A DNA stretch of 64,000 bases from Streptomyces sp. AP-93 (GCF_022808175.1 NZ_JALGBX010000012.1:1-64000), one strand, 5' to 3'; positions 1 to 64,000 are shown, counted from the first letter of the stretch. Numbers and translations: made by a program. Notes: generated by a model not told the origin, from the sequence alone.

Positions 1-560
1 GCTCGGGCGGGCCCGCTTCGCGGGCCAGGGCCTCCCCTTCGGGGAGGTAGCCCTCCGCTTCGCTCCGGGCTGGGGGCAACAGCCCCCAGGGACCTTCCCA
101 AGCGCTGCGCGCTTGGGAAGGGGAACGTCCTCGCTGCGCTCGGGTGGCCCGCTTCGCGGGCTAGAGCCTCCCCTTTCGGGAGGTAGCACTCCGCTTCGCT
201 CCGTGCCTGGGGCTGTTGGCCCTCAGAGGGTCTCCCCAGCGCTGGGCGTTGGGGAAACGAGCGCCTTTGCTGCGTTCGGGCGGACCGCTTCGTGGGCTAG
301 GGCCTCCCCTCGGAGGAGGCGGCCCCTCGCTTCGCTCCGGGCCTGGGGCCAACGGCCCGCAGTGAGCTTCCCAGCCCTGCGCGCTGGGGATGAAACACCT
401 TCGCTACGCTCAGGCGGAGGGCAGCTTTGCAGCCCAAGGCCTTTTCTTTCGGGAGAAGTGTGCCTGCGTTTGGTTTCGGGGTTAGGGCGTCAATGCCATC
501 ACTGGGCTGACAGAAGGGCTGTGCGCAAGCAAGCCGATTCGAGCGCCAGGGTGTCCTTTT
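1..560. repeat. Telomere-like hairpin array in decaying ~136-bp tandem units
   Basis: The left edge is non-coding and made of short perfect hairpins with 3-4 nt loops. In the first unit I see stems at 10-16/20-26 (loop TTC), 31-37/41-47 (loop TTC), 70-77/82-89 (loop AACA) and 93-105/109-121 (loop TGC). The same order of elements restarts near 138, 274 and 408 with increasing divergence, a period of about 134-137 bp. Closely packed GC-rich palindromes with tiny loops are typical of Streptomyces telomeric and subtelomeric DNA, and tap-tpg lies nearby. I do not see the archetypal first telomere palindrome, so whether base 1 is the physical end is inference. Confidence 0.6.
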
Positions 561-1277
561 GGGGAGGTAGGCCTCGTTCGAGGCTAGGGGTCAACTGATC
601 GCTGAAGTACGGAAGCGGTGCTCGCTGGGCCTTGGAACGACTACTGCTGTGCTTGGCCCCAGGCCGCTTCTGAAGCCCTTGGGCCGGCTCTTTGAGTAGG
701 TGCCTTTCTCCTTGGCTTGAGGGTTGGCCTGTCCTTCGCTCCAGGGCTGGAGACCGGTGCTTCTTAGAAGTGTGGAAGGCCTCCTGGTTTTGAGCTGAAG
801 CAGTTTCGCTGAGCCTGCTCTGGGCTGATTGGAATCAGCCACAGGCGTTCGTTGTGGGTTTGGGGATGTTCCTTGAGACGAGGTGTGGTCTTCGCAGTAG
901 TGAAGGGAGATTCTTGGAACGTTGGGTGATGTGGGTTGGTCTGGGGGCTCTTGAGCTGGGGTTTCGGGTGTGGGTCTTAACGGCGTTAACGGGGGTGGGG
1001 GTTGAGGATGTTAACGGCGTTAAGGGTTGGGCGAGGGGGCTGATTCAAAATTTGGCGTGGATAGAGATGGGAATCAGTCAGATTCTGCGGGGCTGTGGCT
1101 GGGGGTAGGGGGTTGTGATGGGGGGTTAGAGAGGTTCGGAGGAGCTTGTTTTTTGGGGCGTCAGGCGGGTCTTACGTGCCGGTTGGGACGGCGTTCAAGG
1201 CCTGGGCGGGAGCGACCACCGGCCTATAGAAGGTACGGAGATGCGTTGTCGCAGGTCAGATGGGGTGCGGTGGAAAA
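561..1277. other. Non-coding stretch, degraded hairpin DNA
   Basis: I find no gene I can support here. The left part contains remnants of the hairpin units (GCTTCGCTC-like and CCTTTTGGGGAGG-like pieces). The right part is G-rich on the plus strand and contains two GTTAAC palindromes, listed separately. Short open frames exist but have no recognisable products or ribosome sites. Confidence 0.5.
977..1023. repeat. Two TTAACGGCGTTAA palindromes
   Basis: Copies lie at 977-990 and 1011-1023. They are the leftmost members of the 15-bp palindrome family GTTAACGSCGTTAAC that recurs up to 10292. A role as a partition (ParB) or regulator site is inferred from their clustering around parA-parB. Confidence 0.75.
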
Positions 1278-1397
1278 GATATGTCCCCTCAGGAGGGACA
1301 TATCTCGGGGGTTGTGTCGCTGCTAGGGGGACACAACGGCTGCAAAATGTCATTGGTGCTGACGTAATATGCGCTAAAACGTCAGGGGGGCTGACGT
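1278..1397. promoter_or_regulatory. Three nested inverted repeats upstream of the first winged-helix gene
   Basis: Perfect inverted repeats occur at 1278-1287/1295-1304 (GATATGTCCC / GGGACATATC), 1311-1318/1330-1337 (GTTGTGTC / GACACAAC) and 1379-1385/1391-1397 (ACGTCAG / CTGACGT). A partial copy of the first (GATATGTCAC) recurs near 1487. A related hairpin, ATGTGTCC...GGACACAT, lies upstream of the second winged-helix set at 30967. They look like operators or an origin region; no experimental role is known to me. Confidence 0.55.
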
Positions 1398-1535
1398 ATG
1401 GGGGGAGATGTGCCGGCTAACTGGTGGCGGGGCGGGTGGGGTTGGCGGGGGAGCGTCGGGAGGGGGCTCGGGGAGTGGTGTGGCTGAGATATGTCACCTG
1501 TGAGGGGACACAAGACACGCCGAACGTCAACGAGC

Positions 1536-1580
1536 GTGACACTTGTGTCACCCTTGTTGACATACTGATCTCCGCAGATC
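1536..1580 (+). promoter_or_regulatory. Operator palindrome and -35-like element before the rep-like gene
   Basis: GTGACACTTGTGTCAC at 1536-1551 is a 7+2+7 palindrome. A TTGACA hexamer at 1557-1562 follows directly, and another palindrome, GATCTCCGCAGATC, occupies 1567-1580 where a -10 would fall. I do not see a convincing -10. The arrangement suggests an autoregulated promoter for the gene starting near 1602. Confidence 0.5.
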
Positions 1581-1601
1581 AACGGAGTGGAGAGCAGCCT
1601 C

Positions 1602-2303
1602 GTGTCATCAGAGCCACAGCGCCGCCGGGGCAATCCGGTAGGGGCCCCGCGTCCCGATCTGCCGGTGGACGACGCGATCTCCGCGTGGAGTCAGCCCCTG
1701 GCTCCGGTCAAGGATCTGGACAGCCTCGCGAAGCGGTACCCGACGCGGAAGCTGACCCTGGACGGCGAGCGCAAGCCGCTGGAGTTCTACGGGACCGAGA
1801 ATCAGCCGAATGCGTTCTCGATGGACAGCCTCGAGTTCTTCCTCGTCATCGCCCAGTACTTCAGGGAAGCGCTGCCTCTGCGGCTGATCCTGCTGCTCAT
1901 TGCCTGTCAGCGGGCGGGGGGGCGGATTCCACTTACCCAGGAGGAGATGGCTACCATCCTGGATGTCAGCCGGACGAAGACGTCGGAAGCTCTGCACACG
2001 GTGATGTCTCATGGGATCGTCTTCAAGGTGCGGCGGGGTGTGTATCAGTTCAACCCGCCCTACAGTTACCGGGTGGCGGAGTTCATCCCGGGTACCGAGA
2101 TGACGGGTGAGTTCGTGAAGGTGGAGCAGCACGGCACCATCTCGCAGATTCGTAGCGATACGAGCCTGCCGGACTTGGTGCGCTTCCCCTCGCTGGACCA
2201 CATGAGGCAGGCCATCGCGGAACTGCGGGCCGAACGGGCAAGAGAGCGCGCTGCGCGTCGGGTGAGCCGGACGAAGCGCACGGGAGAAGGGACGGCTCAG
2301 TGA
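1602..2303 (+). CDS. Winged-helix RepL/MarR-like protein (candidate replication or copy-control protein)
   Basis: The protein of about 233 residues has a central winged helix (about residues 95-155). It contains the recognition-helix-like segment LTQEEMATILDVSRTKTSEA and a wing ending GVYQFNP. The G-x-Y-x-x-NP ending recalls firmicute RepL replication initiators and recurs in several other small proteins of this window; the C-terminus is Arg/Glu rich. I chose GTG at 1602 because a GGAG lies at a suitable distance; GTG at 1587 is possible. It overlaps the next gene by 4 bases and follows an operator-rich leader. That placement and tap-tpg-par nearby suggest replication control; a plain regulator is equally possible. 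Confidence 0.6.
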   Translation: MSSEPQRRRGNPVGAPRPDLPVDDAISAWSQPLAPVKDLDSLAKRYPTRKLTLDGERKPLEFYGTENQPNAFSMDSLEFFLVIAQYFREALPLRLILLLIACQRAGGRIPLTQEEMATILDVSRTKTSEALHTVMSHGIVFKVRRGVYQFNPPYSYRVAEFIPGTEMTGEFVKVEQHGTISQIRSDTSLPDLVRFPSLDHMRQAIAELRAERARERAARRVSRTKRTGEGTAQ

Positions 2304-2773
2304 GCACCTTGCGATTCGCTGCGGTCAACGCCGACGGGCTGCTCTCCGACCTCGACCTGCCGCCGGCGGCGTACCGGGTACTGCTGAAGCTGCGTTCGCT
2401 CAGTGAGCCGGGCGGGCGGATCCTCATCGACCAGGCGACGGTCGGCGGGATGCTGGACCTGAGCCGGCCGAGCGTGAACGCCGCGCTGCGGAGCCTGGAG
2501 CTGGCGAAGCTGGTCAGGAAGATCCGGAACGGGGTCTACCAGATCAACCCGATGCTCGCCGGGTACACCTCGTTCGAGGACGCGGTCGCGGCCGTGAACG
2601 AGATGGACTCGGAGGAGCGGCTGGACGCGCGGGGCTATGTGGCCAGCTACCACCGGGCGGTGGCGGCGTATCAGGACCAGCTCGCCGAGCAGCGCAAGAA
2701 GCGGGCGGCTCAGGCCGACGCGAAGAAGGCGGCTGAATCGAAGCGGCGTAGGGCGCTGCACGCGGTTGGCTGA
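2300..2773 (+). CDS. Winged-helix RepL/MarR-like protein, second of an overlapping pair
   Basis: This 157-residue protein has a winged helix at about residues 25-85. The helix-turn-helix (IDQATVGGMLDLSRPSVNAA) is followed by a wing ending NGVYQINP, the same ending as in the gene before it. A charged, Ala/Lys/Arg-rich helical tail (about 115-157) could be a coiled coil or nucleic-acid-binding extension. The GTG start overlaps the upstream stop as GTGA, so the pair is translationally coupled. A strong hairpin terminator follows. I infer a role with its partner in replication initiation or copy control. Confidence 0.6.
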   Translation: MSTLRFAAVNADGLLSDLDLPPAAYRVLLKLRSLSEPGGRILIDQATVGGMLDLSRPSVNAALRSLELAKLVRKIRNGVYQINPMLAGYTSFEDAVAAVNEMDSEERLDARGYVASYHRAVAAYQDQLAEQRKKRAAQADAKKAAESKRRRALHAVG

Positions 2774-2819
2774 GTGGATGGTGTTTGTAGGGCTTCTGAG
2801 GGGTGCTCAGGGGCTTGCG

Positions 2820-2848
2820 GGGGCCCCGGAGCAGTCCGGGGCCCTTTG
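2820..2848 (+). terminator. Intrinsic-type terminator after the winged-helix pair
   Basis: GGGCCCCGGA at 2821-2830 pairs perfectly with TCCGGGGCCC at 2835-2844 around a GCAG loop, followed by TTTG. It lies between the winged-helix operon and the convergent tpg gene. Confidence 0.75.
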
Positions 2849-2929
2849 TGGTTTCTGAGGGGCTCAGGGGGGCGTCTGGGGGTTCGCGGGGCAGGGCGGT
2901 CGTGAGTCGGCCCTCAGCGGCCCGGCGGC

Positions 2930-3484
2930 TTAGAAGTTGAGCTCTACGTAGTCGATGTCGGTGAACTCGACGAGGAGGCCCTGGGCGCGGGCGCCGTGGT
3001 CCTTGAAGTAGATCTCCTGGAGCCCTTCGGCGGTGATGCCGCGGAGCTGGGCTTCGGTGGCTCCGGCCTCATGGGCGGTGAAGAGGCGGGAGGCGTACTC
3101 CGGCGGGAGGTGCTGGGTGATGCGGCGCATCCGTCCGTCGTCGGTCGTACCGGGGGCGGCGCTGAAGCCGAAGCGGGCGCGGGTCTCGATCACGAGGCCG
3201 GTCTGCTTCGCGGCCTTGGCGCGGGCCCGCTTGCGGACGAGGGGCTGCCAGCGGCGGCGTACCTCGCGCTCCAGGCGGGCGGAGAGAGCAGGTTTGGGCT
3301 GCTTGATCTGGTCCTTCACGTAGCGCTCCACCGTGCGCCGGGAGATGGCGAGGAGGTCCGCTACGGCCTTGGTCGATTTGAGCTGTTTGACGAGGTACCG
3401 GATCTGGGCGCCCGCCGACTTGGGGATGGGGCGGGTGAAGTTCTGCTCGTCGGCGCGGTCGAGGCTGTCGCTGATCTCGGACAT
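2930..3484 (-). CDS. tpg: Telomere terminal protein Tpg
   Basis: This 184-residue protein has the expected Tpg length and sequence. It starts MSEISDSLDRAD, then FTRPIPKSAGAQIRYLVKQL, then a helix-turn-helix (about 35-60) with ISRRTVERYVKDQI, and a basic segment (about 70-95). In Streptomyces, Tpg is covalently attached to the 5' ends of linear replicons and primes end patching of the telomere. It lies 9 bases downstream of tap in one operon, the standard arrangement. Its presence with tap is direct evidence that the replicon is linear or derived from one. Confidence 0.93.
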   Translation of the reverse strand: MSEISDSLDRADEQNFTRPIPKSAGAQIRYLVKQLKSTKAVADLLAISRRTVERYVKDQIKQPKPALSARLEREVRRRWQPLVRKRARAKAAKQTGLVIETRARFGFSAAPGTTDDGRMRRITQHLPPEYASRLFTAHEAGATEAQLRGITAEGLQEIYFKDHGARAQGLLVEFTDIDYVELNF

Positions 3485-3493
3485 GGGTGGCTC

Positions 3494-5707
3494 TTACTCT
3501 CCGTCGGCCGCGGCGTCGTGGCCCTTGATGTGGCGGGCGGGGTTGTGGCGTTCGTCGAGGAGTTGAACGGCCCAGAGGAGGGGTTGCGTGCCCTCGTGCT
3601 TGACCATGCCGGGGCTGACGCCCAGGCGGAAGCCGCCGGGCAGGGGCTTGCCCTCGGGGGTGCGGGGGAGGAAGTCGAGGGGGCTGGGGCCGTCCGAGAG
3701 GTAGACGGCGCAGTCGGAGAGGACGGCGATGGGGTAGAGGCCGGCCGCTGTCGCGAGCTTCTGCATCTTGCGGTGCATGTTGACGCGGGCGGTGGAGATG
3801 ACGGCGGCGCGGATGTCGGGGCGCCAGGTGGGGCGTTCGAGGGCGGGCCAGCTTTCGCCGGGGCGGTAGCCGGCGCCCTGCGGGCGTTCGCGGAGCTTGC
3901 CGATGCCGCCCTTGACGGTGGACTTGATTGCGGAGAGGACCGCTGTCTGGGGGAGGGGGTGGTCGGGGTCGCCCTTGCACTCCGCCATTGCTTGGAGGAA
4001 GGCGGCGTCCGTGAGGGACGTGTGGACGCCGAGTTCGGCCATCGTCGCCATGTACGCGTCGCGCAGGCGGGTGTACCAGGCGTCGAGGTACGGGCCATGG
4101 TCCGGGCGGAGCCAGGCTTCGGTGGGCTGGACGGTGAGGCCGAGCTCCTGGGCGTAGGCGAGGGTCGGCGTGGCGTACCAGGCGGGGCCGGTGGGCGGGC
4201 GGCCGTGCGGGGTGAAGGGGCTGGGGAGGCGGGGGTCCAGGGCGGCGGCTTCGGCGGAGAGGTCGGCGAGCCAGCAGCCGGGGAACTTCGGGTCGAAGCG
4301 GGGGCCGTCGGTGTGGACCGCGGGGCCGGTGCCGACGAGGAGGCGGTTGGCGGCGGCGGCGAAGGCCATGTTCACGTCGATGCCGACGGCGTGGGTGCGG
4401 GTGCACTCGGCGTCGGTGAGGAGCTGCGGGTCGCGGATCCAGTCGTACGCCTCTTCGTCGAGGACCTGGTCCGGCGTGCGCTGGTGGGAGCGGGGGTAGA
4501 GGGCCGCGACGACCGGGTGCTCGTCGGGGGCCTCCGGGGGAGCGGGATCGACGGGGCGGGTGAGGGAGCCGGGGACCGGGGCGGAGACCCAGGTGTTCGT
4601 GGACGCGTCGCGGGCGGCGCGGGTGGGCGGCCGCAGCGCCGTCATCAGCTCCAGGCCCGAGACGGCGGTGGAGCCGCGGGGGGTGAGGACGCGGGTCGCG
4701 TACGAGGTGAGCAGCTCGGCGAGTTCTGGTGCGGGGAGGTCCGCGGTGTGCTCGCCCCAGGCGCGGGGGTCGAGGGCGCCCCAGGGGAGGATCGCGAGCT
4801 GGACGCACTGGCGGCCGGTGGTGGGGGTGGCGGGGCGGTAGATGCGGGGCCAGGGGCCGAAGCCGCGGCGGGTCAGCTGCCATTTCGATTTGGTGAGCTG
4901 CTTGATGACCGGGTGGTCGTCGGGGAGGCGGAGGCCGCGGCGGTCTTCGAGAACCAGGGGGAGTCCGAGTGCCTCGGTGGCGGCGGGGGTGAGGACGAGG
5001 AGGGGGTCGCCGTCCTTGCCGTTGTGGTGGAGGCGGGGGGAACGGAGGTCGGCGGCGGGGGTGAGGGCCCATTCGATGAGGGCCGGGAGGGTGGTGGGGG
5101 GTGTGAGGACTGCGCCTCGGGCGGCGTGGGCCTTTCCTGTGCCGTCCAGTACGGCCAGGGGGCCGTTGCCCTCTGGGGGGAGGGGGGAGGCGGTCTTGGT
5201 GGGGGCACCCGTGCGGGGGGTTCGGGGGTGTGGGTGGGTGGGGCCCTGCGGGGCTGTTCCCCTCCCCGCCCCTTCCCGAAACTGGGGCTCCGCCCCAGGC
5301 CCCGGGTGCGGGGTTGCGGTCTGCGGGCCGGCGTCCCCTGCGTGGGGGGTGGGGTTAACGGCGTTAACGCCGTTAACGGGTGCGGCTTCGCCACGGGGGG
5401 TGGGTTCGGTGCCCTGCGGGGCGTTAACGGCGTTAATGCCGTGGCGGTCTGCCAGGCCGTTGAGGAGGCGGGCGTAGGCGGCGCGTTTGGGGGGACGGGG
5501 GGCCGTGCGGCCGGTTTCCCAGGAGGTGACCGTTTCGCGGCGGACGGCCAGGGCCTGGGCGATCTGGTCCTGGCTCAGGCCCGCGGCCTCACGGAGGCGC
5601 TTGCGCTCGTCCGGGTGCGGGAGGGCGTCCTGTGCCGCGGCCTCTTCCAAAAGGGCATCGACCGCGGCGAAGAGCGTGGTCTGTTCGTTTTCGTGCGCGT
5701 TGGGCAT
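3494..5707 (-). CDS. tap: Telomere-associated protein Tap
   Basis: The 737-residue protein matches the usual Tap size (about 740). Tap binds the single-stranded 3' telomere overhang and recruits Tpg. Residues about 33-88 form a Cro/C1-type helix-turn-helix (LSQDQIAQALAVRRETVTSWE). The start is ATG at 5707, chosen for the GGAGG just upstream; a longer frame reaching 5764 has no such site. The large C-terminal part (about 190-737) carries conserved blocks such as IDVNMAF and the KGGIGKLRERPQGAGYRPGESW region. The linker at about 95-190 is Pro/Ala/Thr-rich and is odd: it contains in-frame copies of the GTTAAC palindrome and a Streptomyces-type hairpin. Confidence 0.9.
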   Translation of the reverse strand: MPNAHENEQTTLFAAVDALLEEAAAQDALPHPDERKRLREAAGLSQDQIAQALAVRRETVTSWETGRTAPRPPKRAAYARLLNGLADRHGINAVNAPQGTEPTPRGEAAPVNGVNAVNPTPHAGDAGPQTATPHPGPGAEPQFREGAGRGTAPQGPTHPHPRTPRTGAPTKTASPLPPEGNGPLAVLDGTGKAHAARGAVLTPPTTLPALIEWALTPAADLRSPRLHHNGKDGDPLLVLTPAATEALGLPLVLEDRRGLRLPDDHPVIKQLTKSKWQLTRRGFGPWPRIYRPATPTTGRQCVQLAILPWGALDPRAWGEHTADLPAPELAELLTSYATRVLTPRGSTAVSGLELMTALRPPTRAARDASTNTWVSAPVPGSLTRPVDPAPPEAPDEHPVVAALYPRSHQRTPDQVLDEEAYDWIRDPQLLTDAECTRTHAVGIDVNMAFAAAANRLLVGTGPAVHTDGPRFDPKFPGCWLADLSAEAAALDPRLPSPFTPHGRPPTGPAWYATPTLAYAQELGLTVQPTEAWLRPDHGPYLDAWYTRLRDAYMATMAELGVHTSLTDAAFLQAMAECKGDPDHPLPQTAVLSAIKSTVKGGIGKLRERPQGAGYRPGESWPALERPTWRPDIRAAVISTARVNMHRKMQKLATAAGLYPIAVLSDCAVYLSDGPSPLDFLPRTPEGKPLPGGFRLGVSPGMVKHEGTQPLLWAVQLLDERHNPARHIKGHDAAADGE
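5282..5298. repeat. Streptomyces-type intergenic hairpin embedded in the tap linker
   Basis: CTGGGGC (5282-5288) pairs with GCCCCAG (5292-5298), preceded by CCTTCCCGAAA. This is the common Streptomyces 'cttcccgaaac-tgggg-ctccg-cccca' hairpin unit, which normally sits between genes. Here it is read in frame as part of the low-complexity Tap linker. Confidence 0.55.
5354..5437. repeat. GTTAACGSCGTTAAC palindromes inside tap
   Basis: GTTAACGGCGTTAAC at 5354-5368 is extended by another half-site to 5377, and a near-perfect copy lies at 5423-5437. On the coding strand they are read as Val-Asn-Ala-Val-Asn-type peptides in the Tap linker, so the gene accommodates the DNA motif. Confidence 0.85.
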
Positions 5708-5832
5708 GGGCACCTCCAGGCGCAGCTTATGCGAACCGCACCATGGAACGCACGTGAAACACACGTGGGGGCGTGGTGGTCCGACCGGGCCAACGCCCCC
5801 TTCGTGTCGGGTGGGGTCGGGGTTGGTTTGGG

Positions 5833-6762
5833 TTAGATGCGGGTCAGGAGGAGTTCCGTTACTGCCTTCAAGTCGTCCGGGGTGAGGTGGGCGGTGAGGG
5901 CGTCCGCGATGGTGTCCGGGGAGTCCGCCGTGATGGTGATGCGGCGGGGGGAGGACGAGGGCGAGGGGGAAGGGGAAGGGGAAGGGGAAGGGGAAGGGGA
6001 AGGGGAAGGGGACGGCTCGGGGGCCGGGGTGGGGCGGGTGCGTTGGCGCGGGGGGTTAACGGCGTTAACGGCTTCCTCTGCCGCGGAGGCCTGGTCCTCC
6101 TGGGGGAGGCGGCCGATGCGGCGGGCCGGTTCCACCTTGAGTTCGCCGGTCTCCACCTTGTCCTGGAGTTCCGGGGTGAGGTTCAGGAGGGTCAGGCGCT
6201 GGGAGACCCAGGCCGGGGTCTTGTCGAGGCGCTTGGCGACCTGGGCCTGTGAGCCGTGGACCTCGACGAGCTGCTGCAGGGCGCGGGCCTGGTCCATGGG
6301 CGCGACGTCGACGCGGTGGACGTTGGCGATGAGCGCCGACTCCAGGATGTCCGCCGCCGAGGAGGCGAGGGAGTCGTTGACGTGGATCTGCATGGTGCGA
6401 AGGCCGGCGCGCTGGGCCGCCGCCAGGCGGCGGTTGCCGTCGATGACCACGTACGGGGCGCGGCCCAGGCCGTCCGTGTTGCCGGGGTGCGCCTCCATGA
6501 AGGCCATGCGGGTGGCGACCGCCAGGGGCTGTAGCTGACCCCGGGTCGTCAGGGACGCGGCCAGCTCGTGGATTTCGGTGAGGTCCTCGCGGAGGTTGAA
6601 GGGGTTGTGGGCGAGGGCCTCGATCGGCACCTCCGAGGGAGGGACCACACCGGAGGTGGGGGCGCCGGTGGCTTCGGCGATGGCCGCGCGGCGGGAACTG
6701 ACGCCTACGGGCTGGGCGCGGGCGAAGGAGCTCGAGACTCCGAGTTTGTCGGCCTTGCTCAT
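5833..6762 (-). CDS. parB: ParB family DNA-partitioning protein
   Basis: The 309-residue protein has a ParB/Spo0J N-terminal domain (about 40-125) with the block VVIDGNRRLAAAQRAG where the CTPase/nuclease-like motif sits. A KorB-like helix-turn-helix follows (about 155-190: QAQVAKRLDKTPAWVSQRLTL). A linker at about 225-272 contains Val-Asn-Ala-Val-Asn and a long Ser-Pro repeat, and a small C-terminal dimerisation region ends the protein. ParB binds centromere sites and works with ParA in plasmid segregation. The ATG overlaps the parA stop by 4 bases. The linker length is probably variable because it is encoded by a hexanucleotide repeat. Confidence 0.9.
   Translation of the reverse strand: MSKADKLGVSSSFARAQPVGVSSRRAAIAEATGAPTSGVVPPSEVPIEALAHNPFNLREDLTEIHELAASLTTRGQLQPLAVATRMAFMEAHPGNTDGLGRAPYVVIDGNRRLAAAQRAGLRTMQIHVNDSLASSAADILESALIANVHRVDVAPMDQARALQQLVEVHGSQAQVAKRLDKTPAWVSQRLTLLNLTPELQDKVETGELKVEPARRIGRLPQEDQASAAEEAVNAVNPPRQRTRPTPAPEPSPSPSPSPSPSPSPSPSPSSSPRRITITADSPDTIADALTAHLTPDDLKAVTELLLTRI
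5965..6011. repeat. GGGGAA hexanucleotide repeat in parB
   Basis: About eight copies of GGGGAA (TTCCCC on the coding strand) encode the alternating Ser-Pro stretch in the ParB linker. A 6-base unit keeps frame when copy number changes, so linker length may vary between strains. Confidence 0.85.
6055..6069. repeat. GTTAACGGCGTTAAC palindrome inside parB
   Basis: This perfect 15-bp palindrome encodes Val-Asn-Ala-Val-Asn in the ParB linker. It could be a binding site within the gene for its own product, or a mobile palindromic unit tolerated in a flexible linker. Confidence 0.85.
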
Positions 6763-8033
6763 GAGATCTCCCTTGCGAGGGCACGCAGGGCGACCGCCTG
6801 CTCGCCCTTGGGTGCGTAGACGAACAGCGGCTGCTTCACGCGGACTGCTTCGCGCTGTTCCTTGAGGTCGGGGACGATGGCCACCACGCGCGGATCCTTT
6901 ATGTCCATCCAGGCCTGGAGGGAGGAGGTCGCGATGTAGCCGCGCCGGCCGTCGTAGAGGTTGACGACGAGACCGAGGTAGTCGATGTCGAGGCTGAGGT
7001 CGTCGCGGAGGTCGTTGATCTGGGAGGTGAGGAGGTCGTAGGCGTCCGCCGAGGAGTCCTCCGCCTGGACCACGATCAGCGCGCCGGAGGCTCCCGGCTG
7101 TTCGGCGTCGCGGCGGCGGCCGTAGTAGATGGCGGCGTCCATGCTGAGGCCGAGGCTCGGCGGGCAGTCGATGAGGATGACGTCGTAGTCGGCCTCGACG
7201 GGGGCGAGGGCCCGTTCGAGCGCGGCCTCGCGGGCCCGGACCGTGGAGAGGCGGACGTCGAGGAGGAACGCGTCCGTACAGGCCGGGAGGATGTGGAGGC
7301 GGTCGCCGAAGCGCTCGTCCGGGATGGGGACGATCAGGTCGGCGAGGGGGCCCTTGGCCTCACCCGCCATGTGGCAGGTGAGGCTGTCGCCGCCGATGGG
7401 CAGCGGCTGCCGGCCGAGCTGCTTGGTGAGGTGGCCCTGGGGGTCGAAGTCGACGAGCAGGACGCGCATGCCGAGGCCGGGCAGGTCTTCCAGGTCGACC
7501 GGCGGGGCGGATGCGGCGGATGCGATGGCCTCCGTCTCGTCGCTGTCCTCGACGGCCGACAGACGGACCAGTTGGCGGGCCACGCGGACCGGGTGGAGGC
7601 TGTCGGGGTCCTCGGCGAGGGCCTCGGCGGTGCCGGCGGTGATGGCGGTCTTGCCGACACCGCCCTTCTGGTTGCACACCACGATGCGGCGGACGACCGA
7701 GGGCCGCTTCACGGTGGGGGCCGGGTTCATCTCCAGCCAGAGGGAGACGGCTTGGGCGAGTCCCTGGATGAGGGAGACGCCGCGGTGCTTGGAGTCGGTG
7801 CGGAAGGACTCCCACTGGCCGGCGGGCAGCCAGGTGGAGAAGGATTCGGCACCGGAGGTGTCGACGGGGGAGGGGGAGGAGGCGAGCGCGCTCCAGTGGG
7901 CGATGCCCTGGTGGACGGCGTCCTGGATGTCCACCCGCAGCTGGGCGGTGCGGATCTTGAGCTCCTGGCGCAGCCACGGAGGGAGTTTGGAGACGACCTT
8001 CTCACGGTCGCTCGGTGACGAGGGTGAAGTCAT
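6759..8033 (-). CDS. parA: ParA family partition ATPase
   Basis: The 424-residue protein has an N-terminal extension of about 125 residues, typical of plasmid type Ia ParA proteins, then the deviant Walker A motif QKGGVGKTAIT (about 130). Walker A' LLVDFDPQGHLTKQLG and Walker B DVILIDCPPSLGLSMDAA follow. It is the ATPase that positions ParB-bound plasmid copies on the nucleoid. ATG at 8033 is the most conserved-looking start (MTSPSSPSDREKVV), although its ribosome site is weak; the frame stays open further upstream. It is the first gene of parA-parB. Confidence 0.9.
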   Translation of the reverse strand: MTSPSSPSDREKVVSKLPPWLRQELKIRTAQLRVDIQDAVHQGIAHWSALASSPSPVDTSGAESFSTWLPAGQWESFRTDSKHRGVSLIQGLAQAVSLWLEMNPAPTVKRPSVVRRIVVCNQKGGVGKTAITAGTAEALAEDPDSLHPVRVARQLVRLSAVEDSDETEAIASAASAPPVDLEDLPGLGMRVLLVDFDPQGHLTKQLGRQPLPIGGDSLTCHMAGEAKGPLADLIVPIPDERFGDRLHILPACTDAFLLDVRLSTVRAREAALERALAPVEADYDVILIDCPPSLGLSMDAAIYYGRRRDAEQPGASGALIVVQAEDSSADAYDLLTSQINDLRDDLSLDIDYLGLVVNLYDGRRGYIATSSLQAWMDIKDPRVVAIVPDLKEQREAVRVKQPLFVYAPKGEQAVALRALAREIS

Positions 8034-8040
8034 GCGAGGG

Positions 8041-8097
8041 ACTTTACTAACGTTCAAGGGAGGTTGTGGGCGCCACGCTTGAGTTTTGCTAACGAAG
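8041..8097 (-). promoter_or_regulatory. Direct repeats in the parA promoter region
   Basis: Read on the plus strand, TTTACTAACG (8043-8052) and TTTGCTAACG (8085-8094) are direct repeats 42 bp apart, four helical turns. They lie just upstream of the parA start and are candidate autorepressor sites for ParA or ParB. CTAACG also resembles half of the GTTAACG palindrome. Confidence 0.45.
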
Positions 8098-8150
8098 TGG
8101 TGTGGATCGGCCCCGGAATCGCCTTCGAGGCGGGGGCGGGGTGTTGGGAC

Positions 8151-8217
8151 AGGGCGGCCCCGCACGCGCCGTGGCGAGCACCCCCGTGGTTCACCACGGC
8201 GTGTGCGAGGCCGCCCT
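8151..8217. terminator. Large nested inverted repeat between the tetR gene and parA
   Basis: AGGGCGGCC (8151-8159) pairs with GGCCGCCCT (8209-8217). Inside it, CGCACGCGCCGTGG (8161-8174) pairs with CCACGGCGTGTGCG (8194-8207) with one mismatch, giving a stem of about 23 bp. It lies just after the stop of the leftward TetR gene and probably ends its transcript. Its size is unusual for a simple terminator. Confidence 0.6.
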
Positions 8218-8227
8218 GGACGCGTCG

Positions 8228-8938
8228 TCAGGTGGTTGTGGCCGGGGAGGAGTCCGTGGCCGGAGTAGAGCCTGAGGCCGGAACGGAGGCCGTGGCCGAC
8301 AGGCCCAGTTCGGAGCGGCACTCGGGCGAGCCGGCCGGGTCGAAGCGGGAGATGCGCTCCGCGGGCACGATCCCCGGGAGCAGGAAGTTCCACAGGTCGA
8401 CGACCCGGGCGTGCAGGTCCGTGCGGCCGGTACGTACGTGCGAGGTCACCTGGATGCCGGAGAAGGCGGCGACGAGCATGGTCGACAGGCTGTGGGTGTC
8501 GACCGAGGGCAGGACGTCGCCGCGCTCCTGGGCCGGTGCCAGGCAGCTATGGCAGGTGTCGATCCAGGTGTTGTACGGGCTCGGGTCCGGGTCGGTGAAG
8601 GAGCCGAACTCGATGACCAGGCGGATACCGGCGCGGACCCGGACGTTGGAACGGAGGCCGAACGCCATCCGGTGGGTCAGGTCGATGGCGGTCTGGAGAC
8701 CCGGCTCCACGATGGCGGGCAGACCCTCGGAGATCTGGAACTGCTCGTCCATCAAGGTCCGGGCGATGGCTTCCTTGGACGAGAAGTGGAAGTACAGGGC
8801 TCCCTTGGTGACGCCGGCGTGTCCGACGACGTCGGTCAGGCTGGTGCCGTGAAAACCGGTCCGGTCGAAGGCGATGGCCGCGCCGTCGAGGATCGCCTGC
8901 CGGGTGATCTCGGCTCGTTCCTGTCTGGCCCTGGCCAT
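8228..8938 (-). CDS. TetR-family gamma-butyrolactone receptor-like regulator
   Basis: The 236-residue protein begins MARARQERAEITRQAILDGAA. Its helix-turn-helix segment (about 30-55) ends VTKGALYFHFSSKEAIA, the signature of the ScbR/ArpA-type autoregulator receptors. Such proteins repress antibiotic genes until a gamma-butyrolactone-type ligand binds. I chose ATG at 8938 because GAGGAG lies at good distance. A possible autoregulatory element lies upstream at 9031-9054. I see no butyrolactone synthase (AfsA) gene in the window, so it may respond to a signal made elsewhere. It could control the biosynthetic cluster on the same replicon. Confidence 0.75.
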   Translation of the reverse strand: MARARQERAEITRQAILDGAAIAFDRTGFHGTSLTDVVGHAGVTKGALYFHFSSKEAIARTLMDEQFQISEGLPAIVEPGLQTAIDLTHRMAFGLRSNVRVRAGIRLVIEFGSFTDPDPSPYNTWIDTCHSCLAPAQERGDVLPSVDTHSLSTMLVAAFSGIQVTSHVRTGRTDLHARVVDLWNFLLPGIVPAERISRFDPAGSPECRSELGLSATASVPASGSTPATDSSPATTT

Positions 8939-9030
8939 GCGGGTTCTCCTCGGGGTCGCGGTAGTTGGGCGGAACCGGGGAGTGGTCACCGTGATTCGGC
9001 CAGGTCCAATCTAGGCAGATGGTCCTGAAG

Positions 9031-9054
9031 AAAACCAGTCGACCAGTACTTTTT
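9031..9054 (-). promoter_or_regulatory. Possible autoregulatory element (ARE-like)
   Basis: The segment has A/T-rich ends (AAAACC and ACTTTTT) around a GTCGAC centre. This loosely resembles the roughly 22-26 bp AREs bound by gamma-butyrolactone receptors. It lies about 95 bp upstream of the receptor-like TetR gene. The match is partial. Confidence 0.35.
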
Positions 9055-9067
9055 ATGGAAGTGGATC

Positions 9068-9173
9068 ATTAACGGCGTTAACGCGGGGAGCGGGGAAGGC
9101 AGGTGGGGAGGTGGGTGGGTGAGGGGTGGGTGAGGGGTGGCGTTAACGCCGGGCCGGCATTAACGCCGTTAAC
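9068..9173. repeat. GTTAAC-family palindromes between two tetR genes
   Basis: ATTAACGGCGTTAAC lies at 9068-9082, a half-site GTTAACGCC at 9142-9150, and ATTAACGCCGTTAAC at 9159-9173. The last ends about 50 bp before the start of the rightward TetR gene, so it could also act as an operator there. Confidence 0.8.
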
Positions 9174-9221
9174 GTGTACGGTAGACGCAGTTTTGTGGTG
9201 GGTGGAGTGCGAGGGGATCCG

Positions 9222-9971
9222 ATGACGGACGCGGACGAGCAGTGGGGCGCGGCCGTGCGGCTGCTCTGGGGGCCGCCGGTGAAGCCCGCGCGCGGGCCCA
9301 AACGGGGGCTCACGCTGGAGGGAATCGCCGGCGCGGGGGTCGCCCTCGCGGACGCCGAGGGGCTGGCCGGGGTATCGATGCAGGGAGTTGCCGGGCGGCT
9401 GGCCGTCACGAAGATGGCGTTGTACCGGTACGTGCCGGGCAAGGCGGAACTGGTCTCGCTGATGGTGGAGGCCGCGATGCCGGACTCCTCGGTACTGGAC
9501 GGCCGTCCGGTGGGGGAGGGCTGGCGTGAGCGGCTCGCGGCGTGGGCGCGGGAGCTGCTGGCCGGATTCCGGGCGCATCCGTGGCTGTTGGAGGCGACGG
9601 TCGGGGCGCGGGTGATGGGGCCGGTCGAGGTCGGGTGGATGGAGCGGGCACTCGCCGCGCTCGACGGGTGCGGGCTGACGGGGGCCGAGGCGATCGACGC
9701 GGTGGTGCTGGTGTCGGGGCACGTACGCGGGATCGCGGAGCAGGAGCGTGCGGTGGCGGGCGGGGCCGCGGGGGAGGGGCCGGACGCGCAGCTGACGTCG
9801 GTGCTCGGGGAGGTGATGCGGGTGCACGGGGAGAAGTACCCGGCGCTCGGGGCCGCGTTGGCCTCTGTGGCGGAGGCAGGCGGGCAGGACCAGGCGCTGG
9901 ACTTCGGGTTGGAGCGGATCCTCGACGGGCTCGGGCTGCTGGTGGCGGAGCGGGTGGGCGGGCGGGGTTAG
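9222..9971 (+). CDS. TetR family regulator (TetR C-terminal-domain type)
   Basis: The 249-residue protein has an N-terminal helix-turn-helix (about 30-75) with GVSMQGVAGRLAVTKMALYRYVPGK. The C-terminal domain resembles that of tetracycline-repressor-like proteins (FRAHPWLLEA, GHVRGIAEQE). I chose ATG at 9222 after GAGGGG; an upstream GTG at 9174 is possible. It is flanked on both sides by GTTAAC palindromes and lies ahead of the epoxide hydrolase gene, which it may regulate. Its ligand is unknown. Confidence 0.75.
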   Translation: MTDADEQWGAAVRLLWGPPVKPARGPKRGLTLEGIAGAGVALADAEGLAGVSMQGVAGRLAVTKMALYRYVPGKAELVSLMVEAAMPDSSVLDGRPVGEGWRERLAAWARELLAGFRAHPWLLEATVGARVMGPVEVGWMERALAALDGCGLTGAEAIDAVVLVSGHVRGIAEQERAVAGGAAGEGPDAQLTSVLGEVMRVHGEKYPALGAALASVAEAGGQDQALDFGLERILDGLGLLVAERVGGRG

Positions 9972-9977
9972 TCAGGC

Positions 9978-10292
9978 ATTAACGGCGTTAACGCCTCGGT
10001 GGTGGGGTGAGAGCGTCGACGGTGCGGCGCGCGAGGCATTAACGGCGTTAACGCCGGCGGGGCCTAGGCATCGGTGGCGTGGGCCGTGGGGCGGGCGCGG
10101 GGCATTAACGGCGTTAACGCCGGAGGTACGTGCGTCTCGGTGGTGGGGGCGGGGGCATTAACGCCGTTAACGCTTAGGGGCGTGGGGCGTGGGGCGTGGG
10201 GCGTGGGGCGTGGTGGTGGGGCGGGGCATTAACGGCGTTAACGCCGGAGGGGGGTCGGGCTTGGTGGAGGGGTGGGCGTTAACGGCGTTAAC
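9978..10292. repeat. Six-copy array of the 15-bp palindrome RTTAACGSCGTTAAC
   Basis: Copies lie at 9978-9992, 10038-10052, 10104-10118, 10157-10171, 10228-10242 and 10278-10292, spaced 50-71 bp. The DNA between them is G-rich and contains a GGGGCGTG microrepeat at about 10180-10215. No gene is present. A cluster of perfect palindromes near parA-parB is what a plasmid centromere would look like; the canonical Streptomyces chromosomal parS (GTTTCACGTGAAAC) is not seen. Confidence 0.85.
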
Positions 10293-10338
10293 GGGGTGGG
10301 GGTGGGTGTGGTCGGCAGTGGGTGGAAGGGGTGAGGGC

Positions 10339-11508
10339 ATGAGTGGTGTGGGGCAGTGGGCGGCGCCGTTCCGGCTGGACGTGGCGCAGTCGGAGTTGGA
10401 CGATCTGGGGCGGCGGCTGGAGCTGGCGAGGTGGCCCGATGAGTTGCCGGGGGCGGGCCGGGCGTACGGGATGCCGCTCGGGGAGCTCCGTGAGCTCGCG
10501 GGGTACTGGCGGACCGGCTACGACTGGCGGGCCGCCGAGGCGCGGTTGAACGAATGGCCGCAGTACACCACCGTCATCGACGGGGCACGGGTGCACTTCG
10601 CGCACCTGCGGTCGCCCGAGCCGGGCGCGACGCCGCTGCTCATGACCCACGGCTGGCCGGGTTCCTTCGTGGAGTTCCAGAAGGTCGCCGGTCCGCTGAC
10701 GGATCCGCGGGCGCACGGTGGGGATCCAGGTGACGCCTTCCATCTGGTGCTGCCGCACATCCCCGGCTTCGCCCTGTCCGGGCCGACCACCGAGCGGGGG
10801 TGGGAGTTCAAGCGGGTCGCGCGGGCCTTCGGCGTGCTGATGGAGAGGCTCGGGTACGAGGAGTACGGGGTCCAGGGCGGCGACTGGGGCGCCGCTGTCT
10901 CGCGGGAGCTGGGGCGGATCCGGCCGGGGAACGTGCGCGGGGTGCACCTGAACCTGCTCCCGGGCGGCGGGGCCACCGCCGAGCCCCGGCCGGAGGAGCT
11001 GGCCGCGCTGAGCCCGGCCGAGCGAGAGCGCACGCTCGCCTCCTGGGAACGCTACCGGGTCTGGGCGCGGGAGCGGCAGGGCTACGCCGACATCCAGGCG
11101 ACCCGGCCGCAGACGCTCGCGTACGGGCTGAACGACTCGCCGGTCGGGCTGCTCGCGTGGATCGGCGAGAAGTTCACGGAGTGGGCGGACCCGCGCAGCC
11201 CCGTGGACCGCGATCAGATGCTGACCAACGTGACGCTGTACTGGCTGACCGGGACCGCCGGCTCCGCCGCCCGCATCTACTACGAGCGTGCCCACGCCGA
11301 ATACCAGGGCGCGGCGCCCGAGGTGTCGAGCACCCCGACCGCGCTCGCCGACTTCCCCCGGGACAACTTCGTGCCGCTGCGGCACATCGCTGCGCGGACC
11401 GACCGCATCGTGCGCTGGACCTCGTACGAGAAGGGCGGGCACTTCCCCGCGATGGAGGTTCCGGAGCTGCTGGTGGATGACGTCCGGGCCTTCTTCCGCT
11501 CCCTGTGA
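10339..11508 (+). CDS. Epoxide hydrolase (microsomal-type, with epoxide hydrolase N-terminal domain)
   Basis: The 389-residue protein opens with the epoxide hydrolase N-terminal domain (FRLDVAQSELDDLGRRL, then WPDELPG and YGMPLGEL). An alpha/beta-hydrolase fold follows with the oxyanion segment THGWPGS (about 105), the nucleophile GGDWGA (about 185) and a C-terminal GGHFPAMEVP carrying the catalytic His. Such enzymes hydrate epoxides to diols through an Asp ester. The start at 10339 excludes the palindrome-rich leader. No signal peptide is seen. It stands alone, possibly under the TetR protein upstream. Confidence 0.88.
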   Translation: MSGVGQWAAPFRLDVAQSELDDLGRRLELARWPDELPGAGRAYGMPLGELRELAGYWRTGYDWRAAEARLNEWPQYTTVIDGARVHFAHLRSPEPGATPLLMTHGWPGSFVEFQKVAGPLTDPRAHGGDPGDAFHLVLPHIPGFALSGPTTERGWEFKRVARAFGVLMERLGYEEYGVQGGDWGAAVSRELGRIRPGNVRGVHLNLLPGGGATAEPRPEELAALSPAERERTLASWERYRVWARERQGYADIQATRPQTLAYGLNDSPVGLLAWIGEKFTEWADPRSPVDRDQMLTNVTLYWLTGTAGSAARIYYERAHAEYQGAAPEVSSTPTALADFPRDNFVPLRHIAARTDRIVRWTSYEKGGHFPAMEVPELLVDDVRAFFRSL

Positions 11509-11601
11509 CCCAGGTCGCTTTGGTGCCGTGTCACGTTCCGGGCCTCCCGTCTGTCCCATGGATGACAGAGCGAAGAGCGAGCGAAGAAGAAGGAGACGGC
11601 C

Positions 11602-12522
11602 ATGAAGGTTCTGCTGGCGGGTGCGAGCGGGGTTCTGGGGCAGCAGGCGGTACGGGCTCTGCGCGCGGCCGGGCACGAGGTCGCCGGTCTCGGCCGGGGC
11701 GCCGGGATGGACGTACGGGCCGACCTGCTCGACCGTGAGGGCCTGCTGCGCGCCGTCGACGGGCTCGGCTTCGACGTGGTGGTGCACGCGGCCACGGCAC
11801 TGTCGGGGAAGACCATGGCCCGGCACCAGGACATGGCGGGGACGAACGCCCTGCGCACGGAGGGGACCGTCAACCTGCTGGCCGCCGCGCGGGAGACCGG
11901 GGCGCGGCGGTTCGTCGTGGAGTCGATGATGTTCGGCTACGGGTACGGGGACCACGGCGGGGCCGTGCTCGGCGAGGACGACGGCTTCGGGCCGCAGGGG
12001 GCGAACGTCTGGCTGGAGCGGCACGTGGGCGCGATGCGGACGAAGGAGGAGCTGGCCTTCACCGCGGACGGGATCGAGGGAGTGAGCCTGCGCTTCGGCC
12101 TGTTCTACGGGGCCGGTATCACCGATGTCCACGTGCTGCCGATGCTGCGCAAGCGTGCCCTGCCCGTGGTGGCGGCCAAGGGGCGGGCGCTGAGCTGGGT
12201 CGACGTGGCCGATGCGGCGAGCGCCGTGGTGGGCGGCGTGGAGTCGGGGCGGCCGGGGCAGGCGTACAACATCGTCGACGACGAGCCGCTGGGGTGGGAG
12301 GCGCACATGCGGGCGGTGGCCGCGGCGTTCGGGGCGCCCGCGCCGATGACCGTACCGATGTGGGTGCTGAAGGCGGCTCCGCTCGCACACACCATCATGG
12401 GAACGGACCTGCGGCTGTCCAACGCCAAGGCCGGGCGTGAGCTGGGCTGGGCTCCGACGTACGCGAGCAGCGCGGCCGGGGCGGGTGCGCTTGCGGAAGC
12501 CGCGGGGGCGGCGGCAGCATGA
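11602..12522 (+). CDS. NAD-dependent epimerase/dehydratase family protein (ECF41-linked)
   Basis: The 306-residue protein is an extended short-chain dehydrogenase with the nucleotide-binding motif GASGVLGQQ at residues 7-15. It includes a VVHAATALSG segment and a C-terminal NIVDDEPLGWEAHMRAVA block typical of NAD-dependent epimerases. The usual YxxxK is not clear, so catalytic activity is uncertain. It is 6 bases upstream of an ECF41 sigma factor gene; ECF41 sigma factors are characteristically linked to epimerase, oxidoreductase or carboxymuconolactone decarboxylase genes, which fits. Confidence 0.8.
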   Translation: MKVLLAGASGVLGQQAVRALRAAGHEVAGLGRGAGMDVRADLLDREGLLRAVDGLGFDVVVHAATALSGKTMARHQDMAGTNALRTEGTVNLLAAARETGARRFVVESMMFGYGYGDHGGAVLGEDDGFGPQGANVWLERHVGAMRTKEELAFTADGIEGVSLRFGLFYGAGITDVHVLPMLRKRALPVVAAKGRALSWVDVADAASAVVGGVESGRPGQAYNIVDDEPLGWEAHMRAVAAAFGAPAPMTVPMWVLKAAPLAHTIMGTDLRLSNAKAGRELGWAPTYASSAAGAGALAEAAGAAAA

Positions 12523-12528
12523 TCGTTT

Positions 12529-13470
12529 GTGAGCACTGCTGAGCACCTCCCGGGAGCTTCCTTCGATGCGCTCGGTCCCTTCACCGCCCATCGGCGGCTG
12601 CTGTTCGATGTCGCCTATCGGATGCTCGGCAGCGTCGTCGACGCCGAGGACGTCCTTCAGGACGCGTGGCTGAGCTGGGACCGCGCGGACCGGTCGGCGG
12701 TCCTCAACCCGCGGGCCTATCTGGTGCGCACGGTCACCAATCTGTCCTTGAACCGGCTCACTTCCGCCCGCGCCGCCCGTGAGACCTACATCGGGCCGTG
12801 GCTGCCCGAGCCGCTGCTGACCGAGACCCTGCCGACCGTGGCCGATGGTGCGGAGGCGGCGGAGATGGCCGAGACGGTGTCGACCGCGATGCCGGTGGTG
12901 CTGGAGAGTCTGAGCCCGCTGGAGCGCGCCGTGTTCGTGCTGCGGGAGGTGTTCGGGTACTCGTACGCGGAGGTGGCGGGGGTGCTGGACCGCGCGGAGG
13001 CGACCGTACGGCAGACCGGGCACCGGGCACGGGCCCATGTACAGGCCCGGCGGCCGCGGTTCGCCACCGAGCCGGGGCAGCGCGGTGAGGTGACCCGGCG
13101 GTTCCTGGCGGCGTGTGCGGGCGGGGACCTGAACGCGGTGATGGAGCTGCTCGCCCCCGAGGTGACGGCCTGGTCGGACGGCGGCGGCAAGGTGACGGCG
13201 GCCCGGCGGCCGCTGCACGGGGCCGACCACGTGGCGCGCTGGCTGCTGGGGATGCTGGCCAAGCCGTCGCTGCAGGCGGTGACCCTGGAGTCCGCGCGGG
13301 TCAACGGGGAGGAGTCGGTGGTGTTCGTGTACGGGGGAGCCGCGTGTGCGGCGGTGACCTACGACCTGGACGTGGTGGACGGGCGGGTCGTGAACCTGCG
13401 GTTGCAGGTGAACCCGGAGAAGGTGGCCGGGCTGGCGGGTCGGCCCGTGGACGCGGTGTCCGGGATGTGA
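12529..13470 (+). CDS. ECF41-type RNA polymerase sigma factor with SnoaL-like C-terminal domain
   Basis: The 313-residue protein has sigma region 2 (about 18-85: YRMLGSVVDAEDVLQDAW) and region 4 (about 125-180: LSPLERAVFVLREVFGYSYAEVA). A C-terminal SnoaL-like domain (about 190-310) carries WSDGGGK. The WLPEPL linker and the DGGGK motif mark the ECF41 group, in which the C-terminal domain acts in place of a separate anti-sigma factor. It follows the epimerase gene closely, its likely target and partner. Start is GTG at 12529. Confidence 0.88.
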   Translation: MSTAEHLPGASFDALGPFTAHRRLLFDVAYRMLGSVVDAEDVLQDAWLSWDRADRSAVLNPRAYLVRTVTNLSLNRLTSARAARETYIGPWLPEPLLTETLPTVADGAEAAEMAETVSTAMPVVLESLSPLERAVFVLREVFGYSYAEVAGVLDRAEATVRQTGHRARAHVQARRPRFATEPGQRGEVTRRFLAACAGGDLNAVMELLAPEVTAWSDGGGKVTAARRPLHGADHVARWLLGMLAKPSLQAVTLESARVNGEESVVFVYGGAACAAVTYDLDVVDGRVVNLRLQVNPEKVAGLAGRPVDAVSGM

Positions 13471-13513
13471 AATGGCCGCGCCAGGGCCGCCGTAGGGTTG
13501 CGATCATCATCCG

Positions 13514-14020
13514 ATGATCGACGAACAGCGGACCCCGCCCGTGCTGGTGGGCGACGAACGGGCCACCTTGACCAGCGTTCTCCAGTGGCAGCGGGACACC
13601 CTGATGATGAAGTGCGCCGGCCTGTCGGACGAGCAGCTGCGGCGCAGGGCGGTGGCTCCGTCGGGGCTGAGTCTGCTCGGGCTGGTACGGCATCTCGCGG
13701 AGGTGGAGCGCGGCTGGTTCCGCAACGTCGTGGGCGGCGAGGACGTGCGCGGGTACTTCCCGAAGAACGAGGCGGGGGAGTGGACCGAGTTCCACGTGGA
13801 CGACGCCGATGTCGCCGGGTCGTTCAAGATGTGGGAGGACACCTGCGCGCGCTCGCGGGAGATCGTGGACGCGGCCGAGTCCCTGGACGTGACCGGCTCC
13901 TACGGGGACCAGAAGTACTCCCTGCACTACGTACTGGCCCACATGATCGAGGAGTACGCCCGGCACAACGGGCACGCGGACCTGCTGCGCGAGGCGATCG
14001 ACGGGACCACGGGGGAGTAG
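13514..14020 (+). CDS. DinB/DUF664 family protein
   Basis: The 168-residue protein has the DinB-like four-helix bundle pattern. Histidines that could bind a metal appear in LVRHLAEVERGW (about 60) and in YVLAHMIEEYARHNGHADLLRE (about 140-160), three positions typical of the fold. Relatives in Actinobacteria include thiol-dependent transferases of the mycothiol family. No substrate can be given. It lies 43 bases after the sigma factor gene and faces the next gene. Confidence 0.8.
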   Translation: MIDEQRTPPVLVGDERATLTSVLQWQRDTLMMKCAGLSDEQLRRRAVAPSGLSLLGLVRHLAEVERGWFRNVVGGEDVRGYFPKNEAGEWTEFHVDDADVAGSFKMWEDTCARSREIVDAAESLDVTGSYGDQKYSLHYVLAHMIEEYARHNGHADLLREAIDGTTGE

Positions 14021-14028
14021 CGGCGGCC

Positions 14029-14580
14029 CTAGGCGGCGGACGCCGTGGTGCGGTCCACCTCGTCCAGGGCCGCAGCCCAGGGGAAGTGTGCCGGGGCGTC
14101 CGGGCCGGCCGGGCCGGGGACGAATCCGCCCTCGCCGAAGAGGACCGAGACGCCGGCGGCGCGCAGGACGGCCAGGGACTGGTCGAACTGCGGGTGGGCG
14201 GCGAGGGCGGCGTTGGCGCAGGGCATGGCGACGACGGGGGTGCCCTTGCCGATGGCCTCGGCGACGACCCCGACGACGAACCGGTCGGTCAGACCGAGGG
14301 CCCAGGCGTTGACGGAGTTGAACGTGGCCGGGGCGAAGAGCAGGGCGTCGGCCGTCGGCCACACGTCGGGCTCCCCGGGCAGTTTGTACTGCCAGCGGAC
14401 GGGGTGGCCGGTGAGCGCGGCGAGACCGTCGAGGCTGCCGGACAGCCAGTGGGCGGCGGTGGGGGTGAGGCCGAGGCAGACGTCCCAGCCCCGGGACTGG
14501 GCGTCCTCGATGACACGGGCCACGTCGAAGACGGGCGGGGCGGCGGAGCAGAGCAGGTAGAGGGTCTTCGTCGTGGTCAT
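14029..14580 (-). CDS. Flavoprotein (phosphopantothenoylcysteine decarboxylase-like fold)
   Basis: The 183-residue protein resembles the flavoprotein/HFCD family. It has LYLLCSAAPPVFDV at the N-terminus, ADALLFAPATFNSVNAWALGLTD (about 75-97) matching the PAT-FNS substrate/flavin loop, and VVAMPCANAALAAHP. Members bind FMN and decarboxylate thiol-containing substrates or act as redox flavoproteins; the exact reaction is not deducible. It converges with the DinB-like gene, with 8 bases between stops. Confidence 0.75.
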   Translation of the reverse strand: MTTTKTLYLLCSAAPPVFDVARVIEDAQSRGWDVCLGLTPTAAHWLSGSLDGLAALTGHPVRWQYKLPGEPDVWPTADALLFAPATFNSVNAWALGLTDRFVVGVVAEAIGKGTPVVAMPCANAALAAHPQFDQSLAVLRAAGVSVLFGEGGFVPGPAGPDAPAHFPWAAALDEVDRTTASAA

Positions 14581-14686
14581 ACCGCAATGTGATCATATTG
14601 CTTGGCCTGTGATTGACCGAGGTCGCGGTACGCACCGTAGGCGCGGTTGGGGCGCGGGTGGCGTACTCGAGGTACCGGGACGTGAC

Positions 14687-14718
14687 GGACCCCCGGACCG
14701 GGGTCGGTCCGGGGGTCC
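14687..14718 (-). terminator. Perfect 13-bp hairpin terminator
   Basis: GGACCCCCGGACC (14687-14699) pairs perfectly with GGTCCGGGGGTCC (14706-14718) around a GGGGTC loop. It lies about 25 bases after the stop of the leftward small secreted protein gene. Confidence 0.8.
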
Positions 14719-14742
14719 TGGGGGCCGGGGTGAGCGTGTGGG

Positions 14743-14991
14743 TCAGCCGTTGGAGACGGTCTGCCGGGCGTTGCCCGCGGTGAACGCGTCGAAGGCGCCC
14801 GAGAAGTCGGTCAGGTCGTCGCCGGCCTGGCCGGGCACCAGGCCCGTGATGTCCTGGGTGTCCCGGGGGGCGTCTGCGACGGTGCTGGTGACGGCGTCGG
14901 CGAGTGGAGGCTCGGCGGCCATGGCGGGGGCGGCGACGGCGAGGGCCGCGGTACCTGCGATGAGGGCCGTGGTGACGATGCGCTTGATCAT
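14743..14991 (-). CDS. Small secreted protein
   Basis: This 82-residue protein starts MIKRIVTTALIAGTAALAVAAPAMAAEPP, a clear Sec signal peptide with a cleavage site near AMA-AE. The mature part of about 55 residues is acidic (DAPRDTQDITGLVPGQAGDDLTDFSG) and has no cysteines. I recognise no family. Its ATG overlaps the stop of the upstream hydrolase gene, so the two are probably cotranscribed. Confidence 0.65.
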   Translation of the reverse strand: MIKRIVTTALIAGTAALAVAAPAMAAEPPLADAVTSTVADAPRDTQDITGLVPGQAGDDLTDFSGAFDAFTAGNARQTVSNG

Positions 14992-15911
14992 GTCCTGGTG
15001 AACGACGTCGCCGAACGTGGGTCACTACGGCCACCCGGTTGCCGGAACTCCGGCCGGAACTCCGTGAGGAACGCTGACAGCAGGGCGTGCAGGACGGCGG
15101 GGCGGTCCAGGTGGACGTCGTGGCCGGAGCCAGGGACGGAGACCGCCGTTGTCAGGGTGGACGGGTCGGCTGGGTCGGCCGGGTCGGCAGACTCGAGCAT
15201 CCGGATGGACTCCTCGGGCGGGACGATGCCCTTCTCCCCGATGACCAGCAGGGTCGGACACCGGACCGCACGCCACTGCGGCCACCAGTCGCGGGTGCTG
15301 TTCTCGGTGATGGCCGCGACCATCACCGAGCGCTCGAAGCGCGGGTACCAGCCCTCCGCGCGCTGCTCCAGGCCCGCTGCCCAGGCATCGCCGTTCAGCC
15401 CCTGACCGGTGAGGAAGGTGCGCGCCTCGGCGAGGGTGGGGAACGGGAGCGGCCAGGAGCCCAGCCAGCCGCCGATCTCGTCCGGAGTGCCCGGGTCGGC
15501 GCGGGCGGCGCCCGCCTCGACCAGCACGAGGCCCCGTACGAGGTCCGGGTGGGCGGCGGCGGTGAGCATCGCGGTGTGGCCGCCGAGCGACTGGCCCACC
15601 AGCACCGGGCGGTGCACGCCGAGCTGTTCGCAGACGGCCCGCACGTCCGCCACGTACGCGGCGCGGGAGACGTCGGCGGGACGGCGCTCGCTGGCTCCGT
15701 GACCCCGCTGGTCCACCGCCACCACGCGGTGGTGCGGGGCCAGGTGTGCGGCGGCAGCGTCCCATTCGCCCGCGTGGCCCGCGAGGCCGTGGAGGAGGAC
15801 GACGGGGGGCGCGGATGAGGGGTGGTGGGAGTTCCAGTCGCGGCAGGTCAAGCGGACACCGGCTCGGGTGACGGTGCGCTCGGTCCACATCATGCGGAGA
15901 TCATCCGACAT
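14988..15911 (-). CDS. Alpha/beta hydrolase
   Basis: The 307-residue protein has an alpha/beta-hydrolase fold. The oxyanion HGLAG lies at about 42, DQRGHGAS at about 75, the nucleophile GQSLGG at about 109, and GSGHDVHLDRP near 268 supplies the catalytic His. A PADPADPADPS microrepeat sits just before it. It resembles esterases and haloperoxidase-like hydrolases; the substrate is unknown. It is the first gene of a leftward pair with the small secreted protein. Internal starts a few codons later are possible. Confidence 0.82.
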   Translation of the reverse strand: MSDDLRMMWTERTVTRAGVRLTCRDWNSHHPSSAPPVVLLHGLAGHAGEWDAAAAHLAPHHRVVAVDQRGHGASERRPADVSRAAYVADVRAVCEQLGVHRPVLVGQSLGGHTAMLTAAAHPDLVRGLVLVEAGAARADPGTPDEIGGWLGSWPLPFPTLAEARTFLTGQGLNGDAWAAGLEQRAEGWYPRFERSVMVAAITENSTRDWWPQWRAVRCPTLLVIGEKGIVPPEESIRMLESADPADPADPSTLTTAVSVPGSGHDVHLDRPAVLHALLSAFLTEFRPEFRQPGGRSDPRSATSFTRT

Positions 15912-16006
15912 TTTCGCGGCGGGGCCGATGAGTTTTCGCGGAGGTCCGGGTCTACCTTTCGTATGCCGACCGCAGGAACGTCAGGCACGTGAGGAAGAGG
16001 ACCGTC

Positions 16007-16210
16007 ATGAGCGAGCCGGTGAAGGGCCCCGCCAGTTACTTCCCCTCCATCGAGAAGAAGTACGGCCGTCCGGTCGCGGAGTGGCAGGAGCTCATCCGCG
16101 CCTCGCCGCTGACCAAGCACATGGAACTCGTCGCCTGGCTCAAGAGCGAGCACGGGATCGGGCACGGGCACGCCAACGCGCTCGTGAAGCACACGCTCGA
16201 CGGGCGGTAG
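16007..16210 (+). CDS. DUF4287 family small protein
   Basis: This 67-residue protein matches the DUF4287 pattern: SYFPSIEKKYGRPVAEWQELI, then an EHGIGHGHANALV segment. The family is widespread, cytosolic and of unknown function. I chose ATG at 16007, preceded by AGGAAGAGGA; the frame extends to 15989. Confidence 0.8.
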   Translation: MSEPVKGPASYFPSIEKKYGRPVAEWQELIRASPLTKHMELVAWLKSEHGIGHGHANALVKHTLDGR

Positions 16211-16314
16211 GGGGAGCCGCCCGGAGGAGTGGGCGAGGGCTTGTGGACGCACGCGTATGCGGCTGAGCTTCTCGGCGATGTTCCGTCTCATGCCGGGGGA
16301 GTTGACTGGTCCCC

Positions 16315-17157
16315 ATGACGAAGACAACGCAGCAGACGCAGAACGACACCGACCTCCGCACGCTGGTCATCGGCGGCACGGGCAAGACGGGCCGGCGCGT
16401 GGCGGAGAAGCTCACCGCCCTGGGCCGTCCGGTCCGCATCGGGTCGCGCTCCGGTGAGCCGGCCTTCGACTGGAACGAGCCCGAGGGCTGGGGACCGGCC
16501 CTTGAGGGCGTGGACCGCGCGTACGTCACGTACTACCCCGACCTCGGCTTCCCCGGCGCCGCCGAGCAGGTCGGAGCCTTCGCCCGGGTGGCGGTGGCCG
16601 CCGGGGTGCGCCGACTGGTGCTGCTCTCGGGGCGCGGCGAAGAGGCGGCGCAGCGGAGCGAGGAGGCGCTGAAGGAGTCCGGTGCCGACTGGACCGTGGT
16701 GCGCGCGGCCTGGTTCAACCAGAACTTCGACGAGAGCTTCTTCCTGGAGCCGGTGCTCGCCGGCGAGATCGCCCTGCCGACGGGCGACTCCGTCGAGCCG
16801 TTCGTCGACGTCGATGACATCGCCGACGTGGTGGTGGCCGCGCTGACCGACGATCGGCACATCGGCCGGACGTACGAGCTCTCCGGCCCGCGGCTGCTCA
16901 GCTTCTCCGAGATCGCGGCCGAGCTGTCGAAGGCGACCGGGCGCGAGATCTCGTACGTCCCGGTCTCGGCCGAGGCCTACCGGGAGGTGCTGCGGGAGAA
17001 CGGGCTGCCGGAGGAGTTCGTGGACCTGTTCACCCTGATCACGGACGGGCGCAACGCGCACCTGGTGGACGGGGTCGAGGAAGTGCTGGGCCGGGGGCCG
17101 CGGGACTTCGCGGACTTCGCGCGGGAGGCGGCGGCCCGTGGAGTCTGGGACGTGTAG
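16315..17157 (+). CDS. NAD(P)-binding, NmrA-like oxidoreductase
   Basis: The 280-residue protein has a Rossmann motif GGTGKTGRR near residue 20 and the overall order of NmrA/NAD(P)H-azoreductase-like atypical short-chain dehydrogenases. Features are FARVAVAAGVRRLVLLSGRG, then WTVVRAAWFNQNFDE, then VDVDDIADV. It could be an NADPH-sensing regulator or a quinone reductase. It is followed by an AraC-type gene; this oxidoreductase/AraC pairing is common in Streptomyces, suggesting that the regulator controls it. Confidence 0.78.
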   Translation: MTKTTQQTQNDTDLRTLVIGGTGKTGRRVAEKLTALGRPVRIGSRSGEPAFDWNEPEGWGPALEGVDRAYVTYYPDLGFPGAAEQVGAFARVAVAAGVRRLVLLSGRGEEAAQRSEEALKESGADWTVVRAAWFNQNFDESFFLEPVLAGEIALPTGDSVEPFVDVDDIADVVVAALTDDRHIGRTYELSGPRLLSFSEIAAELSKATGREISYVPVSAEAYREVLRENGLPEEFVDLFTLITDGRNAHLVDGVEEVLGRGPRDFADFAREAAARGVWDV

Positions 17158-17256
17158 GCGATGGGCCGTTCGAGAGTGGGCGGTTGGGGAGTGGCCGAGT
17201 GGGGAGTCGGCGGGCGGGGAGTGGGCGGGCGGGGACCGGGTGGGGAGAATGGGCCG

Positions 17257-18189
17257 ATGGACACGCTGACGGCTCTGCTCGAAGGCCCCAAAGCCAAATC
17301 CGCCTTCCTCATCAAGTGCGCGTTCGACCCGCCCTGGTCGGTCCGGATCGAGGACCGGGCCCCGCTGTCGGTGATGACGATGGTGCACGGATCGGCGTGG
17401 CTGCTGCCGGACGGGGGCGAGCCGGTGCTCGTCGCGCCGGGTGAGGCGGTCCTGGTGCGGGGACCGGGTCCGTACACCCTCGCCGACGCCCAGGACACGC
17501 CCCCGCAGATCAGAGTGGGTCCGGACCAGCGGTGCAGCAGGGTGGACGGCGGGGAGGACGTGTCCGACTCCATGGCCCTGGGAGTACGGACGTGGGGCGC
17601 GGCGGAAGGCTCGGCGGTGCTGCTGAGCGGCACCTACCAGGACCCGGGCGAGATCGGCAGCCGCCTGCTCACCGCGCTTCCGCCGGTGCTGGTCGGCCCG
17701 GTGGACCCGACGCTGGTCGGGCTGCTGGGCGTCGAGATCTCCCGTACGGAGCCGGCCCAGGAGCTCGTTCTGAACCGGCTGCTGGACCTGCTGCTGATCG
17801 GCGTCGTACGCGGCTGGCTCGCGGAGCGGGGCGGCGCCGAGAACGACCCGGTCACCGGTCCGGCGCTGCGGCTGCTGCACGAGAACCCCGCGTACGGCTG
17901 GACCGTGGAGTCGCTGGCCCGCAAAGTCGGCGTCTCGCGGGCCGCGTTGGCCCGCCGCTTCACCGAGCTGGTCGGCGAACCCCCGATGTCGTATCTGACG
18001 GGCTGGCGGCTGGCCCTGGCGGCTGACCTGCTGCGCGACCCGTCCACGACGCTCGCCGCGGCCGCCCACCGGGTCGGCTACAGCTCGGCGTTCGCGCTCT
18101 CGACCGCCTTCAAGCGGGTACGGGGGGTCAGCCCGCGGGAGTACCGGGCGGGGGCGGGGGCGGGGGCGGGGGCGGCGGCCGCGGGGTAG
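17257..18189 (+). CDS. AraC family regulator with cupin sensor domain
   Basis: The 310-residue protein has an N-terminal cupin (about 1-170), with VHGSAWLLPDGGEPVLVAPGEAVLV as its core. A C-terminal AraC DNA-binding domain (about 200-300) has WTVESLARKVGVSRAALARRF and the second helix-turn-helix up to VRGVSPREYR. I chose ATG at 17257 because the frame upstream (17161-17256) is only a G-rich repeat encoding Gly/Val/Trp. The Ala/Gly tail is encoded by a GGGGCG microrepeat. The ligand is unknown; it probably regulates the preceding oxidoreductase gene. Confidence 0.82.
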   Translation: MDTLTALLEGPKAKSAFLIKCAFDPPWSVRIEDRAPLSVMTMVHGSAWLLPDGGEPVLVAPGEAVLVRGPGPYTLADAQDTPPQIRVGPDQRCSRVDGGEDVSDSMALGVRTWGAAEGSAVLLSGTYQDPGEIGSRLLTALPPVLVGPVDPTLVGLLGVEISRTEPAQELVLNRLLDLLLIGVVRGWLAERGGAENDPVTGPALRLLHENPAYGWTVESLARKVGVSRAALARRFTELVGEPPMSYLTGWRLALAADLLRDPSTTLAAAAHRVGYSSAFALSTAFKRVRGVSPREYRAGAGAGAGAAAAG

Positions 18190-18209
18190 GGGGCAGAGGG
18201 GGCAGGAGG

Positions 18210-18707
18210 TCAGGGGGCCCGGAGGTCCAGGACGCCCACCGTTTCGCCGTCGCTCTGTTCGCCCGTCGGGCGGAAGCCGAGGGAGAGGTAGAAGGGTTCG
18301 GGGGTGCCGGGGCCCGGGTGCCAGGTGACGTAGGCGTGGGAGGCGCCCCGGCGGCGGAGTTCGGCGATGACCGCCGTGACCGCGAAGCGGCCGTAGCCCT
18401 TGGACTGGTGGGCGGCCGATATGTTCAGGCGCCAGAGGCCGGAGCGGATGTCGTGGGGGTCCTCGGCCGGGTTCCAGGCGATGTCGAGGAAGGCCATCAC
18501 GAAGCCGACGACCTCGTCGCCGTCGACGATCGCCCGGGGCCAGGCCGTCTCCCCGTGGGCGTCGGCCTCCGCCAGTGACTTCGCGACCGGGGAGACGAGG
18601 TGCTCCTGGTCGGGGCGGACCGACAGTGCGCTGACGGTGGCGAAGTTGTCGGGGGTGACCGGGGCGAGGCGGAGGGACGTGCGGAGGGACTTGACGGGTG
18701 TGCTCAT
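18210..18707 (-). CDS. GNAT acetyltransferase
   Basis: The 165-residue protein is a GNAT fold. The acetyl-CoA-binding loop is SAAHQSKGYGRFAV (about 97-110), preceded by GLWRLNI, and a late FYLSLGFRPTGE is typical. It resembles spermine/spermidine-type acetyltransferases. Substrate is not deducible. Start ATG at 18707. Confidence 0.82.
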   Translation of the reverse strand: MSTPVKSLRTSLRLAPVTPDNFATVSALSVRPDQEHLVSPVAKSLAEADAHGETAWPRAIVDGDEVVGFVMAFLDIAWNPAEDPHDIRSGLWRLNISAAHQSKGYGRFAVTAVIAELRRRGASHAYVTWHPGPGTPEPFYLSLGFRPTGEQSDGETVGVLDLRAP

Positions 18708-18837
18708 TCGCGCAGCCTACGTGTGCGTTACATGTGGGTTGGCGGGGGCTGGGTGCGGCACCGGAGGTTCACTGGCCCGATGGCGGGGGTGGTGGCACGA
18801 TCAACAGCCGTCGGGGGGCGGTGGGAGCCTCCCGCGT

Positions 18838-18872
18838 TTCGGATTTCGGGTTTCGGGTTTCGGGTTTCGGAC
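18838..18872. repeat. TTTCGGG heptamer microrepeat
   Basis: About five copies of TTTCGG(A/G) stand in tandem just upstream of the DUF1772 gene start. They look like a slipped-strand microrepeat in the 5' leader; I see no further function. Confidence 0.6.
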
Positions 18873-18889
18873 TTACGGGGGCACAGCTG

Positions 18890-19435
18890 ATGGGATCCAC
18901 CGGCACCAGACTCTCCACCGCACTGCTCGTGCTGTCGACCGTACTGGTCGGCCTGATGGCTGGGCTGTTCTTCGCCTTCGACGTCTCGGTGATGCCGGGA
19001 CTGGCGAAGACCGACGACCGTACGTACGTCACGGCGATGCAGAGCTTCAACGCCGTCATCGACGGCAACCCGCTCTTCGGGACGGTCTTCGTCGTCGCGC
19101 TGCTCGCCGCCTTCGCCGCGGCGTTCGTCGAGGCGAAGGCGGGGCGCCGTGCGGTCGCTCTGTGGGCCGCGGTGGCCGCGGCGGCGTACCTCGTCGTGCT
19201 CGTCGTCACCTTCGCGGTCAACATCCCGCTCAACAACGAGCTCGCCGACTTGGGTGACGCAGCGGAGCTGACCGACTTCTCGGCCGTCGAGAAGTTCAAG
19301 GGCACCTGGGAGACGGCGAACATCGTGCGCACCCTGCTCTGCGCGGCGGCGCTGACCGCCCTGGCGCGGGCGCTCGTACTGTACGGGCGGGCGACAGGGG
19401 CGGCGTCGGCGTCGGCGGCCGGGGCCGGCCGCTGA
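18890..19435 (+). CDS. DUF1772 membrane protein
   Basis: This 181-residue protein has four predicted membrane helices. The first contains LVGLMAGLFFAFDVSVMPGL, and the family features NPLFG (about 60) and VNIPLNNEL (about 107) are present. DUF1772 proteins are integral membrane proteins of unknown function (anthrone-oxygenase-like relatives exist). The start at 18890 lies after the TTTCGGG repeat. Its stop is 4 bases from the stop of a leftward paralogue. Confidence 0.82.
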   Translation: MGSTGTRLSTALLVLSTVLVGLMAGLFFAFDVSVMPGLAKTDDRTYVTAMQSFNAVIDGNPLFGTVFVVALLAAFAAAFVEAKAGRRAVALWAAVAAAAYLVVLVVTFAVNIPLNNELADLGDAAELTDFSAVEKFKGTWETANIVRTLLCAAALTALARALVLYGRATGAASASAAGAGR

Positions 19436-19439
19436 CGGG

Positions 19440-19931
19440 CTAGGCGGCGGTCGCCAGGAGGGCCCAGGACTGGCAGGCCAGGGCGGCCGTGCACAGGGCG
19501 GTGCGCCAGCGGTTGGCGGGTACCCACTTCGTCTCGAACGCCGCGCGCACGGCGGCCGGATCGGCGATCCGCTCGGCGGGGCCGGCCGCCTCCAGGGCGT
19601 TGTTGAGCGGGATGTTCACCCGGCCGGTGACCGCGACGGCGAGCACGTAGAGGACGAGGGCGCCCGCCAGCGCGGGGAGCGGCGCGTGCTCGCCGGCGGG
19701 CAGGTGGAGGGCCAGGGCGAGGCCGGTGAAGAGGAGCGCGCCCAGGAAGGCCAGCATGAACCAGCCATTGATGATGGAGGTGTTCACGCGCTGCATGACG
19801 GAGATGAGGGTCCGGTCGTCGGAGCGTTTGAGGGCCGGCATCACCGAGACGTCGAAGGCGAAGAAGAGGCCGGCCATCAGGCCCGTGGTGAGCGTCGCGG
19901 CAACGAGGGCGGCGAGCCGTGCGATGTCCAT
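19440..19931 (-). CDS. DUF1772 membrane protein, inverted paralogue
   Basis: This 163-residue protein shares TGLMAGLFFAFDVSVMPAL, NGWFMLAFLG and VNIPLNNALE with the gene it converges on. It has about four membrane helices and the same overall length. The two are therefore diverged paralogues in inverted, tail-to-tail orientation. The function is unknown. Confidence 0.82.
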   Translation of the reverse strand: MDIARLAALVAATLTTGLMAGLFFAFDVSVMPALKRSDDRTLISVMQRVNTSIINGWFMLAFLGALLFTGLALALHLPAGEHAPLPALAGALVLYVLAVAVTGRVNIPLNNALEAAGPAERIADPAAVRAAFETKWVPANRWRTALCTAALACQSWALLATAA

Positions 19932-20004
19932 ACGGCCTGTCTATGTCCTTCCTCCTGGTTCTGTCCATGGTGGAGTGGGAGCCGAGTGGTCCACGGTGGA
20001 GTAG

Positions 20005-21537
<1,533 letters not shown>

Positions 21538-21590
21538 TGCGCTGACGCGCTGATGGGTTGACGCGCTGATGCGCTGATGCGCTGATGGGT
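21538..21590. repeat. GCGCTGAT octamer repeat
   Basis: Downstream of gdhA there are about six tandem copies of GCGCTGAT/GGGTTGAC variants. No coding function is apparent. Confidence 0.65.
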
Positions 21591-21684
21591 TGAGGTAGGG
21601 GGCTGGGTGCGGGTCGGGGTGCCGCTGCGCGGGGGTGTCCCCTACCCGCCCTTCCTCCGTTCCCCGGGCTGCGCCCGGACCGCT

Positions 21685-21711
21685 GGGAGCCCGGGCTGCG
21701 CCCGGGCTCCC
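21685..21711 (+). terminator. Perfect 11-bp hairpin downstream of gdhA
   Basis: GGGAGCCCGGG (21685-21695) pairs with CCCGGGCTCCC (21701-21711) around CTGCG. Further GC-rich hairpins flank it (CCCGGGCTGCGCCCGG at 21663 and CGGGGCTCCGCCCCG at 21711). The remaining gap to 21918 is G-rich with GGTGGGGTTGGGGTGGGC repeats and no gene. Confidence 0.7.
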
Positions 21712-21918
21712 GGGGCTCCGCCCCGGACCCTGCGCCTCAAACGCCGGCGGGGCTGGGGTGGGCAGGCGCTGGTGGGGCAATGGTGGGCAAGCGCCGGTGG
21801 GGTTGGGGTGGGCGGACCTTTGTGGGTTGGGGTGGGGAGACCTTGGTGGGGCTGGGGTGGGTGGGGGTGGTCGTAGGGTGGGGCGGTTGATGGGTGATCG
21901 GACTCCGTGGGGGGACCA

Positions 21919-23262
21919 GTGCTGACCGCGCTTACCGGGGTGTACGGAGACAGGCCCGATGCCCTGCGGGTGGCCGGGCGGGATGCCTCCTATGAGGAGC
22001 TGCTCGGTGCGGCGCGTGCCGTGGCTGCCGATGTCGCCGGGGCGCCCGCCTTCGCGGTGACCGCGACGGCCTCGCTGGAGACCGTTGCCGCCGTCGTCGG
22101 CGGGCTGCTGGCCGGGGTGCCCTTCGTACCGCTGCCGCCCGACGCGGGGCCCGCCGAGCGGGAGCACATCCTGCGGGACTCCGGCGCGGTGCTCGTCGAC
22201 GTGGACTTCGAACGGCGTGGAGACGGGGGCGCGGGTGCGGGGGTGGTGGCGGGCCCCGGGCGGCCGGCGCTGATTCTTTACACCTCCGGGACCACCGGGC
22301 CGCCCAAGGGCGTCGTCCTCACCGCCGAGGCCGTGGCCGCCGATCTCGACGCCCTCGCCGAAGCCTGGCAGTGGAGCGCCGAGGACACCCTCGTGCACGG
22401 GCTGCCGCTGTTCCATGTGCACGGGCTCGTTCTCGGGGTGCTCGGAGCGCTGCGGACCGGCAGCCGTCTCGTGCACACCGGGCGGCCCACCCCCGAGGCC
22501 TACGCGGAGGCCGGGGGCAGCCTGTACTTCGGGGTGCCGACCGTGTGGTCCCGTATCGCCGGGGCGCCGGCGGCCGCCGCCGCGCTGGGCGGGGCCCGGC
22601 TGCTCGTCTCCGGCAGTGCCGCGCTGCCCGCGCCGGTCTTCCGGGACCTGGAGCGACTGACCGGGCTGCGGCCCGTGGAGCGGTACGGGATGACCGAGAC
22701 GCTGATCACCGTCAGCGGGCGCGCGGGCGGGGCGGTGCGGCCCGGAACGGTCGGTACTCCGATCCGGGGCGTCCGTACGCGGATCGTGGCCGAGGCGGGC
22801 GCCGAGATCGGCGAGCTGCAGGTGAGCGGGCCGACGCTGTTCTCCGGGTACCTGGGCCGGCCCGAGGCGACGGCGGCCGCCTATACCGAGGACGGGTGGT
22901 TCCGTACGGGCGACATCGCGGCCGTCGACGAGGCCGACGGAGTCCACCGGATCGTCGGCCGGGCCTCCATCGACATGATCAAGTCGGGCGGGTACCGGAT
23001 CGGCGCCGGCGAGATCGAGAACGCTCTGCTGGATCACCCCAAGGTGAGCGAGGCGGCGGTGGTGGGGCTGCCGGACGCGGATCTCGGGCAGCGGATCGTG
23101 GCCTTCGTGGTCGCCGAGGGCGTCACGGGTCCGGAACTGACGGACTTCGTCGCCGCGCACCTGTCGGTGCACAAGCGGCCGCGCGAGGTGCGGTTCGTGG
23201 CGGCGATTCCGCGCAACGCGATGGGCAAGCCGCAGAAGAAGCTGCTGCTGGGCGACGCCTGA
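21919..23262 (+). CDS. matB: Malonyl-CoA synthetase-like acyl-CoA ligase (MatB type)
   Basis: The 447-residue length is short for an acyl-CoA synthetase but right for MatB. The AMP-binding P-loop LYTSGTTGPPKGVVLT is near 115, followed by DTLVHGLPLFHVHGLVLG, RYGMTETL, the hinge GWFRTGDIA, and a C-terminal MGKPQKKLLL with the catalytic Lys. These match the Streptomyces malonyl/methylmalonyl-CoA synthetase closely. It makes malonyl-CoA from malonate, ATP and CoA and could feed the polyketide synthase further along the replicon. The GTG start at 21919 follows GGGGGGA. Confidence 0.83.
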   Translation: MLTALTGVYGDRPDALRVAGRDASYEELLGAARAVAADVAGAPAFAVTATASLETVAAVVGGLLAGVPFVPLPPDAGPAEREHILRDSGAVLVDVDFERRGDGGAGAGVVAGPGRPALILYTSGTTGPPKGVVLTAEAVAADLDALAEAWQWSAEDTLVHGLPLFHVHGLVLGVLGALRTGSRLVHTGRPTPEAYAEAGGSLYFGVPTVWSRIAGAPAAAAALGGARLLVSGSAALPAPVFRDLERLTGLRPVERYGMTETLITVSGRAGGAVRPGTVGTPIRGVRTRIVAEAGAEIGELQVSGPTLFSGYLGRPEATAAAYTEDGWFRTGDIAAVDEADGVHRIVGRASIDMIKSGGYRIGAGEIENALLDHPKVSEAAVVGLPDADLGQRIVAFVVAEGVTGPELTDFVAAHLSVHKRPREVRFVAAIPRNAMGKPQKKLLLGDA

Positions 23263-23348
23263 CAGTATGTGTCTCGGCGCGGGCGGAGCGTAGGGGGCGC
23301 CCGGAAAAGGGCAGCGGGCCTTTCGGGCGGGGCCGGTAGCTTGCTCGC

Positions 23349-24242
23349 ATGGACAAGACGTCTGATCAGGTCAGGACCGACCGGCGGGCGCTGATAGCCG
23401 CCGGAGTGACCGTCGTGCTGTGGGCCTCCGCGTTCGTTTCCATCCGCTCGGCGGCGGCGCACTTCGGGCCCGGAGCGCTGGCGTTCGGACGCTTGCTGAC
23501 AGCCTCGGCCGCGCTCGGGCTGGTATTGGTCCTCAAACGGGTGCCACCGCCGCCGAAGCAGGCGTGGCCCGGGATCCTGGTCTCCGGGGTGCTCTGGTTC
23601 GGTCTCTACATGGTGACGCTGAACTGGGGCGAGCAGCTCGTGGACGCCGGCACCGCGGCCATGATCGTCAACATCGGCCCGATCGTGATCGCTCTGCTCA
23701 GCGGCTGGCTGTTGAAGGAGGGTTTCCCGCCCATGCTGTTGGCGGGCATGGCGGTCTCCTTCGCCGGAGCGGTGCTGGTCGGACTGTCCACCTCGAACGG
23801 TGGGACCGCCTCGCTGGGAGGGGTCCTCCTCTGCCTGGTCGCCGCGCTCACGTACGGAGCCGGGGTGGTCGCGCAGAAGCCGGCGCTGGCGTACGCGAGC
23901 CCGATCCAGGTGACCACGTACGGCTGCTTCGTCGGTACGGCCGTCACCCTGCCGTTCGTCGGGCAGCTCGTCGACCAGCTTCCCGGGGCCCCGCTCGACG
24001 CCGTCCTCAACATGCTTTACCTGGGGCTCTTCCCGACCGCGCTCGCCTTCACCACCTGGACGTACGCGCTGTCGCGGACCACCGCGGGGAAGATGGGCGC
24101 GACCACCTACGCGGTGCCCGCCGTCGTGGTGCTCATCGCCTGGATCGCCCTCGATGAGATCCCGGCCGCGCTGACCCTGCTCGGCGGTGCGGTCTGCCTC
24201 GCAGGCGTCGCCGTCTCCCGGCGGCGACGGGGCCCGGCCTAG
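23349..24242 (+). CDS. EamA/DMT family transporter
   Basis: The 297-residue protein has about ten membrane helices in two EamA repeats (about 10-140 and 155-290). Visible features are VVLWASAFVSIRSAAAHFGPGALAFGR, WFGLYMVTLNWGEQLVDAGTAAMI and GLFPTALAFTTWTYALSRT. These drug/metabolite transporters export amino acids, metabolites or toxic compounds; the cargo cannot be told. It overlaps the convergent acetyltransferase gene by 4 bases at the stop codons. Confidence 0.85.
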   Translation: MDKTSDQVRTDRRALIAAGVTVVLWASAFVSIRSAAAHFGPGALAFGRLLTASAALGLVLVLKRVPPPPKQAWPGILVSGVLWFGLYMVTLNWGEQLVDAGTAAMIVNIGPIVIALLSGWLLKEGFPPMLLAGMAVSFAGAVLVGLSTSNGGTASLGGVLLCLVAALTYGAGVVAQKPALAYASPIQVTTYGCFVGTAVTLPFVGQLVDQLPGAPLDAVLNMLYLGLFPTALAFTTWTYALSRTTAGKMGATTYAVPAVVVLIAWIALDEIPAALTLLGGAVCLAGVAVSRRRRGPA

Positions 24243-24760
24243 GGCCTGTCCACGTAGCCGAGGGTTCGGTTCATGGCGATGGCCGCGGTGTTCGCGGGGT
24301 GGTGCATCGTGCGGATGACGGGGGCTCCGCGGTGGTCGGCGAAGGCGATGCCGAGGGTCTTCATGGCGAGGGAGATGCCGCGGCCCCGGTAGGAGGCGCG
24401 GACGCCGGTCATCTCGTTGAAGGCGAAGCCGTCGGCGAGATGGAGGGAGGTCGCCGCCATGCCGATCCACGTGCCGTCCTCGTCCCGGGCGACGATGATG
24501 CCGGCCGGGTCGTAGGAGGGCGTTGCGAAGCGTAGGCGTGTGTAGGCGTCGTAGGAGTGGAAGGCGCCTCGCTCGGGGATATCGGCCGAGCATTCCTTGT
24601 TCAGGTCGTAGAGCCTGCGGCGCTCGTCCTCTGCGTCGCCGAGTCGGGCGAGGGTCGTGAAGCTGAAGCCCGCCGCGCGGCACCGGTCGACGTACCGCGT
24701 GAACCGGGCGGAGTCGAAGGTGCGGACCGTGAGTTCGAGGCGGACCCAGTCGACGCTCAC
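24239..24760 (-). CDS. GNAT acetyltransferase (coupled to the upstream fusion gene)
   Basis: The 173-residue protein contains a GNAT domain (about 75-165) with TGVRASYRGRGISLAMKTLGI as the acetyl-CoA loop and NTAAIAMNRTLGYV near the end. It matches the second half of double-GNAT acetyltransferases. The GTG start overlaps the upstream stop (GTGA). Because the upstream gene ends in another GNAT domain, the pair together looks like a split two-domain acetyltransferase. Confidence 0.78.
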   Translation of the reverse strand: MSVDWVRLELTVRTFDSARFTRYVDRCRAAGFSFTTLARLGDAEDERRRLYDLNKECSADIPERGAFHSYDAYTRLRFATPSYDPAGIIVARDEDGTWIGMAATSLHLADGFAFNEMTGVRASYRGRGISLAMKTLGIAFADHRGAPVIRTMHHPANTAAIAMNRTLGYVDRP

Positions 24761-25938
24761 GTGAGGCGCAGGTCTATGAAGGGCACGGTGTCGCCGGGGA
24801 GGACGTAGCGGTCGACTTCGGTGAAGCCGGCTCGTCGCGCGAAGGTGAGGCCCTCCGGGTTGGAGGCGAGGACCACGGTCTCGATCACCTCGGCGCCCAG
24901 GGCCCGTGCCTGGGCGAGGGCGTATGCGTACAGGTCCCGGCCGAAACCCCGTCCCCGGTGGGTGGGAAGGACGCGCGCGATCACGGTGGCGGTCGTGGAG
25001 CCGGCGGTGGGGGGTCGGACCGTCGTGCATCCGACGAGGGTGTCGCCGAGGTGGGCGATGTGCAGGACGTGGCGCGCGGAGCGTTCCCGTATCTCTTCGA
25101 GGGAGAGGACGGCCGTCGGGATGACCGTGTTGTGGACGTGCTGCCAGTCGTGCAGGGCCGCTTCGGAGGCGGCGTGCACCGGGTGGATGCGGAGGGCGGA
25201 AGCCGGCGGCGGGGTGTCCTGGGCGGCGGCGTCGAGGAGGACGCGGGCCAGGGCGGAGGGGGCGGAGAACATCGGCCAGTGGCCCGTGTCCAGGGTGACC
25301 AGCTGCCAGTCCGGGCCGGTGGACAGGAGCTCCGCCACGTCGGGGTGGGGTTCGGCGCCGTCCAGCAGGCATTTGACGTAGGTCGCGGGGAGCTCGGCGA
25401 GCGGGTGGGTCAGTACGGCCGGCTCGGTGAGCGTGGCGCCCGGGTGCGGGGTCGCGTCCGCGAGGAGCCTGGCGATCTGTTCGGAGGTGAGGCCCTGGCC
25501 CTCGTAGTCGGCGGCCTGCTGGGGTGGCCAGAAGCCGTTGTTCGCCGCGATGGAGGACTCCACGGCCGAGCGGCCCTCGGGCCAGGCGGAGACGAAGGAG
25601 CCGTTGTGGGTGGGGACGTTGGCGTCGACGAAGACCACCCGGTTCAGGCGGGCGCCGATCCGCTCGGCGGCCTGGCCGACCGGGATGCCGGCGTAACTGT
25701 GGCCCACCAGGACCACATCGCGCAGACCGAGCCCGTCGATGGCGTCGACTATGTCCGTGACGTGCGTCTGCTGGCCGGCCGCGACGCCCTGCTTGTCCGC
25801 GAGGCCGGACAGGGTCAACGCGTGGACCTCGTGGTCGCCGCCGCCCGTGGTGCGCAGTGCGGTGCGCAGTTCGGCGGCCACCTCGTCCCATGCCGACGCT
25901 CCCAGCCAGGTGCCTGCCACCAGTACGAATTCAGTCAT
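24757..25938 (-). CDS. Alpha/beta hydrolase-GNAT acetyltransferase fusion protein
   Basis: The 393-residue protein is a fusion. Residues 1-240 are an alpha/beta hydrolase related to plant-esterase-like proteins (VLVAGTWLGASAWDE, nucleophile VGHSYAG at about 78, TGHWPMFSAP with the catalytic His). Residues about 245-393 are a GNAT acetyltransferase (ARVLPTHRGRGFGRDLYAYALAQA, then NPEGLTFARRAGFTEV). Both catalytic modules look intact. The next gene is another GNAT domain, overlapping by 4 bases. I infer that the hydrolase was fused to the first half of a tandem acetyltransferase; substrates are unknown. Confidence 0.8.
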   Translation of the reverse strand: MTEFVLVAGTWLGASAWDEVAAELRTALRTTGGGDHEVHALTLSGLADKQGVAAGQQTHVTDIVDAIDGLGLRDVVLVGHSYAGIPVGQAAERIGARLNRVVFVDANVPTHNGSFVSAWPEGRSAVESSIAANNGFWPPQQAADYEGQGLTSEQIARLLADATPHPGATLTEPAVLTHPLAELPATYVKCLLDGAEPHPDVAELLSTGPDWQLVTLDTGHWPMFSAPSALARVLLDAAAQDTPPPASALRIHPVHAASEAALHDWQHVHNTVIPTAVLSLEEIRERSARHVLHIAHLGDTLVGCTTVRPPTAGSTTATVIARVLPTHRGRGFGRDLYAYALAQARALGAEVIETVVLASNPEGLTFARRAGFTEVDRYVLPGDTVPFIDLRLT

Positions 25939-25947
25939 GAACGTACG

Positions 25948-26077
25948 TTAATCGAACCGGATGTCGGCGGTGAGGGGCAGGTGATCGCTGGGGGTGGCGG
26001 GGAGCGTACGGACGTGGTTCACGCTGCCCGAGCGGGCCAGGATCTGGTCGATCCGGGCCAGGGGGTACGGGCGCGGG
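25948..26077 (-). pseudogene. C-terminal fragment of an endonuclease/exonuclease/phosphatase family gene
   Basis: Reading the minus strand into the stop at 25948 gives YPLARIDQILARSGSV, then SDHLPLTADIRFD. SDH-L-P near the C-terminus is the signature end of EEP-fold phosphohydrolases, with the catalytic Asp-His. The rest of the gene is missing: the frame runs into the stop region of the DHFR-like gene at 26078. It is therefore a remnant left by deletion or insertion of the neighbouring gene. Confidence 0.65.
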
Positions 26078-26650
26078 TCAGCGGACGACGTCCAAGATGT
26101 TCAGCTGCAGGCCGTTGGCGTACGCCTCGTGCTCGACGAGCTTCAGCTTCTGCGCGTCCTTGTCGGTGGCGCTGAAGAGCCGCTTGCCCGCGCCGAGCAG
26201 CAGCGGGAAGACCAGCAGGTGGTAGCGGTCGATCAGGCCGGCGTCGGAGAGGGCCAGGTTCAGGGTGGCGCTGCCGTGGACGATGATCGGGCCGCCCTCG
26301 GTCTCCTTCAGCGCGGCGACCTCGTCGAGCGAGCGCAGGATCGAGGTCTCGCCCCAGTTCGACACAAGGTCGTCCTCGGTGAGGGTGGTGGAGACGACGT
26401 ACTTGGGCATCTCCTTGTAGTCGGCGAAGTCCTCCATGCCGGGCCACACCGGGCTGAACGCCTCGTAGCTGGTCCGGCCCAGGAGCATCGCGGAGGCTTC
26501 CTTCTGCTCCCGGCCCTTGATCTCGAACGCCTCGGGCAGGAACTCGATGTTCTTGAAGGTCCAGCCGGAGTTGCGGTACCCGGGCTCGCCGCCCGGGGCC
26601 TCCATGACGCCGTCGAGGGAGATGAAGGCGGAGCTGATCAGGGTGCGCAT
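26078..26650 (-). CDS. Dihydrofolate reductase family protein (RibD C-terminal domain type)
   Basis: The 190-residue protein has the DHFR/RibD-C fold: MRTLISSAFISLDGVMEAPGG, then MLLGRTSYEAFSPVWP, PKYVVSTTL and GGPIIVHGSATLNLALSDAGLIDRYHLLVFPLLLG. Such proteins are NADPH-dependent reductases of unknown physiological substrate in Streptomyces. I chose ATG at 26650 after GAGGA; the frame is open to 26743. It abuts a fragment of another gene on its downstream side. Confidence 0.82.
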   Translation of the reverse strand: MRTLISSAFISLDGVMEAPGGEPGYRNSGWTFKNIEFLPEAFEIKGREQKEASAMLLGRTSYEAFSPVWPGMEDFADYKEMPKYVVSTTLTEDDLVSNWGETSILRSLDEVAALKETEGGPIIVHGSATLNLALSDAGLIDRYHLLVFPLLLGAGKRLFSATDKDAQKLKLVEHEAYANGLQLNILDVVR

Positions 26651-26851
26651 CGGGGGTTCCTCGGAATCTCGTGTCGGGCTCTCGGCGGTCCGTCCGGCGC
26701 GCCCCCGCGACCACTTGCGTGGCTGCCGCGGCGCACCTTTCATGATCTAAGACCATGGTCCCCCGGGAAACTCATCGGTCCCTGCGAAATTTCTTTCGGC
26801 ACAGGTGTGAGTCCTCCCGCGGTGTGCGTCCTCGGTCGTCCTCAGTCGTCC

Positions 26852-27604
26852 TCAGCCGCGGTCCGCACTCGGTTCGGCGGCGTCCGAGGGTGCTTCCGGT
26901 TTCGTGTGGAGGATCTCGCGGGCCTGTTCGGCGGCGCGGGCGATGCTCTCGGAGACGAAGTCGAGGAAGCGGGCGATGTTCTCCATGCGGGTGCCGGCCG
27001 GGGTGCCGGCGCCGAGGACGGCGACGCCCTGCCGTGCCGTCTCGACGATCTGGGCGGCGGAGCGGGCGCTGGCCATCATCGACTGGTACCAGATGTCGTC
27101 GTCGACGACGTAGCGCTCGCGGCGGCCTTCCCCGCGTTCCCGGCGGACGAGGCCCTGCTCCTCCAGGAACGTGATCGACTTCGACACGGACGCCGGGCTG
27201 ACCTGGAGGCGCTGGACGAGTTCCGACGCGGTGAGGCTGCCCGTGTCGGTGAGGTTGAGGCAGGCCATCACCCGGGCCGCCATGCCGGGCATGCCCGAAG
27301 CCATCATGACGGTGGTGAACACCTCCCCGTAGGCGCGCACGGCCTCGGCGTCCCGTCCGTAGGCCTGCGGGGCCGCCTGCGGTCCGCGGGGCACGGGTTG
27401 CTTGCGCCGGTGCGCACGGGCTTCGGTGGCGCGGTGGGCCAGGTCGGCGCGGTATGCGCCGGGACCGCCGTTGCGCATGACCTCGCGCGTGATGGTCGAG
27501 GTCGGTCGGTCCAGCTGCCTGGCGATCTCCGCGTAGGCGAGGCCGTCAGCCACTCCCAGGGCGATCTGCTGGCGTTCCTGCTGGGTGAGCCTGCCTCCCG
27601 GCAT
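26852..27604 (-). CDS. GbsR/MarR-type regulator with an N-terminal transposase-like helix-turn-helix
   Basis: The 250-residue protein has an HTH_38-like segment at about residues 5-45 (LTQQERQQIALGVADGLAYA, then RPTSTITREV), like the N-terminus of IS30-type transposases. A MarR/GbsR winged helix follows at about 115-165 (LTASELVQRLQVSPASVSKS). The start at 27604 follows AAGGAGA. It is divergent from the DUF4097-ABC transporter operon. The shared intergenic region holds repeated GCAACG boxes, so it most likely represses that operon and itself. Confidence 0.78.
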   Translation of the reverse strand: MPGGRLTQQERQQIALGVADGLAYAEIARQLDRPTSTITREVMRNGGPGAYRADLAHRATEARAHRRKQPVPRGPQAAPQAYGRDAEAVRAYGEVFTTVMMASGMPGMAARVMACLNLTDTGSLTASELVQRLQVSPASVSKSITFLEEQGLVRRERGEGRRERYVVDDDIWYQSMMASARSAAQIVETARQGVAVLGAGTPAGTRMENIARFLDFVSESIARAAEQAREILHTKPEAPSDAAEPSADRG

Positions 27605-27658
27605 CGCGGTCTCCTTCGTGGGTTGTCGTGCCCCCAGTATAGCGTTCACTTCCATCTC

Positions 27659-27775
27659 ATTGCAACGCAACGCCGTGCGGTCGTTGCATTTGATTTCAGG
27701 CTTTCGCAACGATTGAATGGCTCTGACCTGCACATATTGAGGTTCATCGCAACGAACTGCTTGCCGAGGATTGGA
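27659..27775. promoter_or_regulatory. GCAACG operator boxes in the divergent promoter region
   Basis: TGCAACG (27661-27667) and CGTTGCA (27682-27688) form an inverted repeat. Further GCAACG boxes lie near 27705, 27751 and 27770. They lie between the GbsR/MarR gene and the operon it faces and are candidate binding sites for that regulator. Confidence 0.6.
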
Positions 27776-27826
27776 AAGCAACGTAGCTTTTCCCTCATCG
27801 GAAACAACGAGTCGCAGGAGAAGATC

Positions 27827-28492
27827 ATGCAGAAGTTCGCCACCACCGCCCCGATCTCCACCGTTCTGGACATCCCCGCCGGCATCGTCCGCTTCATCGC
27901 CGCGGACCGCGCGGACACCGCGGTCGAGGTCCGGCCCGCCGACGCCTCGAAGGGCCGCGACGTGAAGGCGGCCGAGCAGACCCGGGTCGAGTACGCCGAC
28001 GGGGTCCTGCGGATCGAGGCCTCGGTGAAGAACCAGTACCTGGGCGCCTCCGGTTCCATCGAGGTGACCGTCCAGCTGCCCGCCGGCTCCCGCGTCGAGG
28101 TGAAGGCGGCCAGCGCCGAACTCCGGGGCGTCGGACGCCTCGGTGACGTCCTCTTCGAGGGCGCGCAGGGCTCGGTGAAGCTCGATGAGGCCGCGAGCGC
28201 CCAGCTGACCCTCGCGGCCGGCGACGTCTCGATCGGCCGCCTGGGCGGCCCCGCCCGGATCAGCACCCAGAAGGGCGACCTGCGCATCACCGAGGCCCTG
28301 CGCGGCACGGTCGAACTGCGCACCGAGTACGGCGAGATCTCGGTCGGCGCCGCCCGCGGGGTCAGCGCCACCCTCGAGGCCGGCACCTCCCTCGGCCGGA
28401 TCCACAACGCCCTGCACAACGCCGACGGCGCCGCCGCCCTCGCCATCCACGCGACCACCGCCTACGGCGACATCACCGCCCGCAGCCTCTGA
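27827..28492 (+). CDS. DUF4097 family beta-helix-like protein
   Basis: The 221-residue protein is built of short beta-strand repeats (for example GSIEVTVQLPAGSRVEVKAA and RISTQKGDLRITEALRGTVEL), as in DUF4097/DUF4098 adhesin-like proteins. There is no signal peptide or membrane helix. In Streptomyces such genes commonly precede a daunorubicin-type ABC transporter, as here. The function is unknown. The start ATG at 27827 follows CAGGAGAAG. Confidence 0.78.
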   Translation: MQKFATTAPISTVLDIPAGIVRFIAADRADTAVEVRPADASKGRDVKAAEQTRVEYADGVLRIEASVKNQYLGASGSIEVTVQLPAGSRVEVKAASAELRGVGRLGDVLFEGAQGSVKLDEAASAQLTLAAGDVSIGRLGGPARISTQKGDLRITEALRGTVELRTEYGEISVGAARGVSATLEAGTSLGRIHNALHNADGAAALAIHATTAYGDITARSL

Positions 28493-28514
28493 CATCCGTA
28501 AAGGAGCATTCCTC

Positions 28515-29495
28515 ATGACCACCTTGGCCATCACGGCGAACGGGCTGCGCAAGTCCTACGGCGACAAGACCGTCCTCGACGGCATCGACCTGGCCGTCCC
28601 CGAAGGAACCGTCTTCTCCCTGCTCGGCCCGAACGGTGCGGGCAAGACCACCGCCGTCAAGATCCTCTCCACCCTTGTCTCTCCCGATCCCGCCTCCGGC
28701 GAGATCCGGGTCGGCGGCCACGACCTGGCCGCCGACCCGCGGGCGGCCCGCGCCGCGATCGGTGTGACGGGGCAGTTCTCGGCGGTGGATGGGCTGATCA
28801 CTGGTGAGGAGAACATGCTTCTCATGGCGGATCTGCATCACCTGCCGAAGGGGGAGGGGCGGCGGGTCACTGCCGAGTTGCTGGAGCGGTTCGACCTGGT
28901 GGAGGCGGCGAAGAAGCCTGCTTCGACTTACTCGGGCGGTATGAAGCGCCGCCTCGACATTGCGATGACGCTGGTCGGTGATCCGCGGATCATCTTTCTC
29001 GACGAGCCGACGACCGGTCTGGATCCCCGTTCGCGGCACAACATGTGGCAGATCATCCGTGAGCTGGTCACCGGCGGTGTGACGGTCTTCCTGACCACGC
29101 AGTATCTGGAGGAGGCGGATGAACTCGCGGACCGTATCGCGGTGTTGAACGACGGAAAGATCGCCGCGGAGGGCAGTGCCGAGGAGTTGAAGCGGATGAT
29201 CCCGGGTGGGCATGTGCGCCTGCGGTTCTCCGACCCGGCCGCCTACCGGTCCGCCATCGCGGTACTCGGCGAGGTCAGCCGGGATGACGAGGCGCTGGCG
29301 TTGCAGATTCCCAGCGACGGCAGCCAGCGTGCGCTGCGCTCGATCCTCGACCGGCTGGACTCGGCCGGCGTCGAGGCGGACGAGCTGACCGTGCACACGC
29401 CTGATCTCGATGACGTGTTCTTCGCCCTGACCGGCACCGACTCCCGCCCCGGCTCTTCCACCCTCCCCAGCCAGTCCAAGGAGAACGTCCGATGA
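28515..29495 (+). CDS. ABC transporter ATP-binding protein (DrrA-like)
   Basis: The 326-residue protein has Walker A GPNGAGKTT at about 39-47, the signature TYSGGMKRRLDIAMTLVGDP near 138, Walker B IIFLDEPTTGLDP, and a C-terminal DUF4162-like extension (about 230-310). It is the daunorubicin-resistance type that energises ABC-2 exporters. It overlaps the permease gene by 4 bases. With the divergent MarR-type regulator this looks like an inducible drug-export system. Confidence 0.9.
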   Translation: MTTLAITANGLRKSYGDKTVLDGIDLAVPEGTVFSLLGPNGAGKTTAVKILSTLVSPDPASGEIRVGGHDLAADPRAARAAIGVTGQFSAVDGLITGEENMLLMADLHHLPKGEGRRVTAELLERFDLVEAAKKPASTYSGGMKRRLDIAMTLVGDPRIIFLDEPTTGLDPRSRHNMWQIIRELVTGGVTVFLTTQYLEEADELADRIAVLNDGKIAAEGSAEELKRMIPGGHVRLRFSDPAAYRSAIAVLGEVSRDDEALALQIPSDGSQRALRSILDRLDSAGVEADELTVHTPDLDDVFFALTGTDSRPGSSTLPSQSKENVR

Positions 29496-30277
29496 GTTCC
29501 CTGTCCCTTGCGGTCCGTGATTCGTCGACGATGCTGCGCCGCAACCTCCTGCACGCCCGCCGCTACCCGTCGCTGACGCTGAACCTGCTGCTCACGCCGA
29601 TCATGCTCCTGCTGTTGTTCGTCTACATCTTCGGAGATGTGATGAGCGCGGGCATCGGCGGCGGCGGCCGCTCCGACTACATCGCCTACCTCGTGCCGGG
29701 CCTGCTGCTGATGACCATCGGGAGTACGACGATCGGCACCGCGGTGTCGGTCTCCAACGACATGACCGAGGGCATCATCGCCCGTTTCCGGACGATGGCG
29801 ATCCACCGTGGTGCGGTGCTCATCGGGCACGTCATCGGCAGCGTGCTGCAGTCGATCGCGAGCGTGGTCCTCGTCGGAGCCGTCGCCGTGGCCATCGGGT
29901 TCCGCTCCACGAACGCCACGGCCCTGGAGTGGCTGGCGGCGTTCGGGCTGCTCGTGTTGTTCGCGCTGGCGTTCACCTGGATCGCGGTCGGCATGGGGCT
30001 GATCAGCCCGAACGCGGAGGCTGCCAGCAACAATGCGCTGCCGATGATCCTGCTGCCGCTGCTGTCGAGTGCTTTCGTTCCGGTCGAGGGGATGCCGGGC
30101 TGGTTCCAGCCCATCGCCCAGTACCAGCCCTTCACCCCGGCCATCGAAACCCTGCGCGGGCTGCTGCTGGGCAGCGAGATCGGCAACAACGGCTGGATCG
30201 CGGTCGCCTGGTGCCTGGGCCTCGCGGTCCTCGGCTACTTCTGGTCGGCCGCGAAGTTCAACAGTGACCCGAAGTAG
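29492..30277 (+). CDS. ABC-2 type transporter permease (DrrB-like)
   Basis: The 261-residue protein has about six membrane helices (for example LTLNLLLTPIMLLLLFVYIF and YLVPGLLLMTIGSTTIG). It carries the ABC-2 motif region SNDMTEGIIARFRTMAI and ends GYFWSAAKFNSDPK. It is the membrane partner of the ATPase just upstream. The export substrate is unknown. Confidence 0.88.
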   Translation: MSSLSLAVRDSSTMLRRNLLHARRYPSLTLNLLLTPIMLLLLFVYIFGDVMSAGIGGGGRSDYIAYLVPGLLLMTIGSTTIGTAVSVSNDMTEGIIARFRTMAIHRGAVLIGHVIGSVLQSIASVVLVGAVAVAIGFRSTNATALEWLAAFGLLVLFALAFTWIAVGMGLISPNAEAASNNALPMILLPLLSSAFVPVEGMPGWFQPIAQYQPFTPAIETLRGLLLGSEIGNNGWIAVAWCLGLAVLGYFWSAAKFNSDPK

Positions 30278-30323
30278 CGGCCGAGGCAGCACAGGCCCCC
30301 TCCCGCACCCCCGCTCCGCCCCA

Positions 30324-30362
30324 AGGCGGCGTACCCCGACAACACGTCGGAGTGCGCCGCCT
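30324..30362 (+). terminator. Hairpin after the ABC exporter operon
   Basis: AGGCGGCG (30324-30331) pairs with CGCCGCCT (30355-30362), with an inner CCGAC/GTCGG stem. It lies 47 bases after the permease stop. Confidence 0.65.
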
Positions 30363-30966
30363 CGTTCGTATGTCCTCCACGGTGGCCCGCTCGCGGTTCT
30401 TGTCGGCCGGCCGCCTGAAGGCTGTCGCCGTCACCGGGACGAGGAGTCCCCGATCAGGGTTCTCGTACGTCCTCGGCCGCGGACCGTGGATCCCAGGGGC
30501 CAGCCCCTGGACCCCGCCAGCGCCTGGCCGCGCTGGACCGGCCGCGGGATGGGGGGCTACTCGCCCCCCAGACCCCCTCGCCAGGCGCTCGGGCGCCCTG
30601 GACCCGCTCCCCCTCACGCCCTGCCCCAGCTCCCTGACGGTCGCCGGGGCACCCCTCGGGCGCTGGGCGCCCTCACTGGGCATGAGGGGCGTGGAGTAAA
30701 GACGACACATCACGGATCGGGCTGAGGAGGGGGGATGCGGGTCCGAACGGAGGTACGGGCCGGAGGGGGTGACGGTGTGTCGGTTGATGTCCGGGGGAGG
30801 GAGACCGGATGTCAGCCGCCCGTTGTCGGTGGGTCAGACGGAAGGTGTTCGGGGCCCGGGTCACTGCGGGGGGAAGACGGTGCCCGTTGCTGCCGTCGGC
30901 CAGGTTGCTCTTAGTAAGAGGGGCGCCGCGAACTTAAGCCTCTGACCTGCTGGTTTGTTGGGTGGG
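30363..30966. other. Non-coding stretch with GC-rich hairpins
   Basis: I see no gene I can support. The left half has palindromic pieces (CCAGGGGCCAGCCCCTGG near 30496, GGGGGGCTACTCGCCCCCC near 30551) typical of Streptomyces intergenic DNA. The right half is purine-rich on the plus strand. It marks the boundary between the export operon and the second plasmid-like region. Confidence 0.45.
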
Positions 30967-30986
30967 ATGTGTCCCCCAGGACACAT
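30967..30986. promoter_or_regulatory. ATGTGTCC/GGACACAT inverted repeat
   Basis: ATGTGTCC (30967-30974) and GGACACAT (30979-30986) form a hairpin with loop CCCA. It resembles the TATGTCCC/GGGACATA inverted repeat upstream of the first winged-helix operon at 1278, which suggests a shared regulator. Confidence 0.5.
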
Positions 30987-31042
30987 TTGGAGCTTCGAAA
31001 TGTAGCGCTGGCGAGCACATTTCGCGGGAAAATCAAGTCCCA

Positions 31043-31284
31043 GTGGATTTTCTGGCGACGGCGATCGATCTCCCATCGATGCAGGTCAGAAGGTCGCCGG
31101 CGCGCCGATGGGCCGGTGTGGGCATGTGAAAGACAAGCAGTTGTGGACTTTTTGGGCGCTGTGTTGCGAGGAAACTCCATGCACTCTTGAGTTTTGGGCG
31201 GCTGCCCCGGTCGAACCGGGCACTCTCAGGGGTGACTTCTGCTGCGCCTGTGCGCCAAAAGACAACTACACGTTGATTTTCTGG
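31043..31284 (+). repeat. Four iteron-like GTKGAYTTTYTGG boxes
   Basis: GTGGATTTTCTGG (31043), GTGGACTTTTTGG (31143), CTTGAGTTTTGGG (31186) and GTTGATTTTCTGG (31272) are degenerate direct repeats spaced 100, 43 and 86 bp. Each is preceded by an A-rich segment (AAATCAAG, AAGACAAG, AAACTCC, AAAGACAA). They lie directly upstream of a rep-like gene and could be origin iterons or operators. The spacing of 43 and 2x43 supports a phased array. Confidence 0.45.
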
Positions 31285-31319
31285 ATAGCCTCGGACCGTC
31301 TGAGCAACGAGGAGGCTCT

Positions 31320-32024
31320 GTGGCACCTGATCCGCCCGCCCGTCATCGGCAGCGCGGGCCCCGGACCGTTCCTGCTCCCACGCTCGCGGGAGAGGAAGCG
31401 GAGTACGGAGACATCCTGGCCGTCCTGGGACAACAGCTTGGGGAGCAGGCGGCGCAGGCCGCTGACTCCGGGGGGCGCCGTCGGCTTACGGGAGTCCACT
31501 TCGAGTACGTGCCGGAGCCGAAAGCCGTCCACGACATGGCCGGAGACACTGGCTACAGCCTGGCGAGCAACTGGTTCACGCAGCTGCTGGCTCAGCTCGC
31601 CGTCGCGAACAGCATCACCAAGTCCCAGCTCTGCGTCTTCCTTTTCGTGGCCGGCGGGCAGGTGCCGGGGACCGGTATCGCCCAGTACACCCAGCAGGAG
31701 ATCACAGACGGGCTGAACAGGATCGCCGTGCAGAAGGGCGGCAAGATGATCACGCGGTCCACGGTCAACCGCGCCGTGCAGGCGCTGTGCGGCTACAACT
31801 GGGTCGAGAAGGCTGGCAACGGCCGCATCCAGATCAACGTGCGCCTGTGGTTCCACGGCAACAGCACGGCTCAGCAGCAGGTGCTTGCCGAGATTGCCGA
31901 GCGCCACGACCACGACACCGGGAGGTTCCCCCACTCGGTGGGTCCGCAAGGCATCCATCAGGAGGAGCTCGACCTCGGCGTCGTCATCGAACAGACTGCT
32001 CGCGGAAGGCGGCGTACCGGGTGA
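31320..32024 (+). CDS. Winged-helix replication-initiator-like protein
   Basis: The 234-residue protein has a helical N-terminal part (about 70-125: YSLASNWFTQLLAQLAVANS and LCVFLFVAGGQ). A winged helix (about 125-175) follows with MITRSTVNRAVQALCGYNWVEKAGNGRIQINVRL. The wing ending resembles RepL-type replication proteins and other small proteins of this window. The GTG at 31320 follows AGGAGG. Upstream lie iteron-like boxes. I infer a replication or copy-control role; a transcription regulator is possible. Confidence 0.55.
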   Translation: MAPDPPARHRQRGPRTVPAPTLAGEEAEYGDILAVLGQQLGEQAAQAADSGGRRRLTGVHFEYVPEPKAVHDMAGDTGYSLASNWFTQLLAQLAVANSITKSQLCVFLFVAGGQVPGTGIAQYTQQEITDGLNRIAVQKGGKMITRSTVNRAVQALCGYNWVEKAGNGRIQINVRLWFHGNSTAQQQVLAEIAERHDHDTGRFPHSVGPQGIHQEELDLGVVIEQTARGRRRTG

Positions 32025-32075
32025 GCGTGCCGCCGGTCCCCCGTGCGGGTATCTGCTCCAGAGGAAGGCTGTCCC

Positions 32076-32492
32076 ATGGCTAACGTCATGTCCCCGATCA
32101 TCGCGGAGCGCATCTGGGCCCTGCCTCTCTCGGGGGCTGCCGTCAAGTTCCTCCAGTACCTCGTCTCCCGCAGTGACTTCGGAGGAGTGCTCCCGGTCCG
32201 CCAGAAGGACATGGCGGCCGAGTACGGGGTCACGCCCCAGGCCGTCAGCGCGCTCATGGCGCCCCTGTGCGAGCTGAACATCGTGCTCAGACCGCGCAGC
32301 GAGGAGCGCAAAGGCAACTCGTACCGGCTCCACCCGCTCGCGGCGAAGTACGAGAACCCCGAGACCATGGAGGTTGCCTTCCGTGAGGCCTTGGTCCGCA
32401 TCCAGGCGGGGGACCTCCTCAACCTGAAGCTGCCGACGTACCATCAGGCCCCGCCCACTGCGACCGGCCGTCCGAAGCTGGAAGTCGCCTGA
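32076..32492 (+). CDS. Small winged-helix protein
   Basis: This 138-residue protein has LSGAAVKFLQYLVSRSD, a helix-turn-helix (about 45-70, VRQKDMAAEYGVTPQAVSAL) and a wing ending NSYRLHPLAAKY, the same architecture as the other winged-helix genes here. I chose ATG at 32076 after AGAGGAAGG. It follows the rep-like gene by 51 bases and is probably cotranscribed. The function is unknown. Confidence 0.6.
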   Translation: MANVMSPIIAERIWALPLSGAAVKFLQYLVSRSDFGGVLPVRQKDMAAEYGVTPQAVSALMAPLCELNIVLRPRSEERKGNSYRLHPLAAKYENPETMEVAFREALVRIQAGDLLNLKLPTYHQAPPTATGRPKLEVA

Positions 32493-32576
32493 GGCGGACC
32501 AGGCCTTCGCCGCCTCCCTTGCCGATTGGGACTGTGCGTCGGGTTCTTGACCGGGCTGAGCGGATGCCGGCGGTGG

Positions 32577-32987
32577 CTACGCGCCGCTGACGGCGCGGAG
32601 TTCTCGGTGCTGCCTCTTGGGAGGCGCGGTTTCGTAGTGGGGGGCCGACGGTTCGCCGAGCGTGCCGTTCTGGATGCTGCGGGCTGCTTCCCGTACCGCG
32701 GCCACGAGGGCTTCGACGGTCTCGTAGCCCGCGATGTCGGGATGCAAGATGTACGTGCGGTAGCTGTGCTCCGGCCGCAGGACGAGGTGTCGGTCGACCA
32801 GTGAGGCCATAGCGGTCGACGCGGCGTTCTTGCTGAGGCCCACGCGAGCCGCGAGTTCCTGCTGGGACATCCGGACCTCGCCGCCCGGCTCCTGGAGGTC
32901 GACCAGCGCGCTCAGAAGGTCTTGGGCGCCGCGGGAGAGCTCCAGCTTGTGGAGCATTCCGTGCCCGAAGGTCGCCTGGATCAGCAT
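32577..32987 (-). CDS. Small winged-helix protein, leftward
   Basis: This 136-residue protein has LSRGAQDLLSALVDL, a helix-turn-helix (MSQQELAARVGLSKNAASTA, about 40-60) and a wing ending YRTYILHPDIAGYET. It is the same family as the rightward genes it converges on. Its ATG overlaps the stop of the gene upstream by 7 bases. Confidence 0.6.
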   Translation of the reverse strand: MLIQATFGHGMLHKLELSRGAQDLLSALVDLQEPGGEVRMSQQELAARVGLSKNAASTAMASLVDRHLVLRPEHSYRTYILHPDIAGYETVEALVAAVREAARSIQNGTLGEPSAPHYETAPPKRQHRELRAVSGA

Positions 32988-33434
32988 GATGCCTCCTCCT
33001 GGTCCGGACCGAGTTCCAGCTGCGTGCTTCGTGGGGCGGGTGGGGCGTTGAGCAGGGGAAACGCGCCCTCTGGGGTCCCTTGCCGCAGCTTAGCCAGAAT
33101 CTCCTGCCGACGATCCCCGTTGCCCATGAAGCCGATCAGGGGATTCACGAAGAGGACCCCGGGGCGGACCCATGAGGACGGCGAGGACCTCGCTGAGGAA
33201 CTCGTTGCTGACGGCGCTGAAGCCGACCGTCCCGTACATCTCGTGCGGGGCCCGCTGTGTGACCCGGACACTGACGTCGACCTGCTGGACCGGCCGGCCC
33301 CGCACCGGGGTCTTCCCGATGAGGTCCGCGAACTTCTCGGTCAGCGTCTCCCTGAACTCCTCGCCGGTGTCGGAGACGGGGACGAGCGGAGGCTGCGCGC
33401 CTGACGCTCGACGGATGGGCTGGGGACGCGCCAT
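32981..33434 (-). pseudogene. Unrecognised gene interrupted by a frameshift
   Basis: The first part (from ATG 33434) reads MARPQPIRRASGAQPPL through SEVLAVLMG. After that the coherent reading moves to another frame: VLFVNPLIGFMGNGDRRQEI, then LRQGTPEGAFPLL, ending at 32981. Removing one base from CCCCGGGG (33157-33164) would join the two into one protein of about 150 residues. The second-frame stop overlaps the next gene's ATG, as expected of a real gene end. It is either a true frameshift or a sequencing error in the run. No family is recognised. Confidence 0.55.
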
Positions 33435-33788
33435 GTGCGTGGGTTCCGTCCTCACTCAAGGGGGAAGTCGTCACGCCGCCTAGTGGGTTGTCCCAGTGCG
33501 CTGGGGCAAATTCTCCCAGCCGGTGTGACTTTTGCGTGTTGGCGCCGGTGCTCGCTTCGTCGGTACGGGTCGGATATCCGGGGGCAGGCCGAGGGGGGCT
33601 TCCCTCTCAGGCAAGCAGCACGGTGGCTGATGCCGTCTGTGGTGCGGAGTAGTGCCCGCACGCCGGATGCAGGGTGCGGCCGCCCTCCTCCGACAGGGCG
33701 CCAGGGAGGTCATCGACTGCATCGCCCACCGTTACTGACCGCATCTGGGCCGAGCGAGAATCGAGTCCGGGGCTGTTGGCGAAGGGGG
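33435..33788. other. Gap without a supported gene
   Basis: The stretch lies between the divergent frameshifted gene and the leucine-rich-repeat gene. A short in-frame piece ending at 33737 (LLRQGAREVIDCIAHRY) could be the tail of a lost gene. I see no terminator or clear promoter. Confidence 0.35.
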
Positions 33789-34514
33789 ATGGTCGTGAGG
33801 TACACGCTGAACTTGTGGCGTCGAGAGCTCGGAGAGGTACCCGAGTCGGTCTGGCATGAGACCGGGCTCCACGTGCTGATCCTCGCGGACAACGGGCTGA
33901 CGTCCCTCTCGCCGGAAATCTGTCAGCTTCACCAGCTGAATACCCTGGACCTGGGCCACAACGCGCTGACCTCGGTGCCCGAAGAACTCGGCAAGCTGGC
34001 AGGGCTCAGCGACTGCCTCTACCTGCACGACAACCGGCTGACGCGGCTTCCGGACTCTGTGGGAAACCTGACCAGGTTGCGTTACCTCAACGTGGGCGAG
34101 AACTCCCTCACCACCCTGCCGGAGACCATCGGTGGGATGGGCAGCCTCATTGAGTTCAGGGCGCAGCACAACCGACTCACCACCTTGCCCGATGCCATCG
34201 GCGAGCTCCGCAGCCTGCGCGAACTGTGGCTCCGAGGGAACTCGATCGAGCGATTGCCCTCGTCGGCCGCCGAGCTGCACGAACTACGACACCTGGACCT
34301 ACGCGAGAACTCCCTGGCCGGGGTGCCGGAGTCGCTGGCCGGCCTCCGCCGGCTACGTCAGATCGACCTGCGGAGCAACCGCCTCTGCCGGCTGCCCGAC
34401 TGGCTCGCCGAGATGCCATCGCTGGAGAAGCTGGATCTACGGTGGAACGAGGTCGATCGCTCCCTACCGCTCCTCAGCGAGCTGGAACGGCGGGGGTGCG
34501 TCGTCTTGGCGTGA
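33789..34514 (+). CDS. Leucine-rich-repeat protein
   Basis: The 241-residue protein consists almost entirely of about nine tandem 23-residue leucine-rich repeats of the bacterial/plant-like type (L..L.L..N.LT.LPe.ig.l), for example NRLTTLPDAIGELRSLRELW. There is no signal peptide or membrane helix, so it should be cytosolic, and no attached enzymatic domain. Repeat proteins of this kind act as protein-binding scaffolds. GAAGGGGG lies just before ATG 33789; GTG 33795 would have better spacing. Its presence among plasmid-type genes is unusual. Confidence 0.85.
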   Translation: MVVRYTLNLWRRELGEVPESVWHETGLHVLILADNGLTSLSPEICQLHQLNTLDLGHNALTSVPEELGKLAGLSDCLYLHDNRLTRLPDSVGNLTRLRYLNVGENSLTTLPETIGGMGSLIEFRAQHNRLTTLPDAIGELRSLRELWLRGNSIERLPSSAAELHELRHLDLRENSLAGVPESLAGLRRLRQIDLRSNRLCRLPDWLAEMPSLEKLDLRWNEVDRSLPLLSELERRGCVVLA

Positions 34515-35116
34515 CAGAGAGGCCCCCGTCGCGCCACAGCGCCGCTCCTTCTCGTGCACACGCAGGAACGAGTCCGGCGTCGATCCTGGCCTTCTCAGGT
34601 CTTTGCGCTGGTCTCCGGTCCTGCGGGACGCACCTGTCGTTCGGTTCCCACAGGGGCCTTTGCTTGAGCCGCCGGTACGTCGTTTCGATGAGGCCGGTCA
34701 CCTGACCGAAGCCGGAAGGGACTGCCTCCACCGTCGATCGCGATGACTCCGCGCGGTGTCCCGGGCGATCCACGGTCGCGACCACGACCAGGAAGCCGGC
34801 CATGAGGGCAACGCATCCGCCCCCATCCTGAACCCCGGCCACAGAAGGTGTGCCCAGACGAAGCCCGTCACCTCGGTCACCGGCGCCCACGGATTCGCTC
34901 AGCCCCAGCCGGTGCCAGCCACGCTGCTGCTTGTTTCGGGCAGTGACCACGACGATCCGTGCAGCGGGGTCCCTGCGGTGGACCCAACCTGGGAGCGCTG
35001 GCGCGGAGCGACAGGGCGAGCAGCCGCCGACCAGGGCCGGCAGGTACTCACTACCTTTCCATGTATTAAGAACGCGCAGCCCCCGCACCCTCTTGACCTG
35101 CATAAACGTCGACCAC
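34515..35116. other. Stretch without a supported gene
   Basis: Both strands have open frames of 60-210 codons, but none shows a recognisable domain, ribosome site or consistent codon bias. It may hold decayed gene remnants. The right end becomes AT-richer (about 35050-35110) before a tandem repeat array. Confidence 0.4.
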
Positions 35117-35180
35117 AACCCGATCCTGGGATCGGGTAACCCGATCCTGGAAGCGGGTTACCCGATCCTGAGAACGGGTT
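35117..35180. repeat. Three tandem 21-22 bp palindromic iterons
   Basis: Units lie at 35117-35137, 35138-35159 and 35160-35180, each with the pattern AACCCGATCCTG..A.CGGGT(T), a partly symmetrical sequence (ACCCGAT/CGGGT). The period of about two helical turns would put protein dimers on one face of the DNA. They lie about 70 bp upstream of a winged-helix gene and are candidate operators or origin iterons. Confidence 0.75.
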
Positions 35181-35247
35181 GGTTAGCTATGTGCACATTA
35201 TTGACTGGGTGGATAGGTGGGGGATCCGGAGTCGAACTTTATTAGCA

Positions 35248-35682
35248 ATGAGCAAAGAAGTCCCCCGTGCCCCGTACGCCTTCGACGGACCTCACATCAA
35301 CGTCGGGATCCGGCGAGGCCGTCAGCTTGCCTCCGGTGCTTCGGGACTGAGTGACCGTGAGTTCCGCGTGCTGGTCTGGTACTGGTTCGCGACGGAGGAG
35401 CGACAGGGGCCAGTTCAGATGACCGGCGTGGCCGTCGCATCAGAGCTCGACATGAGTCCTGACGCGCTGTCGAGGGCCATCAAGGTCCTCAAGGGTGCTC
35501 GCCTGCTGGTCGAGTCCGGCGGGATCGGCCGTACGACGTTCTACCGAACGACCCCGTACCTTGCGTTCATCGGGACGGGCTTCGAACATCGTGAGGCGGT
35601 TTCCGACTGGAATCCCCCGGAAATGCGCATCCCGAAGCCGGGCGACCGTGAACGCAGGAAGATCAAGGGAGACGCGACATGA
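35248..35682 (+). CDS. Winged-helix DNA-binding protein downstream of iterons
   Basis: This protein of about 144 residues starts MSKEVPRAPYAFDGPHINVG. It has a winged helix (about 35-100) with LSDREFRVLVWYWFAT, MTGVAVASELDMSPDALSRAIKVL and a FYRTTPY wing, resembling the helix-turn-helix of replication initiators and GntR/MarR-like regulators. There is no strong ribosome site at ATG 35248; the frame is open to 35179, where it would run through the last iteron. It overlaps the next gene by 4 bases. Confidence 0.55.
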   Translation: MSKEVPRAPYAFDGPHINVGIRRGRQLASGASGLSDREFRVLVWYWFATEERQGPVQMTGVAVASELDMSPDALSRAIKVLKGARLLVESGGIGRTTFYRTTPYLAFIGTGFEHREAVSDWNPPEMRIPKPGDRERRKIKGDAT

Positions 35683-36002
35683 AGGTCCACCGCAGTGAGG
35701 ACGTGCTGTACGTCCTCAAGCGCACGGGACGCGTCCTGAACCCGAACCAGCGGATCGTCGTCATGCTGTACGCAGCCTCTGAGCAGCGGCCGGACGGGTC
35801 GGTCTGGATCAAGGCCACCGAGCTCGCCGAGACCGCGGGTATGAGCGCCCCGGTGTTTTCTCGGACGCGCAAGGAGCTGGAGGCTCTTGGGTGGCTCGAA
35901 GAGGTGGACAGCGTCGGCCCGGTGCGGGTCTTCCGGCTGACCCCGACGATCGAGGCGGAGCGTGAGCAGCCGGCCGCCCGGCTGAGGGTCATCAGCGGCT
36001 GA
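35679..36002 (+). CDS. Small winged-helix protein, second of an overlapping pair
   Basis: The 107-residue protein has LNPNQRIVVMLYAASEQ, the helix-turn-helix IKATELAETAGMSAPVFSRT (about 45-65) and a wing ending VRVFRLTP. Its ATG overlaps the upstream stop. The layout of two overlapping winged-helix genes repeats that at 1602-2773, suggesting a duplicated module. Confidence 0.6.
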   Translation: MKVHRSEDVLYVLKRTGRVLNPNQRIVVMLYAASEQRPDGSVWIKATELAETAGMSAPVFSRTRKELEALGWLEEVDSVGPVRVFRLTPTIEAEREQPAARLRVISG

Positions 36003-36010
36003 GCCCGTGG

Positions 36011-36103
36011 TCACTGGTGCCAGGCGGTCGCCGTTTTCAGGAGACGGTCGTTCGCGTCCGGGGTGCCGATCGTGATGCGGACGCCCTCTTCCACGAGGCG
36101 GTA
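36011..36103 (-). pseudogene. Possible 3' fragment of an aminotransferase (HisC-like)
   Basis: The minus strand reads YRLVEEGVRITIGTPDANDR, then LLKTATAWHQ and a stop at 36011. R-I-T-I-G-T-P-x-x-N-D is the characteristic C-terminal motif of histidinol-phosphate aminotransferases. Upstream of it the frame no longer resembles the family, so only the last ~30 codons remain. The assignment rests on this short motif. Confidence 0.4.
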
Positions 36104-36108
36104 CGCCC

Positions 36109-36344
36109 CGGCCGCCACATCCGCCCCGACCCCTCCGAGTCGCTGCGGGTGTTCCGGGCGCTGGCCGGCGAGATCCACGTCCACCAGGACGGCCGCCGGG
36201 GCCGGGCGAGCGGCCCGCAGATCATCTGCTGCGACACCAGCCGCCCGTACCGCCTCCTGCTGACCCGGCCCTTCCACCTCCCGCGACCGGTACGGCCTCA
36301 CCCCGCGCGGCTACCGGACCATGCGCGAGGCCGTGCCCACGTAG
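36109..36344 (+). pseudogene. Gene fragment with a frameshift, unknown family
   Basis: The plus strand reads DPSESLRVFRALAGEIHVHQ, then ICCDTSRPYRLLLTRPFHLPR. After a frame change near 36284 it continues DRYGLTPRGYRTMREAVPT to a stop at 36344. The pieces look like one coding sequence broken by a small deletion and cut off on the left by the HisC-like fragment. I do not recognise the family. Confidence 0.35.
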
Positions 36345-36449
36345 GGGACGGGACCGACGAACACCGGCGAGCACCGACGGGCCGAAGGCGGCCCGCCAGC
36401 ACGCGCGGCGGACCGCCGGCAACGGCTGAGCGCCCGGGACCGCCGGCCC

Positions 36450-36644
36450 TCAGGGGCCGGCGGCACGGACCCAGGAGCCGGCGGCGACGTGCCGGTGCGG
36501 CCGGATCCAGGGGGCGCGGCGCGGGGGAGGGGCCGGGGGGCCGGCGGCGGGGGAACGGGAGAGGAGGACGGCCGTGAGGGCCGCGAGTTCGGCGGCGTCG
36601 GGGACGCCGCGCAGCACGGTGAAGAGGGGGTCGGAGTGATCCAC
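36450..36644 (-). CDS. accE: Acyl-CoA carboxylase epsilon subunit
   Basis: The 64-residue protein has the AccE N-terminal helix LFTVLRGVPDAAELAALTAV, a Pro/Ala linker and a C-terminal WIRPHRH...GSWVRAAGP segment. In actinobacteria, small epsilon subunits activate the carboxylase formed by AccA and a beta subunit. It starts 7 bases after the beta-subunit gene. The product would help make malonyl-CoA for the polyketide synthase next door. The biotin-carrying alpha subunit is not in the window. Confidence 0.82.
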   Translation of the reverse strand: MDHSDPLFTVLRGVPDAAELAALTAVLLSRSPAAGPPAPPPRRAPWIRPHRHVAAGSWVRAAGP

Positions 36645-36651
36645 GGCGGGC

Positions 36652-38256
36652 CTACTGGGGCGGGTTTCCGTGCTTGCGGTGCGGAAGGTCGGCGTGTTTG
36701 GTGCGGAGCATGGCCAGGGACCGGGCCAGGACGGACCGGGTGCTGCGCGGGTCGATGACGTCGTCGACGAGACCGCGTTCGGCCGCGTAGTACGGGTGCA
36801 TCAACTCCTGGCGGTACTCCTCGATCCGCTGGGCGCGCACGCTCTCGGGACGATCGGAGGCGGCGATCTCGCGCCGGAAGATGACGCCCGCGGCGCCCTC
36901 CGCGCCCATGACGGCGATCTCGTTGGCCGGCCAGGCGAAGGACAGGTCGGCGCCGATGGAGCGCGAGTCCATGACGATGTACGCGCCGCCGTAGGCCTTG
37001 CGCAGGATGAGCTGGACGCGCGGGACGGTGGCGTTGCAGTACGCGTACAGCAGCTTGGCGCCGTGCCGGATGATGCCCCCGTGCTCCTGGTCCTTGCCGG
37101 GCAGGAAGCCCGGGACGTCGAGCAGGGTGACGATCGGGATGTTGAAGGCGTCGCAGAGCTGGACGAAGCGCGCAGCCTTCTCCGAGGCGTTGATGTCGAG
37201 GACGCCGGCCATGGCGGAGGGCTGGTTGGCGACGAGGGCGACGGTGTGGCCGTCGATCCGGGCGAGGGTGCAGATGATGTTGGTCGCCCACTGCTCGTGG
37301 ACCTCGAAGTGCTCTCCGTCGTCGACGAGTTCCGAGATCACGGCGCGCATGTCGTAGGAGTGCGTGGGGTCGGCCGGGACGAGGTCGAGCAGGGACTCGC
37401 AGAGCCGGTCGGCCGGGTCGCCCGTGGGCTCGTACGGGGGGACCTCGCGGTTGTTGGAGGGCAGCAGCGACAGCAGGTGGCGTACGTCGGCGATGCAGCT
37501 CTCCTCGTCGTCGTAGGCGAAGTGGGCGACGCCCGACACGGTGGCGTGGACGTCGGCGCCGCCGAGGCCGTTCTGGCTGATCTTCTCGCCGGTGACGGCC
37601 TGGACGACGTCGGGGCCCGTGATGAACATCTGTGAGGTCTCGCGGACCATGAAGACGAAGTCGGTGAGGGCCGGGGAGTACGCGGCGCCCCCGGCGCAGG
37701 GGCCGAGCATGACGGAGATCTGCGGGATGACGCCGGAGGCGCGGGTGTTGCGGCGGAAGATGCCGCCGTAGCCGGCGAGGGCGGTGACGCCTTCCTGGAT
37801 GCGGGCGCCCGCACCGTCGTTGAGGGAGACCAGCGGGGCCCCGGCGGACTCGGCGAGGTCCATCACCTTGTGGATCTTCTCGGCGTGGGCCTCCCCGAGC
37901 GCGCCGCCGAAGATGCGGAAGTCGTGGGCGTAGGCGAAGACGGTACGGCCGTCCACGGTGCCCCAGCCGGCGACGACGCCGTCGGTGTAGGGGCGCTTGT
38001 CCTCCAGGCCGAAACCGGTGGCGCGGTGCCGGCGCAGGGGTTCGACCTCGGTGAAGGAGCCGGGGTCGAAGAGCAGGTCGATCCGTTCCCGGACGGTCAG
38101 CTTGCCCTTGGCGTGCTGCCGCTCGGTGGCCTGGGACCCGGGGCCGCCCCGGGCCAGCTCGTGAACGGAGTCGAGTTCGGCGGTCCTGGTCCGCAGCGAG
38201 GGGCGGAGGGCTTGGGGGACCTCGGTCACTTGGGGGGATTCGATGAGCACGGTCAT
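36652..38256 (-). CDS. accB: Acyl-CoA carboxylase beta (carboxyltransferase) subunit
   Basis: The 534-residue protein matches AccB/PccB carboxyltransferases. It has HAKGKLTVRERIDLLFDPGSF, the oxyanion-forming segments FIFGGALGEAHAEKI-like and GPCAGGAAYSPALTDF (N-half) and YGGAYIVMDSRSIGADLSFAW (C-half), and DVPGFLPGKDQEHGGIIRHGAK. It transfers CO2 from biotin to acetyl- or propionyl-CoA. The start at 38256 (MTVLIESPQVTEV) is chosen by family N-terminus. Beta and epsilon subunits together at the edge of a polyketide cluster indicate dedicated malonyl-CoA supply. Confidence 0.92.
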   Translation of the reverse strand: MTVLIESPQVTEVPQALRPSLRTRTAELDSVHELARGGPGSQATERQHAKGKLTVRERIDLLFDPGSFTEVEPLRRHRATGFGLEDKRPYTDGVVAGWGTVDGRTVFAYAHDFRIFGGALGEAHAEKIHKVMDLAESAGAPLVSLNDGAGARIQEGVTALAGYGGIFRRNTRASGVIPQISVMLGPCAGGAAYSPALTDFVFMVRETSQMFITGPDVVQAVTGEKISQNGLGGADVHATVSGVAHFAYDDEESCIADVRHLLSLLPSNNREVPPYEPTGDPADRLCESLLDLVPADPTHSYDMRAVISELVDDGEHFEVHEQWATNIICTLARIDGHTVALVANQPSAMAGVLDINASEKAARFVQLCDAFNIPIVTLLDVPGFLPGKDQEHGGIIRHGAKLLYAYCNATVPRVQLILRKAYGGAYIVMDSRSIGADLSFAWPANEIAVMGAEGAAGVIFRREIAASDRPESVRAQRIEEYRQELMHPYYAAERGLVDDVIDPRSTRSVLARSLAMLRTKHADLPHRKHGNPPQ

Positions 38257-38481
38257 GCCTGGCAGGAATAGCCGAGCGGTCTCTGCCCGGCCTACACCGG
38301 CCGGTACACGCATATTCGGAGTGGCTTGATCCGGTGACAGCACCTTGCCAGAGCAGGACCCTGACAGGGGTGTTGCCTGTTGGAGCGGGTGGTCGGCGGC
38401 AAGAATCGGATCACCGGAAGGCGGGGAGGCCGACCGGTACAGAGAACCAGTCCAGTCAGCCGATCCAGGGGGATTCATTCC

Positions 38482-38679
38482 ATGCAGGCCAACGTCGTTC
38501 GTGCTGGTTTCGCCGCCTTCGCCCTCACCGTCGCCGTTCTCGCCGGCGCCGCGGCCGCTACGGCCCACCCGGCGGCCCCCACGACCACCGGGGTCCTCGC
38601 CGACGGCGGGTCGCCCACCGTCACGGTGACGGCCGCGGCCACGCCCCCTCCGACCAAGGACGACAACGGCTGGTCCTAG
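38482..38679 (+). CDS. Small secreted peptide
   Basis: The 65-residue protein has a signal peptide (MQANVVRAGFAAFALTVAVL, then AGAAAATAHP) and a mature part of about 35 residues rich in Thr, Pro and Val, ending PPTKDDNGWS, with no cysteines. AGGGGGATT precedes ATG 38482. It resembles short Streptomyces secreted peptides of unknown role. It lies between the carboxylase genes and the regulator, followed by a strong terminator. Confidence 0.6.
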   Translation: MQANVVRAGFAAFALTVAVLAGAAAATAHPAAPTTTGVLADGGSPTVTVTAAATPPPTKDDNGWS

Positions 38680-38687
38680 TACGTCCC

Positions 38688-38719
38688 GGTGGTCACCGGT
38701 CGCGTGACCGGTGACCACC
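38688..38719 (+). terminator. Perfect 14-bp hairpin terminator
   Basis: GGTGGTCACCGGTC (38688-38701) pairs perfectly with GACCGGTGACCACC (38706-38719) around GCGT, 9 bases after the small secreted peptide gene. It insulates the regulator gene from upstream transcription. The rest of the gap to 39038 holds only the palindrome at 38994 and possible promoter elements. Confidence 0.8.
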
Positions 38720-38993
38720 CGAGCGGCCGGGTCGGGTGAAGTCCGCCCCCGACCCGGCGCTTGCGCGAAGCGTGTTGCCCGGAGCCCGACCGATGTCACG
38801 GTCGGGCCATCGGCATGTCGGCGCAGGGAGCCCGTCGGCTGAAGCGGCCCCGCCAGGTCAACCGGCGGCGGTCACGGCCGGTCGTCACGACCGGCCGAGA
38901 CAAAGGTTCGGAGGCAGACCTTTTTCGTGTTTTCCCCGGCATGGATCGGTTACCCGTGAGTTCGTGAGATCGATATTGCGAACGCCCTGGCAT

Positions 38994-39011
38994 CTACGCA
39001 TAATCGCGTAG
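38994..39011 (+). promoter_or_regulatory. CTACGC-N6-GCGTAG palindrome upstream of the LuxR gene
   Basis: CTACGC (38994-38999) and GCGTAG (39006-39011) flank an AT-rich hexamer 28 bp before the regulator start. It is a candidate operator for autoregulation or for control by another regulator such as the butyrolactone receptor-like protein. Confidence 0.45.
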
Positions 39012-39038
39012 TCACGGTTCTGACTCGGGGGGGTTACT

Positions 39039-40067
39039 GTGCTGGAACCCCTCGGGGTCGCATGTCATGTGGCCGAGGCTTACCGTGTGTTGCTCCGACA
39101 TCCGGAGTTCACCCCGGCGGAACTTGCTCAATTCCTGAAATGGCCCCTCGAAAAGGTGCGCGAGGCGCTGGATGAATGCGAGCGTCTGTCGCTGATCCGT
39201 TGCTCACCCGAGGACAACACGCGCATTCTTCTCGTGGGGCCGGAGGTCGGCTTGCAGGCGCTGCTCGTGCGCCGCGAGTCGGAATTCCAGCGCCGGCAGC
39301 AGGAAATCGCGGAAAGCCGCGTCGAAGTCTCACGCCTCATCGACGAGTACGCCGCCGCGCAGGAAGAACGCCGCCGCACCGACGTCGAGCGTCTCGTCGG
39401 CATCGACGAGATCCGCTGCCGCATCGAGGAGCTCGCCAATGAGTGCGAGCACACCATGATGTCCTTCCATCCCGGCGGCGGCCTGACCTCCTCGCACCGC
39501 AGCGCCAGCCGCCCCGTCAACGAACTGATGCTGGAACGCGGCGTCGAGATGCGCACCGTCTACCTCGACAGCATCTACAACGACCCGGCCTCCGTCGACC
39601 ACGCCCGCGGACTGGCCGAACGCGGTGCACACGTGCGCACCACAGCCATGCTGCCGCCCCGCATGCTCATCTACGACCGCGCCCGCGCGGTCATCCCCAT
39701 CGACCCCGAGGTCTCGGCCGCCGGGGCACTGGTGTTCCGCGGACCCGGCATCATGGCCACCCTGTGCAACCTGTTCGAGCAGGTGTGGGAGAAGGCCGCC
39801 CCGATCAGCGGAGGACGGCCCCACCGCAGGGAGACCGAGCACGGCGAGCTCTCCGGCCAGGAGCAGACCGTGCTCCAACTCCTCGGCGAGGGCTACACGG
39901 ACGAGGTGGTGGCGCGCAAGCTCGGCGTCTCCGTCCGCACCTGCCGCCGCATCACCGCCGACCTGATGGCCCGCCTCGGCGCGCGGAGCCGTTTCCAGGC
40001 CGGGCTGCGCGCCGTGGAACTCGGCTGGCTGGGAAGCCGGCAGGACGCGGACCTGGGACACGTATAG
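39039..40067 (+). CDS. LuxR-family cluster regulator with TrmB-like N-terminus
   Basis: The 342-residue protein has an N-terminal winged-helix-like segment (about 1-70: ACHVAEAYRVLLRHPEFTPA), a coiled-coil stretch (about 75-130), and a phospholipase-D-like sensor fold (about 130-250: TMMSFHPGG, MRTVYLDSIYND, DRARAVIPIDP). A C-terminal LuxR helix-turn-helix (about 275-335) contains LSGQEQTVLQLLGEGYTDEVVARKLGVS. This TrmB/PLD-like plus LuxR layout is common in pathway-specific regulators of Streptomyces. GTG 39039 follows a G-rich ribosome site. It directly precedes the biosynthetic operon and probably binds the paired CGTATAG motif. Confidence 0.83.
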   Translation: MLEPLGVACHVAEAYRVLLRHPEFTPAELAQFLKWPLEKVREALDECERLSLIRCSPEDNTRILLVGPEVGLQALLVRRESEFQRRQQEIAESRVEVSRLIDEYAAAQEERRRTDVERLVGIDEIRCRIEELANECEHTMMSFHPGGGLTSSHRSASRPVNELMLERGVEMRTVYLDSIYNDPASVDHARGLAERGAHVRTTAMLPPRMLIYDRARAVIPIDPEVSAAGALVFRGPGIMATLCNLFEQVWEKAAPISGGRPHRRETEHGELSGQEQTVLQLLGEGYTDEVVARKLGVSVRTCRRITADLMARLGARSRFQAGLRAVELGWLGSRQDADLGHV

Positions 40068-40081
40068 GGCTCGTATAGCCC
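40061..40081 (+). promoter_or_regulatory. Paired CGTATAG operator, copy 1 (before the PKS operon)
   Basis: CGTATAGGGCTCGTATAGCC holds two CGTATAG heptamers exactly 11 bp apart; GGGCT/AGCCC also makes a small inverted repeat. It overlaps the stop of the regulator gene and lies about 80 bp upstream of the first ACP. Matching motifs lie at 52783 and 60912. A single CGTATG-like half (CGTATGCCCC) lies at 40131. Confidence 0.65.
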
Positions 40082-40160
40082 CGGATCGCAAAGTCGACCC
40101 ACCGAACGGAAGACGGAGTCACGGGACTTCGTATGCCCCGATCACACGTGTGGAGTCGAC

Positions 40161-40433
40161 ATGAGCAACGTGAACCTGACGTCCGGCCTTGATGCTGCCC
40201 AGAAGCAGGAGATCAAGGAGATCGTCTGCGACATCCTCGAAATCGAAGAGGACGAGGTCACCGAGACCAGCCTCTTCAAGGAGGACCACGACGCGGACTC
40301 GCTCCGCGCGATCGAGATCCTCGCTGCCCTGGAGCGCACCCAGCACGTGACGATCGAGCAGGGCGAGCTGGCGCGGATGGTCAACCTGGCCGGCGTGTAC
40401 GTCGTGGTCGCCGAGGCCGCGGCCGGCAACTGA
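40161..40433 (+). CDS. Acyl carrier protein 1 of the type II polyketide synthase
   Basis: The 90-residue ACP has the phosphopantetheine site DADSLRAIEI (Ser about 45). It is the first gene of the PKS operon, 40 bases before a ketosynthase gene, and is the likely carrier for chain extension. Acidic helix II (LEIEEDEVTE) is typical. Of the three discrete ACPs in the cluster this is the one nearest the ketosynthases. Confidence 0.9.
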   Translation: MSNVNLTSGLDAAQKQEIKEIVCDILEIEEDEVTETSLFKEDHDADSLRAIEILAALERTQHVTIEQGELARMVNLAGVYVVVAEAAAGN

Positions 40434-40473
40434 CCCGCATCCCGTCCGCAGTGCGTTAGATGGGTGATTGTCC

Positions 40474-41724
40474 ATGAACACAGCTTTGCCAGGCCCCGGC
40501 GCACCCCGACGCCGGGTGGTCATCACCGGACTCGGGGTCGTCACCAGCATCGGCATCGGCGTCGACGCGTTCGCGGCCGGGCTCAAGGAAGGCCGCAGCG
40601 GCGTGAAGCCGATCACGGCCTTCGACACGGAAGGATTCGCACACGCCAACGCGTGCGAGGTCACCGACTTCGACCCGGCCCAGTGGCTGCACCGGGTGGA
40701 CCCGGAGGAACTGGGACGGGCCAGCCAGTTCTCCGTGGCCGCGGCGCGCATGGCGCTGGCGGACGCGGGACTGGCCGACGAGGACGTACGGGCCCTGCGG
40801 TCCCTGGTGTCCGTCGGAACCACCGACGGTGAATCCCGGGACCTGGACCACCTGGTCGCGGTGGGGCTCGACGGCGGACCGGAGGAGTACGCCCCGGCGG
40901 TCGCCCGCCGGATCCCCGCGGGCCGGCTCTCCTCCGGGATCGTCCGCGATCTGGCCCTGGAAGACGTGGAGGCCGTCACGATCCCGACCGCATGCGCGGC
41001 GGGCAACTACGCGGTCGGCTACGGGTACGACGCGCTGCGCAGCGGCGACGTGGACATCGCGCTGTGCGGGGGAGCCGATGCCCTGTGCCGCAAGACCTTC
41101 ACGGGGTTCTACCGGCTGGGAACCATCGCACCCGACGTGTGCCAGCCGTTCGACCGGGACCGGCAGGGCATCCTCACCGGTGAGGGCGCGGGCATCCTCG
41201 TCATGGAGAGCCTGGACTCCGCACTCGCCCGGGGTGCACGGATCTACGCCGAGGTGCTGGGCTACGGACTGGCCTGCGACGCACACCACGCGGTCGCACC
41301 GGACCGCGACAGCATCGCCCGCACCATCGAGATCGCCCACCGCAACGCGGGCGTGACGGCGGACCAGATCGACTTCGTCTCCGCGCACGGCACCGGCACC
41401 AAGGCCAACGACATCACCGAGGCCGGAGCGATCCGGAAGGTCTTCGGCGAGGACGCCATGCCGCGGACGATCTCCATCAAATCGATGATCGGCCACAGCA
41501 TGGGGGCGGCCAGCGCCGTCGCCGCGGCGGCCTGCGCCATCGCCCTGACCGAGGGCTTCATCCCGCCCACCATCAACCACCACGTCACCGACCCCGAATG
41601 CGGCGTGGACTGCGTACCCAACGAGGCCCGCGAGGCCGACCTCGAAATCGTCCAGAACAACGCCCTGGCGTTCGGCGGCAACAACGCGGTCCTCATCCTC
41701 GGCAAGTACCGGAGCGCCGCATGA
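40474..41724 (+). CDS. Ketosynthase (beta-ketoacyl-ACP synthase II type) KS-A
   Basis: The 416-residue FabF-like ketosynthase has an intact triad: Cys in TACAAGNYAVG (about 171), His in SAHGTGTKANDITE (about 308) and His in SIKSMIGHSMGAAS (about 345). It condenses malonyl-ACP with the growing acyl chain. I chose ATG 40474; a TTG two codons earlier is not needed. The gene overlaps the next by 4 bases. Its Cys-less partner is not adjacent, so it may pair with one of the later ketosynthase-like proteins. Confidence 0.92.
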   Translation: MNTALPGPGAPRRRVVITGLGVVTSIGIGVDAFAAGLKEGRSGVKPITAFDTEGFAHANACEVTDFDPAQWLHRVDPEELGRASQFSVAAARMALADAGLADEDVRALRSLVSVGTTDGESRDLDHLVAVGLDGGPEEYAPAVARRIPAGRLSSGIVRDLALEDVEAVTIPTACAAGNYAVGYGYDALRSGDVDIALCGGADALCRKTFTGFYRLGTIAPDVCQPFDRDRQGILTGEGAGILVMESLDSALARGARIYAEVLGYGLACDAHHAVAPDRDSIARTIEIAHRNAGVTADQIDFVSAHGTGTKANDITEAGAIRKVFGEDAMPRTISIKSMIGHSMGAASAVAAAACAIALTEGFIPPTINHHVTDPECGVDCVPNEAREADLEIVQNNALAFGGNNAVLILGKYRSAA

Positions 41725-42878
41725 GCTGGATCATCACCGGCATGGGCGCCGTCGCCAGCATCGGCGGCAGCGTCGGGGAGATCTTCGGATCCCTCGCCGC
41801 GGGGCGCAGCGGACTGGGCGAACTGCGGGGCTACGACCGCTCGAAGTTCCGTGCCCAGGTCGCCTACGAGATAGACGACCGGCCGGCGCCCGGCGTCGAC
41901 GAGCCGCTGCGCGCCACGCGGTGGCTGGAGCAGGCGGTCGCGGCCGCCGTCGCCGACGCCTCGATCGGTGAGGACCTGTCCGGGATTCCCGTCCTGGTCG
42001 GCACCACGCTGCGGGAGCTGCGCTCGGTCGAACTGGCCGCCCGCGACGGCATCCCGTTCGACCCGGCCGACCTGCACTTCGGCACCATGCTGCGGCGCCG
42101 GTTCGGCGCGGCCGACACGCACACCGTCGCCAACGCCTGCTCCGCGTCGCTGTACACCCTGGCGCTCGCCACGGACCTGCTGGAGCTCGGGCACGCGGAC
42201 ACCGTCGTGGTCGCGGGCGTGGACACCATCACCGAGTCCACGTACGGGCTCCTCGACCGCTGCTACCCCGAGGCGCCGGACCGGGTCCGGCCCTTCGACC
42301 GGGCGCGGCGCGGCATGCTGCAGGGGGAGGGCGCGGTCGCCGTCGTCCTGCGGCGGGAGTCGGACGGTCCCGCGGAAGGGGCCCGGGTGCACGCCCGGGT
42401 ACGGGGTGTCGCGGTCAACTGCGACGCCCACCACCCCTCCGCCCCCGAGGCCAAGAGCATCGCCACGGCGGTGCGCGAAGCCCACCGGCGGGCCGGGATC
42501 GACCCGGCCGACGTCGACCTCCTGATGCTGCACGGCACCGGTACCCCGCTCAACGACGAGGCCGAGTCCGAGGCGCTGAGCGCGGTGTTCGCCGGGATCG
42601 AACCGTCGCCCTACATGACGGCGATCAAGTCGATGACCGGTCACACCGCCGGCGCGTCCGGGCTGCACAGCCTGGTCGCGGCGGTGGACGCGATGCGGGA
42701 GCGGATCGTCCCGCCGATCGTCGGGCTCGACGACCCGGTGGCCGCGGTCGAGGGCTTCCGGCTGGTCACGGGCGAGGCGGCACGGCCGGAGACGGACCTG
42801 CGGATGGCCCAGATCAATTCGTTCGGCTTCGGCGGACTCAACGCCGTGGCCATCGTGGAGAAGGTGGACGGGCCGTGA
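41721..42878 (+). CDS. Ketosynthase KS-B
   Basis: The 385-residue FabF-like ketosynthase has an intact triad: VANACSASLYTLA (Cys about 141), LHGTGTPLNDEAE (His about 274) and AIKSMTGHTAGAS (His about 310). It starts at ATG 41721, overlapping the KS-A stop, and overlaps the next gene, a Cys-less ketosynthase homologue, by 4 bases. KS-B plus that protein look like a KS-chain-length-factor pair as in highly reducing type II systems. Confidence 0.92.
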   Translation: MSWIITGMGAVASIGGSVGEIFGSLAAGRSGLGELRGYDRSKFRAQVAYEIDDRPAPGVDEPLRATRWLEQAVAAAVADASIGEDLSGIPVLVGTTLRELRSVELAARDGIPFDPADLHFGTMLRRRFGAADTHTVANACSASLYTLALATDLLELGHADTVVVAGVDTITESTYGLLDRCYPEAPDRVRPFDRARRGMLQGEGAVAVVLRRESDGPAEGARVHARVRGVAVNCDAHHPSAPEAKSIATAVREAHRRAGIDPADVDLLMLHGTGTPLNDEAESEALSAVFAGIEPSPYMTAIKSMTGHTAGASGLHSLVAAVDAMRERIVPPIVGLDDPVAAVEGFRLVTGEAARPETDLRMAQINSFGFGGLNAVAIVEKVDGP

Positions 42879-43894
42879 CCGCTGTCGTCATCACCGGGCT
42901 CGGCACCGCGCTTCGCGGGGTGGACGGGCCGGCCGGACTGCTCCCGGGAGCCGTCACGGACGGCGACCGGACCGACCCGGTGTCCCGGCTGACCGGTCGG
43001 GGCCTGCGCTACAAGGACCGGGCGACCAAGCTCGGCCTCATCGCGGGCCGCGACGCGCTGGAAGCGGCCGGACTGCTCGACGGACCGGACGTGCTGGCGG
43101 TGCCCGGCGACTCCTTCGGGGTCGTGGTCAGCACCAACTACGGCAACGTGGACACCGTCACCGAGACGGTGCGCACCATCGCCGCGGAGACCTACATCGG
43201 GACCAGCCCGATGATGCTGCCGGCCACCTCCAGCAACGTCGTCGCCTCCTGGCTGGCCATCACCCACGGCCTGCGCGGCGCGAACCTCACCCTGTGCAAC
43301 GGTCCGACCTCCGGGCTCGACGCGATCGGCTGGGCCCGGCTGCTGCTGGAGTCCGGCCGGCTGGAGCGGGTGCTGGTGGTCGGCGTGGAGCCCGACAACT
43401 CCGCCGTCCGGGAACTGCTGGACGCCGGAGCGGACGCAACCCCGGCAGCGGGGACGGCGCCCGACCCCGGTCCGTTCGACGGAGCGGCGGCGCTCGTGAT
43501 CGAATCCGCCGAGTCGGCGCGGGCCCGCGGCGCCAGGCCCCTGGCAGAAGTCGGTCCGTACGCCCGGCGCGCCGACCGGGAGGCGGCCACCGCCGCGGTC
43601 CGCGGGGCCGCGCCGGGCCGGGTCGGCCTCTGGTACGTCCCCGAGCGCGCCGCTGCCGCCCGGCCGGACGGTGGTGACGGCCCGGACCACGCGGCCGTCA
43701 CCTCCGACCTGACGGCCCGGCTCGGCTCGTCCTCCGGCGCGCTGGGCGTCCTGCAGGCCGCCGCCGGCGCAGCCTGGCTGGCCGCACAGGACGGCCGGGG
43801 CCTGGTGCTCGCCACCGCGGGAACCGGCGAGGCCCCCCACGACGACGCGGCGGCCGCGCTCATCCTGGCCCCGGTCGCCGCGGACCCGCGGTGA
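42875..43894 (+). CDS. Ketosynthase-like chain-length-factor homologue, Cys replaced by Pro
   Basis: The 339-residue protein has the ketosynthase fold (VVITGLGTALRG at the N-terminus, VVVSTNYGNVDTV, GLDAIGWARLLLESGRLERV). At the active-site position it reads LTLCNGPTSGLDA, so the nucleophilic Cys is replaced, apparently by Pro. The HGTGT and KxxxGH histidines are also absent and the C-terminal half is shortened. It therefore cannot condense on its own and probably acts as the non-catalytic partner of KS-B. It overlaps both neighbours by 4 bases. Confidence 0.83.
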   Translation: MTAVVITGLGTALRGVDGPAGLLPGAVTDGDRTDPVSRLTGRGLRYKDRATKLGLIAGRDALEAAGLLDGPDVLAVPGDSFGVVVSTNYGNVDTVTETVRTIAAETYIGTSPMMLPATSSNVVASWLAITHGLRGANLTLCNGPTSGLDAIGWARLLLESGRLERVLVVGVEPDNSAVRELLDAGADATPAAGTAPDPGPFDGAAALVIESAESARARGARPLAEVGPYARRADREAATAAVRGAAPGRVGLWYVPERAAAARPDGGDGPDHAAVTSDLTARLGSSSGALGVLQAAAGAAWLAAQDGRGLVLATAGTGEAPHDDAAAALILAPVAADPR

Positions 43895-44712
43895 GTGCCG
43901 CCGCGCCCCACACCGGACCGGAGCCGGTGGTGCGGCTGCGCAAGCCCGGCGGAGCGGCGGCGCGGCGCGTCCTGCTGCTGCACGGACTGGCCGGCAGCAC
44001 CTCGGTGTGGGGCCCGTTCACCGAACGGGCCGGCCCGTCGCTGGAGGTGTGGGAGGCGGAACTGCCGTGGAGCCCGGCCGGGGACACCCGGTGGAGCCAC
44101 GCGGTGGACCCCTCGCCGTGGGTGCGGGCGGCCCTCGCCGCCGTACCGGGCGGCGCGGACGTCCTGATCGCCCACTCCTTCGCGGCGAACATCTCCCTGG
44201 AGGTGCTCGCGGCAGGCGGCCCGGAGCTGCCCGCCGCGGCCGTCCTGGTCGCCCCGTTCCACCGGCCTGCGCCGGCGGACTTCGACTGGGAGACCCTCTC
44301 CTACTACCTCAACGGCTTCCACCGCATCCTCGAAGAGGGACTGCGCGTCACCGCCGGCGACCGGCTCCCGCCCGACCTGGTGGAAGCCATGGCCGTGCGG
44401 GTACGGGACCGGATCGGCCCCTACGGCTGGATGCGGTTCTTCGACGCCTACCTGCGCAGCCCCTTCACCGACCTGACCGCACTCGGCCTGCCGGTGCTCG
44501 TCGTCGCGGGCGACCGGGACTTCGCGGCCCCGCCGGACGACGCACGCGCGCAGGCGGGTTCCCTCGCGGACGCGGTCCTCGACGTCTTCGAGGACTGCGG
44601 TCACTTCCCGATGGCCGAGCACCCCGACCGCTTCGCGCAAGCGGTGCGCTCCTTCACCGCCGGACGCCCCGGCACCACCCTCACCGACCCTTCCCGCTAC
44701 GTACGGAGTTGA
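43891..44712 (+). CDS. Alpha/beta hydrolase (possible thioesterase)
   Basis: The 273-residue alpha/beta hydrolase has oxyanion HGLAGSTSVWG (about 31), the nucleophile elbow AHSFAANIS (Ser about 93, with Ala in place of the usual Gly), an acid in VVAGDRDFAAPP (about 210), and CGHFPMAEHPDRF with the catalytic His (about 232). It could release or edit acyl chains from an ACP as a type II thioesterase, or hydrolyse an intermediate. The GTG start overlaps the preceding stop. Confidence 0.78.
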   Translation: MSAAAPHTGPEPVVRLRKPGGAAARRVLLLHGLAGSTSVWGPFTERAGPSLEVWEAELPWSPAGDTRWSHAVDPSPWVRAALAAVPGGADVLIAHSFAANISLEVLAAGGPELPAAAVLVAPFHRPAPADFDWETLSYYLNGFHRILEEGLRVTAGDRLPPDLVEAMAVRVRDRIGPYGWMRFFDAYLRSPFTDLTALGLPVLVVAGDRDFAAPPDDARAQAGSLADAVLDVFEDCGHFPMAEHPDRFAQAVRSFTAGRPGTTLTDPSRYVRS

Positions 44713-44714
44713 CC

Positions 44715-45677
44715 GTGACCGCGTCCCTCAACACCTCCCCGGACCTGCTGACCCCCAGCCGGCTGGAGATCCGCCCCCGCTACGAGGGCTCCAACATCTG
44801 CACCTGGATCGGCTTCAAGCACGTCAACTACCTGGTGGAGGAGGCGGTCAACAACCACCTGCGCTCCGGCGGCCTGCCCCCGGGCACGCTCTACGAGGTC
44901 TACGGACTGTGCGTCGACATCGTCGACATCGACACCCGCATCCTGCACGCCTTCCACATCGACGACGTGGCGATCGCCGAGGTCAAGCCGGCCCGCAAGG
45001 CCAAGGACGGCGAGCTGCTCTTCTCCGTCGTCCTCCAGGTCCAGCGCGAGACGCTGCTCAAGGCCGTCACCTCCACCGTCCGCGTCCAGCTGCGCCACGA
45101 CCCGCGCGGCGGCGGTGGCGAGCCGGTGCCGGCCACCCTCGCCCCGTACGCCGTCGAGCGGCTCGGCGCCGTTCCCGCCTGGGAGCCCGGAACCCCGGAC
45201 GCCGACGTGAACGCGGACGACCTGGTCAAGGAGCTCACCGCGGGCAAGAACGCCTACGCCTGGAAGTTCCGCATCCCGTACTGGTACTGCCACTACACCG
45301 AGCGCATGCAGATGTCCGGCTACCTGCGGATGATGGAGGAGGCCAAGGACCGGTTCGTCGCCGACCGCGGCGTGTCCATCAAGACCCTGCTCGACGAGCA
45401 GAACTGGATCCCGGTCGTGCCGCACTCGCGGATCACCGTCCTGGACGAGGCCCGCATGGAGGAGGACCTCTACACGGTCTTCACCGTCGAGGAGATCTTC
45501 AAGGGGATCACCTACACCTCCCGCATGGACACCTACGTGGTGCGCGACGGCAAGCTCCTGCAGACGTCCACCGGGCTCATCACGCACGGCTACGCGGTGA
45601 TCGAGAACCGCCGCGACTGGAGCCTGGTGAACTTCGACGACCGGATGAACGCCGCGCTGGAGGGCCGGTCGGCATGA
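44715..45677 (+). CDS. Double-hotdog protein, thioesterase/dehydratase-like
   Basis: The 320-residue protein contains two hotdog-like halves. The first (about 18-145) starts RYEGSNICTWIGFKHVNYLVEEAVNNHLR; the second (about 175-310) holds IPYWYCHYTERMQMSGYLRMMEEAKDRFVADRG. Hotdog enzymes of this kind are acyl thioesterases or dehydratases. The asymmetry suggests one catalytic and one structural half. GTG 44715 is 2 bases after the hydrolase stop. I cannot decide whether it dehydrates, releases or proofreads chains. Confidence 0.65.
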   Translation: MTASLNTSPDLLTPSRLEIRPRYEGSNICTWIGFKHVNYLVEEAVNNHLRSGGLPPGTLYEVYGLCVDIVDIDTRILHAFHIDDVAIAEVKPARKAKDGELLFSVVLQVQRETLLKAVTSTVRVQLRHDPRGGGGEPVPATLAPYAVERLGAVPAWEPGTPDADVNADDLVKELTAGKNAYAWKFRIPYWYCHYTERMQMSGYLRMMEEAKDRFVADRGVSIKTLLDEQNWIPVVPHSRITVLDEARMEEDLYTVFTVEEIFKGITYTSRMDTYVVRDGKLLQTSTGLITHGYAVIENRRDWSLVNFDDRMNAALEGRSA

Positions 45678-46828
45678 CCCACGAGGTCGTGGTCACCGGG
45701 ATCGGCGCCGTCACGTGCCACGGAAACGGCACCGACGCGCTGTGGCGGGCCATGACGGCGGCCGGTGTCCGTCTGCCGGACCGGCCGGCGGACCCGCACG
45801 CCCGGATGGACCGTCCGCTGATCAACCTGGTGCCCGACCGGTCGGCCGGCCAGGCCGACCCCGAAACCCGCGCGTCGGGCTTCGCCCTCACGGCGGCCCG
45901 CGAGGCGCTGGCCGACGCGGGGCTCCACGACGGGCTGCCGGCCGGCAGCGCCGTCGTGCTCGGCAGCTGCATGGGCGAGCCCGGACTGAACGAACGCGGC
46001 CGCGGCGCCGACGGCACGTGGCGGCCGCCCTTCCGCCTCGCCTCGCAGGTCGCCGCGGAACTGGGCCTGTTCGGTACCGCGCACGAGATCGCCAACGCCT
46101 GCGCCGCGGGCGGCTACGCCCTGGGCGCCGCCGCGGACCTGATCCGCTCCGGCGAGGCCGACGTGGTGCTCGCCGGCGGCTCGGACGCCTACTCGCGGGT
46201 CGCGCTCGGCTGCTTCAACCGGCTCGGCGCGGTCGATCCGGTGCGCTGCCGCCCCTTCGACCGGCAGCGCGCCGGGACGGTCTTCGCCGAGGGCGCGGGC
46301 CTGCTCGTCCTGGAGTCCGCGGCGCACGCCGCGGCCCGGGGCGCCCGGTCCGCGCTGCGCCTCACCGGCGCGGGCTGGAGCTGCGACGCAGGCCACCCCA
46401 CCGCGCCGGAGTCCGAGGGCGAGCAGATCGAACGGGCCATGCGCGAAGCCGTCGGCCCGGACGCCGGGCCCGTGGGCTGCGTGATCCCGCACGGCACCGG
46501 CACCCAGCTCAACGACGTGATCGAGAGCCGCGTGCTGCACCGGGTGTTCGGGGCGGCCGCGGCGGACCTCCCGCTCTACAGCCTGAAGGCGCTCCTGGGC
46601 CACGCGGGCGGCGCGTCCGCCGCCCTCGGCGCGGTCGCCGCCGCGCTGATCCTGCGGCACGGCAGCATCCCGCCGAACGTGCCCGTCGAGGACCCGGACG
46701 AGCAGTGCGAGGTACGGCTGCCGGGTGGCTCGGCGACGGCGCTGCCGGCCGGAGCGCGCCGGGTGCTGGTCAACGCCTACGCCTTCGGGGGCAACAACGC
46801 CTCTCTCGTCCTGGAGGAGGCCGCATGA
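45674..46828 (+). CDS. Ketosynthase KS-D
   Basis: The 384-residue ketosynthase has an intact triad: IANACAAGGYALG (Cys about 142), IPHGTGTQLNDVIE (His about 276) and SLKALLGHAGGAS (His about 313). It starts at ATG 45674, overlapping the hotdog gene stop, and overlaps the following Cys-less homologue by 4 bases. It is the third catalytic ketosynthase and the second with an adjacent Cys-less partner. Confidence 0.92.
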   Translation: MTHEVVVTGIGAVTCHGNGTDALWRAMTAAGVRLPDRPADPHARMDRPLINLVPDRSAGQADPETRASGFALTAAREALADAGLHDGLPAGSAVVLGSCMGEPGLNERGRGADGTWRPPFRLASQVAAELGLFGTAHEIANACAAGGYALGAAADLIRSGEADVVLAGGSDAYSRVALGCFNRLGAVDPVRCRPFDRQRAGTVFAEGAGLLVLESAAHAAARGARSALRLTGAGWSCDAGHPTAPESEGEQIERAMREAVGPDAGPVGCVIPHGTGTQLNDVIESRVLHRVFGAAAADLPLYSLKALLGHAGGASAALGAVAAALILRHGSIPPNVPVEDPDEQCEVRLPGGSATALPAGARRVLVNAYAFGGNNASLVLEEAA

Positions 46829-47844
46829 GCACCGCCCTGCGGAGCCCGCCCGCCCCGGTGCGGACCACGGACCTGGCGGTCACCGGCATCGGGGTCGTCG
46901 TCCCCGAAGACGCGGCCGGGGCCGGAGTCGGGGCCGGGGCAGGTGACGGCACGGCCGGCTGGTTCGACCACCGCACCAGACTCGGGCCGCGCGGCTTCAA
47001 GTACCTCCCGTCCGGAGCCCAGTACCTGCTGGCCTCGGTCCGCGCCGCGGTCGCCGACCGCGGCGGGCCGGACCCCGCGCCGCCCGCGCGCCGCGGCCTC
47101 GTACTCGCCACCAACGGCGGCCTCGCCGACCTGTTCGACAGCATGGACCGCACCGTGGCCGAGACGGGCGCCGACGGCCTCGGACCGGCCCTCGCCCCCT
47201 ACTTCGCCGTCAACGTGCTCGGCAGCCGGCCGGCCGCCGAACAGGACCTGAAGGGCTTCGCCCTCACCGTGGGCTCCCCGCGGACCGCGGCCCTGGAAGC
47301 GGTGCAGGCGGGAGCCCGCGCGCTGGCCGCCGGCCGCGCCGACACGCTCGTGGTCGGGGCCTGCGAGCAGGCCCCCCGGGGACCGGGCGGCGGCGCCGAA
47401 CAGGGCTCCGTGGCACTGGTGCTGGAGCGCCCGGCCGCGGCCCGCTCACGCGGGGCCCGGGTGCACGGTGTCTGCCGGACCGCCTCGCTGTTCGCGCCGC
47501 CGCGGGCCCTCGCGGAACCGGACGGCCGGCGCAGGCTGGCCGCGCTGACCCGGCGCACCCTCGCCGGCCTCCTGGAGGCCGGCGCACCCGTCCCGCGCGT
47601 CCACTACGTACTCGACGGATCGGCCGCGGCCGCCGCCGTCGCCGAGGCCGTCTCCGAGGCGCTCGGGGAGGGGACCCCGCCGGCCCCCGGCAGCGTCTCG
47701 CCGGCCGGTGCCGGCTGCCTGGGACCCGCGCTCCACCTGGCCCGGATGCTCACCGGAGCGGCCCCCGACCGGCTGCTCGTGACCGCGACCTGCGAAGGGC
47801 ACGTCGCCTTCGCCCTCGTAGACAAGGAGATACCCCCATGCTGA
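46825..47844 (+). CDS. Ketosynthase-like chain-length-factor homologue, second Cys-less copy
   Basis: The 339-residue protein starts with a Pro/Ala-rich stretch, then LAVTGIGVVVPED. At the active-site position it reads ALTVGSPRTAALEAVQAG, so the Cys is replaced (apparently Pro). HGTGT and the second His motif are absent. Its length equals that of the homologue at 42875. It is probably the partner of KS-D. The downstream reductase gene starts inside its last codons (7-base overlap). Confidence 0.82.
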   Translation: MSTALRSPPAPVRTTDLAVTGIGVVVPEDAAGAGVGAGAGDGTAGWFDHRTRLGPRGFKYLPSGAQYLLASVRAAVADRGGPDPAPPARRGLVLATNGGLADLFDSMDRTVAETGADGLGPALAPYFAVNVLGSRPAAEQDLKGFALTVGSPRTAALEAVQAGARALAAGRADTLVVGACEQAPRGPGGGAEQGSVALVLERPAAARSRGARVHGVCRTASLFAPPRALAEPDGRRRLAALTRRTLAGLLEAGAPVPRVHYVLDGSAAAAAVAEAVSEALGEGTPPAPGSVSPAGAGCLGPALHLARMLTGAAPDRLLVTATCEGHVAFALVDKEIPPC

Positions 47845-48668
47845 AGTCCCTCGAGGGCACCTGGTGCCTGGTCCTCGGCGTATCGAGCGGCATCGGGCGG
47901 GCCATCGCCCTGGGCCTCGCCCGCGAAGGCGTCAACGTGGCCGGCGTGCACTTCGACACCGCCTCGCGCGACGAGGAGGTCGCCGCCCTCCAGGAGGAGA
48001 TCCGCTCCAACGGCGTCCAGGCGCACTTCTACAACGCCAACGCCGCCCGCCGCGCCACCCGCGAACAGGTCGTACCGGACCTGGCCGAACTGACCGCGCA
48101 CACCGGCGGCGTCCACATCCTGGTGCACTCGCTGGCCTTCGGCACGCTGGTGCCGTTCCTGCCCCGCGAGGGCTGGGACCGCCCGGTCTCCTCCCGCCAG
48201 CTGGAGATGACCCTCGACGTGATGGCGAACAGCCTCGTCTACTGGACGCAGGACCTGGTGGAGGCCGGACTGCTCCGCCCCGGCGGCAAGATCTTCGCCC
48301 TGACCAGCGCGGGGACCTCCCAGGCGCTGCCCAGCTACGGATCGGTGTCGGCCGCCAAGAGCGCGCTGGAGTCCCATGTGCGCCAGCTCGCCTGCGAGCT
48401 GGCGCCGCAGGGCATCGCGGTCAACGCACTGCGGGCCGGCACCACCGTCACCCCCGCCCTCCAGCGCATCCCCGAGCACGCCGACTACGTGGCCAAGGCC
48501 GGCCAGAACAACCCGCACGGCCGGCTCACCCGGCCCGAGGACGTCGCCGACGCCGTGGCCCTGCTCTCCCGCACCGACTCCTCCTGGATCAGCGGCAACA
48601 CCATCGGCGTCGACGGCGCCGAACTGCACGCGGCAGCGGGCGCCTGGGGCGCACCCGCCTCCCTCTGA
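47838..48668 (+). CDS. Enoyl-ACP reductase-like short-chain dehydrogenase (FabL/FabI type)
   Basis: The 276-residue short-chain dehydrogenase has GVSSGIGRAIALGLA (about 14). The segment VHILVHSLAFGTLVPFLP resembles the 'VHSIAFA' block of enoyl reductases. The catalytic pair is arranged as Tyr-x6-Lys (SYGSVSAAKSALE, about 172-179) rather than the Tyr-x3-Lys of ketoreductases. Tyr-x6-Lys is the hallmark of FabI/FabL enoyl-ACP reductases, so this enzyme probably reduces selected double bonds in the growing chain. Confidence 0.72.
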   Translation: MLKSLEGTWCLVLGVSSGIGRAIALGLAREGVNVAGVHFDTASRDEEVAALQEEIRSNGVQAHFYNANAARRATREQVVPDLAELTAHTGGVHILVHSLAFGTLVPFLPREGWDRPVSSRQLEMTLDVMANSLVYWTQDLVEAGLLRPGGKIFALTSAGTSQALPSYGSVSAAKSALESHVRQLACELAPQGIAVNALRAGTTVTPALQRIPEHADYVAKAGQNNPHGRLTRPEDVADAVALLSRTDSSWISGNTIGVDGAELHAAAGAWGAPASL

Positions 48669-48770
48669 GAGACCCGCCTCCCGCTGAGGCACCGGCCTCC
48701 TTCCGAGGCACCGGCCCGTCGGCCCCCCTTACGCCGCTCGCGCGGCGACCGAGACGTCAGGAGTACAACG

Positions 48771-49901
48771 ATGACCGCAACGGACGCACCCGCCACCGTG
48801 GACGGCGGGGCGCTGGTGGTATCCGGATGGGCGACCGCGTCGCCCTACGGGCTGGGAGCGGCCGCGTTCACCGAAGGAGTGCGGGCCGGCCGGGAAGCGG
48901 TCGCACCGCTCGACGAACAGGTCCGCGGCAACGGCCCGTACGACCGGGCGGGGATCGTCCCCGGCTTCGACATCAAGACGGTGCTCGGCCGCAAGGGCAC
49001 CCGGTCGATGGACCGGGCCACCGGCCTGGCCGTCGCGACCGCCGGAATGCTCCTGGAGACGGCCGGCCCCGGCCTCGCCGACGACCGGCCCGAGGCCGTC
49101 GGCATGGTGCTCGGCACCGGCCACGGCAGCGTCCAGAGCATCATGGACTTCACCCGCGACTCGCTGACCGGCGACAAGCCCTTCCACGTCGACCCCGCGC
49201 TCTTCCCCAACACGGTGATGAACCGCGCGGCCGGGCAGAGCGCCATCTGGCACACCCTCAAGGGCCCCAACACCACCATCTCGGGCGGTGCGCTCACCGG
49301 ACTGCTGGCCCTCAACTACGCGGCACGGCTGCTCAAGCAGGGCCACGCCGAAGCCGTCCTGGTCGGTGCGGTGGAGGAGTTCTCCGTGGCCCGCAGCTGG
49401 CTGGAGTACCACGCCCGTTCGGGCGCGGGCAGGCAGCCGGCCGGACCGCTCGGCGAGGGCTGCGCACTGTTCCTGCTGGAGCCCGCCGCCCGCGCCGCCG
49501 CCAACGGCCGGCCCGCCCTCGCCACCGTGCTCGGCTCCCGCTTCATCGCCTTCCCCGAGCCGGAGGGCGCCCAGCGGGCCGTCGCCCGGGCGGTCACCGA
49601 GGTGCTCAAGGAGGCCGGCGTCGAGATCGCCGACGTCACCCTGGTGGTGCCGTCCGACGCGGGCGGACCGCTCGGCGCCCGCGAGGAAGCCGCCCTGACC
49701 GAGGTACTGGGCCCCCTGGAGCCGCACCGGCTTCGGCTGCGCCGCCTGCTGGGCGACGCGACGGCCGCCTCGGCCGCCTTCCAGCTCGCCTCCGCGCTCG
49801 CCGTCGGCGAAGGCGACGGCGGACTGGCCCTCGTCACTTCCGTGGACCCCGACGGCACCGCCGGATGCAGCCTGCTGCGCCTGGGATCCGCCGCCGCGTG
49901 A
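48771..49901 (+). CDS. Ketosynthase-like protein, third Cys-less copy
   Basis: The 376-residue ketosynthase fold has VVSGWATASPYGLGAAAFTE at the N-terminus and NTVMNRAAGQSAIWHTLKGPN before the active site. At the nucleophile position it reads NTTISGGALTGLLALNYAA, so the Cys is replaced by Gly. The His motifs are absent (VVPSDAGGPLGAREE in their place). It is longer than the two other Cys-less homologues and stands apart from them. It may be the partner of KS-A or an initiation/priming factor. Confidence 0.8.
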   Translation: MTATDAPATVDGGALVVSGWATASPYGLGAAAFTEGVRAGREAVAPLDEQVRGNGPYDRAGIVPGFDIKTVLGRKGTRSMDRATGLAVATAGMLLETAGPGLADDRPEAVGMVLGTGHGSVQSIMDFTRDSLTGDKPFHVDPALFPNTVMNRAAGQSAIWHTLKGPNTTISGGALTGLLALNYAARLLKQGHAEAVLVGAVEEFSVARSWLEYHARSGAGRQPAGPLGEGCALFLLEPAARAAANGRPALATVLGSRFIAFPEPEGAQRAVARAVTEVLKEAGVEIADVTLVVPSDAGGPLGAREEAALTEVLGPLEPHRLRLRRLLGDATAASAAFQLASALAVGEGDGGLALVTSVDPDGTAGCSLLRLGSAAA

Positions 49902-49965
49902 ACGCCCGCCACCGAAGCGGAGCGACCCACCGCACCGCCCCCACCACGACAAAGGATGGACCGTC

Positions 49966-50229
49966 ATGACCAACACCACCGCCGTCACGCTCGACCGTGA
50001 GGAGCTGCGCCTCCTCGTCGCCGACGTCCTGGACCTCGACCCGGCCGAGGTGACCGACACCGCGCACTTCACGGACGACCTCGACGTCGACTCGCTGATG
50101 GCCCTGGAGATCACCGTGCGCCTGGAGCGGGAGTACGGCGTGAAGATGAAGGAGACCGAGCTCGCCGCGATCACCACCCTGGAGGGCACCTACCAGCTGC
50201 TCGCGAGCAAGCTCGGATCCTCGCAGTGA
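49966..50229 (+). CDS. Acyl carrier protein 2
   Basis: The 87-residue ACP has the phosphopantetheine site DVDSLMALEITVRLE (Ser about 44) and an acidic helix II (LDLDPAEVTD). It follows the third Cys-less ketosynthase homologue and overlaps the first dehydratase gene by 4 bases. With ACP 1 it gives the polyketide part two carriers, which may separate two chain-building stages. Confidence 0.9.
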   Translation: MTNTTAVTLDREELRLLVADVLDLDPAEVTDTAHFTDDLDVDSLMALEITVRLEREYGVKMKETELAAITTLEGTYQLLASKLGSSQ

Positions 50230-50606
50230 GCGCCGCCGTGGCCCTGTACGGGGAGGTCGAGCTGCTGCGCAGCAACAGCGGCGGCGCGGCGTCCGCCTTC
50301 ACCGCGGACGAGCGGGACCCGGTGATCGCCGGGCACTACCCGGGCTTCCCGGTGCTGCCCGGCGTGTACCTGGTGGAGGCCGTGGACCGTACGGTCCGCC
50401 ACTGGGCGGAGCCCACCACCCAGGTCGAACTGACCGCCATGGACCGCTGCCGCTTCCACCAGCCCGTGTACCCGGGCGACCGGGTCTTCGTGGAAGCCGC
50501 GATCACCGAGACCGAGGACGGGCTGGTGGCCAAGGGATCCCTCGCCACCAACCGCGGCAAGATCGCCGACATCCGACTGCGATACCGCAAGGAGCACGCC
50601 AAATGA
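50226..50606 (+). CDS. FabZ-like hotdog dehydratase subunit with catalytic His
   Basis: The 126-residue hotdog protein has the FabZ active-site segment in the form AGHYPGFPVLPGVYLVEAVD (His about 38). This supplies the catalytic His; the Glu of VEAVD lies where FabZ has its second catalytic residue. It should remove water from 3-hydroxyacyl-ACP. GTG 50226 overlaps the ACP stop, and the end overlaps the next hotdog gene, suggesting that the two form a heteromer. Confidence 0.8.
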   Translation: MSAAVALYGEVELLRSNSGGAASAFTADERDPVIAGHYPGFPVLPGVYLVEAVDRTVRHWAEPTTQVELTAMDRCRFHQPVYPGDRVFVEAAITETEDGLVAKGSLATNRGKIADIRLRYRKEHAK

Positions 50607-51106
50607 GTACGCAGGCACAGGAGTTCGGTGTCGACCGGATCAAGTCCACCATCCCGCACCGCACGCCGATCCTGCTCGTGGACCGGGTCGGCGAGGTGGT
50701 ACCGGGCGAGCACCTGACCGCCTACAAGGCCGTATCGGGCAACGAGCCCTGCTACGCGGCCCTCCCGGCGGACGCCCCGGCCTCCGCCTACGCCTACCCG
50801 AACGCCCTGGTCATCGAGTCCTGGGCGCAGGCGGCGGTCCTGCTGTCGGTGTGGGAGCAGCCCAACCCGGACGTGCTGGCCGGAAAGGTCGAGCTCGCGG
50901 GCGCCATCAACGGCGTCGAGATCTCCGGCCGGGTCCACCCCGGCGAGGTCCTGGAGCACCGGGTCCGGCTGGTCCGCGCGGTCGATGACACGGCGATCCT
51001 GGCCGGCGAGACGCTGGCCGGCGGCCGCCCGGTGATGAGCTTCCAAACCTTCGTCGTCGCCCTGCGCGACGTCACCGAGCTGCTGCCCGCCGGCCAGAGC
51101 GTCTGA
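50603..51106 (+). CDS. FabZ-like hotdog dehydratase subunit lacking the catalytic His
   Basis: The 167-residue protein starts like FabZ (VDRIKSTIPHRTPILLVDRV). The expected HFPxxPxxPG motif is replaced by SAYAYPNALVIESWAQAAVL: the Glu and the following W-A-Q are kept but the His is gone. Together with the upstream subunit, which has His, it may build a heterodimeric dehydratase with one full active site. Overlapping start and stop codons support a complex. Confidence 0.78.
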   Translation: MSTQAQEFGVDRIKSTIPHRTPILLVDRVGEVVPGEHLTAYKAVSGNEPCYAALPADAPASAYAYPNALVIESWAQAAVLLSVWEQPNPDVLAGKVELAGAINGVEISGRVHPGEVLEHRVRLVRAVDDTAILAGETLAGGRPVMSFQTFVVALRDVTELLPAGQSV

Positions 51107-51120
51107 GAGGGGACGACACC

Positions 51121-51885
51121 ATGAACGCGACGACCGAGCAGGACACCGGGTCCGCCAGGATCGCCCTGGTCACCGGAGGCTCCCGCGGCATCGGCCGGGC
51201 CGTCGTGGCCCGGCTGGCGAGCGAGGGCTACGACATCGGCTTCTGCTACCGCTCCGACGAGCAGTCGGCGGCGCTGGTGGTCAAGGAGGTCGAGGCGCTC
51301 GGCCGCCGGGCCCTGGCCCGCAAGGTCGACGTCACCGACCGGGCCGAGGTCAAGGCCTTCGTCGAGGCGGTGGAGGACGGTCTGGGCCCGGTGGACGCCG
51401 TCGTGACCTCCGCGGGCATCACCCGGGACAACCCGCTGGTGCTGATGCCCGACGAGGACTGGGACGCGGTCGTACGGACCAACCTGGACGGCACGTACAA
51501 CGTGATCCGTTCCGTGGTCTTCCCCATGATGAAGCGGCGCGGCGGCGCCGTGGTCACCATCTCCTCGGTCGCCGGCGTCGCCGGCAACGCCGGGCAGACC
51601 AACTACTCCGCCTCCAAGGCCGGGATCCTCGGCTTCACCCGGTCGCTGGCCAAGGAGGCGGGCCGGCACGGGATCCGTGCCAACGCGGTCGCGCCGGGCT
51701 TCATCGAGACCGACATGACCGCCGTCCTCACGGAGAAGGCCGCCAAGGACATGATCGGCAAGATCCCGCTGCGCCGCTTCGGACAGCCCGAGGACGTGGC
51801 CGCCCTGGTGGCGTTCCTGGTGTCGGACCAGGCCGGCTACATCACGGGACAGGTCCTCCAGGTGGACGGCGGCATCGAGCTGTGA
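51121..51885 (+). CDS. 3-ketoacyl-ACP reductase (FabG-type ketoreductase)
   Basis: The 254-residue short-chain dehydrogenase has LVTGGSRGIGRAV (about 15), TSAGITRDNPLV with the NAG-like segment, Ser in TISSVAGVAGNAGQTNYSASKAG, and the Tyr-x3-Lys pair (YSASK, about 160-164). It ends ITGQVLQVDGGIEL. It reduces the 3-keto group after each condensation, with NADPH. The arrangement dehydratase-dehydratase-ketoreductase is the reduction set of the highly reducing type II synthase. Confidence 0.92.
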   Translation: MNATTEQDTGSARIALVTGGSRGIGRAVVARLASEGYDIGFCYRSDEQSAALVVKEVEALGRRALARKVDVTDRAEVKAFVEAVEDGLGPVDAVVTSAGITRDNPLVLMPDEDWDAVVRTNLDGTYNVIRSVVFPMMKRRGGAVVTISSVAGVAGNAGQTNYSASKAGILGFTRSLAKEAGRHGIRANAVAPGFIETDMTAVLTEKAAKDMIGKIPLRRFGQPEDVAALVAFLVSDQAGYITGQVLQVDGGIEL

Positions 51886-52661
51886 GCGGGGCCCGGCGTC
51901 CCAAGGCGGTCAAGCGGCCCAAGTTCTACTTCTCGCTGCGCAGCCCCTACTCGTGGCTGGCCTACCGGGACCTGATGGAGGACCACCCGGAACTGGCCGC
52001 CCGGCTGGAGTGGATCCCCTTCTGCGAGCCGGACGAGACGAGCGCCAAACTGCTGGCGGATGCCGGGGGTTCGTTCCCGTACACGGCCATGTCACGGGCC
52101 AAGCACCTGTACATCCTGCAGGACGTCAAGCGCCTCGCCGCGGACCGCGGACTCGACTTCGCCTGGCCGGTGGACCGCGCGCCCTGGTGGGAGCCCGCCC
52201 ACCTCGGCTACTGGGTGGCCCTCCGCCACGGCAAGGGCGCCGAGTTCATCGCCCGGGCCGCGAGCGCCCGCTGGCAGGAGGGCCTGGACATCTGCGATCC
52301 CGAGGTGATCGGCTCGTTCGGCCCGGCCCTGGGGATCGACCCGGCCGAACTGTCGGGCGCGCCCGACGACCCGGACGCCCGGGCACAGGGCCTGCGGGCC
52401 CTGCTGTCAGTGGAGCGCGACGGGGTCTTCGGAGTCCCCTTCTTCGTCCGCGGCTACGACAAGTACTGGGGTCTGGACCGGCTGCCGGCCTTCGCCGGGG
52501 CGGTGCTCGCCGACCCGGCGGGCGCGGACCCGGCGGGCGCGGACCCGGCCCCCACGACCACCCCCGACGCCGTCACCGTCCCCTCCCCGGGATCGGGACA
52601 GGCTCTGGGGCTGCCCACCGGCTCGTCGGTCGACGACGGCCACGCGGGCGGGTGCGGCTGA
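51882..52661 (+). CDS. DsbA/GST-kappa-like isomerase (2-hydroxychromene-2-carboxylate isomerase family)
   Basis: The 259-residue thioredoxin-fold protein has KFYFSLRSPYSWLAYRDL at the N-terminus, where the family has a Ser-Pro-Tyr and no CxxC. Near the end, DGVFGVPFFVRGYDKYWGLDRL is the family signature. Members isomerise double bonds or rings using glutathione-like chemistry, and homologues occur in clusters that build cinnamoyl and polyene chains. It probably changes double-bond geometry of the ACP-bound chain. The tail (about 210-259) is disordered and has a duplicated Asp-Pro-Ala-Gly-Ala unit. GTG 51882 overlaps the ketoreductase stop. Confidence 0.72.
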   Translation: MSGARRPKAVKRPKFYFSLRSPYSWLAYRDLMEDHPELAARLEWIPFCEPDETSAKLLADAGGSFPYTAMSRAKHLYILQDVKRLAADRGLDFAWPVDRAPWWEPAHLGYWVALRHGKGAEFIARAASARWQEGLDICDPEVIGSFGPALGIDPAELSGAPDDPDARAQGLRALLSVERDGVFGVPFFVRGYDKYWGLDRLPAFAGAVLADPAGADPAGADPAPTTTPDAVTVPSPGSGQALGLPTGSSVDDGHAGGCG

Positions 52662-52782
52662 CGCCGGCCGCACCACCGAGGCCGCCGCGCGGCGACGTCC
52701 CCCGACGGTGCGCGGCGGCTCTTCGGCATTCTCCGGCGGCTTCGCGGCCGCCTTTCGAGACCCCTGCTGCGGCCCCCCGGGG

Positions 52783-52803
52783 CGTATAGGGGCGACATAG
52801 GGG
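52783..52803 (+). promoter_or_regulatory. Paired CGTATAG operator, copy 2 (before the acyl-AMP ligase)
   Basis: CGTATAGGGGCGACATAGGG contains CGTATAG and a diverged GACATAG 11 bp later, matching the spacing at 40061 and 60912. It lies about 45-60 bp before the start of the acyl-AMP ligase operon, in a 184-base gap after the isomerase gene. This suggests a separate promoter under the same regulator. Confidence 0.6.
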
Positions 52804-52845
52804 CGCTGCGCAGGGTGGGCGGGCGGTGCCGACCGCGATCCGGAC

Positions 52846-54621
52846 ATGTGGGCCGGTTTGGACCTGGACCGAGTGGACCAAGAGGGTGGGGAGTTGGGCG
52901 TGGCCGGCTTCGAGGGGTTCGTAGGCGCTTTCCGGCGCAGAGTCATGGAGACACCGCGGCGCACCGCCGTACGGTTCTGCGCGGGAGAGGACCGGGAGGA
53001 ACTCAGCTACGAGGCGCTGGACGCCGCGGCCCGCTCCGTCGCGCGATGGCTCGCCGACCGAGCCGAACCGGGGGACCGGGCCCTGCTGTCCTTCTTCCCC
53101 GGCACCGGGTTCATCCAGGCGTTCCTGGGCTGCCTCTACGCCGGCGTCGTGCCGGTGCCCGTGCCCGCGCAGGGCGGGCACAGCCAGCAGGAGGCCCGTA
53201 CCGACGGCATCGCCGCGGACAGCGGGGCACGCCTGGTACTGGCGGAGGAGACGCTCGCCGAGGCGCTCACGGCGGACGGCCGGGACCTGGAGCCCTTCGC
53301 CGCCGACGCCGGGACACTGGCGTTCCTCCAGTACACCTCGGGCTCGACCAGCGATCCCAAGGGCGTGATGGTCCCGCACGGGGCGCTCGTCCACAACATC
53401 GGCCTGATGCGCCGCAGTCACGGCTGGCACTCCGGCATGACCTGGTGCAGCTGGCTGCCCGCCTACCACGACATGGGCCTCATCGCGATGATGCTGACCC
53501 CGCTCCACCTCGGGGGCACCGCGGTGCTGATGTCGCCCACCGAGTTCCTCAAGCGCCCCGTGAGCTGGCTCCGGCTCATCGACCAGTACGGCGCCGACGT
53601 GAGCTGCGCGCCGAACTTCGCCTACGACCTGTGCTCCCGCCTCCTGAGCGACGAGCAGATCGCCGGACTCGACCTGTCGCGCTGGCGGTACGCCTGCAAC
53701 GGCGCCGAGCCGGTCGACGCGGGCACCCTGGCACGCTTCGCGAAGCGCTTCGCGCCCGCGGGCTTCCGGACCGAGGCACTGCTGCCCGGCTACGGCATGG
53801 CGGAGACCACGCTGTACGTGTCCGGCACCCGGGCGGACAGCGCCCCCGTGGTGCTGCGCGTGTCCGCGGACGGGCTCGCCGCGGGTTCCCTGACCCCCGC
53901 GGAACCGGGCGAGCCCGCCCAGGACCTGGTCAGCAGCGGCATCGTGCGGGACCTGGACGTACGCATCGTGGACCCGGGCACCGCGCGGGAACTGCCCGAC
54001 GGGCAGGTCGGCGAGATCTGGATCCGCGGCGACTCCGTCGCGCACGGGTACTGGCGGCGTCCGGAACAGACGGCGCAGGCGTTCGGCGCGGTGACCGCCT
54101 CCGGCGAGGGCGGCTTCCTGCGGACCGGGGACCTGGGCGCACTGGACGCCGGCGAGCTGTACGTCACGGGCCGCCTCAAGGAAATGATCATCGTGCACGG
54201 CCGGAACCTGTACCCGCACGACATCGAACGCGAGGTCCGGGCCCTGGACAAGGCGTTCGCGGAGCTGCCCGCCGCCGTGTTCTCGGTACGGCCCGGCGCG
54301 CACGAGGAGATCGTCGTCGTACAGGAGCTGCGGGCCCGCGGGCTCGGCGCTGACGAGCTGCGCGCCCTGGCCCGCGGCGCGAAGTCCCGGCTCTCGGCCG
54401 TACTGGGGGTCCGCGTCGGCGGCATCGTCCTCGTACGCGTCGGCCAGGTGCGCCGCACCACCAGCGGGAAGATCCAGCGCACCCGCATGCGGCAGCTCTT
54501 CGAACAGGGCGGGCTGGCTCCCGTACACGCCGAACTGGACGCGCAGCTGGCGGCGGCCTTCGCACAGCCGGCCGCGTCCGCTCCCCTGCCGGCCACGAAC
54601 CGAGAGGCAGTGCACCGCTGA
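52846..54621 (+). CDS. Fatty-acyl-AMP ligase (FAAL)
   Basis: The 591-residue adenylate-forming enzyme has the P-loop LQYTSGSTSDPKGVMVPH (about 170). SWLPAYHDMGLIAMML is typical of FAALs, followed by PGYGMAETTLYVSG, the hinge RTGDLGALD, and TTSGKIQRTRMRQLF with the C-terminal Lys. It activates a carboxylic acid as acyl-AMP and passes it to an ACP rather than CoA. The start is uncertain: ATG 52846 has no good ribosome site, while GTG 52903 has GGGAG upstream. It leads an operon with two acyl-CoA dehydrogenases and ACP 3, as in ramoplanin- and friulimicin-type clusters. Confidence 0.88.
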   Translation: MWAGLDLDRVDQEGGELGVAGFEGFVGAFRRRVMETPRRTAVRFCAGEDREELSYEALDAAARSVARWLADRAEPGDRALLSFFPGTGFIQAFLGCLYAGVVPVPVPAQGGHSQQEARTDGIAADSGARLVLAEETLAEALTADGRDLEPFAADAGTLAFLQYTSGSTSDPKGVMVPHGALVHNIGLMRRSHGWHSGMTWCSWLPAYHDMGLIAMMLTPLHLGGTAVLMSPTEFLKRPVSWLRLIDQYGADVSCAPNFAYDLCSRLLSDEQIAGLDLSRWRYACNGAEPVDAGTLARFAKRFAPAGFRTEALLPGYGMAETTLYVSGTRADSAPVVLRVSADGLAAGSLTPAEPGEPAQDLVSSGIVRDLDVRIVDPGTARELPDGQVGEIWIRGDSVAHGYWRRPEQTAQAFGAVTASGEGGFLRTGDLGALDAGELYVTGRLKEMIIVHGRNLYPHDIEREVRALDKAFAELPAAVFSVRPGAHEEIVVVQELRARGLGADELRALARGAKSRLSAVLGVRVGGIVLVRVGQVRRTTSGKIQRTRMRQLFEQGGLAPVHAELDAQLAAAFAQPAASAPLPATNREAVHR

Positions 54622-56426
54622 TGGAGCTGACCCTCCCCGAGACGGCCGCCCGGCGGCCGCTCGCCCTCACCGAACAACTCGAACGGCTCCTCGGCGACCC
54701 GGGCGACAGCAGCCTGGCGTTCTCCTTCGCACGGTGCGCGGAACTCGACCGGGCCGAAGCCTTCCCCGACGAGATCTGCGCCGCACTCGACGTGATGGGT
54801 CTGCCGCGCTGGTTCGCCCCGGCCGCCCACGGCGGAGCGCTGCGCAGCAGCGAGGAACTCCTCCAGATCATCCGCACCCTCGGCCGCCGCGACTTCACCG
54901 TGGCGCTCGCCCACATCAAGACCTACCTCGGGGCGGTGTCCGCCTGGGTGGCGGGCACCCCCGAACAGGCGGGCAGGCTGGCCTCCCGGGTCAACGCGGG
55001 CGCGGTCGTCGCGCTCGCGCTCACCGAACAGTCCCACGGCAGCGACTTGCTGGCCGGCGAACTGGCGGCGGTGCGCACCCCCGGCGGCTACCGCCTCGAC
55101 GGGGAGAAGTGGCTGATCAACAACGCCACCCGGTCCGAGGTCGTCTGCGTCCTGGCGCGGACCGACCCGGACGGCGGAGCCCGCGGGTTCAGCCTGCTGC
55201 TCGCCGACAAGAAGGAACTGGCGCCCGGCAGCTGGCACCACCTCGACGCGGTCGCCACCCACGGCGTGCGCGGCGCGGACATCAGCGGCATCGCCTTCGA
55301 CGCGGCCGAAGTGCCCCTCGACGCACGGATCGGCGCCGAGGGATCGGGCCTGGAGATCATCCTCAAGGGCTTCCAGATCACCCGCACCCTCTGCTCGGCG
55401 ATGTCGCTCGGCATGGCCGACCAGGCCCTGCGGATCGCCGTCGGCTTCGCCGGCGCCCACGAGCTGTACGGCCGGCGCCTCGCCGACCTGCCGCACGCGG
55501 CGCGCACCCTCACGGAGGCGTACGCCGACCTGCTCGCGGCCGAGGCGGTCAGTCTGGTCGCCACCCGCTCGATCCACACGCTGACGGCGGAGCAGAGCGC
55601 CGTGTCCGCCATCGTGAAGTACCTGGTGCCCACCGTCGCCGACCAGGCGATCGCCGCGCTGCGCCAGGTGCTCGGCGCCCGCGCGATGCTCGTCGAGGAC
55701 CACGCCGAGGGCACCTTCCAGGAGATCGAGCGCAACCACCGCATCGTCGGCATCTTCGACGGCAGCACCGTCGTCAACCTCAACTCCCTGATCAACCACT
55801 TCCCGATGCTGGTACGGGGCTACCGCGCCGGCCTCGCCGACCGGCCCGGGGTCGAGGGGGCCGCACGGCTCGACGGCCCCACGCCCGAGCTGGACCCGGG
55901 CCTGCTCACCCTGTACTCACGGTCCGGCTGCAGCGTCGTGCAGAGCCTGCCCGAAGCCGTCGAGGCCGTCCTGCGCCGCGCCGAGCGGGGCGAGGCCCCC
56001 GCCGCCGTCGCCGCCCAGGCGAGCCGGCTGCGGCTGCTCGCCGACGAACTGCACGCCGAGCTCGCCGCATACCGCCCGTCCGCCCGCGACGTCCCCGAGC
56101 ACGCCTTCGACCTCGCCGGCCGCTACTGCGTCCTGTACGCCGCCGCCGCGAGCCTGCACCTGTGGCTGCACAGCGCCCCCGACACCGGCCCCGTGACGGG
56201 CGGGCTCTGGACGGAAGGCGCCTGGCTGGAGGCCGTACTGGCCCGGCTGCTGCGCAGGCTCACCGGCGAGGCGGACCTCGACGACGCGGACGGGCCCGCA
56301 CTGGACCGGCTGCTGCCGATCCTGCGCGCCCAGCACGACGGCGGGCTGCTGTTCTCGCTGCTGACCTGCGCACTGGCCGAGAGCGGCCGCACCGACGCCG
56401 ACGCGAACCAGGAGCAGGCACGATGA
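54621..56426 (+). CDS. Acyl-CoA dehydrogenase-like acyl-ACP dehydrogenase 1
   Basis: The 601-residue protein has an acyl-CoA dehydrogenase fold: ALALTEQSHGSDLLAGEL and DGEKWLINNATRSEVV (flavin/substrate-binding blocks), GFQITRTLCSAMSLGMADQALRI, and a late VLGARAMLVEDHAEGTFQEIERNHRIVGIFDGSTVV. At about 600 residues with a C-terminal extension it matches the large dehydrogenases of lipopeptide clusters, which introduce double bonds into acyl-ACP. It shares one base with the ligase stop and overlaps the second dehydrogenase by 4 bases. Confidence 0.87.
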   Translation: MELTLPETAARRPLALTEQLERLLGDPGDSSLAFSFARCAELDRAEAFPDEICAALDVMGLPRWFAPAAHGGALRSSEELLQIIRTLGRRDFTVALAHIKTYLGAVSAWVAGTPEQAGRLASRVNAGAVVALALTEQSHGSDLLAGELAAVRTPGGYRLDGEKWLINNATRSEVVCVLARTDPDGGARGFSLLLADKKELAPGSWHHLDAVATHGVRGADISGIAFDAAEVPLDARIGAEGSGLEIILKGFQITRTLCSAMSLGMADQALRIAVGFAGAHELYGRRLADLPHAARTLTEAYADLLAAEAVSLVATRSIHTLTAEQSAVSAIVKYLVPTVADQAIAALRQVLGARAMLVEDHAEGTFQEIERNHRIVGIFDGSTVVNLNSLINHFPMLVRGYRAGLADRPGVEGAARLDGPTPELDPGLLTLYSRSGCSVVQSLPEAVEAVLRRAERGEAPAAVAAQASRLRLLADELHAELAAYRPSARDVPEHAFDLAGRYCVLYAAAASLHLWLHSAPDTGPVTGGLWTEGAWLEAVLARLLRRLTGEADLDDADGPALDRLLPILRAQHDGGLLFSLLTCALAESGRTDADANQEQAR

Positions 56427-58153
56427 CCACCGCCCTCACCCCCGTGGCAGCGCCGCCCGCCGAGGCGGTCCCCACCGCCGACCGGATCGCCGACCTGGAA
56501 CGACGGCTCGGGAACCCCCTCGACCCCGCCAACCCGCTGGGGCACGCCGCCGTACTGGCCGCCGACGAACGCGGCGAGCTGCTCGCCGCCGGTGAACGGA
56601 TGCTGGCGGACTACGGGCTGGGCTCCGAGTTCGTGCCCACGGCCCTCGGCGGCCGCCTGGACCGCGCCGACGGCCTGGCCCACCTGATGCGCGCCGTGTT
56701 CCGCCGGGACTGCGCGCTCGGCATCGGCTACGGCATCACCAGCTTCATCGCCGCCCTGCCCGTCTGGGCCTCGGGCAGCGCCGAGCAGCAGCGCCGGGTC
56801 GCCGGCCTGCTCGCGTCCGGCGGCCGCATCGTCGCCGCGTACACCGAGCTGGCGCACGGCAGCGACTTCTCCCGCACCACGCTCAGCGCCACGCCCTCGG
56901 CCGACGGCGCCGGCCTCGTCCTGGACGGCGGCAAACAGCTCGTCAACAACGTCTCCCGCGCCGAGGCGGCCCTGCTGTTCGCACGCACCGACGACCGGCC
57001 CGGCAGCCGCAGCCAATCCCACCTCCTGGTGGACCTGACCTCGCTGCCGCCCGACCGGATGCGCCGGGATCGCCGCTACCCCACCTCGGGGGTGCGCGGC
57101 TGCCTCCTCGGCGGTGTCGACTTCGACCGGTGCCCGGTCCCGGCCGATGCCGTCGTCGGCGAGAGCGGAGGTGCGACGGAGACCGTGCTGCGCGCCTTCC
57201 AGGTCACCCGCAGCGTGCTGCCCGGCATGGTCGTCGGCGTCGGAGACACCCAGCTGCGCACCGTCGTGGGCTTCGCCCGCGACCGGATCCTCTACGGGCG
57301 GCCGGTCGCCGGGCTGCCGCACGCGCGGGCCACCCTCATCGCGAGCTTCCTCGACCTGCTGGTCTGCGACGCGCTCGCCACGGTCGGGGCGCGCTCGCTG
57401 CACCTGCTGCCCGAGGAGACCAGCATCCAGTCGGCCGCCGTGAAGTACCTGGTGCCCAAGCTCCTCCAGGACTCCTCCTACCGGCTGTCGGTCCTGCTCG
57501 GCGCCCGCAGCTACCTGCGCGAGGGCCCGTACGCCATCTTCCAGAAGGCCGCCCGCGACCTGCCCGTGGTCGCCCTCGCGCACGCGGGCAGCGCCGTGTG
57601 CCTGGCCACGATCGTGCCGCAACTGCCCCGCATGGCCGAGCGCGCCTGGCCGGACACCACCGGGGAACAGCCCCCCGAAGCGCTGTTCCGGCCCGGCGCC
57701 GCCCTGCCGCCGCTCGACCTCGGCCGCCTGGAGCTCAACTCCCGGGGCCGCGACAGCCTCACCCGGCTGCTGTCCGCCTCCTACGAGGACCCGCGGGTCG
57801 ACGCACTGGCCCGGATGTTCGCCGACGAGCTGCGGGACCTGGGCCGCCGGGCGGCCGCCCTGCCGCCCCGGGACCGCACCGTGATCGCCGGCCGCCGGGG
57901 CTTCGTCCTCGCCGAGCGCTACACCTACCTGCTGGCCGCCGCCGCCTGCCTGGGCACGTACCGCCACGGCGAGGGCTTCACGGCCGACCCGGCCTGGGTC
58001 ATCGGCGCCCTGCACCGCCTCGCCGGCCGGATGGGGCTGCGCCCGGGGCCCCTGGAGCGGGAGGTCACCGACCGGCTGGCCGGGGAGATCGACGAGCGGT
58101 TCGACCACGGGCTCACGTACGACCTGAACCGCGGGCGGCTCACCCGGCCGTGA
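56423..58153 (+). CDS. Acyl-CoA dehydrogenase-like acyl-ACP dehydrogenase 2
   Basis: The 576-residue paralogue of the preceding gene has AYTELAHGSDFSRTTLS, LDGGKQLVNNVSRAEAALLFART, AFQVTRSVLPGMVVGVGDTQLRT and LLGARSYLREGPYAIFQKAARDLPVV. In this copy the segment equivalent to IVGIFDGSTVV reads LPVVALAHAGSAVC, so the catalytic surroundings differ from those of its neighbour. Two different dehydrogenases suggest two desaturations, for example formation of a 2,4-dienoyl chain. It starts at ATG 56423. Confidence 0.86.
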   Translation: MTTALTPVAAPPAEAVPTADRIADLERRLGNPLDPANPLGHAAVLAADERGELLAAGERMLADYGLGSEFVPTALGGRLDRADGLAHLMRAVFRRDCALGIGYGITSFIAALPVWASGSAEQQRRVAGLLASGGRIVAAYTELAHGSDFSRTTLSATPSADGAGLVLDGGKQLVNNVSRAEAALLFARTDDRPGSRSQSHLLVDLTSLPPDRMRRDRRYPTSGVRGCLLGGVDFDRCPVPADAVVGESGGATETVLRAFQVTRSVLPGMVVGVGDTQLRTVVGFARDRILYGRPVAGLPHARATLIASFLDLLVCDALATVGARSLHLLPEETSIQSAAVKYLVPKLLQDSSYRLSVLLGARSYLREGPYAIFQKAARDLPVVALAHAGSAVCLATIVPQLPRMAERAWPDTTGEQPPEALFRPGAALPPLDLGRLELNSRGRDSLTRLLSASYEDPRVDALARMFADELRDLGRRAAALPPRDRTVIAGRRGFVLAERYTYLLAAAACLGTYRHGEGFTADPAWVIGALHRLAGRMGLRPGPLEREVTDRLAGEIDERFDHGLTYDLNRGRLTRP

Positions 58154-58262
58154 CCCGGCCTCCCACGGCCCCGTTCCCTCTCCGCCGTTCCCTCCCCCCT
58201 TCCGCCTCCCCCCTCCTCCGCCCCCCTCGCCTCCGCCCTCCGCCTCACAAAGGAGCCGCACC
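58154..58262 (+). other. Polypyrimidine leader before ACP 3
   Basis: This 109-base gap is almost pure C/T on the plus strand, then AAAGGAG directly before the ACP start. There is no hairpin or palindrome. A similar tract precedes the NRPS gene at 62395-62500. Confidence 0.55.
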
Positions 58263-58541
58263 ATGTCCGAAGTCACCGTCGCAGCAACCACCAAGGCGGA
58301 TCCGCAGGAGATCCGCGACTGGCTCGTCCACCGCGTCGCCTACTTCCTCGAGTGCCCCGTGAGCCAGATCGACGCCACCGCCCATCTCGTCGAGATCGGG
58401 CTGGACTCCGTCTACGCGCTGACCCTGTGCGGCGACGTGGAGGACCGGTTCGGTCTCCTCGTGGAACCGACCATGGCCTGGGACCACCCCACGGTCGATG
58501 CCATCACCGTCTATCTGGCGGGCGAATTGGAGCGGCTGTGA
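58263..58541 (+). CDS. Acyl carrier protein 3 (acyl-AMP ligase/dehydrogenase partner)
   Basis: The 92-residue ACP has the phosphopantetheine site EIGLDSVYALTLCGDVE (Ser about 49). The Leu-Asp-Ser-Val form resembles polyketide/non-ribosomal carrier domains more than the two other ACPs do. It follows the acyl-AMP ligase and dehydrogenases, so it probably receives the activated acyl group and presents it to the condensation domain. The ribosome site AAAGGAG is strong. It overlaps the SbnA-like gene by 4 bases. Confidence 0.88.
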   Translation: MSEVTVAATTKADPQEIRDWLVHRVAYFLECPVSQIDATAHLVEIGLDSVYALTLCGDVEDRFGLLVEPTMAWDHPTVDAITVYLAGELERL

Positions 58542-59530
58542 ACAGCGAAGGCCGTAAACCGTACCAAGGGATCCTGGCGACCATAGGGAACACTCCCCTG
58601 GTCGAACTGAAGAGCCTGCTCCCGGGATTCGGCTCCCGGGTCTTCGCCAAGGTGGAGCGGTTCAACCCCGGCGGCAGCATCAAGGACCGGTCCGCACTGC
58701 GCATGCTCATCGACGCGGTGAGCAGCGGAGAGCTGGAACCGGGCCGGTCGGTCGTCGTCGAGTCCAGCTCCGGGAACCTCGCGGTCGGGCTCGCCCAGAT
58801 CTGCCGCTACTTCGGGTTCCGCTTCATCTGCGTGGTCGACGGCAAGACCACCGAGCAGAACCTCGCCATCCTCGCGGCCTTCGGGGCCGAGGTGGAGGTC
58901 ATCACCGAACGGGACCGGGCCACCGGCGAGTACCTGCCGATGCGCCTGCGGCGGGTGCGCGAACTGGTCGCGACGGTCCCGCACGCCTACTGGCCCAACC
59001 AGTACGCCAACCCGCTCAACCCGCGCGCCCACGAAGTCACCATGCGGGAGATCGACGACGCCCTGGACGGGCAGGTCGACTTCCTCTTCGCCTCGGTGAG
59101 CACCTTCGGGACCCTGCGCGGCTGCGCCGACCACATCCGCAAGGCCGGCCTGGACACCAAGGTCGTCGCGGTGGACGCGCTGGGCAGCGCCATCTTCGGT
59201 CTGGAGCCGACACAGCGGCTCATCCCCGGGCACGGCGCGTCCGTCGTGCCGCCGCTCATGGACCCGGACGCACCCGACGAGATCGTGCACGTCTCCGACG
59301 TCGACTGCGTGGCGGCCTGCCGCCGGCTGGTGGGCCGTGAGGCCATCCTCGCCGGGGGCTCCTCCGGAGCCACCGTCGCGGCCCTCCAGAGGTTCCGGGA
59401 CCGCGTTCCCGAAGGATCGAACTGCGTACTCATCTTCCCCGACGGGGGAGACCGCTATCTCGACACCATCTATTCCGACGCGTGGGTGCAGCGCAACTTC
59501 GGAGAGATATCCCACCTCTGGAAGGACTGA
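58538..59530 (+). CDS. SbnA-like PLP enzyme for 2,3-diaminopropionate (N-(2-amino-2-carboxyethyl)-L-glutamate synthase)
   Basis: The 330-residue cysteine-synthase-fold protein has the PLP Lys in VERFNPGGSIKDRSALRM (about 46), the substrate loop VVESSSGNLAVGLAQ, and a glycine-rich phosphate-binding segment AGGSSGATVAAL. By family, SbnA condenses O-phosphoserine and glutamate to an adduct that SbnB oxidises to L-2,3-diaminopropionate. The matching SbnB-like gene is two genes downstream, which makes this more likely than cysteine synthesis. GTG 58538 overlaps the ACP stop. Confidence 0.85.
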   Translation: MNSEGRKPYQGILATIGNTPLVELKSLLPGFGSRVFAKVERFNPGGSIKDRSALRMLIDAVSSGELEPGRSVVVESSSGNLAVGLAQICRYFGFRFICVVDGKTTEQNLAILAAFGAEVEVITERDRATGEYLPMRLRRVRELVATVPHAYWPNQYANPLNPRAHEVTMREIDDALDGQVDFLFASVSTFGTLRGCADHIRKAGLDTKVVAVDALGSAIFGLEPTQRLIPGHGASVVPPLMDPDAPDEIVHVSDVDCVAACRRLVGREAILAGGSSGATVAALQRFRDRVPEGSNCVLIFPDGGDRYLDTIYSDAWVQRNFGEISHLWKD

Positions 59531-59535
59531 ACCCC

Positions 59536-60909
59536 ATGCTGATGTCCGCCGGCCAGGAGGGCCTGTGGCTGGCCCACCAGCTCGATCCGCAGAGCCCGGC
59601 CTACAACGTCGTCCTCGCCGTCCGGATCCGCACCGCGCTCGACACCGGTGCGCTGCGGCGGGCGCTGACCTTCCTCGTGGAACGTCACGAGCTGCTCCGC
59701 TCCCGCTTCCCCGCGGACGGGGACGGGGACGGCCACGGCGAGGACGCCCGCGACGACGGCCGGCCGGTCCGGCGGACCGTGCCGGCGGACGAGGTGCGCC
59801 TCGACGTGCGGGACGTCCCCGGAGCCGACGACGAGGCCCTCTTCGACCTCGCCCGGAGGGCCGGCGAGGAACCCTTCCGGCTCGCCTCCGAAGGGGCGTT
59901 CCGCGCGGTGCTGCTGCGCCGCGCCCCGGACGACGCGGTGCTGCTCACCGCCACCCACCACATCGTCAGCGACGCCACCTCGCAGTGGATCCTCGTACGC
60001 GACCTGCTCCACGCGTACGAGGCCGCCGCGGCGGGCACCCGCCCGGACTGGCCGCCGCTGGAGGCGACCTGGGACGAGTACGTGGCGGCCGAGCGGCGCC
60101 TGGCCGGCTCCCCGCGCGGCCTGCGCGCCGCCGACTACTGGCGCGAGGTGTGTGCGGACGTCCCCCTGGCGACCCTGCCGGCCGACCGGCCCCGGCCCGC
60201 CTGGCGCACCCTCAACGGAGCCACCCACGAACTGCGTCTGCACGAGGACGACGCGGCGCGGCTGCGCGCCGCCGCCAAGGAATCCCGGCTGACCCCCTTC
60301 GCATGGCTGCTCGGCGCCTTCCAGGCCGCCCTGTACAGATCGGGGAGCGGCCCCCGCTTCCTCATCGGCTGCCCGGCCACCACCCGCCTGCAGCCGGGCA
60401 CCCGCGAAGCCGTGGGCTACTACGTCAACGCCCTGCCGGTCACCGCGGGGATCGGCCCGTCGACCTCCCTCGGGGAGCTGGCGCACGGCGCGCACCTGCA
60501 GCTGCTGCGCGGCATGTCCCACATCGCGTACCCGCTCGAACTCATCGGCCGGGGCGAACTGTTCAAGGTGTCCTTCACCTCGGTCGCCGCCGACCGACTG
60601 CCCGTCCCGGGCCTCTTCCAGGGCCCCGTGGAGCACCGCGGACTGCGCCTGGAGCTGTGCGACGTCCCGCAGCAGGAGGGCCAGCTCGACCTGACGGTGG
60701 AGGTGCTCGAGAGCGCCTCCGGGTTCACCGCGCTCCTGCGGTACAACACCGACCTGTTCGACGCCGCCACCGTCGAGCGGTTCGCGGACACCTACGCGCG
60801 TCTGCTGCGGGCCGGCCTGGACGACCCCGCCGCCCCGGTCGCCGAGGCGTCGCTCGTCGACGCCGACGACCTGGCGTTCCTGCTGGCCCTGGGCAGTGGC
60901 GCGGCATGA
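59536..60909 (+). CDS. Free-standing non-ribosomal peptide condensation domain
   Basis: The 457-residue protein is a single condensation domain. MSAGQEGLWLAHQLDPQSPAYN is motif C1, the catalytic HHxxxD is LLTATHHIVSDATSQW (about 141-146), and GYYVNALPV, then later blocks to DLTVEVLES complete the fold. No adenylation or carrier domain is attached. Because the NRPS at 62572 begins with an adenylation domain, this protein probably joins the acyl chain from ACP 3 to the first amino acid in trans. ATG 59536 is 5 bases after the SbnA-like stop. Confidence 0.87.
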   Translation: MLMSAGQEGLWLAHQLDPQSPAYNVVLAVRIRTALDTGALRRALTFLVERHELLRSRFPADGDGDGHGEDARDDGRPVRRTVPADEVRLDVRDVPGADDEALFDLARRAGEEPFRLASEGAFRAVLLRRAPDDAVLLTATHHIVSDATSQWILVRDLLHAYEAAAAGTRPDWPPLEATWDEYVAAERRLAGSPRGLRAADYWREVCADVPLATLPADRPRPAWRTLNGATHELRLHEDDAARLRAAAKESRLTPFAWLLGAFQAALYRSGSGPRFLIGCPATTRLQPGTREAVGYYVNALPVTAGIGPSTSLGELAHGAHLQLLRGMSHIAYPLELIGRGELFKVSFTSVAADRLPVPGLFQGPVEHRGLRLELCDVPQQEGQLDLTVEVLESASGFTALLRYNTDLFDAATVERFADTYARLLRAGLDDPAAPVAEASLVDADDLAFLLALGSGAA

Positions 60910-60911
60910 AA

Positions 60912-60931
60912 CGTATAGGCCTGGTATAGCC
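60912..60931 (+). promoter_or_regulatory. Paired CGTATAG operator, copy 3 (before the SbnB-like gene)
   Basis: CGTATAGGCCTGGTATAGCC has two GTATAG cores exactly 11 bp apart, closely matching the copy at 40061. It lies 48 bp before the start of the SbnB-like gene, in the gap after the condensation-domain gene, and suggests a third promoter driving the NRPS part. Confidence 0.65.
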
Positions 60932-60978
60932 ACCGACTCGACGATCCAAGAAAGGAAATACGACCGAGAGGAAACCCC

Positions 60979-61977
60979 ATGCTGATACTCCGGCGGGCGG
61001 ACGTGTCGGAAATTCTGTCCGGCAGCGAGTCGGAGATCATCGACCTCGTCGCGGATGCCTACAAGCTCCACGACGAGGGGAAGACCTCCCTGCCGCACTC
61101 GGTGTTCCTGAGGTTCCCCGAGGAGGAGCACGCACGCGACCGGATCATCGGCCTGCCGGCCTACGTCGGCGGCGGCGCCCCCGCCGCGGGCATGAAGTGG
61201 ATCTCCTCCTTCCCCGGCAACATCGACTCCGGCCTGGAGCGGGCCAGCGCGGCCGTCGTCCTGAACTCCCTCGACACCGGCCACCCGGTGGCGTTCGTCG
61301 AAGGCGCCGTCATCTCCGCGAAGCGCACCGCCGCCAGCGCGGCACTGGCCGCCCGCGAACTGACCACCGACGCCCCGCCCGTCTCGGTCCTCCTCATCGG
61401 CTGCGGCGTCATCAACCTGGAGATCCTCCGGTTCCTCGACGCCGCCCTCCCGGACCTGCGCGAGGCCGCGCTCTACGACACCGATCCGGCCCGCGCCGAG
61501 GCGTTCGCCGAGCAGTGCGCCCGTGAGGTGCCCGGCGTCAAGGCCCACCCCGTCACCGACCTGGCCGCCGCCCTGGGCGAGCACCGGCTGGTCTCGCTGG
61601 CCACCACCGCGGCCGAGCCGCACCTGGACCTGGCCGCCTGCGGCCCGGACACGACCGTCCTGCACGTATCGCTCAGGGACCTGACCCCCGAGGCGATCCT
61701 GGCCGCGGTCAACGTGGTCGACGACGCGGACCACGTGTGCCGCGAGCGCACCTCGCTGCACCTGGCCGAACAGCGCACCGGCGACCGCGGCTTCATCGCC
61801 GCCCCGATCGGCGCCCTGCTGCGCGGCACCGCCTCCGTCACCCGCGAGCCCGGCCGGCCCGTCGTCTACTCCCCCTTCGGGCTCGGAGTCCTCGACATCG
61901 CCCTCGCCGCGATGGCCGCGCGCCGCGCCGGCGAACTGGGCCTCGGCGTCCGCGTCGACGACTTCCTGCCCGCGTAG
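60979..61977 (+). CDS. SbnB-like ornithine cyclodeaminase-family dehydrogenase
   Basis: The 332-residue protein has the ornithine cyclodeaminase fold: GMKWISSFPGNIDSGLERAS (substrate Lys), SAKRTAASAALAARELT, the Rossmann block VLLIGCGVINLEILRFL (about 138), and GDRGFIAAPIGALLRG. SbnB is an NAD-dependent enzyme that cleaves the SbnA adduct to L-2,3-diaminopropionate and 2-oxoglutarate. Finding both enzymes predicts diaminopropionate as a building block. An AGGAAA-type site precedes ATG 60979. It is separated from the SbnA-like gene by the condensation domain and an operator. Confidence 0.85.
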   Translation: MLILRRADVSEILSGSESEIIDLVADAYKLHDEGKTSLPHSVFLRFPEEEHARDRIIGLPAYVGGGAPAAGMKWISSFPGNIDSGLERASAAVVLNSLDTGHPVAFVEGAVISAKRTAASAALAARELTTDAPPVSVLLIGCGVINLEILRFLDAALPDLREAALYDTDPARAEAFAEQCAREVPGVKAHPVTDLAAALGEHRLVSLATTAAEPHLDLAACGPDTTVLHVSLRDLTPEAILAAVNVVDDADHVCRERTSLHLAEQRTGDRGFIAAPIGALLRGTASVTREPGRPVVYSPFGLGVLDIALAAMAARRAGELGLGVRVDDFLPA

Positions 61978-62149
61978 CCGGCCGCGCGGGCAGCCCCCGC
62001 GACCCCCGGACCCTACGCCGGCCGCCCGGCACCCCACGGACGGACCCGATGGCCGCATCCCCACGGCCGGACCCGTCCCGGGCGGCGGGCGCCCCCGCCC
62101 TCCTGCGACCACCCAGCACACCCCATCGAAGACGAGCCAAGGAGCCACC

Positions 62150-62371
62150 ATGACCACCCAGCAGACCGACGAGCGCGTCTTCCGCGTCGTGCTCAACGAC
62201 GAAGAGCAGTACTCGATCTGGTGGGCCGACCGCGACCTGCCCGCGGGCTGGCGTGCCGAGGGCACCGAAGGCCCCCGCGAGACCTGCCTCGCCCGCATCT
62301 CCGAGGTCTGGACCGACCTGCGCCCGGCCTCTCTGCGCCGGCGCACGGCCGACGAGTCCGCCGCGGCCTGA
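62150..62371 (+). CDS. MbtH-like NRPS accessory protein
   Basis: The 73-residue protein fits the MbtH pattern: FRVVLNDEEQYSIWWADRDLPAGW, then the three conserved Trp positions and EVWTDLRPASLRRR. MbtH proteins bind adenylation domains and support their folding and activity. It lies 200 bases upstream of the NRPS gene, with AGGAG before the ATG. Confidence 0.92.
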   Translation: MTTQQTDERVFRVVLNDEEQYSIWWADRDLPAGWRAEGTEGPRETCLARISEVWTDLRPASLRRRTADESAAA

Positions 62372-62571
62372 GCCACCCCCGAGGCCGGGCGGCGTCCCGC
62401 CCCCCGGGGAGCCGCCCGGCCGCCCCCCTTCCCCCCCGCTTCCCCCGTTGTCTTCTCCGCCTCCTCCGCCTTCTCCTCCTTCTCCGCTCCGCGAGGAGCC
62501 ACACCCCCCACACCCCTCCCTCCCCGCCACCACCGGAACCACCAAGACCAGGTCCTCGACAGGAGCAAACC
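62372..62571 (+). other. Polypyrimidine intergenic leader before the NRPS
   Basis: The middle of this 200-base gap is a long C/T tract on the plus strand (about 62395-62490), followed by CCACC repeats and CAGGAG before the NRPS GTG. I see no hairpin terminator. It resembles the leader at 58154-58262. Confidence 0.5.
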
Positions 62572-64000
62572 GTGAACGCCGAACTGCTGCCGGAACGCTT
62601 CGCCGTTCAGGCGTCCCGGACACCGGACGCCGTCGCCGTCCTCGATGCCGGGCGGCCCGTGACCTACCGGGAACTGGACCGCGCGGCCAACCGCCTCGGA
62701 CACTTCCTGCGCGGCCAGGGCGCCGGCCCGGGCACCGTGGTGGGGGTGAGCCTGGACCGGGGCGTCAGCCTGGTCGTGGCGCTCCTCGGCGTGTGGAAGG
62801 CGGGCGCCGCGTACGTGCCGCTGGACCCCGGGCACCCGCACGCCCGGCTCACCGGCCTGATCGAGGACTCGGGCGCGCCGCTCGTGCTCGCGGGTCCCGC
62901 GCTCACCGCCGCCGTGCAGGCGGCCGGAGCCCGGGCCATCGACACCGGAGCACTCGCGGCCGAGCTCGCCGCCCTCCCGGACACCGCACCGCAGGGCCCG
63001 GGCACGGACCCCGACTCCCTGGCCTACGCCATCTTCACCTCCGGTTCCACGGGCAGGCCCAAGGCGGTCGCCGTCACCCACGCCGGCCTCGCGAACCGGG
63101 TCGGCTGGACGGTCGCAGAACACGGCCTGGGCCCCGACGACCGGATCCTGCACAAGACCTCGATCGGCTTCGACGCGGCGGGCTGGGAGATCTTCGGACC
63201 GCTCGTCGCGGGCGGCTCCGTCGTCCTGGCCCCGGCCGGAGCCGAACGCGACCCCTCGGCCCTGCTGCGCGCCGTCGCCGAGCACGAGGTGACCGTCCTC
63301 CAGGTGGTGCCCTCGGTGCTGCGCCTGCTCGCCGACGAACCGGCCGAGGCCTGGGCCGGCGCCAAGGCCCTGCGGCTGCTGTTCTCGGCCGGCGAGCCCC
63401 TGCACTTCGAACTCGTCGCCCGCATCCGCGAACGCGCCCCGGAGGAGCTCGAGGTGTGGAACACCTACGGGCCCACCGAATGCGCCATCGACATCACCGC
63501 CCAGCTCGCCGACCCGGCGCGCACCAGCGGCCCCGTCCCGATCGGACGCCCCCTGCCCGGCATGCGGGTGCTCGTCCTGGACCCGGCCGGCGTCCCTGTC
63601 CCCATCGGCGTCCCGGGCGAGCTGTACGCGGGCGGACCCGGCGTCGCCCGCGGCTACCTGGGCCGCCCCGACCTGACCGCCGAACGCTTCGTGCCCGACC
63701 CCTACGGTCCGGCCGGCTCGCGGCTCTACCGCACCGGGGACCAGGTCCGGTGGAACGCGGACCGGACCCTGGAGTACCTCGGCCGCCTCGACCACCAGGT
63801 CAAGGTGAACGGCGTCCGCATCGAGCCCGGCGAGATCGAGTCCGCGCTCGCCTCTCACCCGTACGTCACCGGCGCCGTCGTCACCGCCCACGCGGCCGAG
63901 GGCGAGGGAGAGGGCAAGCGGCTCGCCGCCCACCTCACCGCCCGCGCCGCACTCACCACCGAGGACCTGCGCGCCTTCCTGCGGGACCGGCTGCCCGACA
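62572..64000 (+). CDS. Non-ribosomal peptide synthetase, first adenylation domain (continues past the window)
   Basis: The gene starts at GTG 62572 after CAGGAG and is open to the edge (476 codons seen). It begins directly with an adenylation domain. Visible motifs are YAIFTSGSTGRPKAVAVTH (A3), FDAAGWEIFGPL (A4), NTYGPTECAID (A5), LYRTGDQVRW (A7) and GRLDHQVKVNGVRIEPGEIE (A8); the window ends just before A10. By eye, the specificity positions read D-A-W-Q-F-A-T-I-D. I do not match this exactly to a known code; the first five recall glutamine-type pockets, with low confidence. No condensation domain precedes it, which fits the free-standing one upstream. Confidence 0.92.
   Translation, partial: MNAELLPERFAVQASRTPDAVAVLDAGRPVTYRELDRAANRLGHFLRGQGAGPGTVVGVSLDRGVSLVVALLGVWKAGAAYVPLDPGHPHARLTGLIEDSGAPLVLAGPALTAAVQAAGARAIDTGALAAELAALPDTAPQGPGTDPDSLAYAIFTSGSTGRPKAVAVTHAGLANRVGWTVAEHGLGPDDRILHKTSIGFDAAGWEIFGPLVAGGSVVLAPAGAERDPSALLRAVAEHEVTVLQVVPSVLRLLADEPAEAWAGAKALRLLFSAGEPLHFELVARIRERAPEELEVWNTYGPTECAIDITAQLADPARTSGPVPIGRPLPGMRVLVLDPAGVPVPIGVPGELYAGGPGVARGYLGRPDLTAERFVPDPYGPAGSRLYRTGDQVRWNADRTLEYLGRLDHQVKVNGVRIEPGEIESALASHPYVTGAVVTAHAAEGEGEGKRLAAHLTARAALTTEDLRAFLRDRLPD

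Follow-up and report, generated by a model that had tools for sequence, protein, structure and literature searches.

We propose that one biosynthetic cluster, whose product is a short acylated peptide, begins in the right-hand part of the window (the whole stretch of Streptomyces sp. AP-93 DNA that was analysed, 64,000 nucleotides), and that a chain made by its type II PKS is freed, reloaded by a fatty acyl-AMP ligase (FAAL), desaturated and transferred by a condensation (C) domain to a peptide that is then modified and released, a reading to which we give an even chance. The window is C3:1-64000, so contig C3 and window share one numbering. The interval C3:40161-84213 contained 31 genes (g039-g069), all on the + strand, with no intergenic gap >200 bp, and the cluster reached right of 64000, with biosynthesis to about C3:84213. 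The three enzyme sets of the original prediction (reducing type II PKS, FAAL cassette, and diaminopropionate (Dap) and NRPS genes) all lay at the positions it gave, and the gene identities it proposed were supported by motif and profile matches.

Type II PKS genes

The PKS part spanned 40161-52661 and was composed as follows.

40161-40433, + strand: g039, ACP of type II PKS (PF00550; DS motif)
40516-41724, + strand: g040, ketosynthase KS1 (best PDB match 6kxd_A, 549.7 bits, next 359.2; Cys-His-His)
41721-42878, + strand: g041, ketosynthase KS2 (6kxd_A, 170.7 bits; Cys-His-His)
42875-43894, + strand: g042, Cys-less KS-like partner CLF2 (PF00109, 42.5 bits; Cys motif absent)
43930-44712, + strand: g043, alpha/beta hydrolase (PF12697, 59.9 bits)
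44715-45677, + strand: g044, double-hotdog protein with acyl-ACP thioesterase (FatA) fold (predicted structure)
45674-46828, + strand: g045, ketosynthase KS3 (9s5h_B, 217.6 bits; 6kxd_A, 187.3 bits; Cys-His-His)
46825-47844, + strand: g046, Cys-less KS-like partner CLF3 (PF00109, 27.3 bits; Cys motif absent)
47838-48668, + strand: g047, enoyl reductase (ER), FabL/FabI type (FabL, 151 bits; Y-x6-K)
48771-49901, + strand: g048, Cys-less KS-like partner of KS1, CLF1 (6kxd_B, 245.5 bits, next 91.7)
49966-50229, + strand: g049, second ACP (PF00550)
50226-50606, + strand: g050, FabA-like dehydratase (PF07977, 28.6 bits)
50603-51106, + strand: g051, FabZ-like dehydratase (PF07977, 30.6 bits; FabZ models under cut-off)
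51121-51885, + strand: g052, ketoreductase (KR), FabG-like (PF13561, 222.7 bits; Y-x3-K)
51882-52661, + strand: g053, DsbA-fold 2-hydroxychromene-2-carboxylate isomerase-like protein (PF01323; 3fz5, 3.2e-12)

The Cys and both His residues were kept in g040, g041 and g045, and the Cys motif was absent in g042, g046 and g048, giving three KS/Cys-less pairs; both types of protein had been predicted, but as a single pair. The predicted reducing set (dehydratases, KR, ER and isomerase) was found beside the KS genes, and both dehydratases were of hotdog type. The KR g052 carried Y-x3-K, and Y-x6-K marked the second SDR, g047, whose best NCBIfam match, FabL, scored 151 bits, under its cut-off of 328. 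By far the best solved match to g040 and g048 was 6kxd, which we take to be the ishigamide KS-CLF Iga11-Iga12; in contrast to that system, two more KS/Cys-less pairs and an enoyl reductase were present here. In smaller relatives the g048 counterpart adjoined KS1. The KS pairs and this reducing set would together assemble, on the PKS ACPs, a polyunsaturated chain that may be closed to a ring (cinnamoyl-type).

A sequence search of the PDB gave no match to g044. With its AlphaFold model (pLDDT 82.5), the first 35 Foldseek rows were all acyl-ACP or putative oleoyl thioesterases, at query TM-scores of about 0.5-0.56; the resemblance was distant (identity of 9-12%, rmsd of about 7-10), and acyl-CoA thioesterases were also among the matches. 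This double-hotdog thioesterase, or the hydrolase g043, may release the PKS chain as an acid.

FAAL cassette

The cassette, at 52846-58541, had the order FAAL, ACAD, ACAD, ACP.

52846-54621, + strand: g054, fatty acyl-AMP ligase (PF00501, 215.9 bits)
54621-56426, + strand: g055, acyl-CoA dehydrogenase family (ACAD; PF00441/PF02770/PF02771)
56423-58153, + strand: g056, acyl-CoA dehydrogenase family (ACAD; PF02770 and PF00441 above cut-off, PF02771 below)
58263-58541, + strand: g057, ACP of the FAAL cassette (PF00550)

Three of the five best NCBIfam matches of g054 were fatty-acyl-AMP ligase models, all under their own cut-offs. The gene set by which FAAL-initiated lipopeptides (daptomycin, ramoplanin and rotihibin kind) are recognised, a FAAL, a free ACP and two acyl dehydrogenases, was complete. 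In such lipopeptides the first NRPS module is described as carrying an acylating C domain (PMC9113097); this was absent here, g062 starting with an A domain and the C domain being a separate protein, g059. The FAAL would adenylate the freed acid and load it onto g057, where the ACADs may introduce one or two double bonds.

Relatives and the proposed route of the acyl group

The PKS and the FAAL cassette occurred together in 14 loci (this one included), 12 in Streptomyces, one of them on a linear plasmid, and 2 in Actinomadura, and PKS, cassette, SbnA and NRPS were conserved jointly across the two genera. Because of this joining and of the 31 co-directional genes, we read the block as one pathway and not as chance neighbours, and the original prediction of a single pathway gained support from the two genera and the plasmid. 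When the best 3 to 5 candidates per genome were scored in 392 genomes of the genus, the FAAL clade was found in 8 (at least 642 bits; next 537.8) and the g044 clade in 7 (at least 579 bits; next 420.8), all 7 being among the 8 genomes with the FAAL clade. Homologues of g043 and g044 were also present in eight type II PKS loci (L093-L100) with no FAAL match within about 10 kb flank, so neither gene is tied to a FAAL relay.

Two acyl systems might act on one molecule, the FAAL loading a cellular fatty acid and the PKS acyl group being placed elsewhere on the peptide, for which a Dap side chain would offer a second amine. Genome G611 had FAAL-ACP-C-NRPS-PBP without a PKS, so the cassette is able to stand alone and need not use PKS acids. 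We consider this arrangement unlikely here, since G611 gave no ACAD matches, PKS and FAAL-ACAD remained joined in both genera, and the genes scanned showed neither a further free C domain nor another acyltransferase for the peptide.

Slightly less likely again is that the free C domain takes the chain directly from the PKS ACP, the FAAL only re-activating hydrolysed chains or adding a minor congener. Five smaller relatives, in which the 40 kb examined showed no FAAL, had a similar free C domain beside KS1/CLF1/KR/isomerase, which makes direct transfer possible, and the cinnamoyl group of cinnamoyl-lipid peptides (CCNPs) is made by a type II PKS in a report whose main text does not use the word acyl-AMP (PMC6510318). 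However, in the hybrids read beyond the cassette, FAAL-ACAD-ACAD-ACP adjoined the C domain or SbnA, and two conserved dehydrogenases exceed the needs of salvage. The cassette ACP, moreover, neighbours the C domain or SbnA and not the KS genes, which makes it improbable that FAAL and ACADs supply an unsaturated primer for elongation by the PKS, as does the retention of FAAL-ACP-C in the PKS-less G611, although FAALs are reported to feed types I and III PKS machinery (PMC11837247). That the PKS product and the lipopeptide come from two merely neighbouring clusters is most improbable, for although each half also occurs by itself (PKS loci lacking FAAL, FAAL-NRPS lacking PKS) and the two are separated here by the block's second largest gap (184 bp), they are joined in the 14 loci, and NBC_01244 kept both even though genes for TauD, PPTase and SARP lie between them.

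Dap genes, carbamoyltransferase and NRPS

In the preferred reading, in which the PKS chain is freed and reloaded by the FAAL, the free C domain g059 would couple it to the residue of module 1. The genes concerned were the following.

58538-59530, + strand: g058, SbnA, diaminopropionate synthesis (TIGR03945, 429.9 bits; cut-off 349.95)
59536-60909, + strand: g059, free-standing C domain (PF00668, 228.7 bits)
60979-61977, + strand: g060, SbnB, diaminopropionate synthesis (TIGR03944, 407.4 bits; cut-off 326.9)
62150-62371, + strand: g061, MbtH-like protein (PF03621)
62572 to C3:67527 (window ends at 64000), + strand: g062, NRPS A1-T1-C2-A2-T2
C3:67524-78533, + strand: g063, NRPS C3-A3-T3, C4-A4-T4, C5-A5-T5, PBP domain
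After g063, in order, to C3:84213: carbamoyltransferase g064, MFS, TEII, TauD1, PPTase, TauD2
After TauD2, to C3:89547: ABC transporter and SARP regulator

The carbamoyltransferase was OTC-like. Its assignment as an ornithine carbamoyltransferase (ArgF) was rejected, because TIGR00658 scored 243.9, under the equivalog cut-off of 280.85, and HCLP, as read in the genome's top-scoring PF00185 copy, was replaced by HDLP. Since this HDLP-type enzyme accompanies the Dap genes, Dap made by SbnA and SbnB is probably carbamoylated by g064 to beta-ureidoalanine. The predicted Dap-containing peptide is therefore probably too simple. Viomycin and capreomycin likewise combine SbnA/SbnB-like Dap synthesis with a carbamoyltransferase making ureidoalanine; unlike this cluster, they are not known to involve an acyl chain, PKS or FAAL.

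The five NRPS modules were spread over g062, whose start at 62572 was picked by script, and g063, running past the window. A-domain substrates are predictions from pocket codes, and the code positions and the meanings applied to modules 1-5 are those we assume. The A1 pocket, DAWQFATIDK, was the same in all 12 hybrids with a readable pocket and could denote Gln; beta-ureidoalanine, a Gln isostere, is proposed for module 1. A near-identical pocket (DAWQCATIDK) was found in the G611 FAAL cluster, which had no Sbn/OTC genes beside it, these being elsewhere in that genome, and the A1 pocket was absent in both A domains read in the C12 cluster of the AP-93 genome, which has OTC and Sbn homologues. 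An Asn-like residue would come from each of modules 2, 4 and 5 and a Thr-like one from module 3; in Actinomadura sp. KC06, module 3 had a DLPK pocket instead of the Thr-like one. Some residues may be beta-hydroxylated by the TauD enzymes.

The nearest solved structures to C4 were McyA (193.1 bits) and AmbE (156.5 bits), the next scoring 86, while the control domain C3 matched AmbE at 88.9 bits (35th) and McyA at 57.2 bits (42nd) of 45, its best match being 330.5. The CmodAA motif is [K/R]SVLLAAH, and the published CmodAA set keeps the DG of HHxxxDG (PMC11342130). C5 had KSVLLAAH and C4 KSVLHTAH (6 of 8 positions); in the HHxxxDG region, C4 (CHAILDG) retained DG and C5 (CHAITEG) had EG. A donor T domain of GGDSx type is reported for dehydrating C domains (PMC10880069); the T domains preceding C4 and C5 had GGHSI, not GGDSx, and some relatives had GGDSI. 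The GGHSI motif, the EG of C5 and the DLPK pocket of KC06 module 3 count against dehydration. C4 (by structure search and motif) and C5 (by motif) are predicted members of the CmodAA (dehydrating) class, and would dehydrate residues 3 and 4.

Terminal PBP-type domain

The PBP domain occupied residues 3301-3620 of the 3669-residue g063 (PF00144, 169 bits), with SxxK as GSISK at residue 3350 and with HGG; the candidate Asn region read KSSTH, and VSNTN in G107. SurE came fourth among the sequence matches and sixth among the fold matches. Counting against a release role, the best match by sequence and by fold was the esterase IS11, and the structure model was weak (pLDDT 64.8). The serine beta-lactamase/PBP fold, SxxK and HGG are shared with the PBP-type thioesterases SurE, PenA, Ulm16, FlkO and WolJ, which are described as stand-alone proteins with a lipocalin domain that perform head-to-tail closure (PMC11735501). 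In contrast, the g063 domain was fused to the NRPS, not stand-alone in trans, as in 10 of 10 hybrids with a readable NRPS end; only about 50 residues followed it, leaving no space for a C-terminal lipocalin-like domain, and the peptide N-terminus would be acylated. The domain may free the peptide by hydrolysis or, the N-terminus being acylated, by cyclising it onto a side chain. The original prediction, limited to positions up to 64000, had no view of this domain, nor of the CmodAA-type C domains or the TauD oxygenases, which all lay further right.

Comparison with known systems

No characterised cluster matching this one turned up in literature searches, and the original prediction likewise could match the combination to no known compound. 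The published CCNP mining criterion asks for NRPS genes in one cluster with a polyene-type KS, a KR, a DH, an ACP and an isomerase, and its KS group includes Iga11 (PMC6510318). With g040 matching 6kxd_A at 549.7 bits, the four other PKS functions encoded next to it and NRPS genes in the same cluster, the PKS-NRPS part is, by its gene content, within this criterion; the acyl group could equally be cinnamoyl or a linear polyene. The CCNP clusters described in that source (skyllamycin, WS9326, kitacinnamycin) share the type II PKS and NRPS gene set; the present cluster differs from them by its FAAL/ACAD/ACP cassette, its separately encoded first C domain, its genes for Dap and the carbamoyltransferase, its CmodAA-type C domains and its PBP domain fused to the NRPS. 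The departures from the CCNP kind are the FAAL cassette, the NRPS-fused PBP-type domain and the CmodAA-class C domains. The view that the three enzyme sets usually stand in different clusters holds only in part: polyene type II PKS with NRPS is the published CCNP kind (PMC6510318), and FAAL, two ACADs and ACP with NRPS are known from rotihibin (PMC8552735).

The rotihibin cluster rth, as reported, shares FAAL, two ACADs, ACP, MbtH and an Asn oxygenase, and the residue kinds Cit, Thr and Asn-type; unlike here, its gene table has no type II PKS and lists no free first C domain, and it has Dab instead of Dap and reductive release (PMC8552735). Type II PKSs of globisporamic acid (gla) and youssoufene (ysf) likewise have three KS-CLF pairs and a glutathione-dependent isomerase-like gene, but yield free aryl-alkenoic acids, and a FAAL cassette and Dap genes are not part of the description available (PMC9381841). 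In the corallorazine cluster crz, type II PKS and Dap genes are absent among the eight assigned genes, the acyl group is proposed to come from fatty acid metabolism, and there are two modules and reductive release; it nevertheless resembles the present cluster in uniting an acyl ligase, two ACADs, an ACP and a CmodAA domain within a single lipopeptide pathway (PMC11342130).

Left flank

Two genes preceded the block.

36652-38256, - strand: g037, acyl-CoA carboxylase beta-type carboxyltransferase (PF01039, 655 bits)
39087-40067, + strand: g038, LuxR-type regulator (PF00196, 29.5 bits)

By its sequence, g037 probably serves extender supply; a homologue also adjoined the cluster in ISL-96 and, according to the annotation, in NBC_01244. 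The g038 regulator was kept in relatives.

Organization of the cluster

Contig C3 is 259,729 bases long, in a genome of 9.38 Mb, and its first 64,000 bases are the window. It was read as far as position 118000, and genes were called with a script based on GC content by codon position, which gives approximate start positions. Genes g039 to g069 (C3:40161-84213) are 31 genes, all on the forward strand, with 16 overlaps and no gap larger than 200 bp. The original prediction had placed three enzyme sets, a reducing type II PKS, a FAAL cassette and diaminopropionate (Dap)-NRPS genes, in one block, and this proved to be real. The PKS set was recognized by its motifs and by PDB matches, the cassette by its FAAL, ACAD (dehydrogenase) and ACP genes, and the Dap genes by SbnA and SbnB model scores that both exceeded the curated cut-offs; the FAAL gene matched FAAL models with scores under theirs. 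The ketosynthases g040 (KS1), g041 (KS2) and g045 (KS3) contain the active-site Cys and both His, and the Cys motif is absent from their partners g042 (CLF2), g046 (CLF3) and g048 (CLF1). Comparison with PDB 6kxd, which we take to be the ishigamide KS-CLF pair, gave 549.7 bits for g040 against chain A (runner-up 359.2) and 245.5 bits for g048 against chain B (runner-up 91.7). Dehydratases, a KR, an enoyl reductase (ER), ACPs and a DsbA-fold isomerase complete the PKS set. The NRPS, which extends beyond the end of the window, and the genes that follow it are:

g062, forward strand: NRPS modules A1-T1-C2-A2-T2
g063, forward strand: NRPS modules C3-A3-T3-C4-A4-T4-C5-A5-T5, then a PF00144 domain; five modules in total with g062
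after the NRPS: carbamoyltransferase, MFS exporter, type II thioesterase, two TauD oxygenases, PPTase
after those genes: FtsX-type ABC pair and SARP regulator on the opposite strand

Conservation of the hybrid cluster

The PKS-FAAL-Dap-NRPS cluster is one conserved pathway and a real hybrid. For the comparison of loci, one best query was kept per place, and a weaker one was dropped if it overlapped more than half of the shorter match. The PKS and the FAAL cassette lay on one stretch at 14 loci including the window, which differ in contig and genome size but may include further duplicates: G107, G237, G438, G410, G623, G534 (counted as one locus with WAC 04229), Streptomyces sp. ISL-96, E2N166, TRM68367, S. 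lacrimifluminis, Actinomadura macra, Actinomadura sp. KC06, and Streptomyces sp. NBC_01244, in which the whole cluster is on a linear plasmid of 300 kb (L142, L143; NZ_CP108489.1). Genome G473, with PKS and FAAL on separate contigs, was left out. Additions to the plasmid cluster are a gene for an MMPL transporter and another large NRPS. SbnA followed the FAAL cassette in all 13 relatives, and at the two Actinomadura loci the sole SbnB match (43-46%) was at the far side of the PKS.

The 392 genomes of the genus were also searched, with the best 3 to 5 candidates per genome scored. The double-hotdog protein g044 gave at least 579 bits in 7 genomes (next 420.8), and the FAAL at least 642 bits in 8 (next 537.8); the same 7 genomes were found in both clades, and the eighth FAAL genome was G611. 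Wider kin of g048 were matched in 96 of 297 family genomes, and of g044 in 60 of the 392. Since the family occurs at 14 loci, several culturable strains should give access to its product.

Proposed release and re-activation of the acyl chain

We tentatively propose that the acyl chain is relayed from one carrier system to another, a reading that we rate somewhat short of an even chance in its full form. A highly reducing type II PKS of the cinnamoyl type would build an acid, which the FatA-like thioesterase g044 would free from the PKS; the FAAL would reload it onto a second ACP, where desaturation would take place, and the free C domain would hand the acyl chain to the NRPS. The NRPS would then use carbamoylated Dap and dehydrate two residues by CmodAA domains, and a PBP-type domain fused in cis would release the chain.

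The AlphaFold model of g044 was a double hotdog (pLDDT 82.5). The best 35 Foldseek rows were acyl-ACP or putative oleoyl thioesterases (identity 9-12%, TM-score about 0.5-0.56), and acyl-CoA thioesterases came after them. This predicted thioesterase fold, with the FAAL downstream, suggests that the PKS acid is released and then re-activated. However, homologues of g043 (an alpha/beta hydrolase) and g044 were found at L093-L100 with no FAAL match in about 10 kb of flank, and two rival routes were therefore kept: a direct one, in which the chain passes from the PKS straight to the C domain, and one in which the two acyl systems serve two chains. As to the acid, the isomerase alone is no proof of ring closure, and cinnamoyl-type and linear polyene chains are both candidates; a phytoene-desaturase-like gene, which presumably bears on this choice, was not found among g037-g072.

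We know of no earlier case of a FAAL taking over a type II PKS product. Both 'type ii' matches in the main text of a 2025 FAAL review (PMC11837247) read type III, which leaves type II PKSs unnamed in it, and by that text release with re-activation, if true, would be the first case of a FAAL with a type II PKS. The relay, if true, would also widen the choice of acyl groups for lipopeptide engineering.

Smaller and partial relatives

Five smaller clusters (G236, G064, G186, G259 and G296) contained ACP-KS1-CLF1-KR-isomerase, C, SbnA, SbnB, MbtH, NRPS and carbamoyltransferase genes, with no FAAL or ACAD match within the 40 kb read. In trees, their SbnA and carbamoyltransferase were separate from those of the hybrids. 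KS1-CLF1 therefore looks like the core, to which KS2/CLF2, KS3/CLF3, the ER and the FAAL cassette would be additions. By eye, a protein resembling a flavin-dependent halogenase was seen in smaller clusters (L038-L039 of G186, and some of its relatives), and a class II DAHP synthase with an aminodeoxychorismate/anthranilate synthase pair in several, hinting at a chlorinated aminobenzoate starter.

Genome G611 carried a related FAAL-ACP-C-NRPS-PBP cluster (L128-L130, C4:6977001-7037000); apart from a 29% KR, no PKS, ACAD or Dap gene was matched in the 60 kb read. About 1 Mb away lay a second cluster, KS-CLF-KR-C-NRPS-PBP-carbamoyltransferase-SbnA/B (L139-L141, C4:5975001-6035000), with no FAAL match in that stretch and a longer NRPS, of which nine A domains were read; we take three of the nine pockets to be Gly-like.

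Peptide building blocks

The A-pocket residues were read by alignment at what we take to be the A-domain code positions, and in several of the readings A domains with fewer than 250 residues past the core motif were excluded. The pocket was DAWQFATIDK in A1, DLPKVAEVGK in A2, A4 and A5, and DVWNVAMVHK in A3. The A1 pocket was identical in all 12 readable hybrids (E2N166 and G534 not included). Module 3, readable in 11, had DVWNVAMVHK in 8 and DFWNVGMVHK in 2, with DLPKIAEVGK in KC06 as the third variant.

The A1 pocket resembles what we take to be a Gln code, and beta-ureidoalanine, which Dap and the carbamoyltransferase would yield, is a Gln isostere. We give beta-ureidoalanine as the A1 substrate a chance just below even. 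In the five smaller clusters, where these Dap and carbamoyltransferase genes are present too, the pocket was DALQFATVDK. The FAAL cluster of G611 has a near-identical A1 pocket (DAWQCATIDK) with no Sbn/OTC genes nearby, but SbnA, SbnB and the carbamoyltransferase are in the second cluster of that genome, which makes G611 a possible rather than a clear counter-example. The Streptomyces sp. AP-93 genome itself has a second NRPS cluster (C12:143966-156020; L137, L138) with MbtH, an HDLP-type carbamoyltransferase (63% to g064), and SbnA-like (39%) and SbnB-like (46%) genes. Neither of the A domains read there had a DAWQ-type pocket (DCGTAAAVDK, DAADVGFVDK), and this cluster therefore lends no support to the A1 assignment.

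In condensation domains C4 and C5, Cys replaces the first His of HHxxxDG. Among solved structures, those nearest to C4 were McyA and AmbE, which the control domain C3 ranked 42nd and 35th of 45 matches. C5 carries the published CmodAA motif KSVLLAAH, and C4 a variant of it. The first-His-to-Cys change is described in PMC11342130 for two side-chain-conjugating CmodAA domains. On these grounds, dehydration or the formation of side-chain bonds may take place at residue 3 (Thr-like) and at residue 4 (Asn-like and perhaps hydroxylated by TauD). However, two features argue against plain dehydration: the donor T domains have GGHSI, and C5 has EG.

Release domain

The C-terminal domain of g063 resembled PBP/beta-lactamase proteins, with esterase IS11 as the best match; the known PBP-type thioesterase SurE ranked 4th in the sequence comparison and 6th in the fold comparison. 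The domain contains SxxK and HGG, and the NRPS ended in a fused PBP domain in all 10 hybrids with a readable end. In contrast, PBP-type thioesterases are described in a 2024 review (PMC11735501) as stand-alone proteins with a lipocalin domain, and the g063 domain differs in both respects. By that description, a PBP-type release domain acting in cis would be the first case, and one built into the NRPS would provide such enzymes with a fixed partner. In NBC_01244, the second large NRPS has its own fused PBP domain, and a serine hydrolase is encoded separately in an adjacent gene. In G410 (L069:1543-8979), the TauD genes are followed by an extra NRPS of two modules, which carries a fused PBP domain (49%) of its own.

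Comparison with known systems

The cluster falls within the mining criterion for cinnamoyl-containing nonribosomal peptides, but departs from it in how the acyl chain is handed over, in its building block and in its mode of release. Three candidate matches were rejected. The Dap lipopeptide enamidonin/olenamidonin has the peptide Phe-Dpr-Dpr-Gly, as given in PMC11204786, which misfits the pockets read. Rotihibin, as described in PMC8552735, shares the FAAL cassette and Asn/Thr content, but lacks the PKS and has a reductase end, and is a relative in logic only. For the pachycephalamides, the type II PKS and NRPS are in different genomic regions, and the term FAAL is absent from the main text (PMC11446937). 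Searches of titles, abstracts and selected papers, mainly from open journals, for ureidoalanine/albizziine, FAAL with type II PKS, and cis-fused PBP domains returned no matching cluster. Our guess is that the product is an antibiotic-like lipopeptide.

Flanking repeat

The cluster is flanked by a direct repeat of 1755 columns (91.6% identity), with copies about 66 kb apart at 28541-30281 of the window and at C3:94496-96239. Each copy contains an ABC-transporter gene pair and is preceded by a related gene (g029 and g077, DUF4097-like by eye), and the repeat may be a trace of recombination that duplicated or inserted the cluster.
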